A stretch of 64,000 nucleotides of DNA from a virus: positions 1-64,000 of IMG/VR virus record IMGVR_UViG_3300025467_000007. One strand, 5' to 3'. Below, piece by piece: positions 1 through 64,000 of the stretch. Both the position numbers and the translations under genes were made by a program. A model generated the notes under the pieces. That model did not search any database. It worked only from the letters and a program-made list of their open reading frames with translations, and was not told the origin of the DNA. Positions within the stretch are counted from its first letter, which is position 1. Each line of letters opens with the position of its first letter.

Positions 1-1358
1 GCACCACCCGCGTTTGTCCCTGCACCGCTGTTACCGTTTGATCCACCTGTACATGTTAGGAAACTACCAAACGTTGTCGTACCAGCTGGTCCACCCACAG
101 TTATAGCAGTGATAGTAGATAGCACGTTTGACATGATCTTCTTGATCGCCATACCACCTCCACCTCCACCACCTCCACCATAGTATGCGGATCCTGCTGT
201 GGTACCGTTTCCACCATTACCGCCTCCACCTACAGTGTGTACTACGATATAACCTGGGTTATTAACCGTCTTATCATATCCTGTTGCACCAGCAGTATTG
301 AATGATGTTATACCTATTAAGATACCACTTAAACCTTGTGGGCCTGTCGCTCCACTTGCTCCTGTAATCCCTGTTGCACCCGTATAACCAGTCGCTCCTG
401 TAGCTCCTGTAAACCCTGTTGCACCTGATGCACCGTCAATACCTTGTGGACCTGTAGAACCTTGTGGTCCTGTTGCTCCTTGATAACCAGTAGCACCACT
501 TGCACCTGTGTCTCCTTGAAGACCACTTGCACCTATAGGACCTGTTGCTCCTGTATAACCAGTAGCTCCGCTTGCTCCATCTATACCAGTGGCACCGCTC
601 GCGCCTTGGTATCCTGTAGCACCTGTATAACCTGTTGCACCTGTATATCCTGTCGCTCCAGTAGAACCATCATATCCACTAGCACCTGTTAACCCGGTAG
701 AACCGCTTGCTCCTTGATAACCAGTGGCACCTTGTGGACCTGTAGCTCCTGTGTAACCTGTCGCACCCGTTGCTCCACTATATCCTGTAGCACCTGTTGA
801 ACCCGTATAACCTGTCGCACCTGTTGCACCAAACCCTGTAGCACCTGTCGCTCCTGGACCACCCGTTGCACCTGTTGCACCAGAAGGACCAACTGTTGAT
901 ACTACTAACCATTGTGAACCGTCAAAGGTAAAGTATACTAGCACTCTAGCTATGTTGATGAGTAAGTCGTCATCATACCCATCGATGTTATGTCCATTAC
1001 GTAGTATGGTTAATGGGTTTTGTTGCCAATTACCACCATCTTGTAATAGTATTGACATACCAGTCGTTGGTGTTGCTGGTAGTGTTATGCTAAAAGAACC
1101 ACCGCTTGTATCAGCTATGATCTGGTCATACGCATACAAGGATGGGTCTAATACGATTGAATTCGTAACCCTCTGCCAATGTAGACCTGGTTGTACCCAA
1201 CTCCTTGTACCATCAACGTTTGATGCTAGTACATAGCCGCTGTACGCTGGTAGTCCTAAGTTAGGTTCTGCTTCTGATAGTTGTAAAAACTCATACCTGT
1301 CTGGTGATACACCAGATGGCGGTATGACTTTAACTTTACCAGATAATATTCTAGCCAT
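1..1358 (-). CDS. Collagen-like tail fibre or adhesin, C-terminus outside the window
   Basis: The frame opens at ATG 1358 ([11 protein letters not shown]) and has no stop down to base 1, so the gene is cut at its 3' end. About 150 N-terminal residues form a globular part, followed by roughly 190 residues of Gly-X-Y triplets (mostly GAT/GAS, bases 895-330), then a glycine-rich stretch near base 165 and the start of another domain. Collagen-like repeats in phage fibres form trimeric stalks, so a distal fibre binding the host surface is likely. It overlaps the upstream 110-residue gene by 8 bases. Its architecture parallels the second collagen-like fibre at 1683-4154, with an unrelated N-terminus. 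Which receptor it binds cannot be told. Confidence 0.8.
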
Positions 1359-1682
1359 TTACTGATTCCAAGATACTTAATGTTATTTTAAATTTACTGT
1401 TATCACTCGCTGATACTGATATTGAGTGACCGGTTTCAAGTACTAGTTTACCCGTAATTGCAGAAGCTGAATCATTGCCAGGTATAAGAAAGTCTTTGAT
1501 AAGCTCTGTAGTAGTTGAATTAAATTGATGTGTAAACGTTACTGTGCCAGAAGTACCAGAGACGTTAGCTATCTGCGCCATCAATATGATAGATGATTTA
1601 CCAGCTGGTGCAGTATAGATGACTGTATCAGCTGTGGTTATTTCTGCTGTCGTGGTTTTAAATACGTTTAATGCTATAGCCA

Positions 1683-1683
<1 letters not shown>
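1351..1683 (-). CDS. Small tail-associated protein, unknown function
   Basis: A 110-residue protein between two fibre genes; its ATG overlaps the stop of the upstream fibre (TAATG). The sequence is rich in Thr, Ser and Ile with alternating hydrophobic residues, suggesting a compact beta-sandwich. No signal peptide or catalytic motif is seen. Position and overlap suggest a fibre or baseplate accessory protein; the family is not recognised with certainty. Confidence 0.7.
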
Positions 1684-4347
<2,664 letters not shown>

Positions 4348-4351
<4 letters not shown>

Positions 4352-4926
4352 AGTAGTAAGTTATTCTCCCAATCTACGGAGTCCAGTAGTTTGTTTATCC
4401 AGCCAACTTTATCTTTATTATTATTTATCCATTCTACCAGGATCTTTTGCTGATATCTGGTTAAATGAGTGAATTTAATTAGTTGGTTCCGGCCAGTCTG
4501 CCAGTTGTTCTCTACAACTATAGTATACGTTTGCTGCTCATTATTTGCCTTAGCTATATAGCTATAAGTCTTGCTTACAGTAGGGTCTGCATGGTAGTAG
4601 TATACTTCTGATAGTGTACCATCAGCCACAGCCATGACTATATCACTCCAATGTGATACCGTCTTAAACTTATCATCAACAGTCCTATAATGGATCTCGT
4701 TATTGAACGCATCCGTATAGTAACCAGTGATGGTATTACCCGATACATTAATAGTCGTGTTAGGTTCTACTGCAGTGATAGTCACAGGGTATGCTTGTCC
4801 TCCTGTGGATACACCCACACCTGTAGCTCCATAAGTCGGTGTAGTACTAGCAACGTAAGTTACGTTTTGTTTTACGTTCTCAAGCTCATGGACTGTAGTT
4901 AGTCTTGTAGGTACTGGTGAAAACAT
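4348..4926 (-). CDS. Conserved tail-region protein, unknown
   Basis: A 192-residue protein just downstream of gp5. The first half is Gly/Thr/Val-rich and probably beta-structured, containing a Gly-Gly turn region near residue 42; the C-terminal 60 residues are Trp/Asn-rich and probably helical (LVEWINNN, NKLLDSVDW). No enzyme motif is seen. Context suggests a baseplate or tail structural part. It starts at the base where gp5 stops. Confidence 0.7.
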
Positions 4927-7286
4927 TATTGAATCAGTAAGTACTGTCCTATGTTACCTACACGCGCATGATCCCTCATAGTAAACGACTGCTTCCTGTT
5001 ATTTGTATATGAGAACGATACATGGATCCATACAGTCGATGCACCTGAATACTCAAGTAATAGTTGGTCATATGGTATGATCTGCTGTATAGCTTGGATA
5101 GCTTCATAATGTTTTTGCCTATCAAATCCTGGTATGACTAAGTCCGCAGCTTGACCCAAATAATGCTGTGAAGTAGGCGAAGACTGAGCTACATCACCAG
5201 GTCTCCTGAATCCAGAAGTTATTTGGATATTAGGGTACAAACCAATGATTGCTTCAAGGCAGTTCTCTGCAAGCCCTTTAAGGTTGCATACGATCTGTTG
5301 TGGTGTTAACCCTTGTTGGGCAACGGGCATACGGGTACCGTTCTGTGTAAACGTTGCAAGCTTAAAGTGTGTTGATAACTGTAGGTCTGGACTAAAGTCA
5401 CTCATACCGTTTATGATGTTACAGCTTTGTGGTAATGGTGCCACATCATTTGGTTTGACATCAGTCGTACCGTTAGTAGTACCAGAGTTAACTTCATTAG
5501 CGTCAAGCGTACCATCGCTGATTTGTTTTGCTATGTAGTCTGCAGGGTCACCTTCGTCAGGCGTCTCAAACACTGATGCAGCTTCAAGACCTCGTGTCAC
5601 AACGACAAGGTTTGGAAACTCTGGTTCACCTTCTACAGTTGGTATAGATAATCCAGTCTTGTTAGCAGAACCTGCACGACCATCGCCCAAGTCTAGACGC
5701 ACACCGTCCATGTTAAGTGTTGCACCAGCTAGTACGTTCGTAGAAGCAGATGACTCAAGGTTTAAACTGTTACCAGAGTATATGTTTGTGGCTCCAGTAG
5801 ATTCGATGTTGACTGATCCAGCCATGAGGTTGAATGCACCAGCCACAGCAACGTTCATGTTGTTATTGACTTGTAAGTTAACATCACCTTCTACAGTAAC
5901 GTTGAGTGCGCCCTTGATATGTACAAAGCCGTTACGCTCCATTATCTCATACCCATCACCAACTATACGGTTAACTTGTGTACCGTTTGCGTCTATCTCT
6001 GTAAATGTACCTGACTTATGGTAAGTATGGATACGTTCGGATCCTTTTGTATCATCAAACTCCATAACATGGCCAGACTCGGTCATCATTACATGGTTAA
6101 ACGGGTACTTGGCATTGTACGGTATCTGTGATTGGTCCCATGTAACACCAACAGACTTGACTCCCTTATCTCGCGTTTGCTCTTTAGTGTATACGATGGT
6201 CTTACGGATGTCTTCAGCTCTCGCTAACTTATTGGTGTCTGCTTCATTGATGTATAGAGGGTACTTACCGTTTGGGTCTTTAAATCCTATAACTGAAGCT
6301 GAAGCAGTATTACTTAACCCTGATGCATTTGGAGTAGAGTCTACTGGTGGGTTTACAGGTGTATTGACAGGGGATAGATCACCTGATACAGTTGGCACGC
6401 CATCCTTCAAGAATAGTTGTGACTCTGCAGATCTGCGCTTTGTTAATCCTGCTAACACTTGTCCACCAGCTTTATTATAGTTTGAGAACTGGTTTGCACA
6501 CCCCATATAATCGGGTATGTTTAGTGTTGATAGAAGCGTTGACTTAGAGTATGTACCAGAACCAAGGTTATACACGAATGAACACATAGAATCAAACATC
6601 GATTGGGTTATTGGTGCTTTCGTTGCAGAGTATAGTATTGGGTATACAGACTTAGTGAAGTGTGCTAGTAAGTATTCGTTTGCTTGGCTTTCAGTTATAG
6701 TCATACCTGCTGTTACAGGTGATCCATTGATTGTGGTAGTACCATAACCAATCGTCCATACACCCACAGAGTCTTGATAAGAAGTTAGTCTCAACCCTTC
6801 AAACTGCTTGATGAGTGATATAGCATCTGATGAAGCTGTATACGTATTTGCTGGGTTTAATCCTGGTGTATCTGTAGGAGGGTTTGAGTCAGTATTAGCA
6901 ACTATATTACCGTTTACGTCTGTAGTGGTTTGCTGTGATGTAGGAGCAAGAAAACCATCTGACTTTAATATCATTTGGTTATTGTCTTGATCTATAGATC
7001 CTTGTGCTTGAGGGATACCACCGATGACACCAAGCATGATAGGCTGTTGTTCTGCCTCGTCCCTGAACATGATGATCACCCATGTGCCTTCGACTGGACC
7101 TAACGGTGTGGTACCAATACCAGATATACCAGCAGAGGTGACTGGTTGCATTGGGAATGCCCATGGTAGTTCATAAGTTGGTAGTACACTAGCATCGTAG
7201 TTATGTAGACCTACGACACGAACTTGACACCTACCAAGTTTTAATGGGTCTTGTCTATTCTCAACGCATCCTGTATACAACTTCAT
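4926..7286 (-). CDS. gp5: Baseplate hub gp5: OB-fold, lysozyme, beta-helix needle and M15 peptidase
   Basis: The central spike protein that punctures the outer membrane and digests peptidoglycan during infection. Residues 1-100 are the gp5 OB-fold. Residues 152-295 are a T4-type lysozyme (GH24) with the full catalytic triad: E163, D172 and T178, spaced exactly as E11, D20 and T26 in T4 lysozyme. Residues 455-530 are the VxGxxx-type beta-helix. Unlike T4 gp5 (575 residues) it continues to 786 residues with a peptidase M15-like domain: SQHYLGQAAD and WIHVS supply zinc ligands H708, D715 and H755. The spike therefore probably cuts both glycan and peptide bonds. It is coupled to the gp27-like hub gene. 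Confidence 0.9.
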   Translation of the reverse strand: MKLYTGCVENRQDPLKLGRCQVRVVGLHNYDASVLPTYELPWAFPMQPVTSAGISGIGTTPLGPVEGTWVIIMFRDEAEQQPIMLGVIGGIPQAQGSIDQDNNQMILKSDGFLAPTSQQTTTDVNGNIVANTDSNPPTDTPGLNPANTYTASSDAISLIKQFEGLRLTSYQDSVGVWTIGYGTTTINGSPVTAGMTITESQANEYLLAHFTKSVYPILYSATKAPITQSMFDSMCSFVYNLGSGTYSKSTLLSTLNIPDYMGCANQFSNYNKAGGQVLAGLTKRRSAESQLFLKDGVPTVSGDLSPVNTPVNPPVDSTPNASGLSNTASASVIGFKDPNGKYPLYINEADTNKLARAEDIRKTIVYTKEQTRDKGVKSVGVTWDQSQIPYNAKYPFNHVMMTESGHVMEFDDTKGSERIHTYHKSGTFTEIDANGTQVNRIVGDGYEIMERNGFVHIKGALNVTVEGDVNLQVNNNMNVAVAGAFNLMAGSVNIESTGATNIYSGNSLNLESSASTNVLAGATLNMDGVRLDLGDGRAGSANKTGLSIPTVEGEPEFPNLVVVTRGLEAASVFETPDEGDPADYIAKQISDGTLDANEVNSGTTNGTTDVKPNDVAPLPQSCNIINGMSDFSPDLQLSTHFKLATFTQNGTRMPVAQQGLTPQQIVCNLKGLAENCLEAIIGLYPNIQITSGFRRPGDVAQSSPTSQHYLGQAADLVIPGFDRQKHYEAIQAIQQIIPYDQLLLEYSGASTVWIHVSFSYTNNRKQSFTMRDHARVGNIGQYLLIQ

Positions 7287-8581
7287 TATTGTCCACCTTT
7301 ATTCAAATCAACTATAAACGAATCTTTAATTAGTTCCATCTTACATTGATGTGCATCCCTATCTATCGAATGGTTGATAGCTGATATCACATAGTTACCT
7401 GAGAACATCTTATCTTGTATATCTTTTGATGAGTCAGATGATTGTATTGGATTAAACTTATTTAAGTTAAGGAATACCTTTTGTCCTACTGTATAATCTG
7501 TCCTACCAGGAACCAAGATCTCAACCCTTGTAGCCATAGCTTGCTGCATCAATGACATCCTTTGTTGTATGCCAGCAGTGTTGGTCGTATCAGTATAGCT
7601 GTTAAAGCTGCCGTAGTATTTACTGTAGTCAAACACTGTGGATGCAGACCTACGAACAGAGGCGTTAGAAGCAACAGGATAATCGTTTAAGTGTTTGTTG
7701 TTCTTAAAGTCTGTAAGCATATCATAGTTCTTTACGACGAACTTCTTAGTAGTCACATCAAAGGTAATCATCTTAGAAGCATACATACCAGACCTTGCTC
7801 TGTCAAGGTAATCAAAAGCTTTTGGTATACTTATCTCAATGATACGTTGGTACTCTGCAGGTATATCACGATAGCTTCGACCATCTGGTGTAAACGTACG
7901 CATGAAGTTATCTGATATAAATGTTTGTACTACATTAGAAGTATATAGGTTTTCAAGAGATACGAAGTTTAAACCTTTCCTGCTCTCAAAGAATAGGTAC
8001 GATAAGGAATTGTTTTGGTTTAAAGAATACTCTGCCACATGGTTGATACTCTTTACAGGAGACCAATAGTTTGCGATGAACTTTGTACTATTCGCTGTGT
8101 CTTCTATGTTAATGTTTTTCTTTGACTCTAAGCCATTGACAGTATCTTTAATGATAGTCTTTATTATGTCAGAACACTTGCCTTTATACGGTACACTGAC
8201 TTTCTTATTAACATCGACTAAAGCTTCCCTTGATATGAAGTGTAGTTCATAGATAGCATTCCTATTACCCTGTGTCTCTCTGTTTGTCATCTTATAGATG
8301 TAGAACTGGTCATTGATGACGTTAGCTGGTCCTGTCATAGAAGGGGTATGGATAGCTATATTAACATACTCTTCACCAACAAATGGGAATAAGTTAGCAA
8401 GGTCTAATGAGTCTTTAAACGCCATTACACCAGATATGAACGGAGAGAATAAGTCTTCATAGATCTCAAGAGCTATGACTTGGTTGGTGACTTCCTGACC
8501 ATACCCGTTTGCAGATATGATCTGTATCTTGTCTATGCTGACGTCGCCAGCAAACCGTATGACTTCAGCGGTCGCGCTCAT
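7286..8581 (-). CDS. gp27: Baseplate hub protein, gp27-like
   Basis: A 431-residue protein immediately upstream of gp5 and downstream of gp53. Its N-terminus (VSIDKIQIISANGYGQEV, then LEIYEDLFSPFISGVM) resembles the hub protein family in T4-like marine phages, and its length is near T4 gp27 (391). In T4, gp27 forms the trimeric cup holding gp5, which fits the gene order. Assignment rests on context and general similarity; no single diagnostic motif is present. Confidence 0.7.
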   Translation of the reverse strand: MSATAEVIRFAGDVSIDKIQIISANGYGQEVTNQVIALEIYEDLFSPFISGVMAFKDSLDLANLFPFVGEEYVNIAIHTPSMTGPANVINDQFYIYKMTNRETQGNRNAIYELHFISREALVDVNKKVSVPYKGKCSDIIKTIIKDTVNGLESKKNINIEDTANSTKFIANYWSPVKSINHVAEYSLNQNNSLSYLFFESRKGLNFVSLENLYTSNVVQTFISDNFMRTFTPDGRSYRDIPAEYQRIIEISIPKAFDYLDRARSGMYASKMITFDVTTKKFVVKNYDMLTDFKNNKHLNDYPVASNASVRRSASTVFDYSKYYGSFNSYTDTTNTAGIQQRMSLMQQAMATRVEILVPGRTDYTVGQKVFLNLNKFNPIQSSDSSKDIQDKMFSGNYVISAINHSIDRDAHQCKMELIKDSFIVDLNKGGQ

Positions 8582-9075
8582 TATATAATGTCTTGGAAGT
8601 TTTGTAAGATTGTATTAAGTAGCGAAGGAGAGATTAGTTTGATTCGTCGTTTACTTTCATTGACAGATATTTCATAATCAAAGTTACTTACCGATGCTGC
8701 ACCCTCTGCGTTTGAGTTAACTACATATCCATTACGATCTACATAATGATGGGTGTTATACTCATTACCTGCACCATACTTGTTTGTTACGTATTGACTT
8801 AGTTCTTGCTGTGGTAGTGGAAAGTCGTTTATATAGTCAAAGTTTTCATTGCATAGCATGACTACCCAATGATAGTATGGGCTACCATATACTTTCTCAG
8901 CTATGATCTCAGGAGTCTCACCATCCACAACGTCATATTGATCATATAGTGTAACGTTTGAAAGGATAGCAGTCCTTACCCTAACGTTTGTAGTTACGTC
9001 AGTGACTAATTTATAGACAGTCTTACCATTGATCTGGTAGGGATATAAGAACGTTGGAAATTGATCGAAGTACAT
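8581..9075 (-). CDS. gp53: Baseplate wedge protein gp53
   Basis: A 164-residue protein with the gp53 signature near residues 55-80: PEIIAEKVYGSPYYHWVVML, followed by the NDFPLPQ region. Gp53 joins the six baseplate wedges around the hub. The length is close to T4 gp53 (196). It lies between gp48 and the gp27-like hub, all on one strand with almost no spacing. Confidence 0.88.
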   Translation of the reverse strand: MYFDQFPTFLYPYQINGKTVYKLVTDVTTNVRVRTAILSNVTLYDQYDVVDGETPEIIAEKVYGSPYYHWVVMLCNENFDYINDFPLPQQELSQYVTNKYGAGNEYNTHHYVDRNGYVVNSNAEGAASVSNFDYEISVNESKRRIKLISPSLLNTILQNFQDII

Positions 9076-9078
9076 ATA

Positions 9079-10095
9079 TTATAGACCGTCCTGAATCTTC
9101 TCTTTTGTAAGGGTTGCAAGTTCTTTAAACACAAGAGTTATGTTGATTTGTGTAGGGTTACCATTATCAAACGAAGTAAACTGACCGTTTGGTGAATAGT
9201 CAACTGTCATGTCTGTAAGTACACATGATGTATGTCTATTGATGTATAAGTTTTCCTGTGTACCATTATAGTAGAATATATCAAACTCAGAAGGATAGAC
9301 GTATAAGAAGTTCTGTGCATCTTTAAACTCAGGATGCATATGAAGCTTAAACTGGTAGATGATGTTCTGTACATTTGCTGCTTCTTGAGCGTTTCTTGGA
9401 TAGAATTGGTACTCAAACGTAAAGTCTCGGAACTCTACGCCTTTAAATATCTGTTCTTTCCTTGGATTTGGTGCTAGTCCAGTAAGCTTAGAGAACCCAC
9501 CTGTACCAGGTATACTTAATCCAGCAGCAATAGCTGCAGCAGTTCCTTGGTTTGCTGCATCTTTTGAGATGTTAGATCCGCCTTTCTTCTCAGAGGCTTT
9601 CTTGAGTGCAGCTGTACCAGCTATGATACCTCCAATGATCTCATTATTTTCTGGTTCATAGTTAATAGTATACTTTGTAGACATCGTATTAGGATTGTGT
9701 AAAGCTATGGCTGTAGCTAATCGTCTTGTTTGTGCTGAGAACGAAGCTCCAAGTTTTTGTTCAGCTTCAGCTATTGGACCTGATGCACCTTGTGTAGCAG
9801 TAGCTTGTCTTACTTGAGCAGCAAGGTCACTGTTATCTCGTGGAGTTAAGTCTTGTACTGTCTGTACTTGACCGTCTTTGATTAGCTTTGAGTCTGCTTG
9901 AGCGTTGATATAGAATATAACGTAGTTATTACCATACTCACCCAATGAACCCATTAAGTCTAAAGGATAAGAGAATGAATCTACTTTATACTTGTTACTA
10001 TCAAATGTAGCTGGTCCACCTCTAGCTGCATAAGTACTACTTCCAGAGTAATCACCTAACTTAACAGGGGTACCAGTAGTTTGGGTCGTTGCCAT
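9079..10095 (-). CDS. gp48: Baseplate tube cap gp48
   Basis: A 338-residue protein. The C-terminal half carries the gp48/gp54-type pattern FRDFTFEYQFYPRN, then LHMHPEF, YPSEFDIFYYNG, CVLTDMTVDYSPNGQF and LVFKELATLTKEKI. Gp48 binds the hub and starts tail-tube polymerisation. The middle is Ala/Gly-rich. The gene is first in the minus-strand tail operon, with TAGGA as a ribosome binding site and a late box at 10120-10127. Confidence 0.82.
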   Translation of the reverse strand: MATTQTTGTPVKLGDYSGSSTYAARGGPATFDSNKYKVDSFSYPLDLMGSLGEYGNNYVIFYINAQADSKLIKDGQVQTVQDLTPRDNSDLAAQVRQATATQGASGPIAEAEQKLGASFSAQTRRLATAIALHNPNTMSTKYTINYEPENNEIIGGIIAGTAALKKASEKKGGSNISKDAANQGTAAAIAAGLSIPGTGGFSKLTGLAPNPRKEQIFKGVEFRDFTFEYQFYPRNAQEAANVQNIIYQFKLHMHPEFKDAQNFLYVYPSEFDIFYYNGTQENLYINRHTSCVLTDMTVDYSPNGQFTSFDNGNPTQINITLVFKELATLTKEKIQDGL

Positions 10096-10119
10096 TTATA
10101 ATCCTAAACGTTTATTGTT

Positions 10120-10127
10120 TATTTATA
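10120..10127 (-). promoter_or_regulatory. T4-type late promoter box for the gp48-gp5-fibre operon
   Basis: TATAAATA on the minus strand, 24 bases upstream of the gp48 start, leaving a short leader that contains TAGGA. The box is the T4 late -10 sequence recognised by a gp55-type sigma with gp33. Confidence 0.7.
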
Positions 10128-10134
10128 ATAAATA
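10127..10134 (+). promoter_or_regulatory. Late-like box AATAAATA for the plus-strand operon
   Basis: AATAAATA differs from the late consensus by one base and lies back to back with the minus-strand box, 6 bases before the ATG of gp4. It would serve the plus-strand operon and make a nearly leaderless transcript. The mismatch lowers certainty. Confidence 0.4.
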
Positions 10135-10140
10135 CCATAG

Positions 10141-10578
10141 ATGTTCCATAAACGAATGTACAAGCCAATGTTTCCTGAGAAGTACGAGGGAGACCCCACT
10201 AATATAGTGATGAGATCAAGCTGGGAGACCCGCTTTGCATCATGGTGTGATAAGAACCCATCAGTAGTCAAGTGGCTGTCAGAGGAGACAATCATACCTT
10301 ATAGGTGTCCCACTGATAACAGGATCCACAGGTACTTTGTAGACTTTAAGATAAAGGTTCGTACGAAAGATAACCAGATCAAGACATACCTCGTTGAGGT
10401 TAAACCTGCCAAACAAACCCAACCACCAGAGTTTCCAGGTCGTCAGACCAAAAGATACCTCACAGAGTCACTCACGTTCATGAAGAACCAAGCAAAGTGG
10501 AGAGCTGCAAACGAATGGTGTAAAGACCGGAATTGGGAATTCATCATCATAACCGAGAACGAACTAGGTCTAAATTAG
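10141..10578 (+). CDS. gp4: Head completion protein gp4
   Basis: A 145-residue protein matching the T4 gp4 family (about 150 residues): MRSSWETRFASWCDKNPSV, EETIIPY, RYFVDFKI, YLVEVKPAKQT. The pattern with E, then D and ExK resembles a PD-(D/E)XK nuclease fold of the TnsA type, which fits a role in finishing the packaged DNA end. It is first in the plus-strand operon. The ATG at 10141 follows a late-like box by 6 bases with no clear ribosome binding site. Confidence 0.88.
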   Translation: MFHKRMYKPMFPEKYEGDPTNIVMRSSWETRFASWCDKNPSVVKWLSEETIIPYRCPTDNRIHRYFVDFKIKVRTKDNQIKTYLVEVKPAKQTQPPEFPGRQTKRYLTESLTFMKNQAKWRAANEWCKDRNWEFIIITENELGLN

Positions 10579-10580
10579 CA

Positions 10581-10588
10581 TATAAATA
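10581..10588 (+). promoter_or_regulatory. T4-type late promoter box, plus strand
   Basis: A perfect TATAAATA lies 4 bases before the ATG at 10593 in the short gap after gp4. If used, initiation would fall at or inside the start codon of the next gene, so it may serve a leaderless mRNA or feed downstream genes. Confidence 0.45.
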
Positions 10589-10592
10589 ACAA

Positions 10593-11186
10593 ATGGCTAC
10601 AAAACAACAACTAAGAGATGTATTTGCTAAAAACCAATACGAGTTAAAAGACGCAGCAAAGAGATCTCGTACATGGTTCCAGCAGCAAGCTAGGTTATTA
10701 CAGACACAAGCTATAACTCCAAATAAAGTATTAAAGGGAGATGCAAGCGCTAACGTGACTTCTATACAACCTGGAAGCTTGTACATGTTCTTATATGATC
10801 CAAAGACAAAAGACGACCTACCATACTATGACGTGTTTCCTCTTGTATTCCCATATAAGAAGATAGGTAACAAAGGGTTTATTGGGTTAAACATGCATTA
10901 TCTACCATACTACCATCGTGTACAGCTATTACAAAGACTGATGGAGTATGCAAGTAATACAAAGATGAATGATACAACAAAGCTTAAGTATTCATGGAAC
11001 TTAATAAATGGGGTGTCTAGGTTTAAATGGGCAGAACCATGTATCCACCAGTATCTAAATAGTCATATTAAATCAAATATGAGGAAGATATCACCACAAG
11101 ACTGGACGACAGCTATGCTATTACCTGTAGAGCAGTTTGTAGGTGCAAATAAAGCAACAGTCTGGAAGGACTCAGTAGGAGCATAA
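10593..11186 (+). CDS. Conserved T4-like phage protein, unknown
   Basis: A 197-residue protein with a helical N-terminus (QLRDVFAKNQYELKDAAKRS) and a core GSLYMFLYDPKTKDDLPYYD followed by FIGLNMHYLPYYHRVQLL. The core is recalled as conserved in T4-like marine phages, but the product is not experimentally known to me. A DNA end protector (gp2) role was considered because T4 gene 2 adjoins gene 4, but no gp2 signature can be recognised. Its stop overlaps the next start (TAATG). Confidence 0.75.
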   Translation: MATKQQLRDVFAKNQYELKDAAKRSRTWFQQQARLLQTQAITPNKVLKGDASANVTSIQPGSLYMFLYDPKTKDDLPYYDVFPLVFPYKKIGNKGFIGLNMHYLPYYHRVQLLQRLMEYASNTKMNDTTKLKYSWNLINGVSRFKWAEPCIHQYLNSHIKSNMRKISPQDWTTAMLLPVEQFVGANKATVWKDSVGA

Positions 11187-11863
11187 TGGCTACTTTAAAC
11201 CAATTCATATCATCTATAGCTAATGAAGGCCTAATGAAGATGTCACGTTTCAACGTGACCTTTACTCCGCCTAATGCTATAGCTGATGGTCCTTACTTAA
11301 GGGATCTCAGGAAAATATTACTGTACTGTGATACTATCAGCTTACCAGGTTTATCATTAGCTACCACAGAAGCAAAGACGTTTGGTGAAATAAGAGAGAT
11401 GCCATATCAAAAGCTCTTTGAAACTACCAACATGACTTTCTATGTAGATAACGCTATGATAGTTAAACTTCTGTTTGATAATTGGATTGGAGCAGTACAA
11501 GATCCTGTAACAAGGTCTTTTAATTACTATGATGACTACATAACAGATATGTCAGTAGAAGTATTTGATGTCAATGAAAACAGTAGATACACACTAAACA
11601 TGTATCAGTGTTATCCTAAGGCCATAGGCGCTATACAAATGGACTATCAAAGTAAAGACCTAATGAAAGTAAGCGTTACGATGAACTATAAATACTGGAC
11701 TGCTGTAGGTTCTAAGAGCTCTATAAATGGAGATATATCTCCTGTACCTAATGCATACTTTACTAATTTTAATCAGTTCCAAACTGGAGTAAATCAAGGC
11801 ATGCCACCTCCGCCTCCTCCAATACAGAACGTAACTAATACAATACCAACGCCACAATTTTAA
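11186..11863 (+). CDS. Tail tube family protein (gp54- or gp19-like)
   Basis: A 225-residue protein with the tube-protein pattern: SRFNVTFTPP at the N-terminus, YCDTISLPGLSL, MTFYVDNAMIVKLLFDNW, NYYDDYITDMSVEVFD and YPKAIGAIQM. The tube fold is shared by gp19 (163 residues in T4) and by the initiator gp54. The extra Pro-rich tail (six Pro in a row near residue 208) is not part of the fold. Only one such gene is in the window, so gp19 and gp54 cannot be separated. Confidence 0.75.
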   Translation: MATLNQFISSIANEGLMKMSRFNVTFTPPNAIADGPYLRDLRKILLYCDTISLPGLSLATTEAKTFGEIREMPYQKLFETTNMTFYVDNAMIVKLLFDNWIGAVQDPVTRSFNYYDDYITDMSVEVFDVNENSRYTLNMYQCYPKAIGAIQMDYQSKDLMKVSVTMNYKYWTAVGSKSSINGDISPVPNAYFTNFNQFQTGVNQGMPPPPPPIQNVTNTIPTPQF

Positions 11864-11873
11864 GGAGAGAGAA

Positions 11874-12350
11874 ATGGCTGCAGCAAAAGAAGATTTTATG
11901 ACCACAAAATGGAGACCGATGATGGCTATGACATACATGGCTACTATCATATTTGACTTCATTGTAGGACCGATCATATTCAACGTATTACAATACTGGA
12001 ATCCAGGTCAGGCAGTTACAAGTTGGACACCACTAACACTACAAGGCGGTGGTCTATATCACCTTGCAATGGGTGCTATCCTTGGTATCTCAGCTCTTAC
12101 ACGCGGACAAGAGAAGATCGCTCAAATTAATGCAGGTGCAAATGATCCAGCACCACAAGCTCCTGTGATGAACTTACCAGTTGGTAATACACCACAACAA
12201 ACATGGGCACAAGATCCAGTACAACAACAATCAGTACAACAAGCTCCTGTGACAGTTGATGTCTCAGTTGGTGCTCCACCTCCAGCATTTGGTGCACCAC
12301 CAGTTGCAGATCCAACAGTAAGAGCAACACCTACACGTAAGATTACGTAA
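11874..12350 (+). CDS. Holin-like small membrane protein
   Basis: A 158-residue protein. Residues 12-80 carry two hydrophobic segments (MTYMATIIFDFIVGPIIFNVL and LYHLAMGAILGISAL) flanked by KWRP and RGQEK, resembling the phage and gene-transfer-agent 3TM holin family. The remaining half is Pro/Gln/Ala-rich and probably unstructured in the cytoplasm. A good AGGAGAG site precedes ATG 11874. The location among virion genes is unusual for a holin but known in marine myoviruses. Confidence 0.6.
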   Translation: MAAAKEDFMTTKWRPMMAMTYMATIIFDFIVGPIIFNVLQYWNPGQAVTSWTPLTLQGGGLYHLAMGAILGISALTRGQEKIAQINAGANDPAPQAPVMNLPVGNTPQQTWAQDPVQQQSVQQAPVTVDVSVGAPPPAFGAPPVADPTVRATPTRKIT

Positions 12351-12365
12351 TATAAAGGTATTATT

Positions 12366-12800
12366 ATGAAAGCTGATGAAAATTTATCAAAGATTTTTGA
12401 TGTAGAACCTCTTAAACAGGGTGAAGTTGCAAGCACGGGACAAGAGATTGTCCCAGCTTCAAACAAGATGGAAGAGAACGTGGATTATGACTATGACTCA
12501 GCTCGTAATAATCTACATAAATTATTGAATCAAGGACAAGATGCATTATATCATGCTTTGGAAATAGCCAAGCAATCTGAGCATCCAAGAGCCTTTGAGG
12601 TTGTAGGTAACTTAATGAAACAGTTAGCTGACACTAATGAACAACTGTTAACACTAAGTGAACGTAAGCAAAAACTAGATGCTCCTAAGCAGCAAGATGG
12701 AAATGCATCTGGTAAGCAAGTGACGAATAACAACGCGATATTCGTGGGATCTACTTCAGAACTATCTAAAATGATTAAAAACCTGAATAAAAATGATTAA
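12366..12800 (+). CDS. gp16: Terminase small subunit gp16
   Basis: A 144-residue protein with the gp16 core DYDSARNNLHKLLNQGQDAL and SEHPRAFEVVGNLMKQLADT followed by a short charged tail. Gp16 recognises phage DNA and activates the gp17 packaging motor. Length is close to T4 gp16 (164). Gp17 is not in this window; the next gene is a homing endonuclease whose ATG overlaps the gp16 stop by 8 bases. Confidence 0.85.
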   Translation: MKADENLSKIFDVEPLKQGEVASTGQEIVPASNKMEENVDYDYDSARNNLHKLLNQGQDALYHALEIAKQSEHPRAFEVVGNLMKQLADTNEQLLTLSERKQKLDAPKQQDGNASGKQVTNNNAIFVGSTSELSKMIKNLNKND

Positions 12801-13365
12801 ACCTACATATCTTTATATTAAACATCATACTATAACTGGAATGAATTATTTCGGTAAAACTACACGAAATGATATTGATAAGTATTTAGGATCTGGTAAA
12901 TATTGGATTAATCATATAAACAAGCATGGTAAAGAGCATGTTATAACTATGTGGGTTTCTGAGCCATTTATTGATAAAAGCAAATTAATTAAATATGCTA
13001 AGCTTATATCAGAAGAATTTAATATAGTTAACTCTGATAAATGGGCAAATTTAAGAGAAGAAAATGGAATTGATGGTGCACCTATAGGATACAGTCATTC
13101 AGACGAATCTAGAAAAATAATGTCTGAATCACACAAAGGTATTAGTAATAAAATCAGTGATGAAGCAAAAAAGAGAATGTCAGAAGCACAAAAGAAAAGA
13201 ATTATTACTAAGGAACACAGAGCTAAAATTGGACTTAGTATATCGCAAAACACAAAGGGCAAATTGAAACCTAAAACAATATGTCCAGTATGTGGTGTGA
13301 CAGGAGGAAACAACGTTATGAAACGTTGGCATTTTAATAATTGTAAAAATAATGTAGGAGAATAG
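12793..13365 (+). CDS. GIY-YIG type homing endonuclease with NUMOD3 repeats
   Basis: A 190-residue protein. The N-terminus has a degenerate GIY-YIG fold (YLYIKHHTITGMNYFGKTT, DKYLGSGKYW), then NUMOD3-like DNA-binding repeats (SDESRKIMSESHKG, SDEAKKRMSEAQKK), and a C-terminal CPVCG zinc motif with H and C further on. Such free-standing endonucleases cut intron-less alleles and spread themselves. It lies between gp16 and gp26, starting inside the last codons of gp16, and its base composition is richer in A than its neighbours, in line with acquisition. Confidence 0.8.
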   Translation: MIKPTYLYIKHHTITGMNYFGKTTRNDIDKYLGSGKYWINHINKHGKEHVITMWVSEPFIDKSKLIKYAKLISEEFNIVNSDKWANLREENGIDGAPIGYSHSDESRKIMSESHKGISNKISDEAKKRMSEAQKKRIITKEHRAKIGLSISQNTKGKLKPKTICPVCGVTGGNNVMKRWHFNNCKNNVGE

Positions 13366-13366
13366 T

Positions 13367-14080
13367 ATGGCATTACCAATTAATACCACGCCGGTATATA
13401 CGTTAACGTTACCTTCAACAGGTAAAGATATTAAGTATAGGCCATTTTTAGTAAAAGAAGAGAAAGCATTACTGATCGCTAATCAATCAGAAGACATTAA
13501 GGTCATGGTTGAGTCTCTTAAACAAGTCATCAAGGCTTGTATTAAGGATACAGTAGATGTCAATACATTCTCTACGTTTGACCTTGAATACGTGTTTACA
13601 CAGATTCGAGCAAAGTCTGTAGGTGAGATGGTTGACTTGTATCTTAAATGCGATACATGTGAAGATGAAAAAGCAGTAGCAAAGGTTACTATTGATCTTA
13701 CTACTCTAACTGTTGAAAAAGATCCAAGTCATACAAATAAGATAGGATTATTTAGTGATGTAGGTGTCATCATGAAATATCCTACAGTTGATGTAGTTAA
13801 TAGATTACAAAACATCGATCAAACCGACATGGATGAAGTATTTTCATTAGTGATTGATTGTATAGATTCAATTTATACATCTGACGAGATGTTTTCAACT
13901 AAAGATCAGACAAAAGCAGAATTAATGGAGTTCTTAAACAACCTTACTTCTGATCAGTTTGCAAAGATCCAGGCATTCTTTGAGACTATGCCTAAGTTGC
14001 AACACACTATTGATTATACATGCCCGGTATGTAACAAAGAGCATCATAAAGTATTAGAGGGACTCAACAGTTTTTTTTAA
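13367..14080 (+). CDS. gp26: Baseplate hub assembly protein gp26
   Basis: A 237-residue protein of the T4 gp26 family (208 in T4): YTLTLPSTGKDIKYRPFLVK EEKALLIA at the N-terminus and a C-terminal CxxC (YTCPVCNKEH) ending KVLEGLNSFF. It comes directly after the homing endonuclease and before gp51 and the tape measure. Its final codons run through eight T residues, and the gp51 frame is already open across this point, so a -1 shift would yield a gp26-gp51 fusion (see the slippery site). Confidence 0.85.
   Translation: MALPINTTPVYTLTLPSTGKDIKYRPFLVKEEKALLIANQSEDIKVMVESLKQVIKACIKDTVDVNTFSTFDLEYVFTQIRAKSVGEMVDLYLKCDTCEDEKAVAKVTIDLTTLTVEKDPSHTNKIGLFSDVGVIMKYPTVDVVNRLQNIDQTDMDEVFSLVIDCIDSIYTSDEMFSTKDQTKAELMEFLNNLTSDQFAKIQAFFETMPKLQHTIDYTCPVCNKEHHKVLEGLNSFF
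14071..14077 (+). other. Candidate -1 ribosomal frameshift site T TTT TTT
   Basis: The end of gp26 reads agt ttt ttt taa. The heptamer T TTT TTT is a canonical X XXY YYZ slippery site placed directly before the stop. A -1 slip enters an open frame that reads LINLSHESLHNYYKMNF and continues without a stop through gp51, giving about 297 residues. The gene order chaperone, shifted extension, tape measure copies the G/GT arrangement of many tailed phages. Confidence 0.6.
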
Positions 14081-14118
14081 TTAATCTCTCTCATGAGTCA
14101 TTGCATAATTACTATAAG

Positions 14119-14259
14119 ATGAATTTTGCACTGATGCAGTATCACCATTATGCACTAAGTGATATAGAAAACATGATACCATTTGAGAGAGAAATCTATG
14201 TGGCTATGTTGATTAAGTACTTAGAAGAAGAAAAGAAAAGGATAGAGAGTAGAAGGTAA
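14119..14259 (+). CDS. gp51: Baseplate hub assembly catalyst gp51-like, probably expressed by frameshift from gp26
   Basis: From the first ATG this is a 46-residue protein (MNFALMQYHHYALSDIENM, then IPFEREIYVAMLIKYLEEE). The same frame is open upstream to at least 14077, and the residues before the ATG (SHESLHNYYK) look coding, so the natural product is probably the C-terminal part of a gp26-gp51 fusion. No good ribosome binding site precedes the ATG. It overlaps the tape measure start (TAATG). T4 gp51 is much longer (249 residues), so gp51 naming rests on context and on the short gp51 forms in marine myoviruses. Confidence 0.65.
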   Translation: MNFALMQYHHYALSDIENMIPFEREIYVAMLIKYLEEEKKRIESRR

Positions 14260-15890
14260 TGGCAAAGAAACAAGATCCTAGTATGAACTTATCTTATATA
14301 CTTAAGAAGCAGGAAGAAGAAAAACTTTCTGGCTTAAGTGCTAATGTTGCGTCTCAGTTGACAGAAGCTGGAGTAAATCCTACAGCTACACCGAAAGAAG
14401 CTACTCGACAATCAACTAAAGAAAAGCCAACACCTCAACTTAATATAACTCCAGTATTAACTGAACTAAAATCACTTAACAATAATATGTTAAAAGTAGT
14501 AAAATCCATGGCAGAAAACAATGGATTACTTAAGACTCTTGTTAAGAATTCTAAGGAAGCTAAGTCATCTAAAAATAATCTTACTGAAGATAAACTTGAA
14601 GATCAAAACTTTAAAGACAAGTTAATGGATTTAATAATTGGTATCAAAGCTGGTACTGATAAGATTGAGAAGCCTAAGAAAGGTTTCTTTGATGATTTAG
14701 GTAAATGGGCTGCAGGACTTGCTTTAGCTCTTGGTGCACTTATTGGTTGGATTCAAGCTAAAGTTAAGTTCTTGTCTAGATTTATCCCAGATAACTTATT
14801 AGAATCAGTTAAAAAAAGGTTTGCAAATATTGGTAAGTTCTTTGAAGAACTAATAGCTCCACTTAAAGAAAGATTTGGTAAAGCATTTGGAAAAATAGCA
14901 GCATTCTTTGAACAAACTTTTAGTAAAATTAAGAAGTTACTTAGCTTTGATAAAGAGGCTAGTATTTTTGCAGAACTAGGTAAAGCTTTTAAAGCGTTCA
15001 TATCACCATTTAAAAATGCATTTAGGATCTTAAGAGTCTTAGTATCTGGCCCTATAAAAGAAGTTGAAGGCATATTTAGTGGTATAGCAAAGTTTGTTAA
15101 GACATTTAGCGGAGTTATAGGTAAAGTAGCATCAATAATAAAAATTATTGGAGAACCAATCCTAATCATCATGGCTATCTATGATACGGTAAAAGGTGCA
15201 ATTGAAGGGTTCAAAAAAGAAGGTATAGTTGGTGCAGTTAAAGGTGCATTAAAAGGATTATTCGATGCAACTATTGGAGGGTTCTTAGACTTAATTAAAG
15301 ATATAGGATCTTGGGTACTAGAAAAGATTGGGTTTAAATCAGCTGCTAAGTTTTTAGATTCATTCTCGTTTAAAGATTTATACAGTAAATTCTTGGACTT
15401 AATGTTTGCCCCAGCAAAATGGTTCCAAGATATGCTATTATCTTTATGGAATACTGTTAAGAGTATACAGATAGGACCATTTAGTATATTCGGTAAGAAA
15501 CTTGGTCCATGGAAACCTTTTGCATCTTTAGGTGGAAGTGATACATCGACACCGTCTGATAATACAAGTGCATCACCAACTTCTTCAGAATCATCTGATA
15601 ATACAAGTGCAACACCTACGCCGACACCTGCGACATCAGTAAGTCCAGCATCAAATAGTGTACAATCATCTGATCTAGCTCCATCAAGCAGACAAACAGC
15701 TGATACTGTTTATACAAGATCTGGAGAAAATGCTGGTATAGCACAAGCTTCTCCAGCTTCAGCACCAGTTTCAGTGGTTAATGCACCAACGACAATAACA
15801 AAACAAACATCTAATAACTTGATTAAGCTCCCGGTACGGGATGAAGATACTACTATCCAGCAGTATTATAGATCAAGGTTCGCATATTAA
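14259..15890 (+). CDS. gp29: Tail tape measure protein, gp29-like
   Basis: A 543-residue protein. The N-terminus is polar and probably coiled-coil (LTELKSLNNNMLKVVKSMAE); residues 145-390 contain several hydrophobic helices (WAAGLALALGALIGWI, IIKIIGEPILIIMAIYDTV), and the C-terminus is Ser/Thr/Pro-rich and low in complexity. This is the usual form of a tape measure, and T4 gp29 has 590 residues. It follows the gp26/gp51 pair as tape measures follow tail chaperones and is the last gene before a terminator. Confidence 0.78.
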   Translation: MAKKQDPSMNLSYILKKQEEEKLSGLSANVASQLTEAGVNPTATPKEATRQSTKEKPTPQLNITPVLTELKSLNNNMLKVVKSMAENNGLLKTLVKNSKEAKSSKNNLTEDKLEDQNFKDKLMDLIIGIKAGTDKIEKPKKGFFDDLGKWAAGLALALGALIGWIQAKVKFLSRFIPDNLLESVKKRFANIGKFFEELIAPLKERFGKAFGKIAAFFEQTFSKIKKLLSFDKEASIFAELGKAFKAFISPFKNAFRILRVLVSGPIKEVEGIFSGIAKFVKTFSGVIGKVASIIKIIGEPILIIMAIYDTVKGAIEGFKKEGIVGAVKGALKGLFDATIGGFLDLIKDIGSWVLEKIGFKSAAKFLDSFSFKDLYSKFLDLMFAPAKWFQDMLLSLWNTVKSIQIGPFSIFGKKLGPWKPFASLGGSDTSTPSDNTSASPTSSESSDNTSATPTPTPATSVSPASNSVQSSDLAPSSRQTADTVYTRSGENAGIAQASPASAPVSVVNAPTTITKQTSNNLIKLPVRDEDTTIQQYYRSRFAY

Positions 15891-15891
15891 A

Positions 15892-15913
15892 AAAGGGAGC
15901 TTTCGCTCCCTTT
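15892..15913. terminator. Bidirectional intrinsic terminator between tape measure and gp32
   Basis: A perfect 9-base stem (AAAGGGAGC / GCTCCCTTT) with the loop TTTC lies in the 26-base gap between two convergent genes. Both strands end in a short T-run, so it can stop transcription from both sides. Confidence 0.85.
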
Positions 15914-15916
15914 CTC

Positions 15917-16831
15917 TTATCCTTCGTCAGCTATCTTCTGAAAGAAACTCATATCGAATTCATCATCCGCATTGATCTCAGGCGCCTTTGATGCTATCGT
16001 AGGGGCTGGAGCCGATGGGTATGATGGAGGTGGAGCTACTGGCAACGGATCAGCTGATAGTTGTTCTGCTGTCGGTGTTGCTGTACCACCACTCAATACT
16101 GCATCTAACTTAGCTTTTAACTCGTCATATGACTTAAAGTTAGAAGCAGCAAGAAACTCTGACAGTTTGTGTTGAGCGTTTACTACTTCAAGGATACCTT
16201 CATCTGTAGATGCCACTGAAGTAGGTTCTGCAAACACTGATTGGTCATAGTTAGGATAACCTTCAACAGTACGCATACGGATCTTGAAGTTTGCACCTTC
16301 CCATAAGTCAAACACGTTGACTGGTTTTTCATCTTCAAACGTTGGTCTTGCTTTGTTCATGATCATATCAAATATCTTTTTACCATACTTGAATAGCATG
16401 ACTTTGCCATTGTTTTCTGGGTGTACAGGGTCTGATACAACTAAGATGTTTGAGATGAAGTTTAATCTACGTTTTTGTGTACGTGCGATCTCTTTGTTTG
16501 CATCTGAACCAGAGTTCCATAGCTTGGTGTTAAGTTCACCAACTGGATCGTTCTGACCTAGTGTCGTGAGTGAGTTCTCAATGTACCATTTACCTGTTGG
16601 TCCTTGGAATCCATGTGAGAAGATCTTTACCCATGGTAACTCATCACCTTCCACTCTTGGTAAGAAACGGATAACTGCAGCTGCATTACCTGCTTTATCT
16701 CTTTCTAATTTCCAAAAGCGATCGTCTGTGTAAGACTTAGTATCTGAGGAGGGGTTTACTGTCTTTTCGAATGCTGATGCTATAGCACCGAAGTCTTGAT
16801 TGCGCGAAGCGCGGAGTGTGTTAATGTCCAT
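15917..16831 (-). CDS. gp32: Single-stranded DNA-binding protein gp32
   Basis: A 304-residue protein equal in length to T4 gp32 (301). The basic N-terminus (MDINTLRASR) serves cooperativity, the core has the OB-fold (FLPRVEGDELPWVKIFSHGF, RRLNFISNILVV, NVFDLWEGANFKI), and the acidic tail ends NADDEFDMSFFQKIADEG, the site for partner binding. It coats ssDNA in replication, recombination and repair. Odd point: there is no cysteine at all, so the zinc site of T4 gp32 is absent. Starts at 16831 after AAAAGGAAAA; a late box lies upstream at 16889. Confidence 0.93.
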   Translation of the reverse strand: MDINTLRASRNQDFGAIASAFEKTVNPSSDTKSYTDDRFWKLERDKAGNAAAVIRFLPRVEGDELPWVKIFSHGFQGPTGKWYIENSLTTLGQNDPVGELNTKLWNSGSDANKEIARTQKRRLNFISNILVVSDPVHPENNGKVMLFKYGKKIFDMIMNKARPTFEDEKPVNVFDLWEGANFKIRMRTVEGYPNYDQSVFAEPTSVASTDEGILEVVNAQHKLSEFLAASNFKSYDELKAKLDAVLSGGTATPTAEQLSADPLPVAPPPSYPSAPAPTIASKAPEINADDEFDMSFFQKIADEG

Positions 16832-16888
16832 CGTATTTTCCTTTTAACGTTGTATTAATGTGTATAGAGCATGACTTCTGCTCAGCTT

Positions 16889-16896
16889 TATTTATA
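16889..16896 (-). promoter_or_regulatory. T4-type late promoter box upstream of gp32
   Basis: TATAAATA on the minus strand about 57 bases before the gp32 start, in the 92-base gap after gp33. The leader ends with AAAAGGAAAA as a ribosome binding site. No hairpin operator like that of T4 gene 32 was recognised. Confidence 0.65.
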
Positions 16897-16923
16897 CATC
16901 CACACATCACGAATGCAATAAAT

Positions 16924-17151
16924 TTATATATCAAGAGTACCTTTTTTGGGGAGGTAGTTATTCTCTATCATGTTCAATTCAATCTTTTGTTTGAGGTTCT
17001 TATTGATTAACTTACTGATATCTTCAGGATCAATGAAGTTCTTTTCACAGTATAGTAAGACTGCATCCATATGAGAGATTCGTTTATCTACCACTAGCTC
17101 TTCAATAAACAAAGCAAACTCATTTGTGGTCTTAAATATACGGCCTTCCAT
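16924..17151 (-). CDS. gp33: Late transcription co-activator gp33
   Basis: A 75-residue acidic protein with the short gp33 pattern of marine T4-like phages: FALFIEELVVDKRISHMDAV, LLYCEKNFIDPEDISKLI, and a C-terminus NYLPKKGTLDI. Gp33 bridges RNA polymerase, the gp55 sigma and the sliding clamp at TATAAATA promoters, which are frequent in this window. T4 gp33 has 112 residues, so this is the short form. It is coupled to the upstream gene by TAATG and lies next to gp32 as in T4. Confidence 0.75.
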   Translation of the reverse strand: MEGRIFKTTNEFALFIEELVVDKRISHMDAVLLYCEKNFIDPEDISKLINKNLKQKIELNMIENNYLPKKGTLDI

Positions 17152-17411
17152 TACAGCATACCTAGATAATAATCTGTCATCTTGATATTGTGCTTGATGT
17201 TCTCAAAAGCCTTATACTTATCGTTATATGCTTTCCAGACTGGCGATGTCTTATCTGTAGTAGCATTCATCTGATCATCGAATAATTCAAGGTACTCCTC
17301 GAAGAAAACGTTTAGTTCATTAAGATTCTTATTAAGTTCACCTTTTACCCTGATTAGTTCTGCTTTGTTACCTGTTTGGTAACTATGATTTATATGTTGA
17401 GCCACGTTCAT
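17151..17411 (-). CDS. Hypothetical helical protein next to gp33
   Basis: An 86-residue, probably all-helical protein (RVKGELNKNLNELNVFFEEY, LFDDQMNATTD, YNDKYKAFENIKHNIKMTDY). No family recognised. It is the first gene behind the promoter at 17436-17465 and is followed by gp33 with a one-base overlap, so it may be part of the replication or late-transcription module. Start is preceded by AGGAATAGGAC. Confidence 0.7.
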   Translation of the reverse strand: MNVAQHINHSYQTGNKAELIRVKGELNKNLNELNVFFEEYLELFDDQMNATTDKTSPVWKAYNDKYKAFENIKHNIKMTDYYLGML

Positions 17412-17435
17412 GTCCTATTCCTGATTTAAAATAAC

Positions 17436-17465
17436 ATTATACCATGATAAAGAATTAATGTACAT
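17436..17465 (-). promoter_or_regulatory. Phage promoter family member (ATGTAC-18-TATAAT)
   Basis: ATGTAC with the conserved extension ATTAATT, an 18-base spacer and TATAAT preceded by TGG (extended -10). Transcription runs towards 17411 with a leader of about 18 bases containing AGGA. One of ten such sites in the window. Confidence 0.75.
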
Positions 17466-17466
17466 G

Positions 17467-18144
17467 CTAATCTATTGAACCGTCTTCAACTTTAAGTTTT
17501 ATCTTTTTAGCTGGTTTTGGTTGGTCAACGATCTCATTTTGTTTTTCTGCTAACTTTTTAGATTGTTGGTCCACAGCCTCGAACCTCTTCTTAAGTCTTG
17601 GCTTGATGTCTTCTGAATTGAACCATAACTCGATGCCGTTTAGGACCTTCTGGATCTCATCAGCTGATAAGAAACCTTTATATGCATCCTTTAACAGCTT
17701 CTCACATTGGGCGATAGTGAAGTCTGTGTGTGCTTTAACTGTAGGAGTGTTACCGGCCGATCCGAATGATGCTGTGTGGATCATGATGTATGCTGTATCA
17801 TAGACATGGACAGCATGGCAATACATGGCGATAAGAGAGGCAGCAGAGTGACATGCACCCATAAGGAATGCAGTCACTTCTGCCTGAGATGAAAGGATGC
17901 CTGATATGATTGCTCCAGCAGAATCAAGGTTACCACCATTTGAGTTTATGTATAGGTGGATCTTGTCGTTCTCTGATGCATTTACAAGTAAAGAGATAAG
18001 CTCTCTATACTTTCCAGGTTCCTCTATCTCTTGATCTAGGAATACTTCATGTGTTCTATATACAGATTCAATCGTATTGATATGTACATTATTAAGTAAT
18101 CCACTAAATATACTAGGGACGTTTTCACCTGCAAGTTTGTTCAT
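17467..18144 (-). CDS. clpP: ClpP-like serine protease
   Basis: A 225-residue protein with the ClpP/crotonase fold: LYINSNGGNLDSAGAIISG forms the oxyanion region, MGACHSAASLIA carries the nucleophile S100, and YIMIHTASFG the catalytic H123. Length is close to bacterial ClpP (about 200), with a Lys-rich C-terminal extension. No Clp ATPase gene is in the window, so it may use a host unfoldase or act on prohead or host proteins. Ends close to a promoter for gp33; the downstream-coded SleB-like gene lies upstream. Confidence 0.82.
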   Translation of the reverse strand: MNKLAGENVPSIFSGLLNNVHINTIESVYRTHEVFLDQEIEEPGKYRELISLLVNASENDKIHLYINSNGGNLDSAGAIISGILSSQAEVTAFLMGACHSAASLIAMYCHAVHVYDTAYIMIHTASFGSAGNTPTVKAHTDFTIAQCEKLLKDAYKGFLSADEIQKVLNGIELWFNSEDIKPRLKKRFEAVDQQSKKLAEKQNEIVDQPKPAKKIKLKVEDGSID

Positions 18145-18146
18145 GA

Positions 18147-18674
18147 TTAACTCTTTCTATAAAATATATGATTCCCGATTACTGTTGTTATATGTACATT
18201 TTGCCATTGAGGATGTACTTCCTTTGTATGAAAGAACATGGCACCTTTTGTAACGTCTTCCATGTTCTTATAGTTCATGTATGCATATAAAGCTACGCTT
18301 CTTGCATGCTCAAATACTTCTTTCTCATGTCGTGTATACCTATAAGATATTGCTTTGATCCTCTTATAGTCATCACACCACCAAGAAAACTGACACGTCT
18401 CTTCTATCTTCTGTGTCATTGTACCACATATAGATGTTGGGTACTTTCCTGAGTGCACCCTGTTAAGGGTAACCATCGCGACAGCTATCTGTCCTTTTGT
18501 TGGTTCATATCCAGCTTCGTAGTATACGTTTTGTGCTAGACACTCGACTTGTTGTTTTTCAACCTTTGTTAGTCGTTTAGGTTGTTCGTACTTTGTAAAT
18601 AATGTTTGTGTTTGTGCTATGTTAAAGCAACACAGATAACACAGAGCCAATATTGCGGCGAAAGTCTTTCTCAT
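18147..18674 (-). CDS. Secreted cell-wall hydrolase, SleB/CwlJ type
   Basis: A 175-residue protein with an N-terminal signal peptide (MRKTFAAILALCYLCCFNIA). The mature part matches the Hydrolase_2 family: AQNVYYEAGYEPTKGQIAVA with the catalytic Glu, LNRVHSGKYP, TCQFSWWCD and a C-terminal FFHTKEVHPQW. These enzymes are lytic transglycosylase-like peptidoglycan hydrolases. Export by the Sec route suggests a lysis or wall-remodelling role independent of holin. A strong AAAAGGAGAA precedes the start, fed by the promoter at 18724. Confidence 0.85.
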   Translation of the reverse strand: MRKTFAAILALCYLCCFNIAQTQTLFTKYEQPKRLTKVEKQQVECLAQNVYYEAGYEPTKGQIAVAMVTLNRVHSGKYPTSICGTMTQKIEETCQFSWWCDDYKRIKAISYRYTRHEKEVFEHARSVALYAYMNYKNMEDVTKGAMFFHTKEVHPQWQNVHITTVIGNHIFYRKS

Positions 18675-18723
18675 GGGGATATTCTCCTTTTGATAGTACT
18701 TAGCTTTTTATGCGCTTAGTAGT

Positions 18724-18753
18724 ATTATACTTTAGTTATGAATTAAAGTAAAT
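18724..18753 (-). promoter_or_regulatory. Phage promoter family member (ATTTAC-18-TATAAT)
   Basis: ATTTAC plus TTTAATT, 18 bases, TATAAT; it overlaps the last codons of the exonuclease gene and drives the SleB-type gene at 18674 with a leader of about 43 bases carrying AAAAGGAGAA. Confidence 0.7.
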
Positions 18754-19393
18754 TTAATTTTTTGTATTGTTGACGGATATCAACTAATTGATTAATGAAG
18801 CCCTTACGCTTCTGTTGGAAGATTTGTGGTTTTGCATCGTCTACTCCTATGATTATCGTTAAGTCTGGAACTTTAATTCCTGTAAGTTCTTCGAACATAA
18901 CTGAATAAGCAGTTGCCTGTAAAAAGTAATGATCTATATTGTTAATATCTTTGGGGTTTTTGGATGTCTTAAAGTCTATTATACTTAATAACCCATCAAA
19001 CTCTCCGATACAGTCAACGGTTCCTGCCAATTGTAGTTTATCGGAATATAACTTGCTCTCTAGAGCATGTATATTGTCTATCTTATCCACCACTGGTTTT
19101 AAACTATTCCATAATTCAACGTCGAACATGTCGGGTTGAAGTGGCTTCCCTAACAGGAAATCCTCACATAGTGTATGGATACGAGTACCTCGGCTAGAAG
19201 CCTTTGCTGATACTCTATTTGCCTCTTCTTCACCTACTCGCTTACGCCATTCAGCGATGAATTGTCTATTCAAGAGGCCTGTTACTTGTGTTACGCTTGG
19301 ATATTTATCTCCAGATGGGGTTTGATATACTCGCCCCTCTGGAGAATCAATCCTTTGTAACACCGGAAACTCATGATATATAAAGTTCTTCAA
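18743..19393 (-). CDS. PD-(D/E)XK exonuclease, RecB-like
   Basis: A 216-residue nuclease. Motifs in order: a helical region with SSRGTRIHTLCEDFL (His motif), LAGTVDCIGEFDGLLSIIDF KTSK (Asp, then D-x-K), and QATAYSVMFEEL (QxxxY). This is the Cas4/RecB-type arrangement found in small phage exonucleases that process DNA ends for replication or recombination. Cas4 iron-sulfur cysteines are not seen. Confidence 0.8.
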   Translation of the reverse strand: MKNFIYHEFPVLQRIDSPEGRVYQTPSGDKYPSVTQVTGLLNRQFIAEWRKRVGEEEANRVSAKASSRGTRIHTLCEDFLLGKPLQPDMFDVELWNSLKPVVDKIDNIHALESKLYSDKLQLAGTVDCIGEFDGLLSIIDFKTSKNPKDINNIDHYFLQATAYSVMFEELTGIKVPDLTIIIGVDDAKPQIFQQKRKGFINQLVDIRQQYKKLNLL

Positions 19394-19609
19394 TTATTTT
19401 TTATCTGCGAACTTTGCCTTAAGAGTCGGTTTCTTTTTATGTTCTTTTTTAACTTCAGGCTTTGCTGCTTGTTTCTTTGCCGGTTCTGCCTTCTTAACCA
19501 CAGCAGGTTTTGCCTTAACTGGCTCTGCTGCACAAACATAAACAGTGTAACTAATTAAACCAAATGTAACTGCGATTGCTGTTAATTCTTTTGCATAATT
19601 TTTTAACAT
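19394..19609 (-). CDS. Small exported Lys/Ala-rich protein
   Basis: A 71-residue protein with one N-terminal hydrophobic segment (LTAIAVTFGLISYTVYVCAA), then a highly basic Lys/Ala/Pro tail (KKAEPAKKQAAKPEVKKEHKK). It could be a membrane anchor with a periplasmic basic tail or a signal-peptide protein. A cationic periplasmic tail could bind DNA or outer-membrane polyanions, possibly in lysis; this is inference. Promoter -10 lies 9 bases before its ATG. Confidence 0.65.
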   Translation of the reverse strand: MLKNYAKELTAIAVTFGLISYTVYVCAAEPVKAKPAVVKKAEPAKKQAAKPEVKKEHKKKPTLKAKFADKK

Positions 19610-19618
19610 GATAGTCCT

Positions 19619-19648
19619 ATTATATAATAAAAGTTAATAAAAGTACAA
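19619..19648 (-). promoter_or_regulatory. Phage promoter family member (TTGTAC-18-TATAAT)
   Basis: TTGTAC with TTTTATTAA, 18 bases, TATAAT; only 9 bases separate the -10 from ATG 19609, so the mRNA has at most a few leader bases. Confidence 0.75.
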
Positions 19649-20281
19649 TTAAGCTGTGAGTATAGCCAAAGCCTTATCATAGTGGGCTTGTCTCTCTTCG
19701 AGACCAAGATATCCACCATTAATAACCTTCGTCATACCTTTGATATCACCTGCATCAGCAAACCTGTTTAGGTTGTTCTTATTCCAAAACCATAGTGCTG
19801 AGTATAATGAAGTAGGTATATCATCTGTCACGAGGTCTGGATCATCCATCACTGTTTCTGGATCTTCGAAGAAGTCAGTAGCAAACTGTTTATAGTTTGC
19901 CTTACCAGTTAATTGGATTGGTCCTCTACCTCTATACTTCCAACCTTCACCTGATGATTCAGGACCATTACCCATCCTATTTTCATAGATACGGTTAGCG
20001 ATCTTTTCAGGTTGACGATGGTAGTTTGCTGCATCGCCATGAAAGTGTGTAGGGAAGAGTTTAACCAGTGCGTCTGAAGAGTAGTTTAGGTTCTCAGTCA
20101 ACTTTGTAAAATCTAATGACTCATGTGCACATTGAGCAATGAATGCTGTTACCCTTTGTGCAGTAGTTACTTCAAATTGAGGCAACTGTGTAACCATAGC
20201 GTTAAACCAATCATGCACGTTATGGTTACGTGTGATGATCTGACCTAACTTCTCTTCAGTGAAATCGAAATTAAAACTCAT
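19649..20281 (-). CDS. Endolysin, GH19 chitinase-like muramidase
   Basis: A 210-residue protein with the GH19 fold: AFIAQCAHESLDFTKLTENLNYS (catalytic E54 and E63), GPESSGEGWKYRGRGPIQLT, GKANYKQF and WFWNKNNLNRFADAGD. Phage GH19 enzymes cleave the peptidoglycan glycan strands at lysis. No signal peptide, so export needs a holin; the small membrane protein encoded directly upstream overlaps by one base (TAATG) and is a candidate. Confidence 0.9.
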   Translation of the reverse strand: MSFNFDFTEEKLGQIITRNHNVHDWFNAMVTQLPQFEVTTAQRVTAFIAQCAHESLDFTKLTENLNYSSDALVKLFPTHFHGDAANYHRQPEKIANRIYENRMGNGPESSGEGWKYRGRGPIQLTGKANYKQFATDFFEDPETVMDDPDLVTDDIPTSLYSALWFWNKNNLNRFADAGDIKGMTKVINGGYLGLEERQAHYDKALAILTA

Positions 20282-20523
20282 TATTGAGCTGTAGGTGTAT
20301 CAGTAGGTTGAGCTGCTGGAGCTGCAACTGGTGCTGCGTCAACTGCTGGAGCTGGAGCTGCTTTGTGTGTAAAGATGCCTTTTAAAGCATTCCATGCACC
20401 AACTACTGCACCGATAACTGTGTGTACAAGACCAACAACTTTTGCAATTACTAATTCGATTAAAGTTGCAAACTTGCTTTCTACGTATGCGCCTGCTAAA
20501 AATGCTAATGCTAATGTTAACAT
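20281..20523 (-). CDS. Small membrane protein next to endolysin, candidate holin
   Basis: An 80-residue protein with hydrophobic segments at residues 1-13 and 20-46 (LIELVIAKVVGLVHTVIGAVVG) and an Ala/Pro-rich hydrophilic tail. Size, topology and direct coupling to the GH19 endolysin suggest a holin or pinholin, but no family signature is recognised. Confidence 0.6.
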   Translation of the reverse strand: MLTLALAFLAGAYVESKFATLIELVIAKVVGLVHTVIGAVVGAWNALKGIFTHKAAPAPAVDAAPVAAPAAQPTDTPTAQ

Positions 20524-20583
20524 GTGTTTCTCCTTTATTAACTTGTCGATCTTATATTGCTATGGGGTCGACAGACCCATATT

Positions 20584-20829
20584 TTAAAAATAACTGCTTG
20601 TTTCTTTAAGACGGCTACCTGCTGTCTTTTCATCGATACGTTGTAACACTTCTTTGAATCCTTGATCTGGTCTATGTAGACCTAATCTAACCGGATCTAT
20701 AAGAGCATTCATACCTAACATTGACTCGATGTTAGGGTTTTCTTTTAAGTATTCCTCTTTTGCGGCGATACTCATCATCTTTTCAAACACCTCACCGGTA
20801 TCTTTATTACGAAAATCATACAATGGCAT
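20584..20829 (-). CDS. Conserved small protein with FmdB-like N-terminus
   Basis: An 81-residue protein that begins MPLYDFRNKDTGEVFEKMMS, like the FmdB regulator family, but lacks the CxxC zinc ribbon cysteines. The rest (EYLKENPNIE, DQGFKEVLQRIDE) is a pattern recalled as widespread in T4-like marine phages. Function unknown. CAGGAG precedes the start, with a late box at 20848. The 60 bases downstream hold a short hairpin (TATGGGTC/GACCCCATA) without a T-run. Confidence 0.75.
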   Translation of the reverse strand: MPLYDFRNKDTGEVFEKMMSIAAKEEYLKENPNIESMLGMNALIDPVRLGLHRPDQGFKEVLQRIDEKTAGSRLKETSSYF

Positions 20830-21391
20830 AGTTTTCTCCTGTAGTTTTATTTATAAACTCCGGGACTGACCTTTTCTTCCAAGAGAACATCCTTTGCTTC
20901 TCACCATTGTAGTAGTTACGATATGACTGTACTCCATCACCCGGTACTTTATATTGATCAGGCATGGCTGGAGTAGGATCCGTAAATTCTCCGTGTGGTA
21001 GATTATTAGGAAACCATTTTAATTTATCTACCAAACCAATCTCTTGACACTTATGAACCTTACCGTATCGATATGTATACTCGGTACATAATGCTTTAAG
21101 TAAACACCATAACCAATAATAGTTGTCTCTATTTTGTCTGCACCATACAGCTGATGGATGGTTAACATGTGTTGCACTATACAATACTTCGTTGCGATCA
21201 TCAGATAATATCCAACGTTTTACGTTACGACCAGTTGCTGTCTTACCCATAGTTTGGTCGCCGTCGAGTATACGATGCGCCGTAGACAATAGTTGACAAG
21301 ATTCAAGTATCATCTTGACACAGTGTTTATCTACATGGTATTCTGCGGCTTTGGTAGGGTTACGAGATAGGTAAAATATATTCATCTTCAA
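20816..21391 (-). CDS. Conserved phage protein, possibly of the pyrimidine-dimer glycosylase-like family
   Basis: A 191-residue protein: MNIFYLSRNPTKAAEYHVDK HCVKMILESCQLLSTAHRIL, then VNHPSAVWCRQNRDNYYWLW, and a C-terminal RNYYNGEKQRMFSWKKRSVP. The same pattern is recalled from many marine phages and has been linked loosely to the Pyr_excise family, but catalytic proof is lacking. Conserved His, Lys, Asp and Arg suggest an enzyme. It overlaps the downstream FmdB-like gene by 14 bases. Confidence 0.75.
   Translation of the reverse strand: MKMNIFYLSRNPTKAAEYHVDKHCVKMILESCQLLSTAHRILDGDQTMGKTATGRNVKRWILSDDRNEVLYSATHVNHPSAVWCRQNRDNYYWLWCLLKALCTEYTYRYGKVHKCQEIGLVDKLKWFPNNLPHGEFTDPTPAMPDQYKVPGDGVQSYRNYYNGEKQRMFSWKKRSVPEFINKTTGENYAIV
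20848..20855 (-). promoter_or_regulatory. T4-type late promoter box
   Basis: TATAAATA on the minus strand, 18 bases before ATG 20829 and inside the last codons of the upstream gene. The coding overlap means chance occurrence cannot be excluded. Confidence 0.4.
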
Positions 21392-21896
21392 TTTTTGGTA
21401 AGAAGCGCGGGTGATTTATTAACCACTTCTTAATCTTCAATGCACCTTTTTGTTCAAGTTTATAAGCTTCAATTTCCCATGGCTGACGGCGGTATATGTA
21501 TCTATGCTTATCGTCCTCATAAGTTAAGTATTTAATCCTAACGTCATACTTTAGTTGACCAGATATAAATTGCCTGGCATGAACTAACTCATGTGCTATA
21601 GTCTTGCATAAGTTAGTAGTATTCTTTGCGTTTAACTCGATAATGATATCATCATCATATTCTTGATCTGTAGTACCAAGTAACTCTTCAGACTTAAAGT
21701 TTTTAAACAGGAAAGTGTACTTTATGTCTTTAGATTTTTTAGGATATTTTTTGGATATGTCTTTGATCAGGGTCTTTTCAGCTGCAAGGCATTGCTTAAC
21801 AAACGTAGTAAGCCTGCGCGCAGAAAGCTTCCGTACAGCAGGTGTACAGTAGACCGAAATCTTATCTGTTTTATGAAGTAATATTTGTCTTATCAT
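21360..21896 (-). CDS. Zinc metalloprotease-like protein (HExxH)
   Basis: A 178-residue protein from ATG 21896. The motif TIAHELVHARQF gives HExxH, and the downstream PWEIEAYKLEQ supplies a glutamate that could be the third ligand. This is a small zincin of the SprT/IrrE kind common in phages; substrate unknown. The start was chosen because the promoter -10 lies just 7 bases upstream, and a longer frame would read through the promoter. Confidence 0.7.
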   Translation of the reverse strand: MIRQILLHKTDKISVYCTPAVRKLSARRLTTFVKQCLAAEKTLIKDISKKYPKKSKDIKYTFLFKNFKSEELLGTTDQEYDDDIIIELNAKNTTNLCKTIAHELVHARQFISGQLKYDVRIKYLTYEDDKHRYIYRRQPWEIEAYKLEQKGALKIKKWLINHPRFLPKIEDEYILPIS

Positions 21897-21903
21897 ACTA
21901 TAT

Positions 21904-21933
21904 AGTATACCACAACTCCTAATTAATGTACAT
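21904..21933 (-). promoter_or_regulatory. Phage promoter family member (ATGTAC-18-TATACT)
   Basis: ATGTAC plus ATTAATT, 18 bases, TGG-TATACT. Seven bases lie between the -10 and ATG 21896, so transcription should begin at the start codon itself (leaderless). Confidence 0.75.
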
Positions 21934-22025
21934 GCTAACATAAGTTGTTGATTATAAAGACAATTTAAAACTCACCTGGACTCACGAGTATCCAGACCTA
22001 TAGCTTACTATCTATTTATGTAAAA

Positions 22026-22445
22026 CTATGCTCCAGGAGCTTCAGGTGCGATGAATCCTGCTGCCTCTACAGCCTTACGAGTGATCTTTTTGTATAGCTT
22101 AGGAAGCTTTTGATCCTTGATAGCTATGATAAGCTTAGCCTCAGATGGATGTACTGACTCCAACAGAGATATGAATAACGCTTCACGCTTGATAGGTTTT
22201 AAGTCTTTCCTAAGGAACACATAGAAACGTCTAAGTTCCTGTGTAAGGATAGCTGGACTCATTCCAATGGGTGCAGCATCTGGTCTATACGGAGGTTCAT
22301 CCTCAGGAAGTAGGAACTTCTTCTCAGGTAGGAAAGCATACTCAAATATGATCTTGAGTGCTGAGTTACCTTTATATTTTGTTCCTAATAGCTTGGGATC
22401 TGCATTGATCTCATCTAATATTTCGGGTAAAAATCTAATTGCCAT
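22026..22445 (-). CDS. Conserved T4-like phage protein, unknown
   Basis: A 139-residue protein from ATG 22445, which lies 1 base after the RNase H stop and behind GAGGAC; an upstream in-frame TTG is less likely. Motifs: ALKIIFEYAFLPEKKFLLPE, GMSPAILTQELRRFYVFLRK, LFISLLESVHPSEAKLII. The pattern is recalled as conserved in cyanophage-like myoviruses. No enzyme signature. Its location next to rnh suggests a replication-associated role. Confidence 0.75.
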   Translation of the reverse strand: MAIRFLPEILDEINADPKLLGTKYKGNSALKIIFEYAFLPEKKFLLPEDEPPYRPDAAPIGMSPAILTQELRRFYVFLRKDLKPIKREALFISLLESVHPSEAKLIIAIKDQKLPKLYKKITRKAVEAAGFIAPEAPGA

Positions 22446-22446
22446 T

Positions 22447-23340
22447 TTAAAAGTCCTCAATTGAGTCGAGTAATAATCGACATTTGTTTTTTATAAGGTA
22501 ATTCATCACAGAATTCTTGTCACCTAGTGGGACAGTCTTCTCATATATATCTATAATACTTTTAGCTAGATCCTCGGGGATATAGTCAAAATTAACGAGA
22601 GTCTGGTTACGTTGATAGTTACGTCTCTCTTCGTCATTCTTACAAGCATCGATACCCTTCTCAAAGAATTCAGGTAAACGCTTTGCTGAGAATGGTTTTT
22701 GTCGATCACCCGATACGAACACATCGTCGTTACTTAGGATGTTTGGTATACCATCACCTGAGTCACCCTTAACTATGTGTGTTATCGTATATTCTTGTAT
22801 GTCCTTCTGAGATCCTTCTACGAACTTACGTTGCATAGGTGACCACTGACGGACGTTCTTGTTACGTTGTAGCTGTATGAAATCCTTATCAGATGATACT
22901 ATTAACACCTTTTGTGGTTCAGAGAATAGTCCTTGCTCCACTAATAAGTTTTCTTGTGTATACTCTGTTAGTACTGCAATGATATCATCTGCCTCCGCAG
23001 TGTCAATCAATAATAATTTATATGGAAAATAGTTTAATAAGTCTGTACGTAGCTCTGCAAGCGTATCAAATATGAAACCCCAATCAAGGTCGGACTTATC
23101 TCTGTTCGCCTTACGGTGTGCTTTATAATGAGGGAATATAGACTTACGCCAATAGTTACGACCATCACATGCGATGACCACCTCCCCATAGTCTTTGTAC
23201 TTCTTCTTATAAGACTGGATAGTAGATAGTGTCGTATGTCTGATTAGGTTCTTGATCTCTTCAGGAGTTTGATTCTTTATATCCTTCTGAAAGGGTAAGA
23301 TGTTACTTAATGCGATTTGACTGTAGTCTAAGATTATAAT
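22447..23340 (-). CDS. rnh: RNase H / 5'-3' exonuclease, probable AUU start
   Basis: A FEN-type nuclease removing RNA primers. Reading from 23340 gives (M)IILDYSQIALSNILPFQKD with the first catalytic Asp, then ACDGRNYWRKSIFPHYKAHR, DTAEADDIIAVL, IVSSDKDFIQLQ and a helix-hairpin region KGDSGDGIPN, 297 residues, like T4 RNase H (305). The conserved N-terminus has no ATG, GTG or TTG: between the in-frame TAA and ILDYSQ only ATT at 23340 lies at good distance (8 bases) from a perfect AAGGAG. The first ordinary start (GTG 23181) would remove the active-site Asp. AUU initiation or a lost base is therefore proposed. Confidence 0.85.
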   Translation of the reverse strand: MIILDYSQIALSNILPFQKDIKNQTPEEIKNLIRHTTLSTIQSYKKKYKDYGEVVIACDGRNYWRKSIFPHYKAHRKANRDKSDLDWGFIFDTLAELRTDLLNYFPYKLLLIDTAEADDIIAVLTEYTQENLLVEQGLFSEPQKVLIVSSDKDFIQLQRNKNVRQWSPMQRKFVEGSQKDIQEYTITHIVKGDSGDGIPNILSNDDVFVSGDRQKPFSAKRLPEFFEKGIDACKNDEERRNYQRNQTLVNFDYIPEDLAKSIIDIYEKTVPLGDKNSVMNYLIKNKCRLLLDSIEDF

Positions 23341-23415
23341 TTTGTTTTCTCCTTAATAAGAGTCCATTCTATAGTGTTGGCTCTTTTTTCACGTATTTTT
23401 ATATTTCCATAATCT

Positions 23416-23604
23416 CTAAATTTTGAAGATATACTGCCTACTGGATATCCAACGCATCTTCTTAGGTGAGTTCTTCTTCTTGTTTGATACGATCTCAGGG
23501 ATATCCACATCACTCTCATATACTGAGGTGACTTGATCTGAGTTGATAGCGATTTGTTTTGTTGCATTGCCATCGAATGCATTTTCAAATAATACGATTG
23601 GCAT
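23416..23604 (-). CDS. Small conserved protein, possibly frameshifted
   Basis: A 62-residue protein starting MPIVLFENAFDGNATKQIAI, coupled by TAATG to the upstream gene. It stops after SSRQYIFKI, leaving about 75 bases before RNase H. A second frame is open over that gap up to 23334, exactly at the RNase H start, so the original product may have been about 90 residues joined by a +1 shift. Function unknown. Confidence 0.55.
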   Translation of the reverse strand: MPIVLFENAFDGNATKQIAINSDQVTSVYESDVDIPEIVSNKKKNSPKKMRWISSRQYIFKI

Positions 23605-24698
23605 TAGAACGCTCCCAATAAAATAGTTTCTTCGTTGATCCGACCATTTGGAACTGTTGGCTTGGTCGTTAAAGCCTTTGCTGCTGTATTCAAATTCTTT
23701 TTACTTATAGATAAGTCTTTGAAGAACTTCTCAGGATTCCTAAGTGTCCATGACCATGACTTAGCTACACTGTAATTAATTATAGTTGTACCCTTAACTG
23801 ATAATAAGTCTGAGTCATCAGCTATATAAGCCACAAGTTTTCTATACTTGATATTATATGCCCATAACTCCTTAGCACCAACGATGTCTGTAGGATTACA
23901 TGACTTAAGATTCAATAGATCGTGCTTAAACATATACTTAAGTTTCTTAACTAATACTGCAGGAGGCTTAACCTTAACTACCCTTGGCTTCTTAACAGTA
24001 ACTTGATGTTGAGCACAGTCATCTACAATAGATTGGATCGCAGCTCTAAACTTTTTAAGTTCTGTCTTAGTAAGGAATGAATAGCCTTCTGTAAGTTGTT
24101 CATCTGTACCAGTCAATGCTTCATCTATCTCATCAACGTTAAGCTTATAGTAGTCACCGATACGTTTAGCGACCATGCCTGACACGTTGTTAGATAACAA
24201 GTGTGCTTTAGTATTGAAGTCCCACGTTTTAGAATGGATAAACTTATCAATAGCATAGTCGATGTCCTCAGAGGCAGCACGAGCTGCATCAGTCACACGT
24301 TGATCTATAGAGATGACTGGTGCCTTAGGACGATCGTCTACTATAGGTTGATTATAAGAATAGCACTCGTATAATGAGTCAAGCTTATCTTGTATACCCT
24401 TTTGATCCTTATCAGATAGATGCTCACCTTTATTGAGTATAGTAATAAGAGATCCTAATGATAGGAACTCATAATCTGGCGCCTTTGATAAGACATCATA
24501 ATATTTCTTATTAGTCTTCTTAAGATAATTATGTACGGCCTTAGCACGTTCACTGTTATCCATATTAAGGTTATAGTATCCTAAAGCTTTCATCAAAGAC
24601 GTACGATAGTCGTCTTGTGTTACCACAGGAGCGCCAGCACCTATGCCTTTAGCGATAGCCTTTTCTTGCCATTCTTTGGTTGGTTTTTTAGTTTTCAT
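23604..24698 (-). CDS. Large hypothetical protein of the replication region
   Basis: A 364-residue basic protein, probably helical, without recognised domain. Features: N-terminal KKPTKEWQEKAIAKGIGAGA, a middle part with Asp/Lys-rich helices, a Lys/Val/Pro stretch (VKKPRVVKVKPPAVLVKK), and a C-terminal segment with ELWAYNIKYRKLVAYIADDS and KSWSWTLRNPEKFF, which may be a beta-rich binding domain. It lies between DsbA and RNase H. Promoter -10 is 6 bases upstream of ATG 24698 (leaderless). Confidence 0.75.
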   Translation of the reverse strand: MKTKKPTKEWQEKAIAKGIGAGAPVVTQDDYRTSLMKALGYYNLNMDNSERAKAVHNYLKKTNKKYYDVLSKAPDYEFLSLGSLITILNKGEHLSDKDQKGIQDKLDSLYECYSYNQPIVDDRPKAPVISIDQRVTDAARAASEDIDYAIDKFIHSKTWDFNTKAHLLSNNVSGMVAKRIGDYYKLNVDEIDEALTGTDEQLTEGYSFLTKTELKKFRAAIQSIVDDCAQHQVTVKKPRVVKVKPPAVLVKKLKYMFKHDLLNLKSCNPTDIVGAKELWAYNIKYRKLVAYIADDSDLLSVKGTTIINYSVAKSWSWTLRNPEKFFKDLSISKKNLNTAAKALTTKPTVPNGRINEETILLGAF

Positions 24699-24704
24699 AT
24701 TGGC

Positions 24705-24734
24705 AGTATACCATAATTAATTATTAATGTACAA
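24705..24734 (-). promoter_or_regulatory. Phage promoter family member (TTGTAC-18-TATACT)
   Basis: TTGTAC plus ATTAAT, 18 bases, TGG-TATACT. Six bases separate it from ATG 24698, which implies a leaderless mRNA. Confidence 0.75.
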
Positions 24735-24992
24735 TTATTCAGCTTCTTGGTTTGTAACTGTTTGATAGATCGTCTCAAACTCATCGTTCAAAGCTACCTC
24801 TTCATTAAAGTTTTGCTTATGATACGTATTAGCAAGCTTAGCAAGCGTTTTCTTAGGGATCTTAAATTCGTCATAAAGGTTCTTAAGTACTTCTTTTACA
24901 AAGTCCTTCTCAGCCTCAACGCGTGTCATAGAATCAGAGATCTCGTTAAGAGCACCTTTGATTTTCTTTTTGTCTTCGTCTAATAATTGCAT
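24735..24992 (-). CDS. dsbA: DsbA-like dsDNA-binding protein for late transcription
   Basis: An 85-residue helical protein: MTRVEAEKDFVKEVLKNLYD EFKIPKKTLAKLANTYHKQN FNEEVALNDEFETIYQ. It agrees in length and pattern with T4 DsbA (89 residues), which binds DNA near late promoters. As in T4 it is in the rnh-33-32 neighbourhood. It follows a structured terminator-like RNA region. Confidence 0.75.
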   Translation of the reverse strand: MQLLDEDKKKIKGALNEISDSMTRVEAEKDFVKEVLKNLYDEFKIPKKTLAKLANTYHKQNFNEEVALNDEFETIYQTVTNQEAE

Positions 24993-25015
24993 AATATACC
25001 TTTCAAGTTAAAAAT

Positions 25016-25078
25016 AAAAACACACTAGACGAGGCGACCTCGTGGCCACAAGTTCCTGCTTATCTCTAATGTGTTTTT
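25016..25078 (-). ncRNA. Structured RNA or complex terminator with T-run
   Basis: Outer stem of 13 pairs in 14 (25016-25029 with 25065-25078) encloses a perfect hairpin CGAGG-CGA-CCTCG (25030-25042) and about 20 further bases. On the minus strand the outer stem is followed by TTTTTATTTT, as in an intrinsic terminator, but the enclosed hairpin and 35-base interior are more than a terminator needs. Confidence 0.5.
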
Positions 25079-25086
25079 ATATTTAG

Positions 25087-25213
25087 TAAGACTCTCGAAA
25101 CTACGAAGTGCACTCGTAGCTGACCCATCGGAAGCAGTGGCCCGCTGAGCATGCATACCCATTAAAGCACAGCCAGTGTCCGCATATATTTTATTGATTG
25201 GCTGAGAGTCTTA
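25087..25213 (-). ncRNA. Candidate structured RNA closed by a perfect 10-bp stem
   Basis: TAAGACTCTC (25087-25096) pairs perfectly with GAGAGTCTTA (25204-25213). Inside lies a 6-bp hairpin CTACGA/TCGTAG (25101-25119) and a GC-richer unpaired stretch; there is no open frame of note. The element begins inside the stop codon of the 44-residue gene and precedes the terminator-like element, so it would be the 3' part of that mRNA or a separate small RNA. It does not fold as a tRNA. Confidence 0.45.
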
Positions 25214-25345
25214 TTCGTCATAGCCAGGTCCCCAGAAGTGAGGGTCGATACCACCTAGATAGTTTAGGTCTTCGTTATCATCCTCTTCAATAGGATCTGG
25301 CACTGGTGTAATGTAACCGTCTTTTTTGTCTTTGACATTTAACAT
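25211..25345 (-). CDS. Small acidic protein, 44 residues, leaderless
   Basis: Starts MLNVKDKKDGYITPVPDPIE and continues with an acidic stretch EEDDNED and a C-terminus DPHFWGPGYDE. The ATG lies 6 bases after the -10 of the promoter at 25352, which supports a real gene despite its size. No family recognised; small acidic early proteins often bind host proteins, but this is only a possibility here. Confidence 0.6.
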   Translation of the reverse strand: MLNVKDKKDGYITPVPDPIEEDDNEDLNYLGGIDPHFWGPGYDE

Positions 25346-25351
25346 GATATC

Positions 25352-25381
25352 ATTATACCCTTTTTTTGGTTTATTGTACAT
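25352..25381 (-). promoter_or_regulatory. Phage promoter family member (ATGTAC-18-TATAAT)
   Basis: ATGTAC, 18-base spacer, GGG-TATAAT; the extension after GTAC is AATAAAC, a weaker match. ATG 25345 follows the -10 by 6 bases. Confidence 0.7.
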
Positions 25382-25387
25382 ATATTT

Positions 25388-25576
25388 TTAAGCCTTAACA
25401 CTGTCAACTGTTGCAAAGCCAGTCACCGCTGCTTTACTGTAACCCTTAGACCAAATGCTGCCAGTCCTATTTACAGGTACTTCACTGCCTCGTGGACCAT
25501 GATATGGCAACTGTTGAACCTTACCACCATTATCTAAAAATTCTTGAACTGCTTGTTGAAATTCTTGTTCTGTCAT
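25388..25576 (-). CDS. Small hypothetical protein
   Basis: A 62-residue protein from ATG 25576 (MTEQEFQQAVQEFLDNGGKV), chosen because AAGGAGAAAGCT stands just before it; the longer frame lacks a ribosome binding site. The second half contains YHGPRGSEVPVNRTGSIWSK. Unknown function; overlaps no promoter. Confidence 0.65.
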   Translation of the reverse strand: MTEQEFQQAVQEFLDNGGKVQQLPYHGPRGSEVPVNRTGSIWSKGYSKAAVTGFATVDSVKA

Positions 25577-25586
25577 AGCTTTCTCC

Positions 25587-25997
25587 TTACCAACTTGAAT
25601 TATAAAATACTTCTTCGCCTCTCGCAATTGCTTCGCGAGCTTTCTTGATGAACTCTAAGTCTGATGCTTTATCATCAGCATCGAACCTTGAGTCATAACC
25701 AAAGAAGAAACCTTCGGTCATAGGTAACTGGTTAGTCTTAACGCGGGCCTCGATATAATCAAGGTCTGCCTCTGTAAGTTGAAGCTCAACTCCGTTGAAG
25801 TCGATCTTTGAGTCTTCGCTGTACTCGTCAGGATACTCGTCGATCAACCATTGTGGAACCTTAGCTCCCTTATCATGCCATAACTCTTCCATAAGACCAT
25901 GAAGAGCGTTGTGTTTTCTCCAGTATTGAAGCTCCGTTGATGGTGCTTCAGCTGCAGATTCTTTAGCGCGGCTATACGCATACATATCTAAACCCAT
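25587..25997 (-). CDS. Conserved MGLDMYAY-type protein
   Basis: A 136-residue protein beginning MGLDMYAYSRAK, an N-terminus shared by a broad family of phage and bacterial proteins of unknown function that is sometimes mislabelled as phosphoglycerate kinase. Further features: YWRKHNALHGLMEELWHDKG and an acidic middle (IDEYPDEYSEDSKIDFNG), ending FIKKAREAIARGEEVFYNSS. It is coupled by TAATG to the 53-residue gene upstream. Confidence 0.75.
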   Translation of the reverse strand: MGLDMYAYSRAKESAAEAPSTELQYWRKHNALHGLMEELWHDKGAKVPQWLIDEYPDEYSEDSKIDFNGVELQLTEADLDYIEARVKTNQLPMTEGFFFGYDSRFDADDKASDLEFIKKAREAIARGEEVFYNSSW

Positions 25998-26158
25998 TAT
26001 CTAATCTCCTTGATAAATTTTGCTTTGAGTAAACTTTCAACTATACCATTATCATTATCTTGAGCGGTTAACATCCAACCTTCTAAAGTAGTACCTGAAA
26101 AGGCATATTGTGGGTTAACAAGGCATTTATAATAATGTCCATTGATTTTAAAAATCAT
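25997..26158 (-). CDS. Small hypothetical protein, 53 residues
   Basis: Starts MIFKINGHYYKCLVNPQYAF and ends SLLKAKFIKEIR. It fills the gap between two genes with one-base overlaps (TAATG) on both sides, the typical spacing of this genome, which supports translation. No family recognised; the pattern suggests a small beta-sheet protein. Confidence 0.65.
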   Translation of the reverse strand: MIFKINGHYYKCLVNPQYAFSGTTLEGWMLTAQDNDNGIVESLLKAKFIKEIR

Positions 26159-26445
26159 TATGCAGCCTCCCTTTCATCCTTCATTAAGCTAAACATGATG
26201 TGCTTAGCACGGTTGATGAATTGACGAGCTTCGTTAGCTTGTTGAGGTGATACCCAACCTTCGTTAGCACCGTTGAAGTCAGCACCGATAACTTCTTGTG
26301 CATCACTTAACATGCCTGCTGCGAACATCATTTCCTGACCTGGAAAAGCTTGCATTTTTACCATTTGGTCTAACTGAGCTTTAGTCATACCGTAAGCTTG
26401 TTTTTCCCATTCTAAATCTGATCCTATTGTCATTGCTGGTTTCAT
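26158..26445 (-). CDS. Hypothetical helical protein
   Basis: A 95-residue protein from ATG 26445 (MKPAMTIGSDLEWEKQAYGM), selected because GGAGAG lies before it, while the longer frame would start inside the promoter -10. Methionine-rich middle (MVKMQAFPGQEMMFAAGMLS) and a helical C-terminus. First gene of a small operon (26445 to 25388). Unknown function. Confidence 0.65.
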   Translation of the reverse strand: MKPAMTIGSDLEWEKQAYGMTKAQLDQMVKMQAFPGQEMMFAAGMLSDAQEVIGADFNGANEGWVSPQQANEARQFINRAKHIMFSLMKDEREAA

Positions 26446-26476
26446 ATATCTCTCCGTTTGTTGATTTAATATAACC

Positions 26477-26506
26477 ATTATACCGGAAAGTCTAATTAAT
26501 GTACAT
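26477..26506 (-). promoter_or_regulatory. Phage promoter family member (ATGTAC-18-TATAAT)
   Basis: ATGTAC plus ATTAATT, 18 bases, CGG-TATAAT. It drives the operon starting at 26445 with a leader of about 25 bases containing GGAGAG. Confidence 0.75.
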
Positions 26507-26536
26507 AGGCCCCCTTAAAATAAATAAGGTATACAG

Positions 26537-26569
26537 ATCAATAACTTACGTATTATGCAAGTTATTGAT
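26537..26569. repeat. 11-bp inverted repeat in the intergenic region before the cyclase island
   Basis: ATCAATAACTT and AAGTTATTGAT form a perfect 11-bp stem with an 11-base loop (ACGTATTATGC). It lies in the 190-base gap downstream of the cyclase (its transcripts would run into it) and upstream of a phage promoter. It has no T-run, so it may be an operator or a processing or stability hairpin. Confidence 0.5.
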
Positions 26570-26634
26570 TATATTGGACTTTAGTTTGGGTGTGCCCTGG
26601 AGCGCCTGGGACAGCGCGGGCTGGAGGATATATG

Positions 26635-28644
26635 CTACTTAGATTGTGCCCTAAAAGTGCCATCCCATTCAGCCGGGAGGCCCTCTTCCATACGTTCAAT
26701 CATGTTCATGTAGTACTGCTTGATGGTTACGCTGTCATCTTCGACCAAACCTTTGGCCCATTTGATAGCTTTATCCCAGTTTCCACGATAGTATTCTTTT
26801 ATGTATTCATTATGCGCGTGTTTAACTGTCTCACCGATCGTGTAGATCTTAATGCCTTCAGTCTTACCTTTCACTGCGATGTTATCTAGTTCAATAACGT
26901 TGTAATGGTCTTTAACTAGTTCTGCTGTGCGTGCACCTAAAACAAGCTTAACACCGTACGGCTTAGATTGTCCTTCAAGCCTTGACGCCAAATTGACTCC
27001 GTCACCGAGACAAGTATAGTCAAAACGCTGGCTAGAACCCATATTACCCACAACGACATCAGCAGTGTTAATACCAAGTCCCATCCCGAAAGCCGGTACG
27101 CCTTCTTTAGCAATCTCTTGATTGAACGCATCTAAGTCTCCTAACATTGATAGTGCAGTCTTAACTGCGTTGAGAGCATGATCTTTATCATCAAGTGGAG
27201 CATTCCAAAAAGCCATCTGTGCATCACCAATATACTTATCAAGTGTTCCGTTGTTCTCTATGATCTTAGCAGTCATAGCTGTCATGTAACGATTCATGAT
27301 CTTAGTTAAGCCTTGTACATCCTTACCATAGTGTTCTGATATGGTTGTGAAGCCTCTTACGTCTGTAAACATGATACTTAATTCTCTTGTTTCACCACCA
27401 AGCTTTAATAGTTCTGGGTTCTTTTGTAGTTTATCAACCATTGCTGGTGATAGGTATGTACCAAACTGTTTCTTGATCTGTAGTTTTTGGTTTAACTCGC
27501 TTACAAACTTAACAGTATATGTATGAGCATATACGATAGCCAAAGCAACGATAGGAAAAATCCCATCCAAAAGAACGCCGTAATGAGAGAAAACATAACT
27601 AGAAGCGTAATACAAAAAGCCAAGAAGAAGCAAAATAGGGATAATAGCATATTTCCACCTTGATAGGATAATGATAAAGATTGATAATAATATGACTGCT
27701 AATACTTCAGCGCCATCTGCCCAGCCAGGTCGTGATATGCTAGTACCTGATGTGAGCGTGTCTAGAACTGACGCTTGAAGGTAATGAGGAAAGAGTCCAC
27801 CTCGAGCTGTTGCAACTGGGTTGTTAAGTCCCTTTGCGGTAAGCCCAACAATGACGATACCTCCGTTAAATGATTCTGGGAGGTCCATAAGACTGTGTTC
27901 AATTGGAGTCGAGCTCCAGTCGACCCAGATACGACCGATTGGGTCGGTTGTAATTTTGGAGAAGCTTGGGATTCGAACAGCTTCGATTCCTGAAACGGAA
28001 GATTTGACTTGGAAACTTGGGTCTCCGACTGCGACACGCAAAGTTTCGAGAGTAATACTTGGGTAGAGCAAGCCTCCGCTTGATACGACCATAGGGATAC
28101 GACGAACAACACCATCAATTTCAGGTAAGACATTTACAACTCCTATTCCAGCAGCTTTGTTATTAAATAGTTCAATGTTAGGTTGGATCCCAGGGTAATC
28201 AATAGTGAAGTCATGAGCTGGTGATCCAATCTCAGAGACTCCCGGTCTAAATGCTTGTCTAACTTGTTTATCTGTCGATGCTACCTGAGGTAAGACGACA
28301 GGGTGTCCAGCAAGACTATCAACCAAGTTGGCATCGCGTCCAAAGCGATCAGAGTCAGGCATAAAGATATTAAAAACAACAAGACCAGCATGACGGTGAT
28401 AAAGATCCTCGATAATATTTGCATATTGACTCCTTGGAAATGGGAATTGACCAAGTCTTTCAATCGACTTATCATCGATGTTAACCACGTGGACTTGCTT
28501 GGAAACGGTCTGTGGTTTACTAGTAATTAGTGTATCAAAGTACCTTAGTCGAACTGACTGCACAAAAGATGGGTCAGATGCTCTAATACCTACTAGCAGA
28601 GCTAACGTTAACAGTGCAAACCAGGGTGATAATAATCTTTTCAT
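26635..28644 (-). CDS. CHASE2 sensor adenylate cyclase, class III
   Basis: A 669-residue membrane enzyme making cAMP. After an N-terminal membrane helix, residues 30-300 form an extracytoplasmic CHASE2 sensor (VVNIDDKSIERLGQFPFPRS, FNIFMPDSDRFGRD). Three further membrane helices (313-376) lead to a class III cyclase domain (420-610). Both metal aspartates are present (MFTDVRGF, D428; KYIGDAQMAFW, D474), K470 and T544 fit adenine recognition, and N551 and R555 in GDGVNLASRLE are the transition-state residues, so it should be active. In bacteria such enzymes often sit next to FecR proteins, and a FecR gene lies 2 kb upstream here. An origin by transfer from a host is likely. Confidence 0.9.
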   Translation of the reverse strand: MKRLLSPWFALLTLALLVGIRASDPSFVQSVRLRYFDTLITSKPQTVSKQVHVVNIDDKSIERLGQFPFPRSQYANIIEDLYHRHAGLVVFNIFMPDSDRFGRDANLVDSLAGHPVVLPQVASTDKQVRQAFRPGVSEIGSPAHDFTIDYPGIQPNIELFNNKAAGIGVVNVLPEIDGVVRRIPMVVSSGGLLYPSITLETLRVAVGDPSFQVKSSVSGIEAVRIPSFSKITTDPIGRIWVDWSSTPIEHSLMDLPESFNGGIVIVGLTAKGLNNPVATARGGLFPHYLQASVLDTLTSGTSISRPGWADGAEVLAVILLSIFIIILSRWKYAIIPILLLLGFLYYASSYVFSHYGVLLDGIFPIVALAIVYAHTYTVKFVSELNQKLQIKKQFGTYLSPAMVDKLQKNPELLKLGGETRELSIMFTDVRGFTTISEHYGKDVQGLTKIMNRYMTAMTAKIIENNGTLDKYIGDAQMAFWNAPLDDKDHALNAVKTALSMLGDLDAFNQEIAKEGVPAFGMGLGINTADVVVGNMGSSQRFDYTCLGDGVNLASRLEGQSKPYGVKLVLGARTAELVKDHYNVIELDNIAVKGKTEGIKIYTIGETVKHAHNEYIKEYYRGNWDKAIKWAKGLVEDDSVTIKQYYMNMIERMEEGLPAEWDGTFRAQSK

Positions 28645-28772
28645 TTGATAGCGTGTGTCTTGTTATGTTTTAAACTCTTCTTGATTGCTTTCTTCCAAAG
28701 CTTCTCTTCTTTTTTAGGCTTATGCTTAACGCATGCCTTATACATCTTCATTATTAGTTCTTTAACTTTCAT
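28641..28772 (-). CDS. Small basic protein coupled to the cyclase, 43 residues
   Basis: MKVKELIMKMYKACVKHKPK followed by more Lys-rich sequence (about 18 of 43 residues are Lys). AAGGAG precedes the start, and its stop overlaps the cyclase ATG (ATGA), so translation of the two is coupled. Probably a helical, nucleic-acid-binding or leader peptide; unknown. Confidence 0.6.
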   Translation of the reverse strand: MKVKELIMKMYKACVKHKPKKEEKLWKKAIKKSLKHNKTHAIK

Positions 28773-28773
28773 G

Positions 28774-29664
28774 CTATGCTCCTTGTATTTTAAACTTAAT
28801 ATACTCTGTTATCAAGTCAGCGACGTCAGTCTCACAATACTGTTCAAACCCTTTAAATCCTGGGTTTGAGTTAGCTTCGCATACTCTAAAGCCTCTTTTG
28901 TCGAATAGTAAATCCACACCTGCAATATCTAGCTTAAGTACTTTTGCAGTCTCTCTAGCTATATATTCAATCTCGTCTGTTATCTCGTAGTTATGACCAG
29001 TGCCACCATTAGTGATGTTAGCTCTGAAGTCACCCTCTGGTGCTGTACGTCTCATAGCTCCTACTACTTTACCACCTATGACAAGAACCCTTAAGTCCTC
29101 ACCTGGACGGTCACCAAGATATTCCTGTACTATCATCGTCTTCTTAGCGTTTAAGATATCGATGAACTCCATCATCTTTTTGTACTCTCTTATGGTCTCA
29201 CAGAGGTGTACACCTTCCCCATAAGAACCTGATACCAGCTTAACGACACACGGAAAGCCTATGTTATCAGTCACTAAGTCATCGTCTATAGGCAACCTTA
29301 CTAACATCGTGTTTGGTATAGGTAACCCGTTCTTACTTAATATCTGTGATGTCCTTAGCTTATCTTTTACTATCTCGACAGCAGAGCTTGAGTTAACACA
29401 CATCACGCCTGCTTGTTCAAAGTGTCTTATCACTGCTAGCTGGAAAGGTAGTATGCCTGCACCCAACCTAACCAATAATAACTTTGGTAACTCTATCGTC
29501 TCACCGTCGTACTTGATACCTTCACGTAGGTCTTTATCTACGATGATGTCAAAGTTATCAGGATGGCAGACACGAGCAGTTATACCTTTTGATGTAAAGC
29601 TTTCTACGAGCTTATTAGTCTCGTACTCGTTTCTTTCCTGCTTTGATAATATAATTACAGTCAT
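28774..29664 (-). CDS. rimK: RimK-like ATP-grasp ligase
   Basis: A 296-residue ATP-grasp enzyme. Order: substrate-binding N-domain (LLVRLGAGILPFQLAVIRHF), VKDKLRTSQILSKNGLPIPN, the ATP-grasp core FPCVVKLVSGSYGEGVHLCE, EYLGDRPGEDLRVLVIGGKV, and the metal motif FRVCEANSNPGF. RimK adds glutamates to the C-terminus of ribosomal protein S6; relatives modify other peptides. A phage copy could retune host ribosomes or tag a phage peptide. The -10 is 5 bases from ATG 29664, so the mRNA is leaderless. Confidence 0.85.
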   Translation of the reverse strand: MTVIILSKQERNEYETNKLVESFTSKGITARVCHPDNFDIIVDKDLREGIKYDGETIELPKLLLVRLGAGILPFQLAVIRHFEQAGVMCVNSSSAVEIVKDKLRTSQILSKNGLPIPNTMLVRLPIDDDLVTDNIGFPCVVKLVSGSYGEGVHLCETIREYKKMMEFIDILNAKKTMIVQEYLGDRPGEDLRVLVIGGKVVGAMRRTAPEGDFRANITNGGTGHNYEITDEIEYIARETAKVLKLDIAGVDLLFDKRGFRVCEANSNPGFKGFEQYCETDVADLITEYIKFKIQGA

Positions 29665-29669
29665 GACAC

Positions 29670-29699
29670 ATTATAACTTATTATTTAATTAATGTAAAA
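29670..29699 (-). promoter_or_regulatory. Phage promoter family member (TTTTAC-18-TATAAT)
   Basis: TTTTAC plus ATTAATT, 18 bases, TATAAT; 5 bases before ATG 29664 (leaderless). It gives the RimK, 43-residue protein and cyclase genes their own promoter, separate from the curli genes upstream. Confidence 0.75.
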
Positions 29700-30053
29700 T
29701 TATTCGAAGCCTTCGTTGCGTTTTACACGCCATACATAAGACATCTGTGTTCCATCTGGCCTATCATCATTGATAAGTATACGCTCACCGTTTGGTAAGT
29801 TAAAGATGATGTCGTCAAACCTAATATCATGTTTCTCTAAGAACTTTATAGTATGCTTCTTAAGATACTTTGGTCTAGCAGTAATTAAGATTATATGGTC
29901 CTTTTCAGGTATAGTATCCCAAAACTCTTTAACACCAGGCAATAACTTATCTTTACATACCGCAGACTTTAATAGGTTATACCTTAATATAGTCCCATCA
30001 AGATCGATAAACCAAGTCTTGCGATGTTTAGACTTTAAGTTAGTTAACTTCAT
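29700..30053 (-). CDS. HAD-superfamily phosphatase
   Basis: A 117-residue HAD protein: WFIDLDGTILRYN (nucleophile Asp and DxD), HIILITARPKYL (motif II Thr), a Lys region, and RILINDDRPDGTQ (motif IV DD). The small size with little cap resembles phosphatase halves of polynucleotide kinase or sugar-phosphate phosphatases. Substrate not known. Follows the DUF4337-type gene without spacing. Confidence 0.78.
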   Translation of the reverse strand: MKLTNLKSKHRKTWFIDLDGTILRYNLLKSAVCKDKLLPGVKEFWDTIPEKDHIILITARPKYLKKHTIKFLEKHDIRFDDIIFNLPNGERILINDDRPDGTQMSYVWRVKRNEGFE

Positions 30054-30617
30054 TTATAGTGGTAACCAGAGCCATAAACCTTGTGACATCAATACTACAC
30101 CAACCAAACATAATAGGAATGATGAGTAGAATAATGGCATTGATACAGCAAGGATAGACGCTGATAACAACACGATAGATAGCTGATAAGCTGTACCTGC
30201 ATAACCGATCCATGGAGATCTCTTCTTAGCATAGTCACGGTCAGCTTCTAACTTCTTAGCTGTATCATATAATGCAGGTTTTCCTTCTGGTCCTTCATCA
30301 TAGCTTTTAGCTTTTACTGCAAATTTCTTAGCTAGATCTGGGTTTGTAGCAGTCTGAGCTGAGATCTCATACTGTGTTTGCTTTACTGATTTAGCTTGGT
30401 AGAAGTTCCATAAGTCGTTTGCTTTGATCGTGTTGTTCATGATGAGTGAACCTAATGAACCTCCGAACCATACGTTAAATGCCAATAAAGCAGCAAATAT
30501 ATTAATGATTAAACCCGCATGTGATTTAATCTTAACCTCTTTTTCTGATCTTGAAGGTCCAATGTTCTTAGTCTCTTCCTTTGTTAATGTCTTAATGACC
30601 ATATCTTCTAAAGCCAT
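30054..30617 (-). CDS. DUF4337-like membrane protein
   Basis: A 187-residue protein with membrane helices near residues 36-60 (INIFAALLAFNVWFGGSLGSL) and two at 140-185, and between them a helical domain with NDLWNFYQAKSVKQTQYEIS, which is the hallmark of DUF4337 proteins found in bacterial genomes. Function unknown. It sits downstream of FecR in the curli cluster, so it may belong to the transferred unit. Confidence 0.7.
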   Translation of the reverse strand: MALEDMVIKTLTKEETKNIGPSRSEKEVKIKSHAGLIINIFAALLAFNVWFGGSLGSLIMNNTIKANDLWNFYQAKSVKQTQYEISAQTATNPDLAKKFAVKAKSYDEGPEGKPALYDTAKKLEADRDYAKKRSPWIGYAGTAYQLSIVLLSASILAVSMPLFYSSFLLCLVGVVLMSQGLWLWLPL

Positions 30618-30618
30618 G

Positions 30619-31683
30619 TTAGTTTCCTTTTTGATTGATGGTTATACTATTGGTCGTTTGGTCTTGATTTTTTAAATTTACCGTTACGCCATTTTGTATA
30701 ATATTTATATTGTATCCTTTATCTTTATCTATTAATACTGTAGCACTATCTTTAACTGTTCTTTGTATCATCCAATATGTTTGTTTGTCAAAAATATAAA
30801 CTTGATTTAGAGCATTATATCCTACAACAAAAGTAGCTAACAATGTATTATCAAGAGCATTTGTTAAATAGTTTGTATCAAGAGGATTAACATCTAGTTC
30901 ATTGAAACCCGCATATGGGTCTTTAAATACTTTTGAATCTAATGCATTTTGTTCCAATCCTGTAAACTCTAAAGCAGAACCAGATTTATTGGCTATTTCA
31001 GCTTGTATTCTTTCAACAACTTCTTTTGGAGGTTTAACGATAAGCATATTATCAATAGCTGATTCTGATAAAGCTAATAGAACAGGTTTAAGAGGTTTAA
31101 TTTCTGATGATTTTGTTACTGTAGCTTGAAATGCTTGGTTTAAAACAACTTTTCCCATAGCTGTGCTAACTTCAATTGAACCAACTGAACCATCTGGATT
31201 AGGTAATAAAATAATGAGAGATTGACCTATTTCATCTACTGTCATTGTGAATGCTGTACCACGAACAGCAACAGTTGCCGTTGGTGTATTAATAGCCACA
31301 TTTTTATTATTTTCATGGGCAATATTACCAGATGCATAACGAACAGTTCCCATTGTTACATTGAGAGCTAATTTACCTGCACCTTTTTTATTGGGGTCAT
31401 AGACAAAATCGTCTATAAGAAGTTTTGAATGTTCGGTAACACGAACTTGTGTGTTATCTTCAAATGTAATGCCTACTATTCCATTGCCTGTTTGAACAAT
31501 ATCATTACTATCTATATTTGATTTAGGTTTAGCCTCTATTACATCTTTATTTCTAGTAATAGAGGCTGGACCTTTTTGTTCAGTTATAGAACCAATTACC
31601 GCCCAACTAGTGTTGGATGACAGACACAGAAGCACCGCTACCAGTAAGGTTAACGATTGCACTATTTGGGTTGGTCGTACCAT
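30619..31683 (-). CDS. FecR-domain periplasmic protein with curlin-like C-terminal tail
   Basis: A 354-residue exported protein (signal peptide ending near SSNTSWA). Residues 30-190 are a FecR domain: VIGSITEQKGPASITRN, DIVQTGNGIVGITFEDNTQV, LNVTMGTVRY and the TPTATVAVRGTAF motif. The last 30 residues (INIIQNGVTVNLKNQD, SITINQKG) look like a curlin repeat (I-x-Q-x-G, N). FecR proteins relay surface signals, and in bacteria they often accompany CHASE2 cyclases. Its first 77 bases overlap the end of the curlin gene in another frame; no later start would keep the signal peptide. Confidence 0.82.
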   Translation of the reverse strand: MVRPTQIVQSLTLLVAVLLCLSSNTSWAVIGSITEQKGPASITRNKDVIEAKPKSNIDSNDIVQTGNGIVGITFEDNTQVRVTEHSKLLIDDFVYDPNKKGAGKLALNVTMGTVRYASGNIAHENNKNVAINTPTATVAVRGTAFTMTVDEIGQSLIILLPNPDGSVGSIEVSTAMGKVVLNQAFQATVTKSSEIKPLKPVLLALSESAIDNMLIVKPPKEVVERIQAEIANKSGSALEFTGLEQNALDSKVFKDPYAGFNELDVNPLDTNYLTNALDNTLLATFVVGYNALNQVYIFDKQTYWMIQRTVKDSATVLIDKDKGYNINIIQNGVTVNLKNQDQTTNSITINQKGN

Positions 31684-32314
31684 CTTGAGTCACACTTATA
31701 TTATTTGAATTACCAATGTTGTTAATACTAATACTATGGCCTGCACCAGCACCAGTACCATTTGCACCTGTTTGGCTTGTGGTGATACTGTTATTGTTAC
31801 CTGCAATTGCTATAGTATCTGTAACATTTTTACTGTTTATGGTACTTGTTATCGAATTACTATTTCCTACAGTAGTGATGCTATAGTTATAATTACTCGA
31901 ATCTCTCATTGTTCCTATATTCAATACAGAATTATTGTTACTACCTGAAAACGATAAATTTAAATTACCGTTATCAGTACCAAAGTTTCCGTAATTCAAT
32001 ACGATACCGTTACTATTACCATCTTGAGATATTACTCCTGTAGAACCACCACCAACAAAATTACCTGTGATAGAGTTGTTCATACCGTTTTGTGTGATAC
32101 CTAAATTAATACTGTTACCATCAATCACAAATGATGGACTACCAACATTAGTAGGATCTCCTACCGTGTTGTTAGAACCTGTTTGTGTTATGGTGACTGT
32201 AGAATTATCAGCGTTAGTTTGGTCAATATAAACACTATTACCTCCACTATCGACTGCCAAAGCACTAAATGCTAATAACAAACCCATCACAAAAGTGATA
32301 AGCTTACTTTTCAT
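31607..32314 (-). CDS. csgA: Curlin-repeat amyloid protein (CsgA/CsgB-like)
   Basis: A 235-residue exported protein from ATG 32314, placed behind AAGGAGAAAAAG; signal peptide MKSKLITFVMGLLLAFSALA. The mature part has about eight imperfect repeats with the curlin consensus of Gln-x-Gly-x-x-Asn ladders: VTITQTGSNNTV, LGITQNGMNNSI, GVISQDGNSNGI, SVTQDGTTNPN and a final VSVIQH. Curlins polymerise outside the cell into amyloid fibres after export through CsgG. It overlaps csgG upstream by 11 bases and fecR downstream by 77. Major and minor subunit types cannot be told apart. Confidence 0.83.
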   Translation of the reverse strand: MKSKLITFVMGLLLAFSALAVDSGGNSVYIDQTNADNSTVTITQTGSNNTVGDPTNVGSPSFVIDGNSINLGITQNGMNNSITGNFVGGGSTGVISQDGNSNGIVLNYGNFGTDNGNLNLSFSGSNNNSVLNIGTMRDSSNYNYSITTVGNSNSITSTINSKNVTDTIAIAGNNNSITTSQTGANGTGAGAGHSISINNIGNSNNISVTQDGTTNPNSAIVNLTGSGASVSVIQH

Positions 32315-33086
32315 TCTTTTTCTCCTTAAATTGCCACATACCTTTTTTTTCACCTTGAATAATCAATTGCTCTACCGCCAGGTCTGTAGCTGCTTTTATG
32401 GCGTGTATAGAAGCCTCTGTTTGAGATATTCCTATCTCTTGTTCAAAATTTTGTGTTCCATTATCAAAAAACTTAAATATAGCTACACCTGCTGTATAAC
32501 TCAATATGGTTTTTTGAGCGTTTACTGTTAATAGCACTTCACCTGTTTGTGTGCTAATTGCTCTTATGCTTACAGTTACAACATCTTCTTGATATTGTGT
32601 GTCTGGTCCAATTCCTAACCAACGAACACCAATACCACCTGTTCTTATGTTTGTATCGTAACTTATAATACCTCCTTCAATAATCATACCTGCATATAAC
32701 ATAGGTCTGATACCAGAAGGATCTTTTGCTTCATCTCTTGCTGAACGAATTAATTGTCTTTCTTTTAATAAATTATCAATACCAACTCGTTCTACTATTC
32801 TAAACCATTTTCCGTCACCAGCATCTTCTAATGACTTTAACAATACTGTTTCACCACCTTGTGTTACAGCGGATGATAACTTAGCAATCGTAGCAGAATC
32901 TTTTCTTTGACCAGTTTTATCAGCAAAGCTATAAACAGCTACAACTACTTTACCATTAACAGGTTCAGGTAACGGAGTCTTAGCCCATTTCATTGGCATA
33001 AGCTCTGGTTCTTTTTTAATAACATTCATTGGCGGTGTGCAACCAATTACTGCTATACACATAAGTGCTATTAATATTTTTTTCAT
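32304..33086 (-). CDS. csgG: Curli secretion channel lipoprotein CsgG
   Basis: A 260-residue lipoprotein with the lipobox VIGC (C16) and the CsgG core: KVVVAVYSFADKTGQRKD, SSAVTQGGETVLLKSLEDAG, WFRIVERVGIDNLLKERQLI, GMIIEGGIISYDTNIRTGG, VTVSIRAISTQTGEVLLTV. Near the E. coli length (277), with both transmembrane hairpin regions represented, so it should form the nonameric outer-membrane pore. It is encoded between CsgF and the curlin, as a compact operon. CsgE is missing. Confidence 0.9.
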   Translation of the reverse strand: MKKILIALMCIAVIGCTPPMNVIKKEPELMPMKWAKTPLPEPVNGKVVVAVYSFADKTGQRKDSATIAKLSSAVTQGGETVLLKSLEDAGDGKWFRIVERVGIDNLLKERQLIRSARDEAKDPSGIRPMLYAGMIIEGGIISYDTNIRTGGIGVRWLGIGPDTQYQEDVVTVSIRAISTQTGEVLLTVNAQKTILSYTAGVAIFKFFDNGTQNFEQEIGISQTEASIHAIKAATDLAVEQLIIQGEKKGMWQFKEKKNEK

Positions 33087-33087
33087 A

Positions 33088-33525
33088 TTAGAAACTTAAT
33101 GTTCCAATAGGAATACTAACTTGCGTCACATTACCATTTTGATCATTAACAGTCATGTTAATCATGTCAGCTGTTTTGGTGTATGTAATAGTATTACCTT
33201 CAATGGTAACAGTTCCACTATTTTGTGGATTCTCACCAAACAGATTATTAATTAATTGTGTAGATAATTGAGCATAGACTCTGCTCTCAAAGTTAGTCAA
33301 GAACTTGGCTAATATAGTATTATTAGCGGCATTTGCTGCATCAATGGCTGCCTGTTTCTGTGCCGCTTCTATTGCTTGCTTGCGTGTGTATTCTGTGTTC
33401 TCGATAGTCTGTACATGAGAACTATATCCTATCCCAGAGAAGGAAGGAGATTTAAACTGAAATACTTGTTCCGCATAAGCGTTACTGCTTATCAGTACTA
33501 CTGCTAGGATCCTGGCGAGCTTCAT
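33088..33525 (-). CDS. csgF: Curli assembly factor CsgF
   Basis: A 145-residue exported protein (signal peptide MKLARILAVVLISSNAYA). The mature N-terminus reads FQFKSPSFSGIGYSSHVQTI, matching the CsgF segment that plugs into the CsgG channel, followed by a helical Ala/Gln region and a beta C-terminus. CsgF couples secretion to nucleation at the cell surface. Starts inside the upstream membrane-protein gene (44-base overlap) and ends 1 base before csgG. Confidence 0.87.
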   Translation of the reverse strand: MKLARILAVVLISSNAYAEQVFQFKSPSFSGIGYSSHVQTIENTEYTRKQAIEAAQKQAAIDAANAANNTILAKFLTNFESRVYAQLSTQLINNLFGENPQNSGTVTIEGNTITYTKTADMINMTVNDQNGNVTQVSIPIGTLSF

Positions 33526-33763
33526 TCTTCTCTTTCTCTCTTAAAGACAGAATAACGTTCACCTTTTGATTGAGCCTAATAAGATCGTTGTCTAACATAC
33601 GAATACGATCTATCAGTTCAATCAATACCTTATTTGAATCACCTAAAACTGGTTTAATTTCTTCTGTTACCCACTTCCATACATAAAAGATTAGATAACC
33701 TAATCCTCCAGCAGCAATAATGGGAAACCCATATTTGTTAATTAAAAATGCTATATCACCCAT
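33482..33763 (-). CDS. Small membrane protein with coiled coil, holin-like (copy 2)
   Basis: A 93-residue protein: one N-terminal membrane helix (KYGFPIIAAGGLGYLIFYVW) followed by a heptad-like helix (LIELIDRIRMLDNDLIRLNQ). The GFPI helix plus short coiled coil resembles BhlA/UviB-type holins, and its neighbour at 33765 has the same plan, so the pair arose by duplication. Located directly before csgF. Confidence 0.65.
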   Translation of the reverse strand: MGDIAFLINKYGFPIIAAGGLGYLIFYVWKWVTEEIKPVLGDSNKVLIELIDRIRMLDNDLIRLNQKVNVILSLREKEKNEARQDPSSSTDKQ

Positions 33764-33764
33764 G

Positions 33765-34040
33765 TTAATCCCTTCGGGCGTCAGATTGTTCTGCTCTTGC
33801 TATTCTATCCAAATCAGGTGGGATACCTAAGGCATGACTTACTTTGGTATCTATACGAATGACGTCATGATTCATAGCTGCGACTCTTTTGTCAAGGGCT
33901 ATGATAATACCACTCATGCCTTTAACTCCAGATGTTACACCAGCTAAGATAAATTTGAGGGTTAAGAAAACGAAATATCCTCCAGCAAGAGCTGAGGCTA
34001 TGGGAAATCCTACCTCTCCGACTAACTTAAGAAAATCCAT
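33765..34040 (-). CDS. Small membrane protein with coiled coil, holin-like (copy 1)
   Basis: A 91-residue protein: EVGFPIASALAGGYFVFLTL membrane helix, then ALDKRVAAMNHDVIRIDTKV helix. Paralogous in layout to the next gene. The late box TATAAATA ends 5 bases before ATG 34040, so this gene is probably the first of a late, leaderless transcript through csgF, csgG, curlin and fecR. Confidence 0.65.
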   Translation of the reverse strand: MDFLKLVGEVGFPIASALAGGYFVFLTLKFILAGVTSGVKGMSGIIIALDKRVAAMNHDVIRIDTKVSHALGIPPDLDRIARAEQSDARRD

Positions 34041-34045
34041 ATAGC

Positions 34046-34053
34046 TATTTATA
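34046..34053 (-). promoter_or_regulatory. T4-type late promoter box in front of the curli cluster
   Basis: TATAAATA, minus strand, 5 bases before ATG 34040, in the 17-base gap after the upstream gene. It would place the small membrane proteins and the curli genes under late control. Confidence 0.6.
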
Positions 34054-34057
34054 TAGA

Positions 34058-35146
34058 TTATGTCTTAGTTTGGAGTTCGTCTATCTCTTGTTCTATAGTC
34101 TTATCAGGGTGTTCTGGGATATGATCTGCAGGCATCTTGGTTGGGTGCCAAGCTTCCTCAGTTGCTGGACTGATATACTCGTCAGGGTTAATACTATCCT
34201 CATAGTGCAAACCATGGTTGCCGTTCTGAGCTACAGTATCTATACGACTCTCATCCCAGTCTGCTTCTTCTGGGAGGGGTGTAGGATCTGGTTCAAGCCA
34301 CTTACGTTTACGAGGCTTTTTCTTTTTAGGAGGATCAATAGGGTAATTGAGCCAAGGTTCTAGGTCCTCAGGTTCTACTTTAGGTTGACTTTTTTTTAGC
34401 GACCAGTTGACTGCTACTAACATTAGCACGGCAAGTGGATCGAACACTAACACGATCATGATGATGACCCAACGGACAGCCTTTTCAAGCATGGTTTGGT
34501 CTAGAGTATCACCATAGATGAGTGCTGCGATGTACTTGATAGGACCAACCTCAGCCTCGATCTTACGGGCTTGAGATGCCACGGGCGCACGTTCACCTTG
34601 TAGCTTAACTATAGCTGCCTGAGCTGATGAGATATCGTTCTGTAGTCTCTTACGTTCTGCACCCTGTGATCGTCTAATCTGTACAGCTTTGTCTGCTCCT
34701 TGTTCGTCTGTAGATCTACTTAACTTCTGATCCACCTGAGCATCCATCTGAGCTAATGCTTTACGAGCTGCCTCGATGTTATCACGCTGTGTCTTGATCT
34801 TTTCATCAAAGATCTGTACTTGTGCTGATACGTCTCCAGCTGGGACAGCTTGGTCAAGGTGAGCTTTTGATAAGAAACCAAAAATACCCATAGATGTAAT
34901 CATCATGAGGATAATTACTGCTGTAGTAAAGTAGATCCTAAATGTATTAGGAACATCTTGCCAGTTTCTGTATAACCATGAGGCTACGACTAACTTAGAT
35001 ACTTCAAGTATCCCACCCATGATGATGATTGGAACTACGGCTGCAGCAAATATAGCTGTTAAGCCTGCAATAGAGTAGAACGCAGCGATACAACTCAGCG
35101 ATATTGCTGATACAAACATTATGCTCGTCATTACTTTATCGTTCAT
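34058..35146 (-). CDS. Membrane protein with coiled-coil domain, unknown
   Basis: A 362-residue protein. Three hydrophobic segments at residues 10-60 and 72-92 (SIAGLTAIFAAAVVPIIIMG; YFTTAVIILMMITSMGIFGF), then a long coiled coil (110-200, IFDEKIKTQRDNIEAARKAL), another membrane helix (WVIIMIVLVFDPLAVLMLVA), and a Pro/Lys-rich tail. Recalled as conserved in marine myoviruses; function unknown. It may assemble in the inner membrane with the small protein encoded just upstream (4-base overlap). Confidence 0.72.
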   Translation of the reverse strand: MNDKVMTSIMFVSAISLSCIAAFYSIAGLTAIFAAAVVPIIIMGGILEVSKLVVASWLYRNWQDVPNTFRIYFTTAVIILMMITSMGIFGFLSKAHLDQAVPAGDVSAQVQIFDEKIKTQRDNIEAARKALAQMDAQVDQKLSRSTDEQGADKAVQIRRSQGAERKRLQNDISSAQAAIVKLQGERAPVASQARKIEAEVGPIKYIAALIYGDTLDQTMLEKAVRWVIIMIVLVFDPLAVLMLVAVNWSLKKSQPKVEPEDLEPWLNYPIDPPKKKKPRKRKWLEPDPTPLPEEADWDESRIDTVAQNGNHGLHYEDSINPDEYISPATEEAWHPTKMPADHIPEHPDKTIEQEIDELQTKT

Positions 35147-35433
35147 TTTTTCTTTGTTCTAGCTCTTGTCTCTACAATAAGAGCATCTTGTATACGGATC
35201 TTATCGTCCTGTGCCTTAATTTGTTTCTTTAAATCTTCTATACGTTCGATCAATATTAGATCTTCTGAGTTTAGGTTATTCCATCTACTCGTTGCTTCAT
35301 CTATACGTTTATTTTGATAGACGATCTGCTCATGATAATCCACCATCTGGATATAACACATGAATGATGTATATAAACATGCAGCGCATAATAACGTTAA
35401 CATGAATCCAATTACTCTCAACTTAATTCTCAT
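35143..35433 (-). CDS. Small membrane-anchored coiled-coil protein
   Basis: A 96-residue protein with one N-terminal membrane helix (VIGFMLTLLCAACLYTSFMC) and a charged helix (EDLILIERIEDLKKQIKAQD). Overlaps both neighbours (ATGA to the 362-residue membrane protein). Likely a partner of that protein; unknown function. Confidence 0.65.
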   Translation of the reverse strand: MRIKLRVIGFMLTLLCAACLYTSFMCYIQMVDYHEQIVYQNKRIDEATSRWNNLNSEDLILIERIEDLKKQIKAQDDKIRIQDALIVETRARTKKK

Positions 35434-35854
35434 ACTTTATATGACTCCTATGTACACGACAGTTCACGATCCCATTATACCACTTATCTGGGTTTTCTAA
35501 TACTTCATTTTGCATTTGTAATTTTGCTTCAAAATAACTTGCGGTACCTTTGGATAAGCAAAACATTAGGATTTCCCGTTTGAACTTATCTTCTCCTAAT
35601 GCCTTGACATCATCTATTACTTCTTTTGATGAGGACCAATATGTCCTCCAATCTGATTCTATCTTGCTGCGGATTTTCTTTTTCTTTTTGTTACCGTTTT
35701 TAAGCGTAACTGTTCTTGTAGCAGTCTTAGAAAATTTAGTGAGTTTCTTACCAATATACTTTTTATTGGTAATGCAGTTAGTAATGATATATACAAACCC
35801 AACATATTTATCGTCAATAGTCTCAACGGGCACATTGTTGTACATCCATGTCAT
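35423..35854 (-). CDS. GIY-YIG nuclease, Seg-like
   Basis: A 143-residue protein with the complete N-terminal motif GFVYIITNCITNKKYIGKKL, a basic insert (KNGNKKKKKIRSK), WRTYWSSS, and the catalytic Glu region SKGTASYFEAKLQMQNEVL. No DNA-recognition extension such as NUMOD is present, so it may be a resident nuclease rather than a mobile homing enzyme. ATGA overlap with the zinc-ribbon gene upstream. Confidence 0.8.
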   Translation of the reverse strand: MTWMYNNVPVETIDDKYVGFVYIITNCITNKKYIGKKLTKFSKTATRTVTLKNGNKKKKKIRSKIESDWRTYWSSSKEVIDDVKALGEDKFKREILMFCLSKGTASYFEAKLQMQNEVLENPDKWYNGIVNCRVHRSHIKYEN

Positions 35855-35994
35855 TCATCATCCTCGTCTTCTTCAAATATATCTGCACCGCATACTGGAC
35901 AATACACAATATCTTCAATCGTAACATCGTTAGTCTTAACGGTCACCTTGCCTGTTGACTCACAGTTCTCGCAATGAAAATATTTTGTTGCCAT
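35851..35994 (-). CDS. Small zinc-ribbon protein, 47 residues
   Basis: MATKYFHCENCESTGKVTVK, then YCPVCGADIFEEDEDDE: two CxxC pairs 21 residues apart make a zinc ribbon, ending in an acidic tail. It is coupled to nrdB (TAATG) and to the GIY-YIG gene (ATGA). It could bind nucleic acid or RNA polymerase; no closer assignment. Confidence 0.7.
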   Translation of the reverse strand: MATKYFHCENCESTGKVTVKTNDVTIEDIVYCPVCGADIFEEDEDDE

Positions 35995-36974
35995 TATTGG
36001 GCTCCTCCCCATACATCTTCCCATGAACCTTTAAGTGCACCCTTCGCATAGTCGGTTACACGGTTCTCAAAGAAGTTACCATGAACTGGAGCATTGATCA
36101 TCTCCTCAACCCATGGTAGCGGGTTCTTTTTAACTTTAAAAATACCTTTTAATCCGAGTGAGATCAAACGCCTATCAGCGATGTAACGGATGTATTGTTT
36201 AACATCTACTGGCTCTAACTCTCTCATGTGTGTACCTGAGAATGATAAATCAATAAACTTATCTTCGAGTTGAACCATCTTCTCAGCTATAGTATATATG
36301 CGACCCTTCAAGTCATCATTCCATATCTCGTTGTTCTCTTTGATAAATGTTTTAAATAGCTTAATCATGTTCTCAGCGTGCATAGTTTCATCAACGATTG
36401 ACCATGTAACGATCTGACCCATACCTTTCATCAAACCATGACGAGGAAAATTAAGCAGCATGATAAAAGAACTAAAAAGCTGCATACCCTCCGTGAAAGC
36501 AGAGAATACTGCGATGTGCGTTGCAGTTGAAGATAAGTCACCGTTTTTCGAACTGAGTTCCGTAACATAGTCGTGTTTGTCCTTCATTTCTTGGTATTCA
36601 AGGAATTCATTATATGTAGATTCTGGCATACCTAACGTCTCAATCAAGTGAGAGTATGCTGCGATATGTAATGCTTCGCGAGCCGCAAAGCCCATAAGCA
36701 TCATTCGAACTTCTGGTTGAGGGAAGTATGGTAGGTAGTTCTTAACATAACCGCCGGCAACGTCGATGTCACCTTGCGTAAAGAACCTAAATATATTAGT
36801 AAGGAACTGCTTCTCTTCCTTTGTTAACTTCTTCTTCCAGTCCTTAACATCTTCTGCCATAGGAACTTCTGTATGTAACCAATGTGCCTGTTCATGTTTC
36901 AACCATGCGTCATATGCCCATGGATAATTGAATGGCTTAAAGTATTCTCTCGTATCGGTTAATTTGTCTGCCAT
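35994..36974 (-). CDS. nrdB: Ribonucleotide reductase class I beta subunit NrdB
   Basis: A 326-residue radical-generating subunit for dNTP synthesis. Metal ligands and radical Tyr are in place: FTQGDIDVAGG (Asp), REALHIAAYSHL (E100, H103, radical Y107), FTEGMQLF (E162), DETMHAENM (E196, H199). The C-terminus ends KGSWEDVWGGAQ rather than the usual alpha-binding acidic tail. It is separated from nrdA by four other genes. TAATG couples it to the genes on both sides. Confidence 0.93.
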   Translation of the reverse strand: MADKLTDTREYFKPFNYPWAYDAWLKHEQAHWLHTEVPMAEDVKDWKKKLTKEEKQFLTNIFRFFTQGDIDVAGGYVKNYLPYFPQPEVRMMLMGFAAREALHIAAYSHLIETLGMPESTYNEFLEYQEMKDKHDYVTELSSKNGDLSSTATHIAVFSAFTEGMQLFSSFIMLLNFPRHGLMKGMGQIVTWSIVDETMHAENMIKLFKTFIKENNEIWNDDLKGRIYTIAEKMVQLEDKFIDLSFSGTHMRELEPVDVKQYIRYIADRRLISLGLKGIFKVKKNPLPWVEEMINAPVHGNFFENRVTDYAKGALKGSWEDVWGGAQ

Positions 36975-37516
36975 TAGATGTTCAACTCTTTCTTTAGTTC
37001 GTTAAATAAATTCATACAATGATCAAATCCTGCTATTGCTTCGTCTAATAGATCTATACTTAACTTAGAGTCTATGTATGCAATGCATGCAGGTCTATCT
37101 TCAAATGCATAAGCATGACTGGGTCCTGGTACTAACTTACCTATCATCTTACCACCGTATAAATCACCCATATGTCTTACATATACATGAGCCATGATCT
37201 GGTCTGGTCGACTATCAGCTAAAGATAATAGATGAAACATGTAATTCTTTGTACTTATATAAGGTGCCACGATAGTTCCACCTAACTCTGCAATATCAAG
37301 TGATATCTTATGAGTACGTCTAAGGTCTTCCATACCTTCAAACAGCCCATGAACTGTAGCGCATGCTTCTAGTGTAGAGTATATATGCCACATCTGTTGA
37401 AGGTATGTAAGATAGTGTTCCTTAGTTATCTTACCAGTGAACATATACTGGACAAAATCAGATCCTTCGACCTCTTTGTGTTTTGCTCGAGTATGTTCTG
37501 TAAGTATCGTTGCCAT
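36974..37516 (-). CDS. ho: Heme oxygenase-like protein
   Basis: A 180-residue protein of the heme oxygenase fold: LTEHTRAKHKEVEG gives the proximal His (H13), YLQQMWHIYSTLEA the first helices, and HVYVRHMGDLYGGKMIGK the distal helix with its Gly-rich kink (GDLYGG). It would cleave heme to biliverdin, CO and iron. Cyanophages pair it with bilin reductases, none of which is seen here; iron release or heme signalling is an alternative. One-base overlaps with both neighbours. Confidence 0.82.
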   Translation of the reverse strand: MATILTEHTRAKHKEVEGSDFVQYMFTGKITKEHYLTYLQQMWHIYSTLEACATVHGLFEGMEDLRRTHKISLDIAELGGTIVAPYISTKNYMFHLLSLADSRPDQIMAHVYVRHMGDLYGGKMIGKLVPGPSHAYAFEDRPACIAYIDSKLSIDLLDEAIAGFDHCMNLFNELKKELNI

Positions 37517-38232
37517 TACTTAGCGATTGGTAAGTTAAACTTAATACCAGTTGCTTGCTCGATTGCTGGTACAGTTGTTTGATACTTAGGCAAGTCTTTA
37601 ACGGGTAATGCAGCGTTTGGCATTAACCATGCAGTAACTTTCTTACTATTCTTTTCATAAACGATCTTATATAAACGAGTAGGGATACCTAAACCACTAC
37701 CGATCTTTTGATAACCTTGATCCCAAATACCACCAGAGATAACATAGAAGTCTGTGTTTGGTGTTGCAACCCATTGACGTTCATATGTTTCTGCTTGTTT
37801 CCAAATACCACGATTGTTGTTAGCTACTTGTGGAACCATGTTTGATAAGTTAAAACTCTCACTCATGATCGCATCGCTCTGTGTGTTGTTACCTGCTGGT
37901 GCCATATGACCGCGGTCATGTGTTTTACCAACGATAGCATAGTCAGCTAGGGATGCTGAACAGTTAGGTGTTACTAATGCATCAGGGTGAAAATTATCTT
38001 TACGTTTTGCTGGTCCACTGATTGCTGCTTTTGTTAAATGCTCAAACACTGCTTCTGGAGCTTTAACATCACAACGATGGATTACTGCATAGTTTAAATG
38101 ACATAACTCTTGGTCACCTGCTTTTGCTGTATATGTTGGTAATGCTGCTTCAAACTGACTGCAGTCTTTTAAACCTGCAAATGCTGCTGTTGTTGCTGAT
38201 GCAAAAAATAATGCTGCTATAATCTTTTTCAT
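37516..38232 (-). CDS. Exported DNA/RNA non-specific endonuclease (NUC1 family)
   Basis: A 238-residue protein with signal peptide (MKKIIAALFFASATTAAFA) and the DRGHMAPAGN motif (catalytic H109), followed by NLSNMVPQVANNNRGIWKQA with the metal-binding Asn. Four cysteines may form disulfides. The nuclease would act in the periplasm or outside the cell, where it could destroy incoming DNA of competing phages or recycle nucleic acid; both are inference. Coupled to heme oxygenase (TAATG). Confidence 0.87.
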   Translation of the reverse strand: MKKIIAALFFASATTAAFAGLKDCSQFEAALPTYTAKAGDQELCHLNYAVIHRCDVKAPEAVFEHLTKAAISGPAKRKDNFHPDALVTPNCSASLADYAIVGKTHDRGHMAPAGNNTQSDAIMSESFNLSNMVPQVANNNRGIWKQAETYERQWVATPNTDFYVISGGIWDQGYQKIGSGLGIPTRLYKIVYEKNSKKVTAWLMPNAALPVKDLPKYQTTVPAIEQATGIKFNLPIAK

Positions 38233-38426
38233 TTATTGTCCTCGGTTTCTAAATATATATTACACTCACTTACTGTTATGTCTTTGATCTTCACTTTCTT
38301 ACCATCAATCCTCACAAAGACATGAGGTTCAACGTACTTCTTCTTTAAAGATGCTGCATTGTTTGTTGCTAAAAAGATATTACGTCCAGCATCTTTTAAT
38401 CTTTTAATCATTCCTTCGATATGCAT
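38229..38426 (-). CDS. Small hypothetical protein
   Basis: A 65-residue protein from ATG 38426 (MHIEGMIKRLKDAGRNIFLA), which follows the homospermidine synthase stop by one base; a longer frame would overlap that gene by 77 bases. It contains VFVRIDGKKVKIKDITVSEC NIYLE, suggesting a small beta domain. Its stop overlaps the nuclease start (ATGA). Function unknown. Confidence 0.6.
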   Translation of the reverse strand: MHIEGMIKRLKDAGRNIFLATNNAASLKKKYVEPHVFVRIDGKKVKIKDITVSECNIYLETEDNK

Positions 38427-38427
38427 G

Positions 38428-39867
38428 TTATGTCCAGACCCTATAGTTTTCGTAAGCACATGGATTTTTTGGATCCAACTCTCTGTAGAATAAACTGTTG
38501 ACATCTTTGAATGGTGTCCATTTTGTCTCGACGAATGGGACTTTACCTAGATATGGGTCAGCATACTTCAATACGAAGTCATATGGTATTGCTTCTGGCT
38601 CCACATAACCTTCATTAGGATTCTCTATTGCCCATATCATTGCACCTAACATTGATGCAACAACCTGTAATGATGTAGCGTTCTCTCCTGGTATTAGTCT
38701 CCTTGCTTCCTCGATAGTTAACTGTGAACCGTGCCACATACCAAAGTCATCCCCCAATAATAGCACACCTAATTCATCCATACCACCCACGATCTCATCC
38801 TTAGCGATGCGTAGTTTAGTATGTAGATCTAACTCTTTACCTCTCATCTCATGTACTGAAGCGATAGCTGCATCACATGGTTGATAGACGTAGTATACTG
38901 ATGGCCTAAACGATTTATCTTTAGTTTCAAAGTATTCTGATATCGTTACAGCTTCTGAGTGTTGGATATGGAAGCCATTGTATTGACCACCTAATGGAAC
39001 CCATGATCTTAGTAACACTGATACACCGGGTTGGAATAGGTATGCAGTGTTACCTTGTGCTTTACCATTCTCTGGGTTAGTATCTTCGTGTGTACCCCAA
39101 CCCATCTCAGCGGGAGCTCTACCTTCTGCCCAAAAACCTTCACATGACCATGTATTTACAAACTCATTCTTTTCTTTTGGTTCACCAAGGACTTGTGTGT
39201 CACGTTCTGCAACATGTACTACCTTAACACCAACCTTCTTCATCAACTGTGCCCAACCTTCTTTATCGGTTGGTACTACATACTTGATGCCTTTCTTTTC
39301 TGCTAACTTGAGTAACGCTCTCTTAGTAAGGTGTGTCACCAAACCAGGGTTTGCACCATGAGTTCCAACAACCGTTGCTGCACCTTTGTACTTCTCTGCC
39401 ATAGCACGAACTTCTTTATGAGTATGGTATAGTGTACGTTCTGCTAGTTTAGGGATAGTCTCGTCTGGTTCATCTTCCCATCTTTCAAGAGATGTATTGA
39501 TGTAATGAACACCATGTTTTAAACACCATTCAAGGATCTCAAGTGCACCGATGTTTAGTGATACATCGATAACAAACCCACCTTCATCTACATACTTTGA
39601 TAGTGTAGATTCTAAGTTATTCCTTAAGATCTCTTTCTTAATGTATGTGACTGCAGACTTACCATTACGTTCTTTAAAAGTTTTTTCGTTCTCACCCTTC
39701 TCAAGCACTATAATGTTAGATGCTTCAGATGTGATGTGTCTAAGGATTATTGGTAAGATCGCTTGACCTACAGATCCATAACCTAAGATCAAGATCTTCC
39801 TACCATCAAACTTTACATACTTCTTATTTTTATAGTCTATGAACTTACTAAAATTTTCTATTGCCAT
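38428..39867 (-). CDS. hss: Homospermidine synthase
   Basis: A 479-residue enzyme of the saccharopine dehydrogenase-like family, equal to bacterial homospermidine synthase in length (about 477). An NAD-binding motif is at residues 25-38 (ILILGYGSVGQAIL); later motifs include VSLNIGALEILEWCLKHGVH YINTSLERW, VVGTHGANPGLVTHLTKRAL, TWSCEGFWAEGRAPAEMGWG and YYVYQPCDAA. It makes homospermidine from putrescine and/or spermidine. Polyamines neutralise packaged DNA and support growth. The gene is inserted within the ribonucleotide reductase operon, next to nrdA. Confidence 0.87.
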   Translation of the reverse strand: MAIENFSKFIDYKNKKYVKFDGRKILILGYGSVGQAILPIILRHITSEASNIIVLEKGENEKTFKERNGKSAVTYIKKEILRNNLESTLSKYVDEGGFVIDVSLNIGALEILEWCLKHGVHYINTSLERWEDEPDETIPKLAERTLYHTHKEVRAMAEKYKGAATVVGTHGANPGLVTHLTKRALLKLAEKKGIKYVVPTDKEGWAQLMKKVGVKVVHVAERDTQVLGEPKEKNEFVNTWSCEGFWAEGRAPAEMGWGTHEDTNPENGKAQGNTAYLFQPGVSVLLRSWVPLGGQYNGFHIQHSEAVTISEYFETKDKSFRPSVYYVYQPCDAAIASVHEMRGKELDLHTKLRIAKDEIVGGMDELGVLLLGDDFGMWHGSQLTIEEARRLIPGENATSLQVVASMLGAMIWAIENPNEGYVEPEAIPYDFVLKYADPYLGKVPFVETKWTPFKDVNSLFYRELDPKNPCAYENYRVWT

Positions 39868-39900
39868 TTTAATCCCTATATTTTGTGAATAGTGTGAAGG

Positions 39901-41685
39901 TCATCCTTCACAGGCAAGACAAGTGTCTCCGTCTGTCATTGCTTTAAGGTTGATTTCCGCTATCACTTCACGTTCAATACGTTTAGATACTTTGTCTGCC
40001 TTAGCAATCTTATCCGAACGACAATAATACATAGTCTTTAATTTTTGTTTCCATGCCATAAAGTGTACTGCATGGACGTATTTGATGTTACTATCTGGTC
40101 TAAAGAATACGTTTAAGCTTTGTGCTTGGTCGATAAACTCTTGACGGTCTGCTGCATGCTGCACCACCCATCGTTGGTCAATCTCCATAGAAGTCTTGAA
40201 CACATCCTTGGTCCAATCGTCAAGTATATCCAAATGTTGAACTGAACCATCATTCGCAATAATTGAAGACCAAACCTCATCATATTTATCACCAGCTTTC
40301 TCCTTTATAATCTTGTCAAGGTACTGGTTCTTGTGTAGATGGGATCCTGATAAGGTATCTTGTCTATACGCATTTGCTCTAAATGGTTCGATTGAGGGTG
40401 ATGTATTTCCCATGAGGATCGAAGAACTAGCGTTAGGAGCAATAGCCATAAGATGACTAAAACGGTTACCCGTACCCACTGCGTCGGGTGCTTCACCTCG
40501 TTCTTTACCCAATTGCTGATTCGCTTTGTCCAAGCTTGATCTAATGTGTGCGAAGATCTGTTTATTAAGTCCCGTTGCCATTGCACTTTCCCAGGGAGTA
40601 TTTCTTCGCTGAAGGAGAGCATGCCAGCCAAGAGCACCAATGCCAATGCTCCGCTCACGAGAAGCAGAATACTTAGCACGCTTAATAGTGCTAGGAGCAT
40701 TGTCAATAAAATATTGCAAGACATTATCCAGCATTTCTGCAACATCTTTAAGAAAAAGTTTGTCATCTTTCCAATCATCATAATACTCCAAGTTTAAACT
40801 AGATAAGCAGCATACAGCTGTTCTCTTTTCATTAGTAGGTAAAATAATCTCGGAGCATAGGTTAGATTGATGTACTTTTAAACCTTTGTCCTTTAACCAT
40901 TGAGGCAACTTTCTATTAGACTCATCGATAAAGTGCAGGTATGGTTCACCTGTTTGCATACGTAATTCTAATAGCTTTTGCCATAATTCTTTTGCTGATA
41001 CCACTTCCCTTACTTCACCTGAGTGTGGATCTTTTAGTTCCCAATCATCGTTAGCTTCAGGATCCTTCATACAATTTTCAATAATCTCCATGAATGCATC
41101 AGGAATATTAACACCATGATGTAAGTTCAAGCATCGCATGTTTTGGTCACCTGTTGGCTTACGCATTTCCAAGAACATCATAATGTCCGGATGACTAATG
41201 TCAAGGTAAGCAGCGTAGCTACCCCTACGAGTACGACCTTGGCGGTATGCGAGAGAACTAGCGTCGTACATTTTAAGATGAGGCATAACACCAGTAGATT
41301 TGTCATCAGCACTACGAATACCAAAGCCGATGCCAACACCACCCCCAAGCATAGATAGCCAATTTGTTTCAGATAAGTTTTCAACTAAACCCTCCGCGGT
41401 GTCTTCAATAAAGTTAAGGAAGCAGGAAATTGGAAGACCTCGTTTGCTGCGGCCAAATGAAAGGATAGGAGTAGCATAGGATAACCAGTGCTTGCTGCTA
41501 TACTCATATAATCTTTGCGCATGGAATTTATCTGTTGCGAAGGCTGATGATACGAATGCAAACCTCTCTTGAGGACTTACTTCATTATCTGCCATGTATG
41601 ACTCTTTTAACCTAATCATTCCCAATTCATCGAACAATGAATCTCGTGAATAGTCTACCTTAATACCGTGGACTTCGTCAGTCAT
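39901..41685 (-). CDS. nrdA: Ribonucleotide reductase class I alpha subunit NrdA
   Basis: A 594-residue catalytic subunit without an ATP-cone, so overall activity control by dATP is probably missing. Active-site parts: GLPISCFLNF (redox Cys), SNLCSEIILP (N, C and E of the radical chemistry), CCLSSLNLEYY (second Cys), APNASSSILMGNTSPSIEPF, the tyrosine pair in MYYCRS, and the C-terminal CLACEG for reduction by thioredoxin or glutaredoxin. Shorter than E. coli NrdA (761). A late box lies at 41718. Confidence 0.93.
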   Translation of the reverse strand: MTDEVHGIKVDYSRDSLFDELGMIRLKESYMADNEVSPQERFAFVSSAFATDKFHAQRLYEYSSKHWLSYATPILSFGRSKRGLPISCFLNFIEDTAEGLVENLSETNWLSMLGGGVGIGFGIRSADDKSTGVMPHLKMYDASSLAYRQGRTRRGSYAAYLDISHPDIMMFLEMRKPTGDQNMRCLNLHHGVNIPDAFMEIIENCMKDPEANDDWELKDPHSGEVREVVSAKELWQKLLELRMQTGEPYLHFIDESNRKLPQWLKDKGLKVHQSNLCSEIILPTNEKRTAVCCLSSLNLEYYDDWKDDKLFLKDVAEMLDNVLQYFIDNAPSTIKRAKYSASRERSIGIGALGWHALLQRRNTPWESAMATGLNKQIFAHIRSSLDKANQQLGKERGEAPDAVGTGNRFSHLMAIAPNASSSILMGNTSPSIEPFRANAYRQDTLSGSHLHKNQYLDKIIKEKAGDKYDEVWSSIIANDGSVQHLDILDDWTKDVFKTSMEIDQRWVVQHAADRQEFIDQAQSLNVFFRPDSNIKYVHAVHFMAWKQKLKTMYYCRSDKIAKADKVSKRIEREVIAEINLKAMTDGDTCLACEG

Positions 41686-41717
41686 TTTAACTCCAATAAT
41701 TTAATTTAACTATTTTG

Positions 41718-41725
41718 TATTTATA
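41718..41725 (-). promoter_or_regulatory. T4-type late promoter box upstream of nrdA
   Basis: TATAAATA, minus strand, about 32 bases before ATG 41685; the leader contains TTGGAG as ribosome binding site. It overlaps the galE stop. Late expression of a nucleotide-synthesis gene would be unusual, so an extra early promoter may exist. Confidence 0.5.
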
Positions 41726-42593
41726 CTTGGGATTCTACTCGATAGGCTGATAGACACATATCTTTCAAACTATACTGTGGGTGTAACAGGTTGAATTGAT
41801 TAGTAATTGCTAGGGATGCTGGATCACCATCTCTTCGACCTGCCATTTTTACTTGAAAATCTATACCTGTGACCTCTTTCATGGTCTTAACGACTTCTTT
41901 GACTGAGTATCCATTTCCTGTTCCAATGCATTCATACGGCGTGTTAAAAGGACCATGCTTAATAGTATCACGAATAGCGTTAACAAGATCCACAACATGA
42001 ATATAGTCCCGCACGCAACTCCCATCACGTGTATCATAATCATCTCCATAAATTGACATATAATCTCTTTTACCTGCAGCTGTCTCTGCTGCTATCCTAA
42101 TTAGATGTGATGCTCGACCAACTTGTCTGTGTATACCATCAGAACCTGCAACGTTAAAGAACCTGAATATGGTATATGACCTTGATTGTTCTTTGATGAC
42201 GTCTTCTGCTGCCAACTTAGACCTTGCATAAGGTGACTGTGCATCAAATGCTCCAGCTGTAGACGCAAATATGAAGTGAGGTTCACCATTTATACGCTGC
42301 CTTAACATGTTTACAGTACCACCGAGGTTTGCTGAGTAGTACTTAGTTGGTCTTGCAACGCTTTCTTCTACTTGGATTAACCCTGCAAGGTGTACGATGA
42401 CATCATAGTCTTCATCAACCACATGCTTTGTTACATCTTTGATAAGGATTCGTTGACAGTATCTTGTAACATCATGATTATGTTTCTTCCATTCAATATC
42501 AAGACCGGTTATCTGGTGTCCAGCTTCAAATAAAACCTTTGCTAGATGAGATCCGATATAACCTGTAACACCTGTGATTAATACTTTCAACAT
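41721..42593 (-). CDS. galE: UDP-glucose 4-epimerase GalE-like
   Basis: A 290-residue short-chain dehydrogenase: NAD motif ITGVTGYIGSHL, VDEDYDVIVHLAGLIQVEES, catalytic YARSK (Tyr/Lys) with ASTAGAF, and DGSCVRDYIHVVDLVNAI. GalE interconverts UDP-glucose and UDP-galactose; a phage copy may alter host surface sugars or feed the glycosyltransferase at 44375. Start MLKVLITG was chosen because GGAG precedes it; an ATG at 42602 is possible. Overlaps the primase end. Confidence 0.85.
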   Translation of the reverse strand: MLKVLITGVTGYIGSHLAKVLFEAGHQITGLDIEWKKHNHDVTRYCQRILIKDVTKHVVDEDYDVIVHLAGLIQVEESVARPTKYYSANLGGTVNMLRQRINGEPHFIFASTAGAFDAQSPYARSKLAAEDVIKEQSRSYTIFRFFNVAGSDGIHRQVGRASHLIRIAAETAAGKRDYMSIYGDDYDTRDGSCVRDYIHVVDLVNAIRDTIKHGPFNTPYECIGTGNGYSVKEVVKTMKEVTGIDFQVKMAGRRDGDPASLAITNQFNLLHPQYSLKDMCLSAYRVESQV

Positions 42594-43594
42594 TTTCTCC
42601 ATTCAATAAACTTAAGCTTTGCTTCCATACCTTGGAATGTATTCGTATTTATCGTATCCATGATAGACTCAATAGATTTACCATGTAACACCATCTCATT
42701 AATATCTTTATATTCTATGGTTTCTGGCCATAGGCATACTGCGTAGTCCTCATCAATTAACTTCTCAATAAAGTTACAGATTTGTATGGATCTTGGTTCA
42801 TTATCCATGATAAGAGTTGCATTATCTTTGATTGCTTGTATGAACTTAGTATCAAACCCTGCACCAGCCACAGCTATTGCATTAGGGATAAACATAGAAT
42901 CTATTGGACCTTCTGTTACATAGATCCTCTTTATATGATCCATACGATCTATACCATAAATCTTTTCTTTCTTTTCATCTAACTTAATTGTGATGTACTT
43001 GGGTTGTTCTTTACCAAGTGCTCTACCTTGAAAAGCAATGCATTTACCATCTTCATCATAGAACGGGATGATTAACCTTGGTGTATCATATGTTGTATCT
43101 GTAAAACTATATTTTAGTTTATTGACAAACTCTTTAAACTTGGGTACATAGTAGAGATCTTTCCAACGATCTTGCGGTATCTTACGAGATATAACATATT
43201 GTAAAGCTTCTTGGTTAGATTGTAAAGGTTGTGCACCTGCCAAGATAAGGTCTGTACATATAGGCTGTGTGATCTCAGGTACGACTTCTTCGACCTTAGC
43301 ATGAGGTGTGTGCTTAGAAGTATTTTCTTTATACCGTTCTAGTACATACTCGCTATAGACAGCTGGGTCAAGGTGTTTAATGAGGTTACCAATGCTCATG
43401 GATATGCCACAGTTATGGCACTTATACACTAACCTGTCTTTGTTCTTATAGACAAAGCCTCGAGCCTTTAACTCGTTCTTTTTGGAATCACCACATATCG
43501 GACAACTAAAGTTCCAATAGTAGTCATTTTTCTTTTTAAAGTTACGGAGTTTGTAGGAGATTTGACCTACGAATCTTGCATCAATGTATAACAT
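42587..43594 (-). CDS. gp61: DNA primase gp61
   Basis: A 335-residue primase that makes RNA primers with the gp41 helicase. Zinc-binding domain: CPICGD (C31, C34) and CHNCG (C59, C62). Middle region binds template; TOPRIM domain: RIYVTEGPIDSMFIPNAIAV then LIMDNEPRS. Length matches T4 gp61 (342). The promoter -10 lies 6 bases before ATG 43594, giving a leaderless mRNA. Confidence 0.9.
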   Translation of the reverse strand: MLYIDARFVGQISYKLRNFKKKNDYYWNFSCPICGDSKKNELKARGFVYKNKDRLVYKCHNCGISMSIGNLIKHLDPAVYSEYVLERYKENTSKHTPHAKVEEVVPEITQPICTDLILAGAQPLQSNQEALQYVISRKIPQDRWKDLYYVPKFKEFVNKLKYSFTDTTYDTPRLIIPFYDEDGKCIAFQGRALGKEQPKYITIKLDEKKEKIYGIDRMDHIKRIYVTEGPIDSMFIPNAIAVAGAGFDTKFIQAIKDNATLIMDNEPRSIQICNFIEKLIDEDYAVCLWPETIEYKDINEMVLHGKSIESIMDTINTNTFQGMEAKLKFIEWRKC

Positions 43595-43600
43595 AGAACC

Positions 43601-43630
43601 ATTATATAATATAACTCAATTAAAGTACAT
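43601..43630 (-). promoter_or_regulatory. Phage promoter family member (ATGTAC-18-TATAAT)
   Basis: ATGTAC plus TTTAATT, 18 bases, TATAAT, 6 bases before the primase ATG. The -35 box touches the stop codon of the GroES-like gene. Confidence 0.75.
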
Positions 43631-43896
43631 TAATTTTCTAATACTGCTACGATGTTCTCTTCCAAGATCATGACACGTTGGGCACCATCCACGGTTGCCA
43701 GCTGAGCTTTTGACCAGTCCAATAGGATCTTGTCACCCACCTGCACTTCTGTCACCTCTGGGCCGATAGCCAGCACTGTACCTGTCTTTGATTCCCCATG
43801 ACGGTCTGAACCCTCGATTAATATGCCTGATGCAGTTTGGTTATCACGTTTGTTCTCTGCTACTAATACTTTCTTGCCTAATGGTCTTACTGCCAT
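43630..43896 (-). CDS. groES: GroES-like co-chaperonin (gp31 functional counterpart)
   Basis: An 88-residue protein from ATG 43896, preceded by AAAGGATAACATC. It aligns along its length with GroES: VRPLGKKVLVAENKRDNQTA SGILI (mobile loop), GTVLAIGPEV, VGDKILLDWSKAQ and MILEENIVAVLE. In T4, gp31 replaces GroES to let GroEL fold the large capsid protein. This one is closer to bacterial GroES than to T4 gp31 (111 residues). Confidence 0.85.
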   Translation of the reverse strand: MAVRPLGKKVLVAENKRDNQTASGILIEGSDRHGESKTGTVLAIGPEVTEVQVGDKILLDWSKAQLATVDGAQRVMILEENIVAVLEN

Positions 43897-43900
43897 GATG

Positions 43901-44134
43901 TTATCCTTTAATGAGCCAGATGTAGCTGGCAAATATGTTTAAGAAAAAGAAGTAAACATTTTGAATCAAGAGGGGTTTGTTTGGGTGGACCTTATGGAAA
44001 TGGTGCACAAGGATACCATGAGCTATGACAAAGCCTGGGAAAGCATACTTCATGAACGGCAGTTTTAATGCCACAGATGTACCGCATAGGATGAAAAGAG
44101 TCGTGGATAACCACTTAATATCAAAGTACTTCAT
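43901..44134 (-). CDS. Small membrane protein, two helices
   Basis: A 77-residue protein with two to three hydrophobic segments (LSTTLFILCGTSVALKLPFM; FPGFVIAHGILVHHF; VYFFFLNIFASYIWLI) and a His-rich turn. Leaderless: the -10 lies 5 bases before the ATG. Its end nearly touches the GroES-like gene. Unknown function. Confidence 0.65.
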   Translation of the reverse strand: MKYFDIKWLSTTLFILCGTSVALKLPFMKYAFPGFVIAHGILVHHFHKVHPNKPLLIQNVYFFFLNIFASYIWLIKG

Positions 44135-44139
44135 AATGT

Positions 44140-44169
44140 ATTATAATATAAACGTCAATTAATGTAAAA
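44140..44169 (-). promoter_or_regulatory. Phage promoter family member (TTTTAC-18-TATAAT)
   Basis: TTTTAC plus ATTAATT, 18 bases, TATAAT, 5 bases before ATG 44134 (leaderless). Confidence 0.75.
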
Positions 44170-44173
44170 TTAA

Positions 44174-44371
44174 TTAAGCGTAGTTAGGTGTTTCTGTGCC
44201 GTTAGCGATTGTAGTAACTAAGTTATTACTTTCATCATAGATCTTAATGTTATGATGAGTGTGTTTATGCTTATAAGCGTGCTCTTTAGCTTGATCTAAT
44301 GTTTCAAAGTCCATTGAATAGACTCTTAACATAGGACCTTGCCATTTTGTTAATTTAACTTTATGTGCCAT
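44174..44371 (-). CDS. Small hypothetical protein
   Basis: A 65-residue protein (MAHKVKLTKWQGPMLRVYSM, DQAKEHAYKHKHTHHNIKIY) with a compact alpha-beta pattern and a His/Lys-rich helix. CAGGAG precedes the start, behind a late box at 44410. Function unknown. Confidence 0.65.
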   Translation of the reverse strand: MAHKVKLTKWQGPMLRVYSMDFETLDQAKEHAYKHKHTHHNIKIYDESNNLVTTIANGTETPNYA

Positions 44372-44374
44372 GTC

Positions 44375-45424
44375 TTACTCCTGAAAATAATTTAACCAGA
44401 TTTCTCTACTATTTATACAATATTCATTTAGTAAAGCTTGATGAACTTTTACGTTATACTCTGGATACTGATGAGCCTGATCCAGTGTGTATGCAATATT
44501 GTTACTACTTGTTGGATCAGAGTGAAAGTCCTCATGCATCCATGGTATCTCGATACTTCCTATAACTGGTACACCTTGACTAACAAAGTCAGCAGCCACA
44601 ATATTAAATGTTTCAGAGAAGCTTACCTGCATACCTATATCCATTGTAGAACATAGTTGAATGAACTCTTCCCTTGGTGTCCATTCATGATTAACCAATC
44701 TATGACCACGATCATAGAGGTGTTCAAATAGTCCAATAAGGTTACTTAACACTGGACCACCATTCATTTCAAGTCTTGCCGTATTAATATGGAAGTTTAA
44801 TAGTTTACCAGATTCCTCAGCAAATTTTAAAGCACCGTACGCCTGTACGAGATGACTCTTTAATGGTCTTACCGCACCAAAGCAACCAATATCTATCGTA
44901 TCTTTATTTGATATGTATTCTTTTGTCTTATAGCCTGGTGGATAGTAGTTTGGTAGATATACAACCTTTTCGTTTACCTCATCGTCTGATAAACCAAAAG
45001 CTGTTTGTATATAGAACTGTACCTCATCAAGCATTCTAGGAGCGTTGCAGGATAATATAATGTTCTTATGCATGGCGTATTCAGCTATCCAATTCATAGC
45101 TGGTCCTTCACCCGCCATAAACGGCATCTCTGAATGGATTCTTATAATCCACTTAACGTTTGGATGAAGTTTTTGAAGGATTACAAATTTTTCTGGTACA
45201 ACCCATAGTGCCTCAATGATAACATGGGTTGGTCTAAATAGGGTTACTTCTCGATCGATCTTATTATTATCCTCAACAACAACGAGCTTTGATTCAATAC
45301 CAGCTGCCTGAAGCATGTCGTCCATGAATTTTGCGGAATTATAGAGACCAGTGGATACTCCTATATGGTCGTCTTGTTTTGCGTAGAAGTTTGTTTTACG
45401 CTTTAGGATGAATAATGTTTTCAT
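44375..45424 (-). CDS. GT-B glycosyltransferase
   Basis: A 349-residue protein with two Rossmann-like halves. N-half: THVIIEALWVVPEKFVILQK and IRIHSEMPFMAGEGPAMNWI. C-half: IGCFGAVRPLKSHLVQAYGA (donor-binding loop) and MQVSFSETFNIVAADFVSQG VPVIGS (the Glu motif of group 1 transferases). No membrane helix. It could modify phage DNA or virion proteins or host surface sugars; the nearby GalE might supply UDP-sugars. Confidence 0.78.
   Translation of the reverse strand: MKTLFILKRKTNFYAKQDDHIGVSTGLYNSAKFMDDMLQAAGIESKLVVVEDNNKIDREVTLFRPTHVIIEALWVVPEKFVILQKLHPNVKWIIRIHSEMPFMAGEGPAMNWIAEYAMHKNIILSCNAPRMLDEVQFYIQTAFGLSDDEVNEKVVYLPNYYPPGYKTKEYISNKDTIDIGCFGAVRPLKSHLVQAYGALKFAEESGKLLNFHINTARLEMNGGPVLSNLIGLFEHLYDRGHRLVNHEWTPREEFIQLCSTMDIGMQVSFSETFNIVAADFVSQGVPVIGSIEIPWMHEDFHSDPTSSNNIAYTLDQAHQYPEYNVKVHQALLNEYCINSREIWLNYFQE
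44410..44417 (-). promoter_or_regulatory. T4-type late promoter box
   Basis: TATAAATA, minus strand, within the last codons of the glycosyltransferase and 38 bases upstream of ATG 44371. Confidence 0.45.
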
Positions 45425-45458
45425 TGTTTAGTGTCAGTCAAGTCAGTTTTAATAATTG

Positions 45459-45466
45459 TATTTATA
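45459..45466 (-). promoter_or_regulatory. T4-type late promoter box upstream of the glycosyltransferase
   Basis: TATAAATA, minus strand, 34 bases before ATG 45424, at the stop codon of the upstream gene. Confidence 0.5.
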
Positions 45467-46178
45467 ACGACAGGGCTTGATCCTGTACATCTTTTTTGTA
45501 TCGAGCCATCTTGTCTAAGTAACCTTGATTACGTAGTTCCTTAAACACTAGGTTCTCGAATGAGAATTCACCACCTTTTAGGATGGCAGCGCCTCTCATG
45601 TCTCTTAGTTTATCCTTGAGGTTATTGAATGCTTCTACATCCATCTTGTTCTTGATCATATCATCGATCATATCCATATAGAACTTAATCTTCTTCTTAA
45701 GGTATGGGTTCTTTAGGAAATCATCACCAATGAATTCTGGCTTGGCGATCCATTCATCCTTTGTCAATGAATAGACACCTTGGTCTTTAGGGTATGCTAC
45801 TGACTCATCTTGTGCATAAGGCTCAAGACCATATCCAAGGATGGTGATCTTATGGGCCATAGTCCACATGACTTTCTTATCTTGTAAGTAGTCGTCTAGT
45901 AATGGGTTATCTTTGGCAATCTCGGACTTATTAACAACCAAGTGAACATCAATATCAGATAGATCAGTATAGTTGTAGTTGGCGTTGCCGCCGAGCATGA
46001 TAACTTCTTTAACTGCACTTTTAGGGATCTTAGCAAATTCTCTCCATGCTTCTGCAAACTGAAGTAGCTTGGCTCTTACTTCAGGCTTTAGTTGGTATTC
46101 GTTCCAGAGTTTTGGGTTTAGTTCGGTATGGTACTGTAGTTGAAGTTTTAACTCTGATATGTACTGAGCGTATTTCAT
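45462..46178 (-). CDS. Nucleotidyltransferase-like protein (Pol beta fold)
   Basis: A 238-residue protein with the motif MLGGNANYNYTDLSDIDVHL VV, i.e. GG-N-D-x-SDxD, the metal site of nucleotidyltransferases such as MNT and KNTase. The substrate is unknown. The N-terminus MKYAQYISEL resembles the capsid-targeting tag of the 49-61 kb block (Y-x-Q-Y-I-x-E), so it may be a packaged protein. Confidence 0.72.
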   Translation of the reverse strand: MKYAQYISELKLQLQYHTELNPKLWNEYQLKPEVRAKLLQFAEAWREFAKIPKSAVKEVIMLGGNANYNYTDLSDIDVHLVVNKSEIAKDNPLLDDYLQDKKVMWTMAHKITILGYGLEPYAQDESVAYPKDQGVYSLTKDEWIAKPEFIGDDFLKNPYLKKKIKFYMDMIDDMIKNKMDVEAFNNLKDKLRDMRGAAILKGGEFSFENLVFKELRNQGYLDKMARYKKDVQDQALSL

Positions 46179-46558
46179 TTGAAAGTTTTATTAATCAACC
46201 AACCAATAACAACAGCTCCGCCGATGACTACCCAGCGCCATACTTCAAGGACTTTAACACGAGCATCGATGCCTTTAAGCTTCTCTTCTATAGCAGATTG
46301 GATCTTAGCATGACCTTCTATGCTGTTAGCCATAGACTGGTCTAGCTTCTTATTGATCTCTTTAGCTATGTTATCTATCTTTACGTGTATGTCTCTTATG
46401 TCGTCTTCGTTACGCACAGTATCTTTCTCTATGACATTTATTCTTGTATCATGTACAGCTAATAGTTTACTAACATTATTACTAACTTCAGTAAGCTTAT
46501 CTATCGATAAATCAAGCTTCTCAACTATACGTTCTAATTGTTCGAAATCATTTGCCAT
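46175..46558 (-). CDS. Coiled-coil protein with C-terminal membrane helix, XhlA-like
   Basis: A 127-residue protein: a long coiled coil (LERIVEKLDLSIDKLTEVSN through IQSAIEEKLKGIDARV) then VLEVWRWVVIGGAVVIGWLI as a C-terminal membrane anchor. This is the XhlA/holin-associated plan. Placed beside a spanin-like gene, it probably belongs to a lysis set. Confidence 0.65.
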   Translation of the reverse strand: MANDFEQLERIVEKLDLSIDKLTEVSNNVSKLLAVHDTRINVIEKDTVRNEDDIRDIHVKIDNIAKEINKKLDQSMANSIEGHAKIQSAIEEKLKGIDARVKVLEVWRWVVIGGAVVIGWLINKTFK

Positions 46559-47147
46559 TATAGATCTTTTCCTGTGATGTTACCCAGTCTTGTAGTGCTT
46601 TTAGTTGCTCTGATAACTGATGGTAGTTGTTATAGTTGATGCTTATTGTTTCTCCGACGGCAGAGAGATTAACTCCGGAGGCGGATCCATCAATTCCTTT
46701 GGAGGTGTCGGGAACTTCATTTTTTGCGGCAGAATCGTGGAGCAAGACAAAAGACTTAGGCACACTGCACTTAGCATCAGACTCTTTAACATGTTGAGAT
46801 AACTTCTTGATTTCATTACCCTTCTCCTTGATTACCTTTGTTTGTGTTACATATTTCGTTACAATTTGTTTTGATCTCTTATCAGCTTCAGCAACCTTAC
46901 GATCCATGTCAGCCTGAAGCTTCTCAGCTTCAGCTCTCCATAACATATCCTTAGAGTATGCACCAGTAAAATAACAACCAACGCATAGTACTACTAATGA
47001 TACCCATTTAAGTATGATGGCTGATAGCTTAACACCTGGGATATTACCGAGTATGGTGAATATTACAAATCCAATCCCACCTACACCCACTAACATCGTT
47101 GTTGCTTTTAATAACCATGCATCTGGAATAAATGATAATAAGAACAT
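46548..47147 (-). CDS. Membrane-anchored coiled-coil protein, candidate inner-membrane spanin
   Basis: A 199-residue protein with two N-terminal membrane segments (residues 12-35 and 45-64), a coiled coil (AEAEKLQADMDRKVAEADKR), and a C-terminal part CSVPKSFVLLHDSAAKN ... NNYHQLSEQLKALQDWVTSQ, a pattern seen in Rz-like proteins. It would link inner and outer membranes during lysis. The lipoprotein at 57515 is a possible partner, but they are not adjacent. Confidence 0.6.
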   Translation of the reverse strand: MFLLSFIPDAWLLKATTMLVGVGGIGFVIFTILGNIPGVKLSAIILKWVSLVVLCVGCYFTGAYSKDMLWRAEAEKLQADMDRKVAEADKRSKQIVTKYVTQTKVIKEKGNEIKKLSQHVKESDAKCSVPKSFVLLHDSAAKNEVPDTSKGIDGSASGVNLSAVGETISINYNNYHQLSEQLKALQDWVTSQEKIYNGK

Positions 47148-47148
47148 A

Positions 47149-47736
47149 TTAAAATACCTTGTTGTTTCGGCGCGCCATACTTACTGCACCTTGATTTGTC
47201 TTCTTATACTTATCTATGTCTTTCTTCTTGAGTAATGGTGTAGTAGCTGCATCTGTAGATGTCATCACCCCTGTTGCATTAGCTGGAGCTGCACCTGCAC
47301 CACCTCCACCTGAAACACCACCACCTCCAGCACCACCATCTTCTTCAATGCTCTTGATGAACTTTTCAAGAAGGATAGTTTCCTCAGCAAAGTAAACACC
47401 CATACCCATCAAAGTATGGAATCTTTGTTCCATCATTGATGTCGTCCTATCATTCTTTTCATAATACTCTTTGATTAGGAAGTATGCTGTAACTAAACTC
47501 TTTAGCTTATTTTCTCCACCTGGCAGTTTGTTGATTATCTTCTTCATGTTAAAGACCAATCGATGTAGGAACGTGTACGCATTTCTTTGTTCACTCGTCG
47601 TGAAAAAAGATGGCTTTATGAGATTTTTTCCTTTTTTATCGATGATGCCAAGCTTAAAGGCATCAGTCTCACTGAAGGGCTTAACCAACATGGTAAGTAC
47701 TCTTAACGCTATTAAATTATCTATTACTTGTGACAT
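47149..47736 (-). CDS. Conserved T4-like phage protein, possibly virion-associated
   Basis: A 195-residue protein: RVLTMLVKPFSETDAFKLGI, YTFLHRLVFNMKKIINKLPG, then a Gly-rich linker (GGAGGGGVSGGGGAGA) and a basic tail. The N-terminal part is recalled as conserved in marine T4-like phages near structural genes. Overlaps the next gene by one base. No known function. Confidence 0.7.
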   Translation of the reverse strand: MSQVIDNLIALRVLTMLVKPFSETDAFKLGIIDKKGKNLIKPSFFTTSEQRNAYTFLHRLVFNMKKIINKLPGGENKLKSLVTAYFLIKEYYEKNDRTTSMMEQRFHTLMGMGVYFAEETILLEKFIKSIEEDGGAGGGGVSGGGGAGAAPANATGVMTSTDAATTPLLKKKDIDKYKKTNQGAVSMARRNNKVF

Positions 47737-48113
47737 TAAATCTTCCTAAGTATTTTTATTATGTGTTCATCTAGCTTGACATCAGACATCTTTAGCTTGT
47801 GTTCTGGTAACTCATCTGGCATCCTGTTAAGGAATATCAAAAACGTTACTAAGTAACTCCAATACTCTTCATCTATCTTAAAGAATAACATGTTTGTTGT
47901 TTGATCACCAAATAAGTTATATAGTACTATCAAGTGGTTAAGTATTAGGTTCTCTTTAAGATCCCCTTCGCTCTTATACCTATTGAATAGCTTCTTTAAG
48001 TATAGAAACCTCTTAAGATCATCATTAAACTCTTCCAACGAATAGCATTGGGTATTGTCATAATGATGCATCGCATAGGTTAAAAAATTATCATCTGTCA
48101 ACAATTGGTCCAT
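47736..48113 (-). CDS. Conserved T4-like phage protein, unknown
   Basis: A 125-residue helical protein (YSLEEFNDDLKRFLYLKKLF NRYK, LILNHLIVLYNLFG, LFFKIDEEYWSYLVTFLIFL). The LNHLIVLYNLFG region is typical of a small conserved protein in cyanophage-like myoviruses. Unknown role. A terminator lies just upstream. Confidence 0.7.
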   Translation of the reverse strand: MDQLLTDDNFLTYAMHHYDNTQCYSLEEFNDDLKRFLYLKKLFNRYKSEGDLKENLILNHLIVLYNLFGDQTTNMLFFKIDEEYWSYLVTFLIFLNRMPDELPEHKLKMSDVKLDEHIIKILRKI

Positions 48114-48116
48114 ATT

Positions 48117-48140
48117 AAAAGAGGGGAGTTAACCTCCCCC
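48117..48140 (-). terminator. Intrinsic terminator after the Ig-like structural gene
   Basis: On the minus strand GGGGAG-GTTAA-CTCCCC forms a GC-rich stem followed by TCTTTT, in the 33-base gap after the 314-residue structural gene. Confidence 0.8.
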
Positions 48141-48146
48141 ACTTAG

Positions 48147-49091
48147 TTAAGCTGTTACTGTTAATGTTACTGCGTTAGAGATAGCATTTGTATTAGCTGT
48201 ATCAGTACCACAGATTACACGGATCTTCATACCAGTATCACCTACAGCTAGATGGCCAGAATTAATACCTAATGTATTAGTATTATAGCCCTTCCATGCT
48301 GCACCGCTGATGTTAGTCCATGTAGTACCACCATCAGTACTTTGTTGCCATTGGTATGTTAAGCTATTATAAGCACCAGTTGCAGCAGAAGTTACTGTGA
48401 ATAATGCATCAACTCCAGCATTTGCTGCAGCTGTAGCGTTAACCGGTTGTGCAGTAATGATTGTAGTAGCATCAAGTAATACTGAATCGTCAGCTGTACC
48501 TGTTGCACCAGAAGCACCTTTAGCTGGGTTAGCATCACCTGTTACTGATTGTGTTTGTGCTGAGCCCATAGCTATTAAGATCTCTGATTTATGACGTACG
48601 TTACCGTTAGAGTCTGTATATGATACATACTCAACCCAACCTGGTGTCTTAAGACCACGACCACGGTTTTCAGCGTTTGAAGCTTCGTCTACGTCTTCGA
48701 AGTATAAACCTCTACCGTTGTAGTTATGGTCATTAACGTTAGCTTCACCAGTACGTTGTAGTGTTTGAACGCCAACACCAGCACCTGTTAAGTTAACTTT
48801 ACCTGTAGCACCACCCGCGATAGCATTAGCTTGTGTATCATAAAGACTGATAATACCTGATGTAGCTGTAAGACCTACATAGTAAGTTTTACCGTCTGTT
48901 AAGCCACCGATGACTGTACCACCATTGATTGAATATACAACACCGTCGCCCTTAGCGAAGTCAGTGTTTGCACCCGTTAAATCTATTGTTTCTGCTGTAG
49001 TATTAACAGTCGTTGCACTGTTAAAGTACGCAATCCTTGCGACATACTTAGGCTTTGAAGCCTGATTGTCGTGATTTCCCCATAAAGCCAT
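48147..49091 (-). CDS. Virion structural protein with Ig-like domain
   Basis: A 314-residue protein starting MALWGNHDNQASKPKYVARI, an N-terminus shared with structural proteins of marine T4-like phages. The middle contains a beta-rich repeat (FAKGDGVVYSINGGTVIGGL). The C-terminal 90 residues form an Ig-like domain (YQWQQSTDGGTTWTNISGAA). Ig-like domains decorate heads and tails for weak binding to surfaces; a head decoration (Hoc-like) role is plausible. It has its own late box and terminator, pointing to high late expression. Confidence 0.78.
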   Translation of the reverse strand: MALWGNHDNQASKPKYVARIAYFNSATTVNTTAETIDLTGANTDFAKGDGVVYSINGGTVIGGLTDGKTYYVGLTATSGIISLYDTQANAIAGGATGKVNLTGAGVGVQTLQRTGEANVNDHNYNGRGLYFEDVDEASNAENRGRGLKTPGWVEYVSYTDSNGNVRHKSEILIAMGSAQTQSVTGDANPAKGASGATGTADDSVLLDATTIITAQPVNATAAANAGVDALFTVTSAATGAYNSLTYQWQQSTDGGTTWTNISGAAWKGYNTNTLGINSGHLAVGDTGMKIRVICGTDTANTNAISNAVTLTVTA

Positions 49092-49116
49092 TTTATTACT
49101 CCTTAATTAGATTAGT

Positions 49117-49124
49117 TATTTATA
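49117..49124 (-). promoter_or_regulatory. T4-type late promoter box for the Ig-like structural gene
   Basis: TATAAATA, minus strand, 25 bases before ATG 49091; the leader has AAGGAG. Together with the terminator at 48117 it frames a monocistronic late unit. Confidence 0.7.
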
Positions 49125-51702
49125 CTCTAGCACCTGACTTAGATCCCGCTGGTCTGCCACGTCCGCGTTTCTCTTTTGTTTCATCATCAGGTTTCTCATC
49201 AGTCTCATCATCTTTTTGATTAGCACCACCATACGCTGTACCTTTAACTAGATTGATATGCGGATGGCTTGTATCTGGTTTAAACTTAGGATCATACGCT
49301 GATTGACTAGCTTGTCTTAACTTCTGAGCGTCTCTTAAGTCATCGATCTTACCTTCATCCATAACTGCTAAAGTACCTTTAACGTATGGAGACATTTCTT
49401 GTGAAACTTCTTCTTTAACACCAGAAGCTTTATGAATTTTCTCATGAGCTTTGCTTGATTGACGTAATGCAGCATCATCAGATCGAGAAGCTTTTCCATC
49501 ATCCATATTATCATAATGATATCTTTGTTTAAGATGATGAGCTACTGACTTTTCAACATCCTTACCAATGCCCTTATCACCTAGCTTTTTAGAAGCTCTT
49601 GCTAAACCTGTTAATCTATTTTGAAGTGGTTTATGACCATATTTTCCTTGATTATTTTTTCCACCTTGAATTTCAAGTTCATGTCTTGTAGGTGTTCCAC
49701 TATCATATGCATCATGTGCTTTATCTTGAGCATCATCCGTAGCTTTATGAGCATATGAACCTAAAGTCTTTTTAGATAATTCATCAATCTGTGTTAACTT
49801 TTCTTCGATGCGTTCTACTTCTTCTTTAGATAATGATTGCATACCACGTTGAGCTAAAGCTTTAGCACGATCCATACCTTTACCAGGTTCTACTGGTTTC
49901 TTGAAGTGAGTATCTGCTTGTTGTGCAGTCTTATGACCGGCAACAATAGCAAGTTCTTTACCTGAGATACCATGTTGTTTACCAACTGTCTCATAATCTG
50001 TAGGTGTAAACTGTTTATGACTTGAGTAACCCTTCTTGGTAGCATGATCCATCATGTCAGTATAGATGTCTTTCATCTTGCCTTCATCGATCTTACCTTC
50101 ATCCATAACTTGTAGTGTAGCTTTAAGGTATGGTGATATCTCTTGTGAAACTTCTTCTTTAACAGGGTTACCAGTCTTAGGATCTAACTTAGTAACTTTA
50201 CTAAAGTAATGTGAGTGTTGTTTCATTGCATCTGAAGATTTTACTGGTTTAGCCATTGAATCATTTTTAGACCAACCGTCTTTAGGAAAACGCATTTCGT
50301 CCTCACACATTTCGCCTTCGTTAACACCAGCTGCTTTCATGAACTTAGCATGATCGAAGCGTGGGTTTTGTTTAGCGAAGATACCTGCATGATGTGTAGC
50401 AAGTTCTTTACGTTTCTCTGCAGATTCGTGACCTTTAATAAGATCAGCAACCATTTGGAAGTCTTTACGTGTAGTAGCTTCTTCTAATTCTACTTCTTCT
50501 TTAGCAATCTTCTTGCCAGCTCTTTCTAAACCTGACATCCTGTTAGAAGCACGACGACCATGCTCTGATGCTTCTGGAGCATCATCATTTTCTTCTGCAT
50601 CACGCTCATTATGGATAGACGATGCTAAATCTGATGAAGCTTTCTTAACGTAGTTACCTAAAGTCTTATTAGATAACTCATCGATCTGTGTTAACTTCTC
50701 TTCGATGCGTTCTACTTCTTCTTTGGATAATGATTGCATGCCGCGTTGAGCTAAAGCTTTAGCACGATCCATTTCATGGCCTTTTTCTACTGGCTTCTTG
50801 AAATTTGTAGGATCGTAATGATGTTTAGGATGACCATAGTGTTTATGGAACTCGTCATGACCCATGTTTTGTAAGTCATAAGCAAGTTCTTTCATCTTAC
50901 CTTCATCTAACTGAACGTCTTCTTTTAATTTGTCAACAGCTTTATCATGGCCTTTCTCACGCTTCCATGCTTGAGATTGGTATTTGCCAGCAAGACTATC
51001 CCATGTTTCTTTCTTTCTTGGGTTTCTTGCATGTGCAGCTTTACTCTTAAAGTCTGCAGCTACATGTTGTTTGATACGTGCATCATGTGAAGCTTTCTTA
51101 GTATATGATGCTAATGTGTCTTTTGATAACTCATCGATCTGTTCTACTTCTTCTTTTTGTACTTTAACAGGGTATGTTTTACCTTGGAACTCAAACTCTT
51201 TCTTACCCTCTTTATGAGCTGCATGAGCTGCCATACGGAGACCTGATTCGTCTACGTCTGCCTCTGACATCTTAGCTTTACCAGCTTGTGCAGACCAAGA
51301 TTCTTTAACATGCTTTTTCTCTAATCTTTCAGCTTTTAATCTATGATACTCAGATGCTCTTTCATGACCAAAATATGAACCATGTTCTTCTTGATTAGCT
51401 GGACTTAAGTGATGTTCACCGGATTCTGATTCATGATGAAAAATTCGTGCTTCATCATGATGAGTCTCCATGTGTTTATGATAAGCATGCATGTCACCTT
51501 TTTTCTTTGCAGCTTCAGCTTTTTCTTTATGCTTAGTGATCTCATGAGCCCATTTATTAATGTCTTTAGCTTCACCATGTTCAGCACCGCTATCATAATC
51601 AGATCTCTTTGTAGATAAAGGTTCATGTTTCCAATGAGAATCTTTAATATTCTCCTCATTGAGCTGTACATTTTCCTTTAAAAAATCATTGAACTTTAAC
51701 AT
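49120..51702 (-). CDS. Giant His/Lys/Glu-rich repeat protein with capsid-targeting-like tag
   Basis: An 860-residue charged protein. The N-terminus MLKFNDFLKE resembles the T4 internal-protein tag MKTYQEFIAE. The body is modular: three copies of IDELSxxTLxxYxxKAxxD, two copies of MDRAKALAQRGMQSLSKEEV followed by ERIEEKLTQIDELS, and two of MSPYxKxTLxVMDEGKIDxx. Many modules begin right after I/L-x-E, the cleavage signal of the T4 prohead protease gp21, so the product may be cut into peptides inside the head. It ends in a basic tail (KEKRGRGRPAGSKSG), AT-hook-like. No enzymatic motif seen. Confidence 0.75.
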   Translation of the reverse strand: MLKFNDFLKENVQLNEENIKDSHWKHEPLSTKRSDYDSGAEHGEAKDINKWAHEITKHKEKAEAAKKKGDMHAYHKHMETHHDEARIFHHESESGEHHLSPANQEEHGSYFGHERASEYHRLKAERLEKKHVKESWSAQAGKAKMSEADVDESGLRMAAHAAHKEGKKEFEFQGKTYPVKVQKEEVEQIDELSKDTLASYTKKASHDARIKQHVAADFKSKAAHARNPRKKETWDSLAGKYQSQAWKREKGHDKAVDKLKEDVQLDEGKMKELAYDLQNMGHDEFHKHYGHPKHHYDPTNFKKPVEKGHEMDRAKALAQRGMQSLSKEEVERIEEKLTQIDELSNKTLGNYVKKASSDLASSIHNERDAEENDDAPEASEHGRRASNRMSGLERAGKKIAKEEVELEEATTRKDFQMVADLIKGHESAEKRKELATHHAGIFAKQNPRFDHAKFMKAAGVNEGEMCEDEMRFPKDGWSKNDSMAKPVKSSDAMKQHSHYFSKVTKLDPKTGNPVKEEVSQEISPYLKATLQVMDEGKIDEGKMKDIYTDMMDHATKKGYSSHKQFTPTDYETVGKQHGISGKELAIVAGHKTAQQADTHFKKPVEPGKGMDRAKALAQRGMQSLSKEEVERIEEKLTQIDELSKKTLGSYAHKATDDAQDKAHDAYDSGTPTRHELEIQGGKNNQGKYGHKPLQNRLTGLARASKKLGDKGIGKDVEKSVAHHLKQRYHYDNMDDGKASRSDDAALRQSSKAHEKIHKASGVKEEVSQEMSPYVKGTLAVMDEGKIDDLRDAQKLRQASQSAYDPKFKPDTSHPHINLVKGTAYGGANQKDDETDEKPDDETKEKRGRGRPAGSKSGARV
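49760..49905. repeat. 146-bp direct repeat, copy A
   Basis: Matches 50657-50802 over the same length, differing at scattered positions and most strongly conserved over the segment coding for the ALAQRGMQSLSKEEVERIEE module. A site for recombination or assembly collapse inside the 860-residue gene. Confidence 0.8.
50657..50802. repeat. 146-bp direct repeat, copy B
   Basis: Second copy of the repeat at 49760-49905; both are in the same reading frame, so deletion between them would remove 897 bases and leave an in-frame shorter protein. Confidence 0.8.
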
Positions 51703-51703
51703 A

Positions 51704-54427
51704 TTAATATCCCTCTCTTCTTAGTTTTTTAGCGGCATCAATGATGCGTTGGTTATGTTTTGAAATCTTGCCTTTAATGCCAGCTTTTTCTGCAGGATGT
51801 TCTGCTGCTGCATGTTGTTTATGAAGCTCATGAGCATGTGTCAATGACTTACCCATATAGTCTGTCCACTTTTCATCAGTAGGCATGTTTGCTTCTGCGA
51901 CTCTTTCTATGTCTGCAGTCCTGATACCAAACATCTTACGATGTTGAGATTTATGTTTACCATACTTCTTAAAGTATTTGAGGCTATCTAAGTTTTTCAT
52001 ATCGTCCTCAACGTTCTTTGTTAAGAAGCCTTCTTTCATACCCATCATCTTTTTCTTTTGTTCTGCATCCTTCTTAGGAGTCTCTATGCCTTTATCAGCA
52101 GGGTTGTTTTGACCTGTAAAAGCTCTCTGTGCAACTTCTCTATTCTTAAAAAAGTTAGCAAGTACTTTATGACCTCTTGACTCTTCAACTTCTTCCTTCT
52201 TCATGACTTTAGATTGTGTCTTAACTTGCATGGTTTTAGGTTTAACTTGTGATCCTGGAATACCATCATGATGATGGGCTTCTGTTAATGATTTATGCGG
52301 TACAGATGTCTTTTGTGTACCATATGAACCACCATGGAAGTGTACTGTATCATTGTCACGTGTAGCTTTCCATTTACGACCTGTCTCATCTTTAAATGAA
52401 TGAGATTCACCATGTTTTAACTTAGCGATTGGCTCATGGTGTTCAGGATGTAGTGGGATCGAGAATGATTTACCGTGGTTAACAGTCTTCATTGTACCCC
52501 AATCATACTTACGTGATGACACTGTTGCTTCTTCGATATGTTCTACCTCTTCTTTTTGTGTGCCAAGCTTCTTAGTAGCACGGTCAATACCAGCGATACG
52601 TTTGTTTGCTTTCTTAAAGTCTGCATAAGACTTCTTAGAGTGTTTCTCTGCAGCTTCCCAGTCACCAGCTCTTGTATAGTGTGATGCCCATTCTCCAGCT
52701 TCTTTACCTGCATAAGTATGGGAACCAACATCTCTTGATGCTTTAGGAATGTATCTCATAAGTGTTGACTTAGATACTTCATCGATCTGTACTGATTCAC
52801 CAATAGTATGAGCTAACTTATGTCTTTTAGCAAATTTTTGTGCTTGTTCAACATGATCTGCATGTCCATGAAATTTACCTGATTTATCAATATTATTTTT
52901 AATATGATTTAAATCGCGTGACATCACTTTAACATTAAAATTAGATTTGTTATGATCCAATTCTTTATCTACAGCATCATGAAATTTAGCAGGTTCATGA
53001 AATGTAATAGATTTTGCTTCATCGATCTGCTCTTCTTTAAGTGATCTCTCTGCACGCTCATCACCTTTAACTCTATTTGATAGCTTACGCATATCATCTT
53101 TAGCAGTCTTCTTATAAGGGCTTTGATGGATAGCATAAGCACGATTCACGTCCTTAGCAGCTTTATCTCTGTAAGATTGGTATGTGCTCTTCTTTAACTC
53201 GTCAAGGTTAACTACTTCTTCTTTAGTTAATTTTTGTTTAGGTGTAACTGTTTGTCCTGCAGTTGCAGCATCATAAGCTTGACGTATAGTCTTATACTTA
53301 GATGGGCCACCTTCAACTGGAACTCCATTTCGTGTTGCACCACCACCTGCTTGTACTTTAATTGGTTTAGTAGCGACCATCTTCTTAGTGATAGGATCGT
53401 ATACTTTAGATTCGTCTAACTCTACGTCTTCTTTAGCGAGTTTTTGTTTTGCTTTATAAACACCATCTGCACGATTAAGATACTTCTTATCAAGATGTTT
53501 CATTTCAGGTGTATCATCAGAGAATTTACCATGTGTTTTGTCTCTAATATCTCTGAGTTTAGAATAGTTTTGTTGATACTTATCTTCTTCCTTCTCAGCT
53601 TTCTTAACATAAGAACCTAAAGTCTTCTTTGAGATCTCGTCGATTTGTTCAACTTCTTCTTTTAATTTAGCTACTCTATGTTTGTGCATCTTAACTATAT
53701 CACCGCTAGCAGTTTTAATATGCCACATATCACCAGTACGTTCTTTTGATGAACCAACAACTGTGCCGTGTTTACCAGAATCAAGACCAGAACCAGCTAA
53801 TACAGCAGCTTTATGACCAACTGCTACTTTAGCATCACGATCGATAGGGCCATGTTCATATCCTTCTTTAAAATCTTTAACTTCTTTTTTCTTTTGTGTT
53901 AAAGGGATAGGAGGATTTAAAACCTTTTTCTTGTCAACTACATCTGTACCGATACCTTTATACTCAATAGCTTCTGAAAGGTGTGCATCACATGATTTAT
54001 GTGGACACTTATTAACATGATGCATGAAGTTTTGTGCATGTTCTTTTGATGGGAATTTAAAGAATACACCTTTATCAGATCCACCTGCATGTTCACCACC
54101 ATGTTGTTTAACACCAGCCATGACATGCTCTACATCTTTTTCATGTGGTTGTTCATCGTACTTAGAACCATCAGATACATGTACTAAATGCTCTTCTTTA
54201 GCTTCTCTCATGTCAACTTCTGCTGTAGAATTTTGTGATACTGCAGCTGACTCTTCTCTTTGTTTAGAATAGTATGCTGCGAGTGCCATTTGTTTACGCT
54301 TTGCAGCAGACTTACCTGCAAACTTAGGATTATCTGAGTGTACAAAGTCATCTATCCACTTACCAGCTGGTGTGGACTTGGTTAAGATCTCATCTAGTCT
54401 TTGTGTTAGGTCTTTGTACGACTTCAT
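51704..54427 (-). CDS. Second giant charged repeat protein with possible capsid tag
   Basis: A 907-residue protein. It starts MKSYKDLTQRLDEILTKSTP followed by KWIDDFVHSDNPKFAGKSAA KRKQMALAAYYSKQRE, a motif recalled from marine myovirus proteins. The modules QIDEISKKTLGSYVKKA, NLDELKKSTYQSYRDKAAKD and QIDEVSKSTLMRYIPKASRD are the same family as in the neighbouring 860-residue protein. Several I/L-D-E sites precede modules. Very rich in Lys, His and Glu, low in hydrophobic residues. It probably fills the head interior with the DNA; enzymatic function unlikely. Confidence 0.75.
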   Translation of the reverse strand: MKSYKDLTQRLDEILTKSTPAGKWIDDFVHSDNPKFAGKSAAKRKQMALAAYYSKQREESAAVSQNSTAEVDMREAKEEHLVHVSDGSKYDEQPHEKDVEHVMAGVKQHGGEHAGGSDKGVFFKFPSKEHAQNFMHHVNKCPHKSCDAHLSEAIEYKGIGTDVVDKKKVLNPPIPLTQKKKEVKDFKEGYEHGPIDRDAKVAVGHKAAVLAGSGLDSGKHGTVVGSSKERTGDMWHIKTASGDIVKMHKHRVAKLKEEVEQIDEISKKTLGSYVKKAEKEEDKYQQNYSKLRDIRDKTHGKFSDDTPEMKHLDKKYLNRADGVYKAKQKLAKEDVELDESKVYDPITKKMVATKPIKVQAGGGATRNGVPVEGGPSKYKTIRQAYDAATAGQTVTPKQKLTKEEVVNLDELKKSTYQSYRDKAAKDVNRAYAIHQSPYKKTAKDDMRKLSNRVKGDERAERSLKEEQIDEAKSITFHEPAKFHDAVDKELDHNKSNFNVKVMSRDLNHIKNNIDKSGKFHGHADHVEQAQKFAKRHKLAHTIGESVQIDEVSKSTLMRYIPKASRDVGSHTYAGKEAGEWASHYTRAGDWEAAEKHSKKSYADFKKANKRIAGIDRATKKLGTQKEEVEHIEEATVSSRKYDWGTMKTVNHGKSFSIPLHPEHHEPIAKLKHGESHSFKDETGRKWKATRDNDTVHFHGGSYGTQKTSVPHKSLTEAHHHDGIPGSQVKPKTMQVKTQSKVMKKEEVEESRGHKVLANFFKNREVAQRAFTGQNNPADKGIETPKKDAEQKKKMMGMKEGFLTKNVEDDMKNLDSLKYFKKYGKHKSQHRKMFGIRTADIERVAEANMPTDEKWTDYMGKSLTHAHELHKQHAAAEHPAEKAGIKGKISKHNQRIIDAAKKLRREGY

Positions 54428-54429
54428 TC

Positions 54430-54888
54430 TTATTCTCCGGGTTTCTTAATTTGTTTTAATGATGCGAGGATTTGCCATTCCCACATCTTATGTTTATCCA
54501 TACGGTCTGCTACAAAGTTAGCAAGGCCTTGTTGTTTTTCTCTTGTAGCATCATCAAATAGCTCTGTCAATACGTGTAGTATCTCTGTGTTTGCATGTAG
54601 TAAGTTAACTAACATCTCACTGATGTTTTCAGGCTTAACTTTATCTTCCTCTATAGTCTTATAGCTATGGATCTCTTCAAGGCTGATAGGTGCATACACA
54701 TCAAGCTTACGCAAGTTCTCTGCAAATGGGTCTACAGCTCCATAGGTGTCTTCATAGATCTTTTGGAAGAACTTATGGTACTGACTAAAGAACATCCCTT
54801 CCACGTTCCAATGGTATGAATGACTCTTGAAGTACATACAAAACGTATTACCCAATGCAACCTTCAACGTAGCGATTAGCTTTTCCAT
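54430..54888 (-). CDS. dps: Dps/ferritin-like protein
   Basis: A 152-residue four-helix protein from ATG 54888, two bases after the upstream stop. It carries the Dps signature: KSHSYHWNVEGMFFSQYHKF FQKIYEDTYGAVDPFAENLR KLDVYAP, with His, Asp and Glu of the intersubunit ferroxidase site. Dps stores iron and shields DNA from peroxide. It lies among presumed head-internal proteins but has no capsid tag of its own. DNA protection in host or in virion are both possible. Confidence 0.82.
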   Translation of the reverse strand: MEKLIATLKVALGNTFCMYFKSHSYHWNVEGMFFSQYHKFFQKIYEDTYGAVDPFAENLRKLDVYAPISLEEIHSYKTIEEDKVKPENISEMLVNLLHANTEILHVLTELFDDATREKQQGLANFVADRMDKHKMWEWQILASLKQIKKPGE

Positions 54889-54890
54889 AT

Positions 54891-56663
54891 TTATTTTCTC
54901 TCGGTTTGCTGTCTCATCCATGAATCATAATCTAGGAGAGTATTAAGGTTTTCTTTTTTAATCTTCTTTTCAAAGAAAGCACTAAAGCCTTTGCCTTTTT
55001 GTTTATTTGGTTCATCATCTGCTGGTGGTGCCATATTAGCTGGTAGTGGTACAACCTTAGTAACCTTTTGGCCTTCTACTTCACCGTCTGCCGACTCCTG
55101 TGTATACTCGCCGTCTTTTGTGATGTAGCATTCTTTACCGTACTTCTTACCAGCTGCTCCAGCTTCTCCTCTTGATTTATGAGGGCCAGATAAGATATCG
55201 TTTGACGCTGTACATCTTACGTAGTAACCAGCTTCGTGTTCAGGTTTGATCTGTACACCTGCTGTCTCGTTCTTTGTCATCACAGACTCAGTAGCATACA
55301 TGACTTTACGTCTACGTAGGTGACGATCTGTCTCTAGTGTATGACCAACTTCGGTATGTTTATGGAACGGGTACTTTTGTAAATCATCGATCTGCTGTGA
55401 GATGTTAGGGTCTAAGACTTGCTTGATCTCTTTGTCATCAGGTATGATGCCTTGGTTCATCTTATGTAGTTTCATGAAGTCAGAGTATCTTAATACGTCT
55501 TGAGCTATGTTATAGGTGTTAGATACGCCTTCCTTGATAGTCATCTTATCAAGCTCGGCTTTATGTTTTTCCCAATGTTCTTTGTGAGAATCAAAGCATC
55601 CTAGTTTCTCTAGTGATTCTCTTGACTTCTTATGAGCTTCTTGAGCATCCTTAACATGTTTAAAGCCATATAGTTCTGGCTTGGACGGGTCGAAGTCATA
55701 GATCTTAAGGTATGCATCAGTTGTCTTGATAGCATTTAACATAGCAACTGGATCTGTAGCTTTGTCCATAGTTAGTTTAAAGGCTTTTGAGCCTTGTGGA
55801 CAATGATGCATATTAGTTGTCGTGTAGCCTTTGTAGGAGATCTCATGACCTTCGTTGACCTCTACTTGCTCAGGCACACAGTTAGGGACTGTCTTACCAT
55901 TTTTCTTTTTAAGGCCGATAGCCTTGTAGCCTTTCCAACATGCTTTAGATAGGGACTTAGCTTCTACTAATGACACATCCTTCACCCATTTCCTATGTAA
56001 GGTGCCAGTGTTATCAACTACGACTAGGTAGTTTGATCCACGGTCCATGATCTCGTACTGATGACCAGCAGACTCAACGATGTCACCCACATGGTAGATC
56101 TCACCTTTAAAGTACTTCTCTCTAAGTATGTCTACTGAGAACTTGATATCTTCTTTGATTAGTTCAAGACCTTGGACTTGTCTCATCTCGTTCATGATCC
56201 TACGAGCGTCAAGTTCACGTACCATTGATGGCAGTTGTTTCTTAAACGATGTAAAGTCACCCTTGGTGACCATTGATTTGATCTTTGAGAAGTCAACGTC
56301 ATTGCCTGTGGTGACAACGTTCATTGACTCGTATAGCTTGGCTTTATCTTCTGAAGCAACTACGATGACATCCTTGTACCTCTTCTTAAGAGCTGTTAGT
56401 TCAGAAGCAAAGTTTGACTCGTTCAATGCCTTAAAGTTCATTGAACCAAACATCATCTCAAGGAAGTGTAGCTTACGATCTACTGGTAGGCTATCCTTGT
56501 CTTCTGTAACATAGATTATGTGGTCGGCAGAGTTTGACTCAACTAGCTTATGGACTAGCTTAAGAGTCATCTCAGTGACCGAGGTAGGCGGGTTAAAGCT
56601 TCCGACTGTCATGATGACGGTCTTAGAAGGCAATTCCCGTATGAGTTGTCTATAGTTCTTCAT
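54891..56663 (-). CDS. Nucleotidylyltransferase-like multidomain protein, presumed head-internal
   Basis: A 590-residue protein. Tag-like start MKNYRQLIRE. Residues 14-130 form a Rossmann-like fold beginning VIMTVGSFNPPTSVTEM, similar to cytidylyltransferase-like enzymes, but the second half of the HxGH motif is replaced (TSVTE), so catalysis is doubtful. Residues 236-270 (SLSKACWKGYKAIGLKKKNG, KTVPNCVPE) are a motif recurring in marine myovirus proteins. The C-terminal region is charged and ends with a helical domain. Internal I/L-x-E sites (QVEVNE, MTIKE) might be cleaved. Confidence 0.7.
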   Translation of the reverse strand: MKNYRQLIRELPSKTVIMTVGSFNPPTSVTEMTLKLVHKLVESNSADHIIYVTEDKDSLPVDRKLHFLEMMFGSMNFKALNESNFASELTALKKRYKDVIVVASEDKAKLYESMNVVTTGNDVDFSKIKSMVTKGDFTSFKKQLPSMVRELDARRIMNEMRQVQGLELIKEDIKFSVDILREKYFKGEIYHVGDIVESAGHQYEIMDRGSNYLVVVDNTGTLHRKWVKDVSLVEAKSLSKACWKGYKAIGLKKKNGKTVPNCVPEQVEVNEGHEISYKGYTTTNMHHCPQGSKAFKLTMDKATDPVAMLNAIKTTDAYLKIYDFDPSKPELYGFKHVKDAQEAHKKSRESLEKLGCFDSHKEHWEKHKAELDKMTIKEGVSNTYNIAQDVLRYSDFMKLHKMNQGIIPDDKEIKQVLDPNISQQIDDLQKYPFHKHTEVGHTLETDRHLRRRKVMYATESVMTKNETAGVQIKPEHEAGYYVRCTASNDILSGPHKSRGEAGAAGKKYGKECYITKDGEYTQESADGEVEGQKVTKVVPLPANMAPPADDEPNKQKGKGFSAFFEKKIKKENLNTLLDYDSWMRQQTERK

Positions 56664-57249
56664 TTTTTGTCGCCAGTTTTTTGCTTAATATTGTTGCTGC
56701 TATTTTAGCTTTAGTTTCTTCAGACCTTGGCACTCCTTTAAATGCTGCAGATATTTTAGCTTTAGTTTCTGCGGAACGTGGAGATCCTTTTACCCAAGGG
56801 CATGATTTACCTCTTTTAGCTTCTGACATTTTCTGTTTTGTTTGTTCAGCAATAATTTTGCCTTTAGCTGAATTAGACATATTTGTTCTTTGTTTTTCAG
56901 TATAAATTTTACCTAATTTAGCTTTAGATTGTTTTTCTCTTGTTAACTTAGTAACTATTATACCGCTAGTACCTTCTCCACCATCTGTCATATTATATAA
57001 TAACCCGGTTCCAAGATCTTTACGACCCCACCAACGGATCATACGACGTTCAAGAGCTAAAGCTCCAATCTCAGTAAGATTAGTTTCTAGTAGTATTATT
57101 TTATTCTTGTCTTTAGGCACTTTAATTCGGCCGTGTGTTTCATACGCACGATCGTTTTTACCCTTACCAATATAGTAAGGAATGCCTTTTTTACTTAGAT
57201 AGGCATATATGTAATATATAGTGCCTAATGGGCTGGGTTTATTCTTCAT
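56650..57249 (-). CDS. GIY-YIG homing endonuclease with NUMOD3 repeats
   Basis: A 199-residue protein: IYYIYAYLSKKGIPYYIGKG (GIY-YIG), catalytic Arg and Glu region (ALALERRMIRWWGRKD), GLLYNMTDGGEGTSG, then NUMOD3-type helices repeated four times (SKAKLGKIYTEKQRTNMSNS, AETKAKISAAFKGVPRSEET). It is typical of free-standing mobile endonucleases and interrupts the block of internal head proteins. Its late box is at 57279. Confidence 0.88.
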   Translation of the reverse strand: MKNKPSPLGTIYYIYAYLSKKGIPYYIGKGKNDRAYETHGRIKVPKDKNKIILLETNLTEIGALALERRMIRWWGRKDLGTGLLYNMTDGGEGTSGIIVTKLTREKQSKAKLGKIYTEKQRTNMSNSAKGKIIAEQTKQKMSEAKRGKSCPWVKGSPRSAETKAKISAAFKGVPRSEETKAKIAATILSKKLATKNEEL

Positions 57250-57278
57250 TTAAATCCATCTATATAAAAGTATATTAT

Positions 57279-57286
57279 TATTTATA
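57279..57286 (-). promoter_or_regulatory. T4-type late promoter box upstream of the homing endonuclease
   Basis: TATAAATA, minus strand, 29 bases before ATG 57249 and overlapping the stop of the upstream gene. Late control is typical for T4 homing endonucleases. Confidence 0.55.
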
Positions 57287-57518
57287 CTACAGAAAGTATC
57301 GTTTTTGTAATATTCACGACCCATCTTGCAGTTACCTCATCTTGTGCAAGCTCTGCGTTAGCTTGGACGTTACCAATCTCGGTAACTAGATCCTTATACT
57401 CTACGTCTGTAAGTATGCCATCATTGTATTGCTCTGTGATGTCATGTAACTGTTGAGCTAATGCGCCTTTGATTCCCGGCTCTGCCATGGCAGATCTTAA
57501 TTCGGTTAAAACACTCAT
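57282..57518 (-). CDS. Small conserved hypothetical protein
   Basis: A 78-residue helical protein from ATG 57518 (MSVLTELRSAMAEPGIKGAL), chosen since AAGGAAG precedes it. Contains QLHDITEQYNDGILTDVEYK, a helix-turn pattern also found in phage proteins close to lysis and head genes. Overlaps the lipoprotein stop (ATGA). Unknown function. Confidence 0.65.
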   Translation of the reverse strand: MSVLTELRSAMAEPGIKGALAQQLHDITEQYNDGILTDVEYKDLVTEIGNVQANAELAQDEVTARWVVNITKTILSVV

Positions 57519-57871
57519 GATCTTCCTTTCCATGCTGACTCAATCACTTGAAGACGAGTCCTATTAAGTTTAATGGTGGCTTCACAGTATGCTGGGCTTC
57601 CGTCTCTAGCTTTTTGTGCTGCGATGTAGAACTCAGTTACTGCCTTCTGTTGAGGGTCATCCCTCCATGCTGTATATACATCCAACCAACGGGCATCCTC
57701 AATAAGCTTTGCCCAGTCAACTTCTTTCTTATCATTGCAAGATACCTTCTCAATATCTACTTTAAGGTCTGTAAGCTTGGCTGCTTCTGCAGTATCATGA
57801 TGCTTGGGTAGTAGGTTAGTTATAGCACACCCATTCAATAGTAGTACACTTACTAATAGTAGTCTCTTCAT
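57515..57871 (-). CDS. Phage lipoprotein
   Basis: A 118-residue protein with a clear lipobox (LLLVSVLLLNGC, C15), then a helical soluble domain with one further Cys pair. It is predicted to be anchored in the outer membrane. An outer-membrane spanin or a superinfection-exclusion lipoprotein are both possible; it lacks the proline-rich form of Rz1. Confidence 0.72.
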   Translation of the reverse strand: MKRLLLVSVLLLNGCAITNLLPKHHDTAEAAKLTDLKVDIEKVSCNDKKEVDWAKLIEDARWLDVYTAWRDDPQQKAVTEFYIAAQKARDGSPAYCEATIKLNRTRLQVIESAWKGRS

Positions 57872-58482
57872 TACTTGCTCCCTTGTTGTACGTCATGCAT
57901 TAGTTCTTTTGCATGTTTATCTGATACATGCTCTGGTACACCCTTACGAAACTCATGGAAGTTACCTGATTTTGCATGCTCTCTTTGTTTAGTGCCTGAT
58001 ACGCCTGATGTACCCTCAGAATCTGGATCTCTATGACCAGCAGAGTGTACTGTTATCTTCTTAAAGTTATAATGCCCGTGTCCGGCTTTCTTGTTATTAT
58101 ACCTATTTAACAGCGTCGTCATCTCCTTCTTACGATCTGATCCTACCACAACATGTAGGTGAGTTACACCTTTCTTATGTAGATCAGCTGCATGGTGTAA
58201 TATGGTTGGATGCTCGGCAGATGATGCCTTAATGTTTGTCTTAGGTGAGAAGCGTTTAAGGTGTTTAAGCTTTTGCTCTGGTGATAGTGGGTTCTTTTTC
58301 TTATCATGGCTATGTGATGTCACCACTGTATGACCAGCTTCATGTTTATCAGCCACGTCATGGACCTTCTTGATAAGTGAAAGATGACCAGTCGTAGGAG
58401 GGTTCATACGACCATAAGTCAATACATGATGCTTAGCACCAGTATCCTCTGTGATAAAATCTTTTAGACTTAGCAATTCCAT
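57871..58482 (-). CDS. Nucleotidylyltransferase (NMNAT/cytidylyltransferase-like) with capsid-targeting-like tag
   Basis: A 203-residue protein. Start MELLSLKDFITE resembles an internal-protein tag ending at I-x-E. Then LTYGRMNPPTTGHLSLIKKV carries the intact T-x-G-H signature, GSDRKKEMTTLLNRY the substrate loop, and GTSGVSGTKQREHAKSGN the C-terminal S-G-T-x-x-R nucleotide motif. It likely transfers a nucleotide to a phosphate-bearing substrate such as NMN. If packaged, it could act on host metabolites right after injection. Confidence 0.8.
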   Translation of the reverse strand: MELLSLKDFITEDTGAKHHVLTYGRMNPPTTGHLSLIKKVHDVADKHEAGHTVVTSHSHDKKKNPLSPEQKLKHLKRFSPKTNIKASSAEHPTILHHAADLHKKGVTHLHVVVGSDRKKEMTTLLNRYNNKKAGHGHYNFKKITVHSAGHRDPDSEGTSGVSGTKQREHAKSGNFHEFRKGVPEHVSDKHAKELMHDVQQGSK

Positions 58483-58745
58483 TTTCTTAAAGCTAATGCC
58501 TTCCTTGTTGGTTTGCCATGTTCATCCTTCATAGGACCTTTAACTCCACCCATACGAGCGCAGAAAGACTTACGTCGTCCTGCAGCCTTACCACCTTTTT
58601 TAAGTTTGGATGGTGGTGTTGTTACAGCCATTTTTAAATGATGACCAGGATTCTCTCTGTTATACTTATCTACACCAGCACGGGTTAAACCACCGGTCTC
58701 TGACTTGTACTTGTCTTCTTTAAGGTACTCTTTAAACGTTAGCAT
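58470..58745 (-). CDS. Small basic protein with capsid-targeting-like tag
   Basis: A 91-residue protein: MLTFKEYLKE tag, then GGLTRAGVDKYNRENPGHHL KMAVTTPPSKLKKGGKAAGR RKSFCARMGGVKGPMKDEHG. The core is recalled as conserved in T4-like marine phages. Strongly basic, so it probably binds the packaged DNA. It overlaps both neighbours by 13-14 bases. Confidence 0.75.
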   Translation of the reverse strand: MLTFKEYLKEDKYKSETGGLTRAGVDKYNRENPGHHLKMAVTTPPSKLKKGGKAAGRRKSFCARMGGVKGPMKDEHGKPTRKALALRKWNC

Positions 58746-59922
58746 TTGGTTTACGGTTCCTCATTAAGTTTGCACGACTAAACTCAGCTCTATCTACAAG
58801 CTTTGTTGGTTCGTTCTTATGGTTAACTACATAGCCTTCTGGATGTGTCTCCTTACCTTCAATGTGATGGCTTAGAGTTCCAGGATGTTGGTTCAATGTC
58901 TTTACCAATACGTTCTTTGCTTTTTGGATATGCTGATGCATCTTCAATAAGTTCTCGTATGAGCTTGCATGCTTATTGATATGGTTAATTTCTTGCTGTG
59001 CACCGCGTTGCTTCTCTTCTGCAGCCTTTGTAGTCTTAAGCCTTGATTGGACGATCTGTGATTTGTCCATGACATGTTGCTGTAAGCCTCTTACTGTTGG
59101 CTTTGCGTTGTTTCGTACTGTTTGGTTGATGTATGTAGCTAGATGACCAGATGCACCTTGATGTGGCTCAGTAGCAGCATACATAGTCTTCTTATGTTCG
59201 TCATGGATCTTTTGTGCAGCATCCATATGTTTATGAAACTCTTGTTGAGCTTTGTCTCCATAGTTTATGATACGTGTATCATGCTCAGCAGTCTTATGCC
59301 ATACATCTGGATGCTGTCTGAACTTATGCTCGATCTCAGGGCTTGCCTTCATATCACCTATATCTCGACCATGATACTGCTGATGGACGACTACGCCAAC
59401 CTTTGCTTTCTTAACTTTATTAGCTTCTTGTCCATGAGCTGAGTAGGTAATGGTATTTGGAGTAAACGAAGTTGATCCGTTTGGATTATGAACCACATCA
59501 TGATGACTAAACATCATGTCGCCTTGATAGACACCTTTCTTAGGAGTTACCTTTGGTAGATGTGTTAATGCATCTTTAAGTTTTTGCACAAGACCTGGAG
59601 CATGACCATGATTTCTTTCAATGTCTTCAGGCGTATGGTTAATCTTAGGGTTCTTATTGAATGCAGACTTGGTAGCTACAAAGAACTTACCCGTCTTTGG
59701 ATGATGACCGAATACGATCGCTGGTGAGCCATCATACTTCATCGTTAGGCTTTTATCCTTCTTACCAGACTTGATATGCTCAGACGCTTGGTTCAATGCA
59801 CCCTTTGCATGCTCAAAACCTTTGGCTCCATTGATAAGAGGTCTATCCTCAGGATGGGCTATATGTGATACTTTGCCCTCTGTAGATATAGCTTCTGTTA
59901 AGTATTGTGAAAATGATATCAT
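58732..59922 (-). CDS. Ligase-superfamily nucleotidyltransferase-like protein with capsid-targeting-like tag
   Basis: A 396-residue protein. Tag MISFSQYLTE, then SLTMKYDGSPAIVFGHHPKT with K62-x-D-G, the adenylated lysine motif I of DNA/RNA ligases and capping enzymes, FFVATKSAFNKNPKI (motif-III-like), GVYQGDMMFSHHDVV and near the C-terminus EGYVVNHKNEPTKLVDRAEF (motif IV/V-like). Charged helices lie in the middle. It may seal or cap nucleic acid just after injection; activity needs proof. Confidence 0.75.
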   Translation of the reverse strand: MISFSQYLTEAISTEGKVSHIAHPEDRPLINGAKGFEHAKGALNQASEHIKSGKKDKSLTMKYDGSPAIVFGHHPKTGKFFVATKSAFNKNPKINHTPEDIERNHGHAPGLVQKLKDALTHLPKVTPKKGVYQGDMMFSHHDVVHNPNGSTSFTPNTITYSAHGQEANKVKKAKVGVVVHQQYHGRDIGDMKASPEIEHKFRQHPDVWHKTAEHDTRIINYGDKAQQEFHKHMDAAQKIHDEHKKTMYAATEPHQGASGHLATYINQTVRNNAKPTVRGLQQHVMDKSQIVQSRLKTTKAAEEKQRGAQQEINHINKHASSYENLLKMHQHIQKAKNVLVKTLNQHPGTLSHHIEGKETHPEGYVVNHKNEPTKLVDRAEFSRANLMRNRKPNANV

Positions 59923-59923
59923 A

Positions 59924-61015
59924 TTATCTTAATGTAAATGTTCCTGCAGTACCTTTATGCGGACCTGATGTTGATTTAAAAGTCTGTGTAGCTACAGCTT
60001 TAACTTTACCATGATCTTTATGACCAGGATTATGGTATGTACCATGGATCGTAGCGCTGATGCCACCATGTTTAACATGTAAGTTCTTAAAGTGTTTAAG
60101 GTGTTCGTCAGCTATGTGCTCTGAATCATGGACATGTGATGTAGCGGATCCATCATCATGTACATGGCTATGAGCTACAAGGTGCTTGAACTTAGTTGGA
60201 GGGGATACTTGATCTCTAATATGCTTCCTAAGTTCTGAATCAGACTTCTTAGATAATCCTTTTGCGTGCTCCTTAGCCATAGCCGTTCTTACAGCAATAG
60301 ATGATTGTTCAGCTTCATGGGCGCGCTTAGCATCTTTAGACTTTGGTTTAAATTCACCCGTACCTTTATGTGCTTTCTTTTCTGCTTCTAACTTAGCTTT
60401 ATCCATCTTATAGTGTTCGTGTCTTTGCTGTGTAGTACCGTGATAGCCAATAATTTGCATATTGTTTTCATGGGCTTTTTGGAGTTTAGTATAGATCCCA
60501 TGTTTACCTGAATGCTTTTCAAGTGATGCTAGTCCAGCATTCTTAAAATTAGGTTGAGCGTTTGAACCATACTTTGCTGATATCGGATGGAAATGTTTCT
60601 TACCTTTCTTATCATGAGAAGTTACTATCACGTCTGCGTTTGAGTTAACATCCTTATGACCTGTGGTCTTTTCATGATCTCCAGCTTTTTTCTCTGTGTC
60701 TCTGTTGGAAGTCCAATGAACTGCATGGATAGTATGACCTTTTGGGATATGTTTCTTTATCTCACCTGCAGTTTGCTTAGCATGTTTGTCTATCTCTTTG
60801 TATGCTGCATCACCAATCTTTTTCTTTAGTTTAGTGTGTACTTGTTCAGGTGTTCCAGAGTGTTCAGGGTTATCTGACACAGCTCTATGGTGTTCAGGGA
60901 GTTTACCTTTTGGATGGAGATGCTTAGCTAATAATAATTCATGCATCTTACCTTTATCATCAGCGGCCACTGAAGAGGTTGCAGATTCTACTAAAAAGTC
61001 ATTAAAGCTTAACAT
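59924..61015 (-). CDS. Possible nuclease-like internal protein with capsid-targeting-like tag
   Basis: A 363-residue protein. Tag MLSFNDFLVE, then a helical part, VNSNADVIVTSHDKKGKKHF HPISAKYGSNAQPNF, which has the spacing of a PD-(D/E)XK core (Asp, then S-x-K), and a Lys/His-rich remainder ending TFKSTSGPHKGTAGTFTL. The nuclease reading is inference. It belongs to the row of tagged proteins and shares their high His/Lys/Glu content. Confidence 0.7.
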   Translation of the reverse strand: MLSFNDFLVESATSSVAADDKGKMHELLLAKHLHPKGKLPEHHRAVSDNPEHSGTPEQVHTKLKKKIGDAAYKEIDKHAKQTAGEIKKHIPKGHTIHAVHWTSNRDTEKKAGDHEKTTGHKDVNSNADVIVTSHDKKGKKHFHPISAKYGSNAQPNFKNAGLASLEKHSGKHGIYTKLQKAHENNMQIIGYHGTTQQRHEHYKMDKAKLEAEKKAHKGTGEFKPKSKDAKRAHEAEQSSIAVRTAMAKEHAKGLSKKSDSELRKHIRDQVSPPTKFKHLVAHSHVHDDGSATSHVHDSEHIADEHLKHFKNLHVKHGGISATIHGTYHNPGHKDHGKVKAVATQTFKSTSGPHKGTAGTFTLR

Positions 61016-61024
61016 ACATCTTCC

Positions 61025-61624
61025 TTATTTTATCGTGGTAACAGAGCCATCTTCCTTGGCCATGTATGCCTCAAAAGTTATAGATGGGAACTCTTTCTTT
61101 AGTTTTAAAAATTCTTTTAGGTTACTCATACTGTCATCAAATAGTCTTACCCTTGAGAACTGTCTTGTCTTAAGGTAGTTCCTAATGATAATAGCTTTCT
61201 TAAAAGCTGGGATCATTTGCCCTTCGATCCTACCGGCTCTCTCGATCCTAACCTTATTTATTGGAAACCCATACTTACTAAAAGTAGCAAGTACTTTGTT
61301 CTTATCATCAAAGTTATTCCTAGCTGTGATGATGACTACTTTACTATTAGGTGTATTAGCTGCGTTCTTAGCGATGGCTCTAGCTTTGTTAAACATCTTA
61401 GAGATCGGTGTAGACTCTTTAAGAAACTTCTCGGAGCTAGCAAATTGGGTGAAGTCAAACTTCTCCCCTGGCTTCAACTTATAATCGTTGAACTGTTGGT
61501 TGGTGAGTGTCTTTACTACCTGCCCATTCTTGACCACTCCTACTTGTGCCGTAGTCTTGAATAAGGTATCATCTATATCAAATATAGTAAGACCACCATT
61601 TAGGTTTTGTAATTCTTCAGCCAT
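61025..61624 (-). CDS. HAD-superfamily phosphatase
   Basis: A 199-residue protein: GLTIFDIDDTLFKTTA (DxD nucleophile), KVVIITARNNFDDKNKVLAT (motif II), KKAIIIRNYL region and RVRLFDDSMSNLKEF (motif IV). The layout recalls the phosphatase domain of T4 polynucleotide kinase and related phage HADs. No capsid tag. Follows a late box at 61653. Confidence 0.78.
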   Translation of the reverse strand: MAEELQNLNGGLTIFDIDDTLFKTTAQVGVVKNGQVVKTLTNQQFNDYKLKPGEKFDFTQFASSEKFLKESTPISKMFNKARAIAKNAANTPNSKVVIITARNNFDDKNKVLATFSKYGFPINKVRIERAGRIEGQMIPAFKKAIIIRNYLKTRQFSRVRLFDDSMSNLKEFLKLKKEFPSITFEAYMAKEDGSVTTIK

Positions 61625-61652
61625 GATCCATCGATAAAAGTAAATTATTAAT

Positions 61653-61660
61653 TATTTATA
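61653..61660 (-). promoter_or_regulatory. T4-type late promoter box before the HAD and internal-protein genes
   Basis: TATAAATA, minus strand, 28 bases before ATG 61624, directly after the terminator of the helicase transcript. It could drive the whole tagged-protein block downstream. Confidence 0.65.
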
Positions 61661-61661
61661 A

Positions 61662-61690
61662 TAAAAAAAGGCTACCGAAGTAGCCCTTTG
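61662..61690 (-). terminator. Intrinsic terminator after gp41, TTCG loop
   Basis: On the minus strand AAAGGGCTAC-TTCG-GTAGCCTTTTTTT: a strong stem capped by the very stable cUUCGg loop and followed by seven or more T. It begins at the gp41 stop and separates the replication operon from the late internal-protein operon. Confidence 0.9.
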
Positions 61691-63085
61691 TTAGAACTTG
61701 AATCCCGAGAATTCCTCGGTGGCCACCCGTTTGCCAAAGTCGGACTTATCAAAGACTGGTCTATCATCTTGACCAGAGTCTGCTATGCCTTTCTGAGCTG
61801 TGACCTCTACATCATATAGCTTCATCTTAGACCTATCCACACCAATCACAAAACGTTTATAATATGATGGATCATTATATCGATTCTTAAGCTGCTTGAC
61901 CATGATCTGACCAAGGCCCTCAAGATCCTCTGTGGATATAAGAGCTAACATGAGATCAACAGTTGCTGGCAAACCAAAGGATTCGGATGTGTCCTCAAGA
62001 CCTGGGTCGGAGTTCGTAAAACCGGACCGAGTAGTCTGTGTGGCACTCACGATAGGTACATTATACTCAACTGCCAAACCCCTTAGTTCCTCAGCAATCG
62101 TCTTGACATAGGTATAACTGTTTACGTTAGCCCCATATCGAAGTCGTTGTGAACTACAAATATTTAGATAGTCAATGTAGATAATGTCAGGTTGAAACTC
62201 TTGTTTAAGTTTTAACTCTTCAAGTAATGCCCTAAAATGACCAGCATGGGCACCGGCAGTTGGGTATTCCTTGATGATCAACTTACCTTGAGACTTCTTC
62301 CTGACCTTATCTAAACGACTATCAAAGATGGGCTTATCGACCACCTTCAACTCATCCATAGAGAGGTTAAGTAAGTTTGCATCGACACGTTCTGCGATAC
62401 GTTCCTCTGCCATCTCCATGGTAATATACAACACGTTCTTATTATCAAGTAGGTTTGCTGCCGCACAATGACACATGAATAATGACTTACCCACGCCTGT
62501 ACCTGCTAACACTACGTTCAACGTCTTCTTACTTAGACCACCCTTAGTGATCTTATTAAGCATATCCAAGTCAAACTTAATCTTTTCTTCTACATGATGA
62601 TAAAACTCATACCTTTGATCAGAATCAGCAAGATAGGAATGCCCAACATGACTATCGAAACTAACGCCAAGAGCATCTGAAAGGAGGCTAGGGATAGCAT
62701 CCTCTGACCTATTTTTGTCTTTGCCATCGATGATACCGATCGCGTCGAGGATTGCATTATAGACTGCTTTCTTTTGGCAAAAGTTTTCTGTTTCATTTAA
62801 TAACCACTCCTCATTAGTGTCTTGTTGTTTCAGTTCAGAGATCAATTGCTGTTGATCTTTTAAATCGCTGTCAGAGATGTCCTTACGGTTGTTTACTTCT
62901 ATCGCAAGGATCTCTGGTGTTATTGGTTTGTTATACGTTTCAAAGAACTTAGATATCTCTTCGAATACGATTGCTTCTTTACGTTCAGAAAAGTACCTAC
63001 GTTTTAAGAATGGTATGACCTTACGGCTATACTCTTCATTGAATATAAGGTTACTTAGTATGGTTGTTTCAATCCTCATCGACAC
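61691..63085 (-). CDS. gp41: Replicative DNA helicase gp41
   Basis: A 464-residue DnaB-type helicase (T4 gp41 475). N-terminal helical domain (1-150), Walker A VVLAGTGVGKSLF (195-201), Walker B DIIYIDYLNI, motif H3 VPIVSATQTTRSGF and an arginine-finger region VKQLKNRYND. It unwinds the fork and partners with gp61. The end (EEFSGFKF) is acidic-aromatic. Overlaps the upstream conserved gene by 17 bases; a strong terminator follows. Confidence 0.93.
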   Translation of the reverse strand: MSMRIETTILSNLIFNEEYSRKVIPFLKRRYFSERKEAIVFEEISKFFETYNKPITPEILAIEVNNRKDISDSDLKDQQQLISELKQQDTNEEWLLNETENFCQKKAVYNAILDAIGIIDGKDKNRSEDAIPSLLSDALGVSFDSHVGHSYLADSDQRYEFYHHVEEKIKFDLDMLNKITKGGLSKKTLNVVLAGTGVGKSLFMCHCAAANLLDNKNVLYITMEMAEERIAERVDANLLNLSMDELKVVDKPIFDSRLDKVRKKSQGKLIIKEYPTAGAHAGHFRALLEELKLKQEFQPDIIYIDYLNICSSQRLRYGANVNSYTYVKTIAEELRGLAVEYNVPIVSATQTTRSGFTNSDPGLEDTSESFGLPATVDLMLALISTEDLEGLGQIMVKQLKNRYNDPSYYKRFVIGVDRSKMKLYDVEVTAQKGIADSGQDDRPVFDKSDFGKRVATEEFSGFKF

Positions 63086-63374
63086 CGCCTGTATAAATTA
63101 AATCATTCTTCTTTACACCATCATCAAGCATCTGCATCAATAGATCTCCCACAAACCGTTCAAACTGGTTTATTTCAGCTTGTGTTTGGAACTCTACTGG
63201 ATTCTCTATTATATCATAGTGGTACTTTAAAGTACAGTTATCTTGCTCAGGGTTTTCCTTAAGCTCAACTTTACCCATTAGGAACTTGATACCTTGATAT
63301 TGGCCCTCAGTGATCTCGATCCCATACTTGTCTACTGAGTATGGGAACTCTTCATATTGGATCTTATGCAACAA
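63069..63374 (-). CDS. Conserved protein between UvsX and gp41
   Basis: A 101-residue protein (MLHKIQYEEFPYSVDKYGIE, GIKFLMGKVELKENPEQDNC, FERFVGDLLMQMLDDGVKKN). In T4 gene 40 occupies this position, but similarity to gp40 is not evident. Pattern recalled as conserved in cyanophage-like myoviruses. Probably a replication accessory protein. Overlaps both neighbours. Confidence 0.72.
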   Translation of the reverse strand: MLHKIQYEEFPYSVDKYGIEITEGQYQGIKFLMGKVELKENPEQDNCTLKYHYDIIENPVEFQTQAEINQFERFVGDLLMQMLDDGVKKNDLIYTGGVDED

Positions 63375-64000
63375 GGTCTTCGTCCTCTATTGCTGCTAGA
63401 GATTCATCGATGTCTATATCCTCATCTCGAATGATAGCACCATGAGCGACTTGATACTTGTCTTTGACTGCATCTTGGAAAGTTTTATCAGTCAAGATGG
63501 GCAACCAAAACTCTTTAGAGTCTGTATCCTTGATTCGATACTTATCACCGATCTCACCAGTATCTTTGTTTAAGCGAGCAAACCAACCAACAGATGGCTT
63601 AACCACATGACCAGTTTCGAGAGCAATATCAAGAAGGCCAGACCACTTGCTAATACCGCCATCAAAACTAACAGTAACAGGTATCTTACTTTTTTCTCTG
63701 ACATATCTAGATTTCTCCACATTAATAATAAAGTTCCAACCAGTTAACTCTGTACCATCCTTATCTTGTTGACGACCAAGGATGTAGATGTTATCTGCTG
63801 AATAGTATGAGCCTGTACCACCACCAACTACTGGTTTAGAGTACATCTCCATAGTCATGTAAGTATGGTTAACAACAACCATCGGGATATCTTTAAGTGT
63901 AAGGTGCGGTGTAACCATACGGAATAATGACTTGATTTGTTTTGCTCTTGACATATCTGCAACAGATTTACCGTCAAGCGTATCTTCAACTTCCTTCTTA
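63364..64000 (-). CDS. uvsX: RecA-like recombinase UvsX, N-terminus outside the window
   Basis: The frame is open to base 64000, so the gene is cut at its 5' end; an internal ATG at 63954 is not the start. The visible part holds SLFRMVTPHLTLKDIPMVVV NHTYMTMEMYSKPVVGGGTG (Walker B and L2 region), then the C-terminal domain, ending in an acidic tail (DEDIDIDESLAAIEDEDLVA). UvsX performs strand exchange and recombination-dependent replication. UvsX-x-gp41 order is as in T4. Confidence 0.9.
   Translation of the reverse strand, partial: KKEVEDTLDGKSVADMSRAKQIKSLFRMVTPHLTLKDIPMVVVNHTYMTMEMYSKPVVGGGTGSYYSADNIYILGRQQDKDGTELTGWNFIINVEKSRYVREKSKIPVTVSFDGGISKWSGLLDIALETGHVVKPSVGWFARLNKDTGEIGDKYRIKDTDSKEFWLPILTDKTFQDAVKDKYQVAHGAIIRDEDIDIDESLAAIEDEDLVA

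Follow-up and report, generated by a model that had tools for sequence, protein, structure and literature searches.

Probable Tail Assembly Chaperones from Frameshifted and Separate Genes

In phage lambda, the short tail assembly chaperone gpG and its −1 frameshifted long form gpGT are encoded just 5′ of the tape measure gene, and the slippery site is G_GGA_AAG; the phage studied here is predicted to have the same arrangement, with T_TTT_TTT as its site. For T4-like phages, a 2022 study by Vladimirov, Gautam and Davidson in Virology (566:9-15) reportedly found the frameshift to be conserved in several groups, and the T4 group is said there to use separate genes. Passages of two further papers, both citing Vladimirov et al., describe some T4-like phages as having one gene for the short form and another for the long form (PMC10274946), and report poly-T slippery sites in T4-like TAC-N genes (PMC12846349). 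In T4, gp51 is essential and is absent from the final particle (PMC3004832), and Sullivan et al. noted that roughly the first 200 residues are missing from cyanophage gp51 (PMC3037559). Shine–Dalgarno (SD) stimulators of frameshifting have been found in dnaX and in many IS elements (PMC5009743).

Here we analyze the junction of gp26 and gp51 in a 64,000-nucleotide stretch of DNA from an uncultured phage, hereafter the window. Like the T4-like chaperones of Vladimirov et al., the locus has a gp26-type short form, a gp51-type extension and a poly-T site within TAC-N. As far as the passages cited above go, the core of the frameshifted gp26/gp51 chaperone is already published and the window's phage is an additional example; a conserved SD-like element and noncanonical junctions in the Ackermannviridae may be additions to the published system. 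We consider it very probable that gp26 and gp51 are a single chaperone gene giving two proteins through a −1 slip on T_TTT_TTT, probably aided by the SD-like element. The features of the locus are as follows:

13367–14080, + strand: gp26 homologue, short form of the tail assembly chaperone (TAC-N); PF12322 (T4_baseplate), phrog_150
14056–14062, + strand: SD-like AGAGGGA, candidate dnaX-type 5′ stimulator; its GAGG core (14057–14060) ends 10 nt before the heptamer
14071–14077, + strand: slippery heptamer T_TTT_TTT, in register with the gp26 frame; T_TTT_TTN is kept in relatives
14078–14080, + strand: gp26 stop codon TAA, directly 3′ of the heptamer
14077–14259, + strand: −1 frame extension (gp51 domain, TAC-C), 60 codons plus stop codon TAA (14257–14259); phrog_634
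14259–15890, + strand: tape-measure-like protein, whose ATG overlaps the gp51 stop (TAATG); phrog_1535, E = 2.2e-8

A Conserved Slippery Heptamer near the gp26 Stop Codon

The gp26 ORF closes with GAG GGA CTC AAC AGT TTT TTT TAA, and its run of eight T residues (14071–14078) holds an in-register T_TTT_TTT, a canonical site of the X_XXY_YYZ class. From the T-run onward the −1 frame contains no stop until the TAA at 14257–14259, and its translation, LINLSHESLHNYYKMNFALMQYHHYALSDIENMIPFEREIYVAMLIKYLEEEKKRIESRR, begins L I N L S H E S L H N Y Y K M. The initial annotation had described gp26 as ending agt ttt ttt taa with the −1 frame open through gp51, and both details are confirmed, at 14071–14080 and up to 14259, respectively. 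In-register T_TTT_TTN heptamers occur only four times in the 18,695 codons of 65 window ORFs; at that frequency, about 0.0006 would fall by chance within the final three codons of any one gene.

To assess conservation, gp26 loci were gathered from both viral contigs and isolate phages, 133 in all, and grouped into 102 clusters at 85% protein identity. The initial annotation had proposed looking for conserved slippery heptamers at related junctions, and an in-register T_TTT_TTN was present without exception where gp26 has a terminal Phe-Phe or Phe-Leu pair, as it does in 93 clusters (T_TTT_TTC in 56, T_TTT_TTT in 35 and T_TTT_TTA in 2). Of 221 Phe-Phe/Leu pairs elsewhere in the same genes, only 16 carry T_TTT_TTN (Fisher p = 1.7e-63, a descriptive value since the clusters are mutually related, although synonymous sites are near saturation at this level of divergence, with pS about 0.8). 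At all 93 junctions the first Phe codon is TTT, a codon used at 68% elsewhere in the gene, and the codon preceding it ends in T; the heptamer has been kept beyond amino-acid need. Across relatives the gp26 stop lies zero, one or two codons 3′ of the heptamer; one cluster beyond the 93 (L145) also has T_TTT_TTN, but further from the stop, reading there continuing past the usual stop. No relative in this subfamily was seen to combine a well-initiated gp51 gene with the loss of the T-run, the combination that the initial annotation had named as evidence against a frameshift, and its other refuting outcome, a wrong T-run length, was likewise not observed.

The Two Parts Form One Protein in T4

The gp26 ORF matches Pfam PF12322 (E = 1.4e-65, 221.5 bits against a gathering cutoff of 24.5) and PHROG phrog_150 (E = 9.5e-69). 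The gp51 extension matches phrog_634 ("baseplate hub assembly catalyst"; E = 7.2e-25) and also the end of phrog_150, a profile that T4-type gp51 matches over its full length. T4 gp51 itself covers the whole PF12322 profile (E = 3.9e-52) and its C-terminus matches phrog_634, and the T4-type gp51 profile aligns through the junction with a profile of the gp26+gp51 fusion (hhalign E = 2.7e-16). T4 gp51 is therefore a full-length PF12322 protein plus the gp51 domain, and T4 encodes the short form (gp26) and the long form (gp51) as two genes, homologous PF12322 proteins of which gp51 bears the extra C-terminal domain. Genes 26 and 51 of T4 lie on opposite strands and are separate, as the initial annotation had stated, whereas the window phage would have one frameshifted gene. 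The equivalent site of T4 gp26 reads GAG TTC TTT (G_TTC_TTT) and lacks the heptamer, and the −1 frame closes at once.

Coding Selection Precedes the First ATG of the −1 Frame

In pairwise comparisons over the extension, pN/pS is 0.18 for the −1 frame and 1.24 and 2.26 for the others, and the 0 and +1 frames are closed in 128 of 128 cases. The initial annotation had noticed coding-like residues ahead of the first ATG, and this impression is borne out by a pN/pS of 0.26 in the −1 frame (1.78 and 1.06 in the others) for the codons that precede the window's first ATG; the −1 frame is thus under protein-coding selection directly after the proposed slip site. The first ATG, at 14119, lies 14 codons into the frame and has no SD-like sequence before it, as had been claimed. 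An SD-preceded start codon within the first 25 extension codons was found in only 6 of 98 clusters, compared with 67 of 100 for gp26 starts.

These data bear on whether gp51 could be a small protein in its own right, with translation starting internally or through termination–reinitiation at the end of gp26. Annotators do list gp51 as a separate gene, some relatives, e.g., nt-1 and phiM12, have a stop–start overlap (TAATG or TGATG), and an SD before the end of a gene can aid reinitiation (PMC5009743). We nevertheless consider a separate gp51 very improbable: the codons ahead of the window's SD-less ATG are conserved and under selection, the position of the first in-frame ATG varies among relatives from codon 0 to codon 42 or the ATG is absent, the heptamer is retained beyond what the amino acids need, and T4 holds the same two parts in one protein.

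An SD-like Element at a Fixed Distance from the Heptamer

A frameshift on the heptamer is also suggested by what lies upstream. An SD-like match (GGAGG, GAGG, AAGGA or AAGG) ends 8–10 nt 5′ of the heptamer in 83 of the 93 clusters, and 88 of the 93 have an SD-like match of at least 4 nt within the 22 nt upstream, versus about 24% of control stretches. The element is encoded within a conserved Leu-Glu-Gly, and the Glu codon there is GAG in 58 of 78 cases; for Glu-Gly pairs at other positions the count is only 9 of 49 (p = 5.6e-10). This GAG bias goes beyond conservation of Leu-Glu-Gly and therefore indicates selection at the nucleotide level, making the element a candidate 5′ stimulator. The arrangement resembles that of E. 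coli dnaX, in which an SD-like stimulator likewise lies about 10 nt 5′ of a homopolymeric heptamer. The two systems differ in that dnaX combines A_AAA_AAG with a 3′ stem-loop, whereas no conserved 3′ stem-loop was found in the relatives analyzed here, and in that the dnaX shift shortens the product whereas the gp26–gp51 shift would lengthen it.

Across about 90 loci, the RNA in the 75 nt 3′ of the heptamer is on average more stable than its shuffles (mean z of −1.56 versus −0.54 for a control stretch). Some individual hairpins are strong, as in L001 (L001:4104–4178). RNAalifold detected no consensus pair in 48 aligned downstream sequences and the window's own downstream RNA is unremarkable (z of about −0.1), so we claim no stem-loop. 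An Rfam search of 13800–14400 returned nothing.

Transcriptional slippage on the T8 run, which would alter the number of U residues in the mRNA and so fuse both frames, could draw on the eight T residues of the window and on the slippage known from runs of nine A or T (PMC5009743). In 58 of the 93 relatives, however, the T-run has only six T residues and in five it has seven, lengths at which polymerase slippage is unlikely to be efficient, and the conserved features, the codon register T_TTT_TTN and an SD-like element at a fixed distance, are both ribosomal; we therefore regard polymerase slippage as highly improbable. Homopolymers are error-prone and a wrong T count could disguise a single gene in a single frame, but five contigs with different metagenome identifiers (L005–L009) share the identical junction, so the T count is not an error of a single assembly. 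More than 100 relatives, isolate genomes among them, show this architecture as well and refute the error reading, whose probability we consider negligible.

Junctions That Lack the Canonical Heptamer

An equivalent −1 extension (phrog_9633) is also retained in the Ackermannviridae and in certain Vibrio and Pseudomonas phages, but their junctions read NTT TTC or CTT TTT and lack a canonical heptamer. A slip by a single tRNA-Phe on T_TTC would fit, and reinitiation is possible for those exceptions that contain TAATG. The gp51-like −1 extension is unannotated in several records, including those of Vi01 and phiMAM1; we observed such an extension, with an NTT TTC junction, after position 1504 of Salmonella phage Vi01 (L053) and also in L055, L059 and L042. 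In another gp26 relative (L036:3645–3675), GAT CTT TTT ACG TAA replaces T_TTT_TTN, with the −1 extension intact. A wider scheme, to which we give an even chance, would have the dnaX-like cassette of SD and T_TTT_TTN selected to set the chaperone ratio, with a single-codon slip on T_TTC into the same −1 extension in the Ackermannviridae and gene duplication instead in the T4 lineage.

Proposed Synthesis and Function of the Two Forms

In the window phage, most ribosomes would halt at the TAA at 14078 and release the short form, gp26, of 237 aa. A minority would slip by −1 on T_TTT_TTT, the tRNA-Phe molecules in the P and A sites re-pairing with TTT, and pairing of AGAGGGA, about 10 nt upstream, with 16S rRNA would probably aid the slip. 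We infer this slip, its rate, the role of the SD and the chaperone function. The product of the slip would be a long form of about 297 aa bearing the gp51 domain. If lambda gpG/gpGT is taken as the model, the tape measure protein would be coated by the N-terminal part common to both forms, and tail tube subunits would be recruited by the gp51 part.

The initial annotation had equated the order of chaperone, frameshifted extension and tape measure with the G/GT system conserved in siphoviruses and other phages, and the ORF at 14259–15890 indeed matches tape measure families, the best being phrog_1535 (tail length tape measure protein). The short and C-terminally extended forms are thus predicted to be encoded directly 5′ of the tape measure gene. 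The suggestion that gp26 and gp51 are the tail assembly chaperones is supported, and it agrees with what is already published for T4-like phages with poly-T slippery sites.

If so, the routine "baseplate hub" and "hub assembly catalyst" annotations in cyanophages and other relatives would denote one frameshifted tail assembly chaperone gene, and the starts of gp51 ORFs in databases are probably wrong. The conserved SD-like element makes stimulation of the frameshift directly testable.

Predicted Fold of gp26 and Neighboring Genes

An AlphaFold2 (AF2) model of gp26 (pLDDT 88.6) was compared with 350,542 PDB chains. Two 2OB9 chains, from the HK97 tail assembly chaperone, ranked first, at a weak Foldseek E-value of 0.64 and a VIA Z of 7.7, which lies in the grey zone (rmsd 4.2 over 84 residues, within gp26 residues 1–85). 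The next were 3FGX and 3KLU (YqbN), each weak alone, which we take to be tail-chaperone-like as well. The position of a tail-chaperone family at the top of this ranking is supportive of the proposed function. A sequence search of the PDB with the fusion profile returned nothing beyond chance hits and chains of designed leucine-rich repeats, and a fold search with a T4-type gp51 model gave no usable match.

The neighboring genes in the window are T4-like tail and head genes: gp53, tail tube cap, gp4, gp2, tail tube and small terminase. Directly 5′ of gp26, the ORF at 12793–13365 (+ strand) matches a phage homing endonuclease (phrog_314, E = 4.6e-18; NUMOD3) and is probably an insertion between the small terminase gene and gp26. 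The window also encodes a Clp-protease family ORF at 17467–18144 (− strand; PF00574, E = 9.2e-16).

Follow-up and report, generated by a model that had tools for sequence, protein, structure and literature searches.

Early-type promoters with an exchanged -35 hexamer in a T4-type phage: predicted leaderless messages and a possible link to gp42

Which polymerase reads a promoter that recurs ten times on one strand of a phage genome, each time with an upstream box that is not TTGACA? The question is raised by a 64,000-base window (the whole stretch of DNA analysed here) from the 160 kb record of a T4-type, Melnitz/HTVC008M-like phage. A sequence-only reading of this window had proposed that these promoters form a family serving early or middle genes and, from its uniform geometry, a phage activator or modified sigma, with the middle promoters of T4 as the comparison.

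Sequence and geometry of the promoter family

Each of the ten sites is an exact match to (A/T)T(G/T)TAC-N18-TATA(A/C)T at the position already reported and lies on the minus strand; the plus strand of the window holds no match. The coordinates given earlier are low (3') ends, each site covering 30 bases upward. The fixed distance of 18 bases was recovered as well: when spacings from 10 to 27 were scanned, ten matches were found at 18 and at most one per strand at any other value. Second-order Markov sequences gave 0.09 (minus) and 0.135 (plus) matches per 64 kb, with a maximum of three in 200 runs, so that ten sites stand against a random expectation of about 0.1. The sites and two of the genes behind them are as follows.

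17436..17465, minus strand, predicted early promoter: TGTACATTAATT-N11-TATAAT; ATG 24 bases past the -10 (17411), with a Shine-Dalgarno-like sequence; 86-aa ORF, then gp33 and gp32
18724..18753, minus strand, predicted early promoter: TTTACTTTAATT-N11-TATAAT; ATG 49 bases past the -10 (18674); the gene is a homologue of the Melnitz 'cell wall hydrolase'
19619..19648, minus strand, predicted early promoter: TGTACTTTTATT-N11-TATAAT; ATG 9 bases past the -10 (19609)
21904..21933, minus strand, predicted early promoter: TGTACATTAATT-N11-TATACT; ATG 7 bases past the -10 (21896), leaderless-type
24705..24734, minus strand, predicted early promoter: TGTACATTAATA-N11-TATACT; ATG 6 bases past the -10 (24698), leaderless-type; ORF 23604-24698
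25352..25381, minus strand, predicted early promoter: TGTACAATAAAC-N11-TATAAT; ATG 6 bases past the -10 (25345), leaderless-type
26477..26506, minus strand, predicted early promoter: TGTACATTAATT-N11-TATAAT; ATG 31 bases past the -10 (26445), with a Shine-Dalgarno-like sequence
29670..29699, minus strand, predicted early promoter: TTTACATTAATT-N11-TATAAT; ATG 5 bases past the -10 (29664), leaderless-type; ORF 28774-29664
43601..43630, minus strand, predicted early promoter: TGTACTTTAATT-N11-TATAAT; ATG 6 bases past the -10 (43594), leaderless-type; before gp61 primase 42587-43594
44140..44169, minus strand, predicted early promoter: TTTACATTAATT-N11-TATAAT; ATG 5 bases past the -10 (44134), leaderless-type; 77-aa ORF 43901-44134
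16924..17151, minus strand, gp33 late-transcription co-activator homologue: 50% identical to HTVC008M gp33; 3' of the 17436..17465 promoter
42587..43594, minus strand, gp61 primase homologue: leaderless-type start

Read as a hexamer, the box is TGTACA or TTTACA, 17 bases from TATAAT, which is the ordinary register of a sigma70 -35 element. The whole 160,126-base record contains 18 minus-strand matches and one plus-strand match to the N18 form, and 21 against none for T(G/T)TAC(A/T)-N17-TATA(A/C)T; one of these 21 (63208-63236), located 128 bases before the next start codon, is probably a chance match. TGTAC is found in 16 of the 21 and TTTAC in five, while TTGAC at 17 bases is absent. The description of a host-like, TATAAT-type -10 downstream of a non-standard box stands. 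The (A/T)TTAATT part, also reported earlier, is equally real: it played no role in site selection, and among 25 relaxed sites T(-28) is found in all, T(-29) and A(-27) in 22 each and A(-26) in 21. This TTAATT box occupies positions -29 to -24, within the spacer and immediately 3' of the hexamer. The TG of an extended -10 is present at part of the sites (T(-15) in 16/25, G(-14) in 15/25), and the UP-element region (about -40 to -50) displays a weak A excess of at most about 0.4 bits per position.

Downstream genes and leaderless-type starts

The sites are placed before start codons. In a relaxed list, 22 of 24 are followed, 5-49 bases past the -10, by an ORF of 40 or more codons that begins with ATG; of the other two, one has such an ORF 128 bases on and one has none. 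Only 3/24 fall within ORFs of 100 aa or more, compared with 88% of random positions. The targets include gp43, gp61, uvsY, gp55, a CobS homologue and the gp33/gp32 operon, their assignment as early genes being by homology only. The part of the earlier proposal that spoke of promoters for early or middle genes thus agrees with their position ahead of early and replication genes.

The distance between -10 and ATG is bimodal, with a sharp peak at 5-7 bases that places the ATG at +1. This leaderless-type distance is found at 6/10 window sites and in 37/132 downstream families. No ATG-at-+1 sites were seen in T4, RB49 or Acj9, and in T4 the start codon was at +1 in 0/6 non-coding sites. As the ATG stands at the expected transcription start in about a third of the sites, the early mRNAs from the 5-7-base sites are predicted from the sequence to be leaderless, and would presumably be translated as such. 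A Shine-Dalgarno sequence accompanies only 1/117 short distances, a low count that follows from the distance itself and is no evidence for leaderless starts. In bacteria and in lambda cI, leaderless mRNAs have the ATG at the 5' end and no Shine-Dalgarno sequence, and the messages predicted here would share both features. Unlike those cases, they are predicted for a large share of T4-type early genes, including DNA polymerase and primase.

Nature of the promoters

The hexamer at 17 bases, together with an extended -10 at part of the sites, points to early promoters of the T4 type whose -35 has diverged and not to a MotA-like class. The T4 early promoters have their -35 hexamer 17 bases from TATAAT, a TTTAC form, TG before the -10 (here at part of the sites) and a position before early genes on one coding strand, and TTTAC was found in the same register at 11 T4 sites; their -35 consensus is GTTTAC in the available part of PMC1524935. 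The uniform geometry therefore lends no support to an activator or modified sigma, the "18 bases" being a normal 17-base spacer once the hexamer is considered. The studied phage differs from T4: TGTAC is its main form, TTAATT lies next to it, a G is absent at -36, and ATGs often stand at +1. The early promoters of Melnitz and HTVC008M, the nearest isolated relatives, likewise show the same register and precede early genes; in contrast, they carry TTGAC instead of T(G/T)TAC, and the Melnitz spacers carry a conserved sequence of their own (TTTGTT...AACATG). TTGAC-N17-TATAMT is found 14+5 times in Melnitz, 8+4 times in HTVC008M and never in the studied phage, while the TGTAC form is found in neither relative.

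We therefore consider it very probable that the ten sites are the early promoters (of early and replication genes) of a T4-type myovirus, recognized by a host sigma70-type polymerase without a phage factor. The box would then be a -35 element in its normal place, in which TGTACA or TTTACA has replaced TTGACA; a conserved TTAATT comes next and, at part of the sites, a TG-type extended -10, and the messages of about a third of the sites would begin with ATG. That the sites are transcribed, early and by host sigma70, we infer from these features.

Two features fit this explanation less well. TGTACA matches the sigma70 consensus at only 4/6 positions and has lost T(-34), usually a strong determinant for sigma70; a difference in the host sigma or in a factor is therefore possible. 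The conserved TTAATT is left unexplained by sigma alone, and the T4 early consensus, in the available text of PMC1524935, does not contain it. A host sigma70 with another -35 preference, followed by the phages of each host group, is conceivable if doubtful: TGTAC and TTAA(A/T)T are common to contigs as far apart as the studied phage and G001 (72% in gp23), and the TTGAC users HTVC008M and Melnitz have SAR11 and OM43 hosts, respectively. However, the exact motif, present in at least 118 viral stretches, is no cellular promoter in the 84,980 species scanned, whose 257 Gb of genomes yielded only 15 scattered single matches, and among the Straboviridae the exchange is seen between phages that infect a single host species. 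These gave no clue to the host, and no tRNAs that could give one were found in the phage sequence.

Alternatively, a clade-specific phage or virion protein could bind TGTACATTAATT and recruit or retarget the polymerase, with TTAATT lying roughly where a MotA box would. The conservation of TTAATT beyond the known needs of sigma, and its distance of 11 bases from the -10, within the MotA-box range, speak for such a protein. Nevertheless, it seems improbable, as the -35 hexamer is in register and the clade-specific conserved genes tested are nucleotide enzymes or unknowns with no clear DNA-binding regulator. This search combined a gene-content comparison with Pfam/PHROG scans of selected ORFs. 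An 85-aa ORF (24735-24992) matches 'Transcriptional regulator DsbA' weakly (1.4e-9).

Finally, gp43, gp61 and uvsY are middle genes in T4 and are among the targets here, which would suit middle promoters of the MotA/AsiA kind. A conserved box 11 bases upstream of the -10 is a further likeness, but the box sequence is another, and MotA boxes 12+/-1 bases from a -10 number zero on the gene-bearing minus strand and one on the plus strand. AsiA gave no match in the genome with a search that was positive in T4, although a diverged AsiA could escape it. A -35 hexamer is present here, whereas T4 middle promoters are described without one in the available part of PMC2988021. We therefore reject this reading as extremely improbable.

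The -35 exchange and gp42

The same gene-content comparison and scans brought to light a gene just beyond the window.

65089-65772, gp42 dCMP-hydroxymethylase orthologue (T4): phmmer 5e-87, about 61% identical, with Asp at the thymidylate synthase Asn position

Cytosine modification is thus predicted from sequence for the studied phage. No T4-type glucosyltransferase was found in it at E<=1 (alpha-gt is present in G001 and G005), and hmC can occur without one. As a cause added to the early-promoter explanation, and no alternative to it, cytosine modification may have reshaped the -35, a possibility that we hold tentatively. Phages with hydroxymethyl- or arabinosyl-type cytosine would shun TTGAC for its G:C pair at -33, a position that sigma region 4 reads in the major groove, and take T(T/G)TAC.

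Among 213 polymerase-anchored viral loci, surveyed at non-coding sites only, relatives show a clean exchange of TTGAC for T(G/T)TAC, which follows gp42. T(G/T)TAC occurs with gp42 in 39 loci and TTGAC with gp42 in one (L430, where one TTGAC stands beside two T(G/T)TAC in coding sequence), while 69 have TTGAC and no gp42 found. T(G/T)TAC without gp42 found accounts for another 39, and 65 have no site, five of them with gp42. Many of the 39 gp42-less T(G/T)TAC loci are short or may end before the usual place of gp42; five above 10 kb (L420, L277, L376, L287 and L441) were counted in the tree test. The L283 group (four loci) was dropped as a TTGAC reversal because its hits lie in or resemble coding frames, as does the TGTAC hit common to the L323 group.

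Named phages mostly agree. A neutral search for enriched 5-mers recovered TTTAC in T4, RB69, JS98 and Acj9 and TTGAC in RB49, Aeh1, Melnitz and HTVC008M; gp42 or its RB69-type relative is present in T4, 44RR, RB69, JS98 and Acj9 and was not found in RB49, RB43 (only td), Aeh1, Melnitz and HTVC008M. In the available part of PMC1524935, -33 is G in RB49, RB43 and Aeh1 and elsewhere T as in T4 (implied for 44RR and RB69), which agrees with gp42 in 6/6 phages. As T4, RB49 and RB69 infect the same host species, host sigma cannot explain this contrast within the Straboviridae. TTGAC is not depleted genome-wide in gp42-bearing genomes (observed/expected 0.87-1.16). In phages predicted beforehand, TTTAC and TTGAC counts were 43 and 1 in Acj61 (RB69-type gene), 0 and 4 in KP15 (no gp42) and 2 and 0 in JD18. 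However, the counts were 2 and 2 in CC31 and 0 and 0 in PS2, 44RR gave no clear motif in the scan, and Acinetobacter phage 133 has T(G/T)TAC without gp42.

In a seven-gene core tree of 14 phages, with the states of 44RR and RB43 drawn from the available part of PMC1524935 and not from the scan, the gp42/TGTAC phages form one clade and independent pairs are two for and none against, which is not significant. The gp43 tree gives at best four for and none against; it over-counts independent events, and gp43 appears to have been exchanged in the G001 lineage. As only two to four contrasts are phylogenetically independent, gp42 is at most a candidate cause of the exchange. Moreover, TGTAC still holds a G:C pair at -34 and a C at -31. 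According to the available part of PMC11550810, E. coli polymerase in vitro copes with promoters that contain hmC or even transcribes more from them, and glucosyl-hmC templates are still transcribed. RNR-anchored loci showed mixed promoter types, probably because the RNR gene moves between phages.

Implications

The exchange of TTGAC for T(G/T)TAC tracking gp42 and the bimodal -10-to-ATG distance with its peak at +1 are new here. The available text of PMC1524935 ascribes TTTAC in T4 early promoters, in place of the consensus TTGAC, to Alt. We reject Alt as the cause, since RB49 and Aeh1 carry alt according to the same text, so that this gene and the base do not go together; the association with gp42 offers another, testable cause. 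The wider proposal, that hypermodification repeatedly rewrote the sigma70 -35 (TTGAC to TTTAC/TGTAC) as a readable signature of modification while the studied clade fires many leaderless early mRNAs, is put forward as speculative, perhaps a shade more so than the effect of modification by itself. If true, promoters would let DNA modification be guessed in uncultured phages. From the peak at +1, phage replication genes are strongly predicted to be translated from leaderless messages, which offers a clue to the translation machinery of the host. Apart from the early sites, the late-type TATAAATA occurs 29 times on the minus strand and twice on the plus strand, the latter two inside a cluster of plus-strand ORFs.

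Promoter class and target genes

The ten minus-strand sites of the form (A/T)T(G/T)TAC-N18-TATA(A/C)T proposed as a promoter family by the sequence-only reading (window 17436-44169) were recovered exactly (10 of 10, with a unique spacing), and Markov sequences yield about 0.1 sites per 64 kb, versus ten in the window. When the whole 160,126-base virus record (the query), whose encoded proteins are T4-type, was scanned, all 21 matches to T(G/T)TAC(A/T)-N17-TATA(A/C)T lay on the minus strand, as TGTAC in 16 cases and TTTAC in five. In sigma70 numbering, TGTACA occupies -35 to -30, TTAATT -29 to -24 and TATAAT -12 to -7; therefore, the "18 bases" originally counted are an ordinary 17-base spacer. 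Positions -29 to -26, which played no part in site selection, are T, T, A and A in 22, 25, 22 and 21 of 25 relaxed sites (about three of which are probably chance occurrences within genes), with the extended -10 positions T(-15) and G(-14) in 16 and 15 of them. The exact motif is present in at least 118 viral stretches versus 15 scattered places in cellular genomes, showing that it is a property of phages and not of their hosts.

An ATG-started ORF lies 5-49 bases after the -10 box in 22 of 24 relaxed sites (128 bases in one, none in another), and the genes behind these promoters include gp43, gp61, uvsY, gp55 and a CobS homologue, as well as the gp33/gp32 operon. The late-type TATAAATA occurs apart from them. 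Searching the query genome for MotA box promoters retrieved a single plus-strand match and no minus-strand one, and AsiA was not found there by a search that detected the T4 positive control. Likewise, the paper on the phage Melnitz describes promoters of the early and late classes but none of a middle class (PMC9004378). The ten sites are probably T4-type early promoters, ordinary in kind and unusual in form: the motif initially noticed holds, whereas the phage-specific activator or modified sigma proposed with it is not needed. The parts deserving specialist attention are the proposed link to DNA modification and the peak of predicted leaderless starts.

The -35 swap among relatives

Among named phages, the query is closest to Melnitz, a phage of OM43, and HTVC008M, a phage of SAR11, both classed in Kyanoviridae. 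Among 14 records, TGTACW-N17-TATAMT and TTGACW-N17-TATAMT are mutually exclusive, apart from one TTGACW in G001. The ten viral records G001-G010 were selected by motif presence, and G003 and G010 are not independent, having the same sites as the query.

Promoter counts, both strands summed (TGTACW vs TTGACW)
Query: 16 vs 0
G001: 26 vs 1
G002: 5 vs 0
G003: 6 vs 0
G004: 24 vs 0
G005: 14 vs 0
G006: 12 vs 0
G007: 14 vs 0
G008: 19 vs 0
G009: 7 vs 0
G010: 6 vs 0
Melnitz: 0 vs 19
HTVC008M: 0 vs 12
T4: 0 vs 0

The Melnitz early promoters (loci L094-L096) have a near-constant spacer, TTGAC(A/T)TTTGTT-n-AACATG-TATA.T, with an internal inverted repeat that resembles an operator.

Association with gp42

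Gene-content comparison located an orthologue of the T4 dCMP hydroxymethylase just outside the window, next to dCMP deaminase and pyrophosphohydrolase-like genes, a set predicted to act in cytosine modification.

Record 65089-65772 (-), gp42 orthologue
Record 64647-65132, dCMP deaminase
Elsewhere in the record, 86942-87280 (-), dATP/dGTP pyrophosphohydrolase-like gene (PF18909, E 1e-35)

gp42 was not found in Melnitz or HTVC008M. The PF18909 gene is conserved in G001, G005 and G006 and was not found in Melnitz or HTVC008M; alpha-glucosyltransferase is present in G001 and G005 only, among eight genomes compared.

Considering non-coding sites only, 213 polymerase-anchored loci comprise 39 T(G/T)TAC loci with gp42 and 39 without, one TTGAC locus with gp42 and 69 without, and 65 with no site. 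An unbiased search for enriched 5-mers retrieved TTTAC in T4, RB69, JS98 and Acj9, whereas RB49 and Aeh1 yielded TTGAC (RB43 weak, 44RR unclear). gp42 or its RB69-type relative is present in T4, RB69, JS98, Acj9 and 44RR, and neither was found in RB49, Aeh1 or RB43. Seven more phages, in which a search with T4 gp42 alone found no gp42, gave the counts below, and phage 133 is a real exception to the association.

Phages with gp42 not found (TTGAC vs TTTAC; both strands, -10 = TAYAHT)
RB16: 3 vs 1
KVP40: 3 vs 3
65: 4 vs 3
133: 1 vs 4
S-PM2: 11 vs 2
Syn9: 9 vs 2
Mosig: 9 vs 4

With predictions fixed beforehand for five further phages, Acj61, KP15 and JD18 behaved as predicted (JD18 weakly), and CC31 and PS2, the latter a substitute for one of those planned, were uninformative. 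Independent contrasts were few, with two for and none against on the core tree, and at best four for and none against on the gp43 tree. The gp43 of G001 (lineage L234-L240) is no nearer to the query than that of Melnitz (47% and 50% identity), although most core genes place G001 with the query, a probable exchange of the polymerase gene in this lineage.

The G versus T difference at -33 has already been seen in the same phages, with Alt discussed, and the searched text of that paper mentions neither hydroxymethylcytosine nor gene 42 (PMC1524935). A simple block of promoters by modification is opposed by the tolerance of E. coli polymerase for hmC and glucosyl-hmC in promoters (PMC11550810). 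A groove problem is supported by a structural paper, which states that the glucosylated group bars helix-turn-helix proteins from reading the T4 major groove (PMC6755090). In RB69 DNA, cytosine is arabinosylated (PMC6024577). Among the open-access papers listed by the searches, none was recognised as linking modification and promoter form.

Predicted leaderless starts

Among 442 distinct T(G/T)TAC sites outside coding sequence, an ATG follows the -10 box by 5, 6 or 7 bases in 31, 75 and 11 cases (3, 7 and 5 for 271 control -10 boxes without a -35); at 6 bases, the A of ATG falls at the expected +1. Six of the ten window sites have their ATG at 5-7 bases, and one at 9. A second mode at 22-35 bases is usually accompanied by a Shine-Dalgarno-like sequence, found in 202 of 273 sites with the ATG at least 16 bases away. 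The proteins downstream of 652 sites form 132 families, and the leaderless type prevails in 29 and occurs partly in 8, so that the peak does not reflect one copied site. Alignments of leaderless/leadered homologue pairs begin at residue 3 or earlier in both members for 1399 of 2160; homology therefore backs many, not all, leaderless-type starts. Sites with the ATG at 4-10 bases number 0 of 6 in T4, 0 of 7 in RB49, 0 of 28 in Acj9, 2 of 9 in Melnitz, 1 of 6 in HTVC008M and 4 of 46 in TTGAC-type loci. Open-access literature listings yielded no paper on leaderless early genes in T4-like phages.

Other features of the genome

Window 26635-28644 and 30619-33525 (-), adenylate/guanylate cyclase homologue and curli-type CsgF/CsgG/curlin/FecR cluster, with counterparts in Melnitz and HTVC008M
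Window 38428-39867 and 36974-37516 (-), saccharopine dehydrogenase-like and heme oxygenase genes amid nucleotide genes
Window ~26515-26559 and record 72414, 76004, 89403, 91584, 91613 and 92013, repeat AAGTTATTGAT

Part of the repeat copies form the inverted repeat ATCAATAACTT-N11-AAGTTATTGAT. These repeats occupy gaps upstream of several promoters and are a candidate terminator, operator or origin element.

Follow-up and report, generated by a model that had tools for sequence, protein, structure and literature searches.

A FecR-domain protein as candidate partner of a CHASE2 adenylyl cyclase in a conserved phage curli cassette

Type VIII secretion (curli) cassettes have been described in pelagiphages and are reported as widespread in phages (PMC9599517, PMC7029224, PMC9004378) and in the ocean (PMC9599517). 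According to Wittmers 2022 (PMC9599517), a second curlin-repeat protein is frequently, although not universally, encoded between FecR and the cyclase, and one or two "histidine kinase" genes precede the curli genes. What the phage curli cassette does is puzzling, and in the published interpretation FecR is an iron regulator. In the bacterium Sinorhizobium meliloti, cAMP signalling via CyaK depends on NsrA (PMC7529298).

We analysed positions 1 to 64,000 (the window) of IMGVR_UViG_3300025467_000007, a 160-kb record from a T4-like uncultured phage. Its 26635-35433 region carries genes for a CHASE2 cyclase, a RimK-family ligase, a HAD-like phosphatase, a DUF4337 protein, a FecR-domain protein, curlin, CsgG, and CsgF, all on the minus strand; ORF positions and domain matches confirmed these genes where a first-pass annotation of the window had placed them. 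The core of this set is also found in phages Melnitz, whose host is OM43, and HTVC008M, which infects SAR11. Across 67 nonredundant loci the gene order is near-invariant, i.e., two paralogous ~90-aa membrane proteins (sm91 and sm93), CsgF, CsgG, curlin, FecR, a variable slot, and the cyclase. CsgG, CsgF, curlin, and both small membrane proteins were present in 57/57 nonredundant FecR loci with enough upstream sequence, the cyclase was found in 48 of 49 nonredundant FecR loci, and FecR lay near the cyclase in 56 of 59 cyclase loci. Chance cannot reasonably account for this grouping, since dozens of further phage contigs show the core with its gene order unchanged; sm91-sm93-CsgF-CsgG-curlin-FecR-[slot]-cyclase is a solidly established, conserved, and tightly coupled gene unit. 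The first-pass annotation was right in seeing FecR, the CHASE2 cyclase, and the curli genes as sharing one neighbourhood. Its view of the island as taken from a host and reorganised was not borne out as a local assembly, since the core is already published as a widespread phage cassette. Two further genes, of 96 and 362 aa (34058-35433), were rejected as cassette members owing to their irregular position in relatives, and an Rfam search of the region found no RNA family.

A T4-type late promoter box, TATAAATA (34046..34053, minus strand), lies 5 nt before the ATG (34040) of the first cassette gene. This late box, which had been noted ahead of the curli genes at first pass, is real, and its position is conserved among relatives: TATAAATA was found upstream of the first cassette gene in 32 of 64 nonredundant loci (2.8 expected from 200 shuffles, maximum 8) and NATAAATA in 49 of the 64, while in the same set the late box almost never preceded later cassette genes. 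Exact TATAAATA sites number 13 in the window, 10 of them 4-57 nt ahead of a start codon in the sense direction. A homologue of the gp33 late co-activator (16930-17133) is consistent with T4-type late transcription.

CsgF, CsgG, and curlin are encoded by adjacent genes with Pfam matches over the cut-off. CsgF, the curli pore accessory (33088..33525, minus strand), matches PF10614 (E=9e-18), and CsgG, the outer-membrane curli secretion channel (32304..33086, minus strand), matches PF03783 (E=1e-48), has a lipoprotein-like signal, and is 41-46% identical to CsgG of Melnitz and HTVC008M. The curlin-repeat fibre subunit (CsgA/B-like; 31607..32314, minus strand) has a signal peptide and four Curlin_rpt stretches (2.5e-6); its start is favoured at the ATG at 32314 over the listed GTG at 32353. 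The AF2 model of curlin shows a beta-solenoid pattern (pLDDT 81), with CsgA (8c50) as best match in VIA-align (Z 18.9, at a high rmsd of 8.7); Foldseek returned no significant match with this model, so that the likeness to CsgA comes from VIA-align. Besides this gene, no other curlin-repeat protein was detected in the 160-kb record. The CsgE gate (PF10627) likewise had no match in the record, an absence that counts against the model proposed below.

The missing CsgE gate would suit the lysis device of Buchholz et al. 2022, according to which CsgG/CsgF act as a gated pore or pinholin timing lysis, with curlin and the sensor secondary. Late transcription is also in keeping with lysis timing, and the two small membrane proteins encoded first could be holin-like. 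However, a pore alone needs neither the curlin kept in 57/57 loci nor the second curlin protein present in many others, the window has a separate GH19-like lysozyme gene (19649-20281, assigned by sequence look), and the conservation of FecR and the cyclase is left unexplained. We consider this explanation unlikely.

Still less probable is the regulatory module of Wittmers et al. 2022, which has a histidine kinase gene ahead of the curli genes and assigns FecR to iron-dependent regulation. The name of the FecR domain family and the gene neighbourhood speak for it. Against it, the two genes before csgF, here as well as in Melnitz and HTVC008M, encode membrane proteins of ~90-115 aa in which no kinase domain was found. 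In the window these are sm91, the first cassette gene (33765..34040, minus strand; ~90 aa), and its paralogue sm93 (33482..33763, minus strand), both assigned to PHROG 18771 and each present in 57/57 loci. From their position, we infer that small membrane proteins of the sm91/sm93 type are the genes that this paper calls histidine kinases.

The FecR protein itself (354 aa; 30619..31683, minus strand; Pfam FecR 7e-9) also argues against this module. The FecR domain PF04773 was present in 50/50 family members and stood alone, an anti-sigma or FecR_C domain being recognised by Pfam in none of the 50, and the N-termini of the family are signal-peptide-like; a role as sigma or iron regulator is improbable on these grounds. 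In the AF2 model, of moderate quality (pLDDT 75, pTM 0.54; two rows from the phage collection were left out of the structure modelling), the protein comprises two domains, residues 31-190 and 281-351, the latter a separate C-terminal beta domain of ~70 aa with a curlin-like repeat at its end. In this tail Q351 is invariant and Q330 is conserved at >=90%; Pfam did not call it a curlin repeat. A profile search of the PDB found no credible relative by sequence, and likeness of the FecR domain was visible by fold only, to the PupR CSSD (Z 15.3) and the cell-surface anchoring domain 5ix9 (Z 10.1). Together with the FecR-CHASE2 pairing described below, these features suggest that FecR is an exported, curlin-tailed partner of a cAMP-making membrane enzyme and not an iron regulator.

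Between FecR and the cyclase, the slot contains differing genes depending on the phage, or is empty. Here it holds a DUF4337 membrane protein (30054..30617, minus strand; PF14235, E=3e-24), a small HAD-like phosphatase (29700..30053, minus strand; PHROG 1238, E=1.9e-9, with a DLDGT motif, weak in Pfam), and a RimK-family glutamate ligase (28774..29664, minus strand; 3e-49; TIGR00768 228.6 bits, cut-off 143.4). The HAD-like gene is present in few relatives, and RimK occupies the slot in this clade only, nearly all relatives lacking it. Of the 15 viral RimK loci, 10 had no core curli gene detected nearby, and the same was true of 66 of the 80 DUF4337 loci. Because slot contents vary among phages and the RimK and DUF4337 relatives mostly stand apart from curli genes, RimK, HAD, and DUF4337, which the first-pass annotation had counted into a single sensory-secretory unit, were dropped as functional members; they are clade-specific, interchangeable passengers. 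The neighbourhood check on FecR, CHASE2, and CsgG upholds the core as conserved in phages and leaves these three genes outside it; the occurrence of RimK and DUF4337 relatives away from curli genes is an outcome that the first-pass annotation had itself named as refuting. Core and passengers can be told apart by the conservation of the late box and the variability of the slot, a distinction beyond the reach of any one neighbourhood. A 43-aa basic ORF (28641..28772, minus strand) follows RimK; it occurs as seven sequence variants, all with the same end position relative to the cyclase start, and was rejected as a universal cassette gene, being confined to one group.

The first-pass annotation had further proposed a two-stage programme, in which leaderless promoters would switch on RimK and the cyclase early, for signalling, and the curli genes would follow late. 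The late box ahead of the curli genes fits this idea, and so does a sigma70-like TTTACA-17-TATAAT string (29670..29698, minus strand) that stops 5 nt short of the RimK ATG. The string is present as described, but equally good sites are no more frequent than chance allows (5 in the window versus 2.8 expected, range 0-7), it is readable in one clade only, and RimK is missing from nearly all relatives. For the cyclase, no leaderless early promoter was found: its start overlaps the stop of the 43-aa ORF by ATGA, and in many relatives it is coupled directly to FecR (in 21 loci no gene separates the two, and 19 of these have a 4-bp ATGA-type overlap). This anatomy is at odds with the two-stage programme: the only late box stands ahead of the first gene, later genes have none, and the cyclase is translationally coupled to what precedes it. 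We regard the programme as very improbable.

The cyclase (26635..28644, minus strand) is a CHASE2 receptor adenylyl cyclase (Pfam CHASE2 E=4e-38, residues 13-325; class III cyclase domain 1.5e-18) that matches PHROG 35576 over its full length (E=6e-282). All residues of the class IIIb scheme are present, i.e., the metal-binding Asp D428 and D474, the adenine-specifying K470 and T544, and the transition-state N551 and R555. The catalytic residues are kept in 31 of 40 phage representatives; in 5 of the 40 the catalytic Asn is replaced by Ser, so some phage cyclases may be inactive. The phage record yielded no cNMP-binding protein, which also counts against the model proposed below and means that the cAMP target must lie in the host. 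That the nucleotide signals of the cyclase would instead interfere with a host cyclic-nucleotide defence (Pycsar- or CBASS-like), independently of curli, is the least credible proposal, for although PADLOC PycC models match the cyclase domain (best 1.3e-24), the fold behind these models is common to class III cyclases in general, and the enzyme has CHASE2 and adenine-type K/T residues, has no adjacent Pycsar effector (no tested neighbour matching a PADLOC model), and is fixed behind FecR.

A contig search with the single cyclase sequence as query gave just a weak Treponema match, and bacterial relatives were for this reason taken from plasmid records. In 7 of 8 plasmid loci, a small, non-random sample chosen by FecR similarity, a CHASE2 protein is encoded downstream of FecR on the same strand, in agreement with the first-pass statement that the two are neighbours in proteobacteria. 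The seven include nsrA-cyaK, and NsrA of Sinorhizobium carries a FecR domain (E=2e-15). The same gene pairing is seen in phages, three slot genes and the small ORF intervening in this window. We thus propose, as a new interpretation, that the phage FecR belongs to a bacterial FecR-CHASE2 pairing that includes NsrA-CyaK. This pairing provides a testable partner for the cyclase and connects the phage genes with a bacterial receptor system already studied by genetics, and the question posed by an adenylate cyclase beside phage curli genes is now reduced to two genes.

The reading that we favour, with a probability of roughly 0.6, is a late-made phage type VIII (curli) unit with its own trans-envelope sensor, FecR reporting to the cyclase. 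The single late box at the head would drive late transcription of a coupled cassette, and curlin secreted via CsgG/CsgF would probably assemble into amyloid at the surface of the infected cell. The FecR protein is probably exported, its FecR domain acting in the periplasm and its curlin-like tail likely contacting or capping the fibre. By analogy with NsrA-CyaK, the FecR domain may be the partner of the periplasmic CHASE2 domain of the cyclase, and secretion or fibre state might be reported to an active adenylyl cyclase, raising cAMP late in infection; this signalling step is the more conjectural part. The benefit to the phage might be cell clumping, a superinfection block, or lysis timing. 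Counting against the model, Melnitz cultures did not clump in the hands of Buchholz et al. (PMC9004378). In a tentative and rather doubtful extension, the FecR protein with its curlin-like tail would be located at the pore formed by CsgG or on the amyloid as it grows, serving as a retention module or, replacing CsgB, as a nucleator; its periplasmic FecR domain would switch the CHASE2 cyclase so that successful amyloid display late in infection leads to cAMP, and the slot would be a swap site for fibre-displayed domains and other cargo. If true, the infected cell would gain from the phage a full sensory circuit spanning the envelope, with amyloid display converted into cAMP.

Compared with known systems, the locus most resembles the pelagiphage type VIII secretion module, which, as described by Wittmers 2022 and in HTVC008M and Melnitz, orders its genes alike (CsgF, CsgG, curlin, FecR, adenylate cyclase); the cyclase, FecR, and CsgG are 37-46% identical to their Melnitz/HTVC008M counterparts. 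It differs in having DUF4337, HAD, RimK, and the 43-aa ORF instead of a second curlin-repeat protein, and our reading departs from the pelagiphage one on two points: FecR is taken as a protein exported to act with CHASE2, and the genes at the front as coding for small membrane paralogues instead of histidine kinases. CsgG, CsgF, and curlin repeats are shared with E. coli curli (csgBAC/csgDEFG), from which the locus differs in that the record is without CsgE, no separate CsgB was recognised, and FecR and the cyclase are added. As in the Burkholderia BiofilmReg operon (PMC5192318), an exported FecR-domain protein is paired with a CHASE2 sensor and there is a biofilm link, but BiofilmReg combines a LysM-FecR protein with a CHASE2 histidine kinase, i.e., has a two-component output, and no curli genes. 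As in NsrA-CyaK of S. meliloti, the gene for a FecR-domain protein adjoins that of a CHASE2 adenylate cyclase. NsrA is a 1,200-aa protein with TPRs and a predicted outer-membrane barrel, whereas the phage FecR has 354 aa, lacks TPRs or a barrel after its FecR domain (the C-terminal beta domain of ~70 aa being all that follows), ends in a curlin-like tail, and is encoded in a curli operon. The phage curli cassette was known before; what the evidence presented here adds is FecR as candidate cyclase partner and the passenger status of the other island genes.

The window (bases 1-64000 of a 160,126-bp IMG/VR virus record) has the gene content of a T4-like myophage, with baseplate and tail genes, nrdA and nrdB, and an ssDNA-binding-like gene (15917-16831), all named by sequence look, as well as a homologue of the gp33 late co-activator (16930-17133; E=1.3e-12). 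Its island at 26635-35433 encodes, on the minus strand, membrane proteins of 96 and 362 aa, sm91 and sm93 (two paralogous ~90-aa membrane proteins, both PHROG 18771), CsgF, CsgG, a curlin-repeat protein, FecR, a DUF4337 protein, a small HAD protein, a RimK-family ligase, a basic 43-aa ORF (28641-28772), and a 669-aa CHASE2 cyclase. Every gene named in the first-pass annotation was found, and the 43-aa ORF is an addition to it. Packing is tight, the genes overlapping or standing 0 to 1 nt apart, except for longer gaps upstream of sm91 (17 nt) and RimK (35 nt). Sequence look also identified three GIY-YIG-like (homing) endonuclease genes (12793-13365, 35423-35854, and 56650-57249), one of which immediately precedes the island, and heme-oxygenase-like (36974-37516) and homospermidine-synthase-like (38428-39867) genes next to nrdB. 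Proteins of 860 and 907 aa (49120-56663) carry numerous degenerate repeats of a KEEVEQIDELSKKTLGSYVKKA-like motif.

Two scans of IMG/VR, whose contigs are fragments, yielded 151 loci, which were annotated with iterated profiles built from the window proteins and reduced to 67 by removing FecR proteins of at least 90% identity. CsgG, CsgF, curlin, sm93, and sm91 were all present in each of the loci with at least 4 kb available upstream of FecR (57/57), and the cyclase was present in 48 of the 49 with at least 6 kb available downstream. Conversely, among the 59 cyclase loci whose upstream sequence extends for 5 kb or more, 56 have FecR. The cyclase directly follows FecR in 21 loci, by a 4-bp overlap in 19 of them, while in 36 loci the two genes are separated by a slot of 363 to 4447 bp.

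In the window, DUF4337, HAD, and RimK fill this slot. Most of the other loci that have a slot carry there a second curlin protein, which has a signal peptide and joins a variable N-terminal domain to curlin-like repeats at its C-terminus (locus L003, the SAR11 phage HTVC008M, 10638-11963; L010, 425-1708; L015, 4748-6271; L149, 10325-11818). The N-terminal domain is PA14 in HTVC008M and is without a Pfam name in the others, an architecture that looks as if the fibres displayed exchangeable domains. Other slots contain small lipoproteins, a DNA/RNA non-specific endonuclease with a signal peptide (L065, 4096-4875; L075, 9221-9976; L080; L112), or a metallophosphoesterase with a GT4 glycosyltransferase (L015, 6283-8015; L077, 8096-9998; L144, 11613-13341). 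The latter two genes resemble the PlcP-Agt phospholipid-remodelling pair, Pfam supporting their enzyme classes only. In the window, a paralogue of the slot endonuclease sits outside the slot (37516-38232). Viral scans placed 10/15 RimK loci and 66/80 DUF4337 loci, several of them short fragments, with no core cassette gene nearby. Because slot contents differ and these relatives lie mostly away from the core, RimK, HAD, and DUF4337 are passengers and not, as first proposed, part of the unit.

The T4 late promoter core TATAAATA (34046-34053, minus strand) stands 5 nt upstream of the sm91 start codon and recurs within the 80 nt preceding sm91 in 32/64 non-redundant loci (2.8 expected from shuffles, maximum 8); NATAAATA does so in 49/64. 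The exact box was absent before sm93 (0/64), CsgG (0/65), curlin (0/67), and FecR (0/67), and preceded CsgF in 3/64 and the cyclase in 1/62 loci, where variants were mildly in excess (10/62 versus 2.5 expected). Of the 13 exact sites in the window, 10 are in sense orientation to a gene whose start codon follows 4 to 57 nt downstream. One (41718-41725) is 32 nt before nrdA, which is unexpected for a nucleotide-metabolism gene. The two-stage program of the first-pass annotation, early signalling and late curli, is not supported, although its late box at the curli genes is real. The early promoter it places at RimK is one of five sigma70-like 11/12 sites in the window, where 2.8 (0-7) are expected, and the cyclase start overlaps the stop of the 43-aa ORF by ATGA. 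This ORF, which matched no family tested, is kept with identical geometry in related loci, in seven variants. The simplest reading is a single late polycistron covering the cassette.

Most likely, the phage produces a CsgG/CsgF channel late in infection, through which curlin would be exported to form a surface amyloid; CsgE was not detected in the 160,126-bp record. The idea of Buchholz et al. that CsgG/CsgF act as a lysis pore remains a rival to this export channel.

FecR (354 aa) has a signal-peptide-like N-terminus, and its C-terminal residues fit a curlin-like pattern, with Q351 invariant and Q330 conserved. The FecR domain was found in 50/50 family members, and an anti-sigma domain or FecR_C in none of these 50; a FecI-FecR-type iron/sigma regulator misfits this exported-type architecture. 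An AlphaFold2 model of moderate quality (pLDDT 75, pTM 0.54), like the other models behind our structural readings, predicts a FecR domain (residues 31-190) joined by a flexible linker to a distinct beta domain at the C-terminus (281-351). The modeled FecR domain resembles the PupR periplasmic signalling domain (Z 15.3, rmsd 2.6, 135 residues) and the cell-surface anchoring domain 5ix9 (Z 10.1, rmsd 2.0, 73/76 residues); in NCBIfam, the weak matches were to models for surface adhesins and lipoproteins (Lsa33, LipL45).

Bacterial adenylate cyclases are the nearest solved relatives of the window cyclase; Pycsar models also match its cyclase domain, as the common fold would lead one to expect. 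D428, D474, K470, T544, N551, and R555 (numbering by alignment) are all intact, residues that in class III cyclases serve two-metal binding, adenine recognition, and transition-state binding. The set is intact in 31/40 representatives, and Ser replaces the catalytic Asn in 5/40, including OM43 phage Melnitz. In the likeliest arrangement, the exported FecR with its curlin-like tail would connect the cyclase's periplasmic CHASE2 domain to the fibre or pore, and this CHASE2 domain would govern cAMP output and allow cAMP to rise; no cNMP-binding protein was detected in the 160,126-bp record.

That FecR and CHASE2 proteins are neighbours in proteobacteria, as first suggested, was borne out in a small sample of eight plasmid loci chosen by FecR similarity, seven of which encode a CHASE2 protein downstream of FecR on the same strand. 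Five carry CHASE2 cyclases (S. meliloti, Methylocystis, Ruegeria, and two other rhizobia), and two Burkholderiaceae loci have a FecR-OmpA-CHASE2 arrangement; in Neorhizobium the cyclase is ~2.5 kb from FecR. The S. meliloti pair is nsrA-cyaK (NsrA FecR domain, E=2e-15), and genetics have established that NsrA is required for cAMP signalling via CyaK (PMC7529298; PMC13001267). In Burkholderia biofilm control, a FecR-LysM protein adjoins a CHASE2 kinase (PMC5192318).

Among phages, Melnitz and HTVC008M encode relatives of the cyclase, FecR, and CsgG at 37-46% identity (by tblastn or profile alignment), in a gene order common to all three phages. CsgF/CsgG were reported by Zaragoza-Solas et al. 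2020 (PMC7029224) and Buchholz et al. 2022 (PMC9004378), and Wittmers et al. 2022 described an HK-CsgF-CsgG-CsgA/B-FecR-(CsgA/B)-AC module in podo- and myovirus pelagiphages (PMC9599517), whose "HK" genes would, by position, correspond to sm91 and sm93. With the core module already published and found in Melnitz and HTVC008M, the window cassette is therefore a new member and not a new kind.
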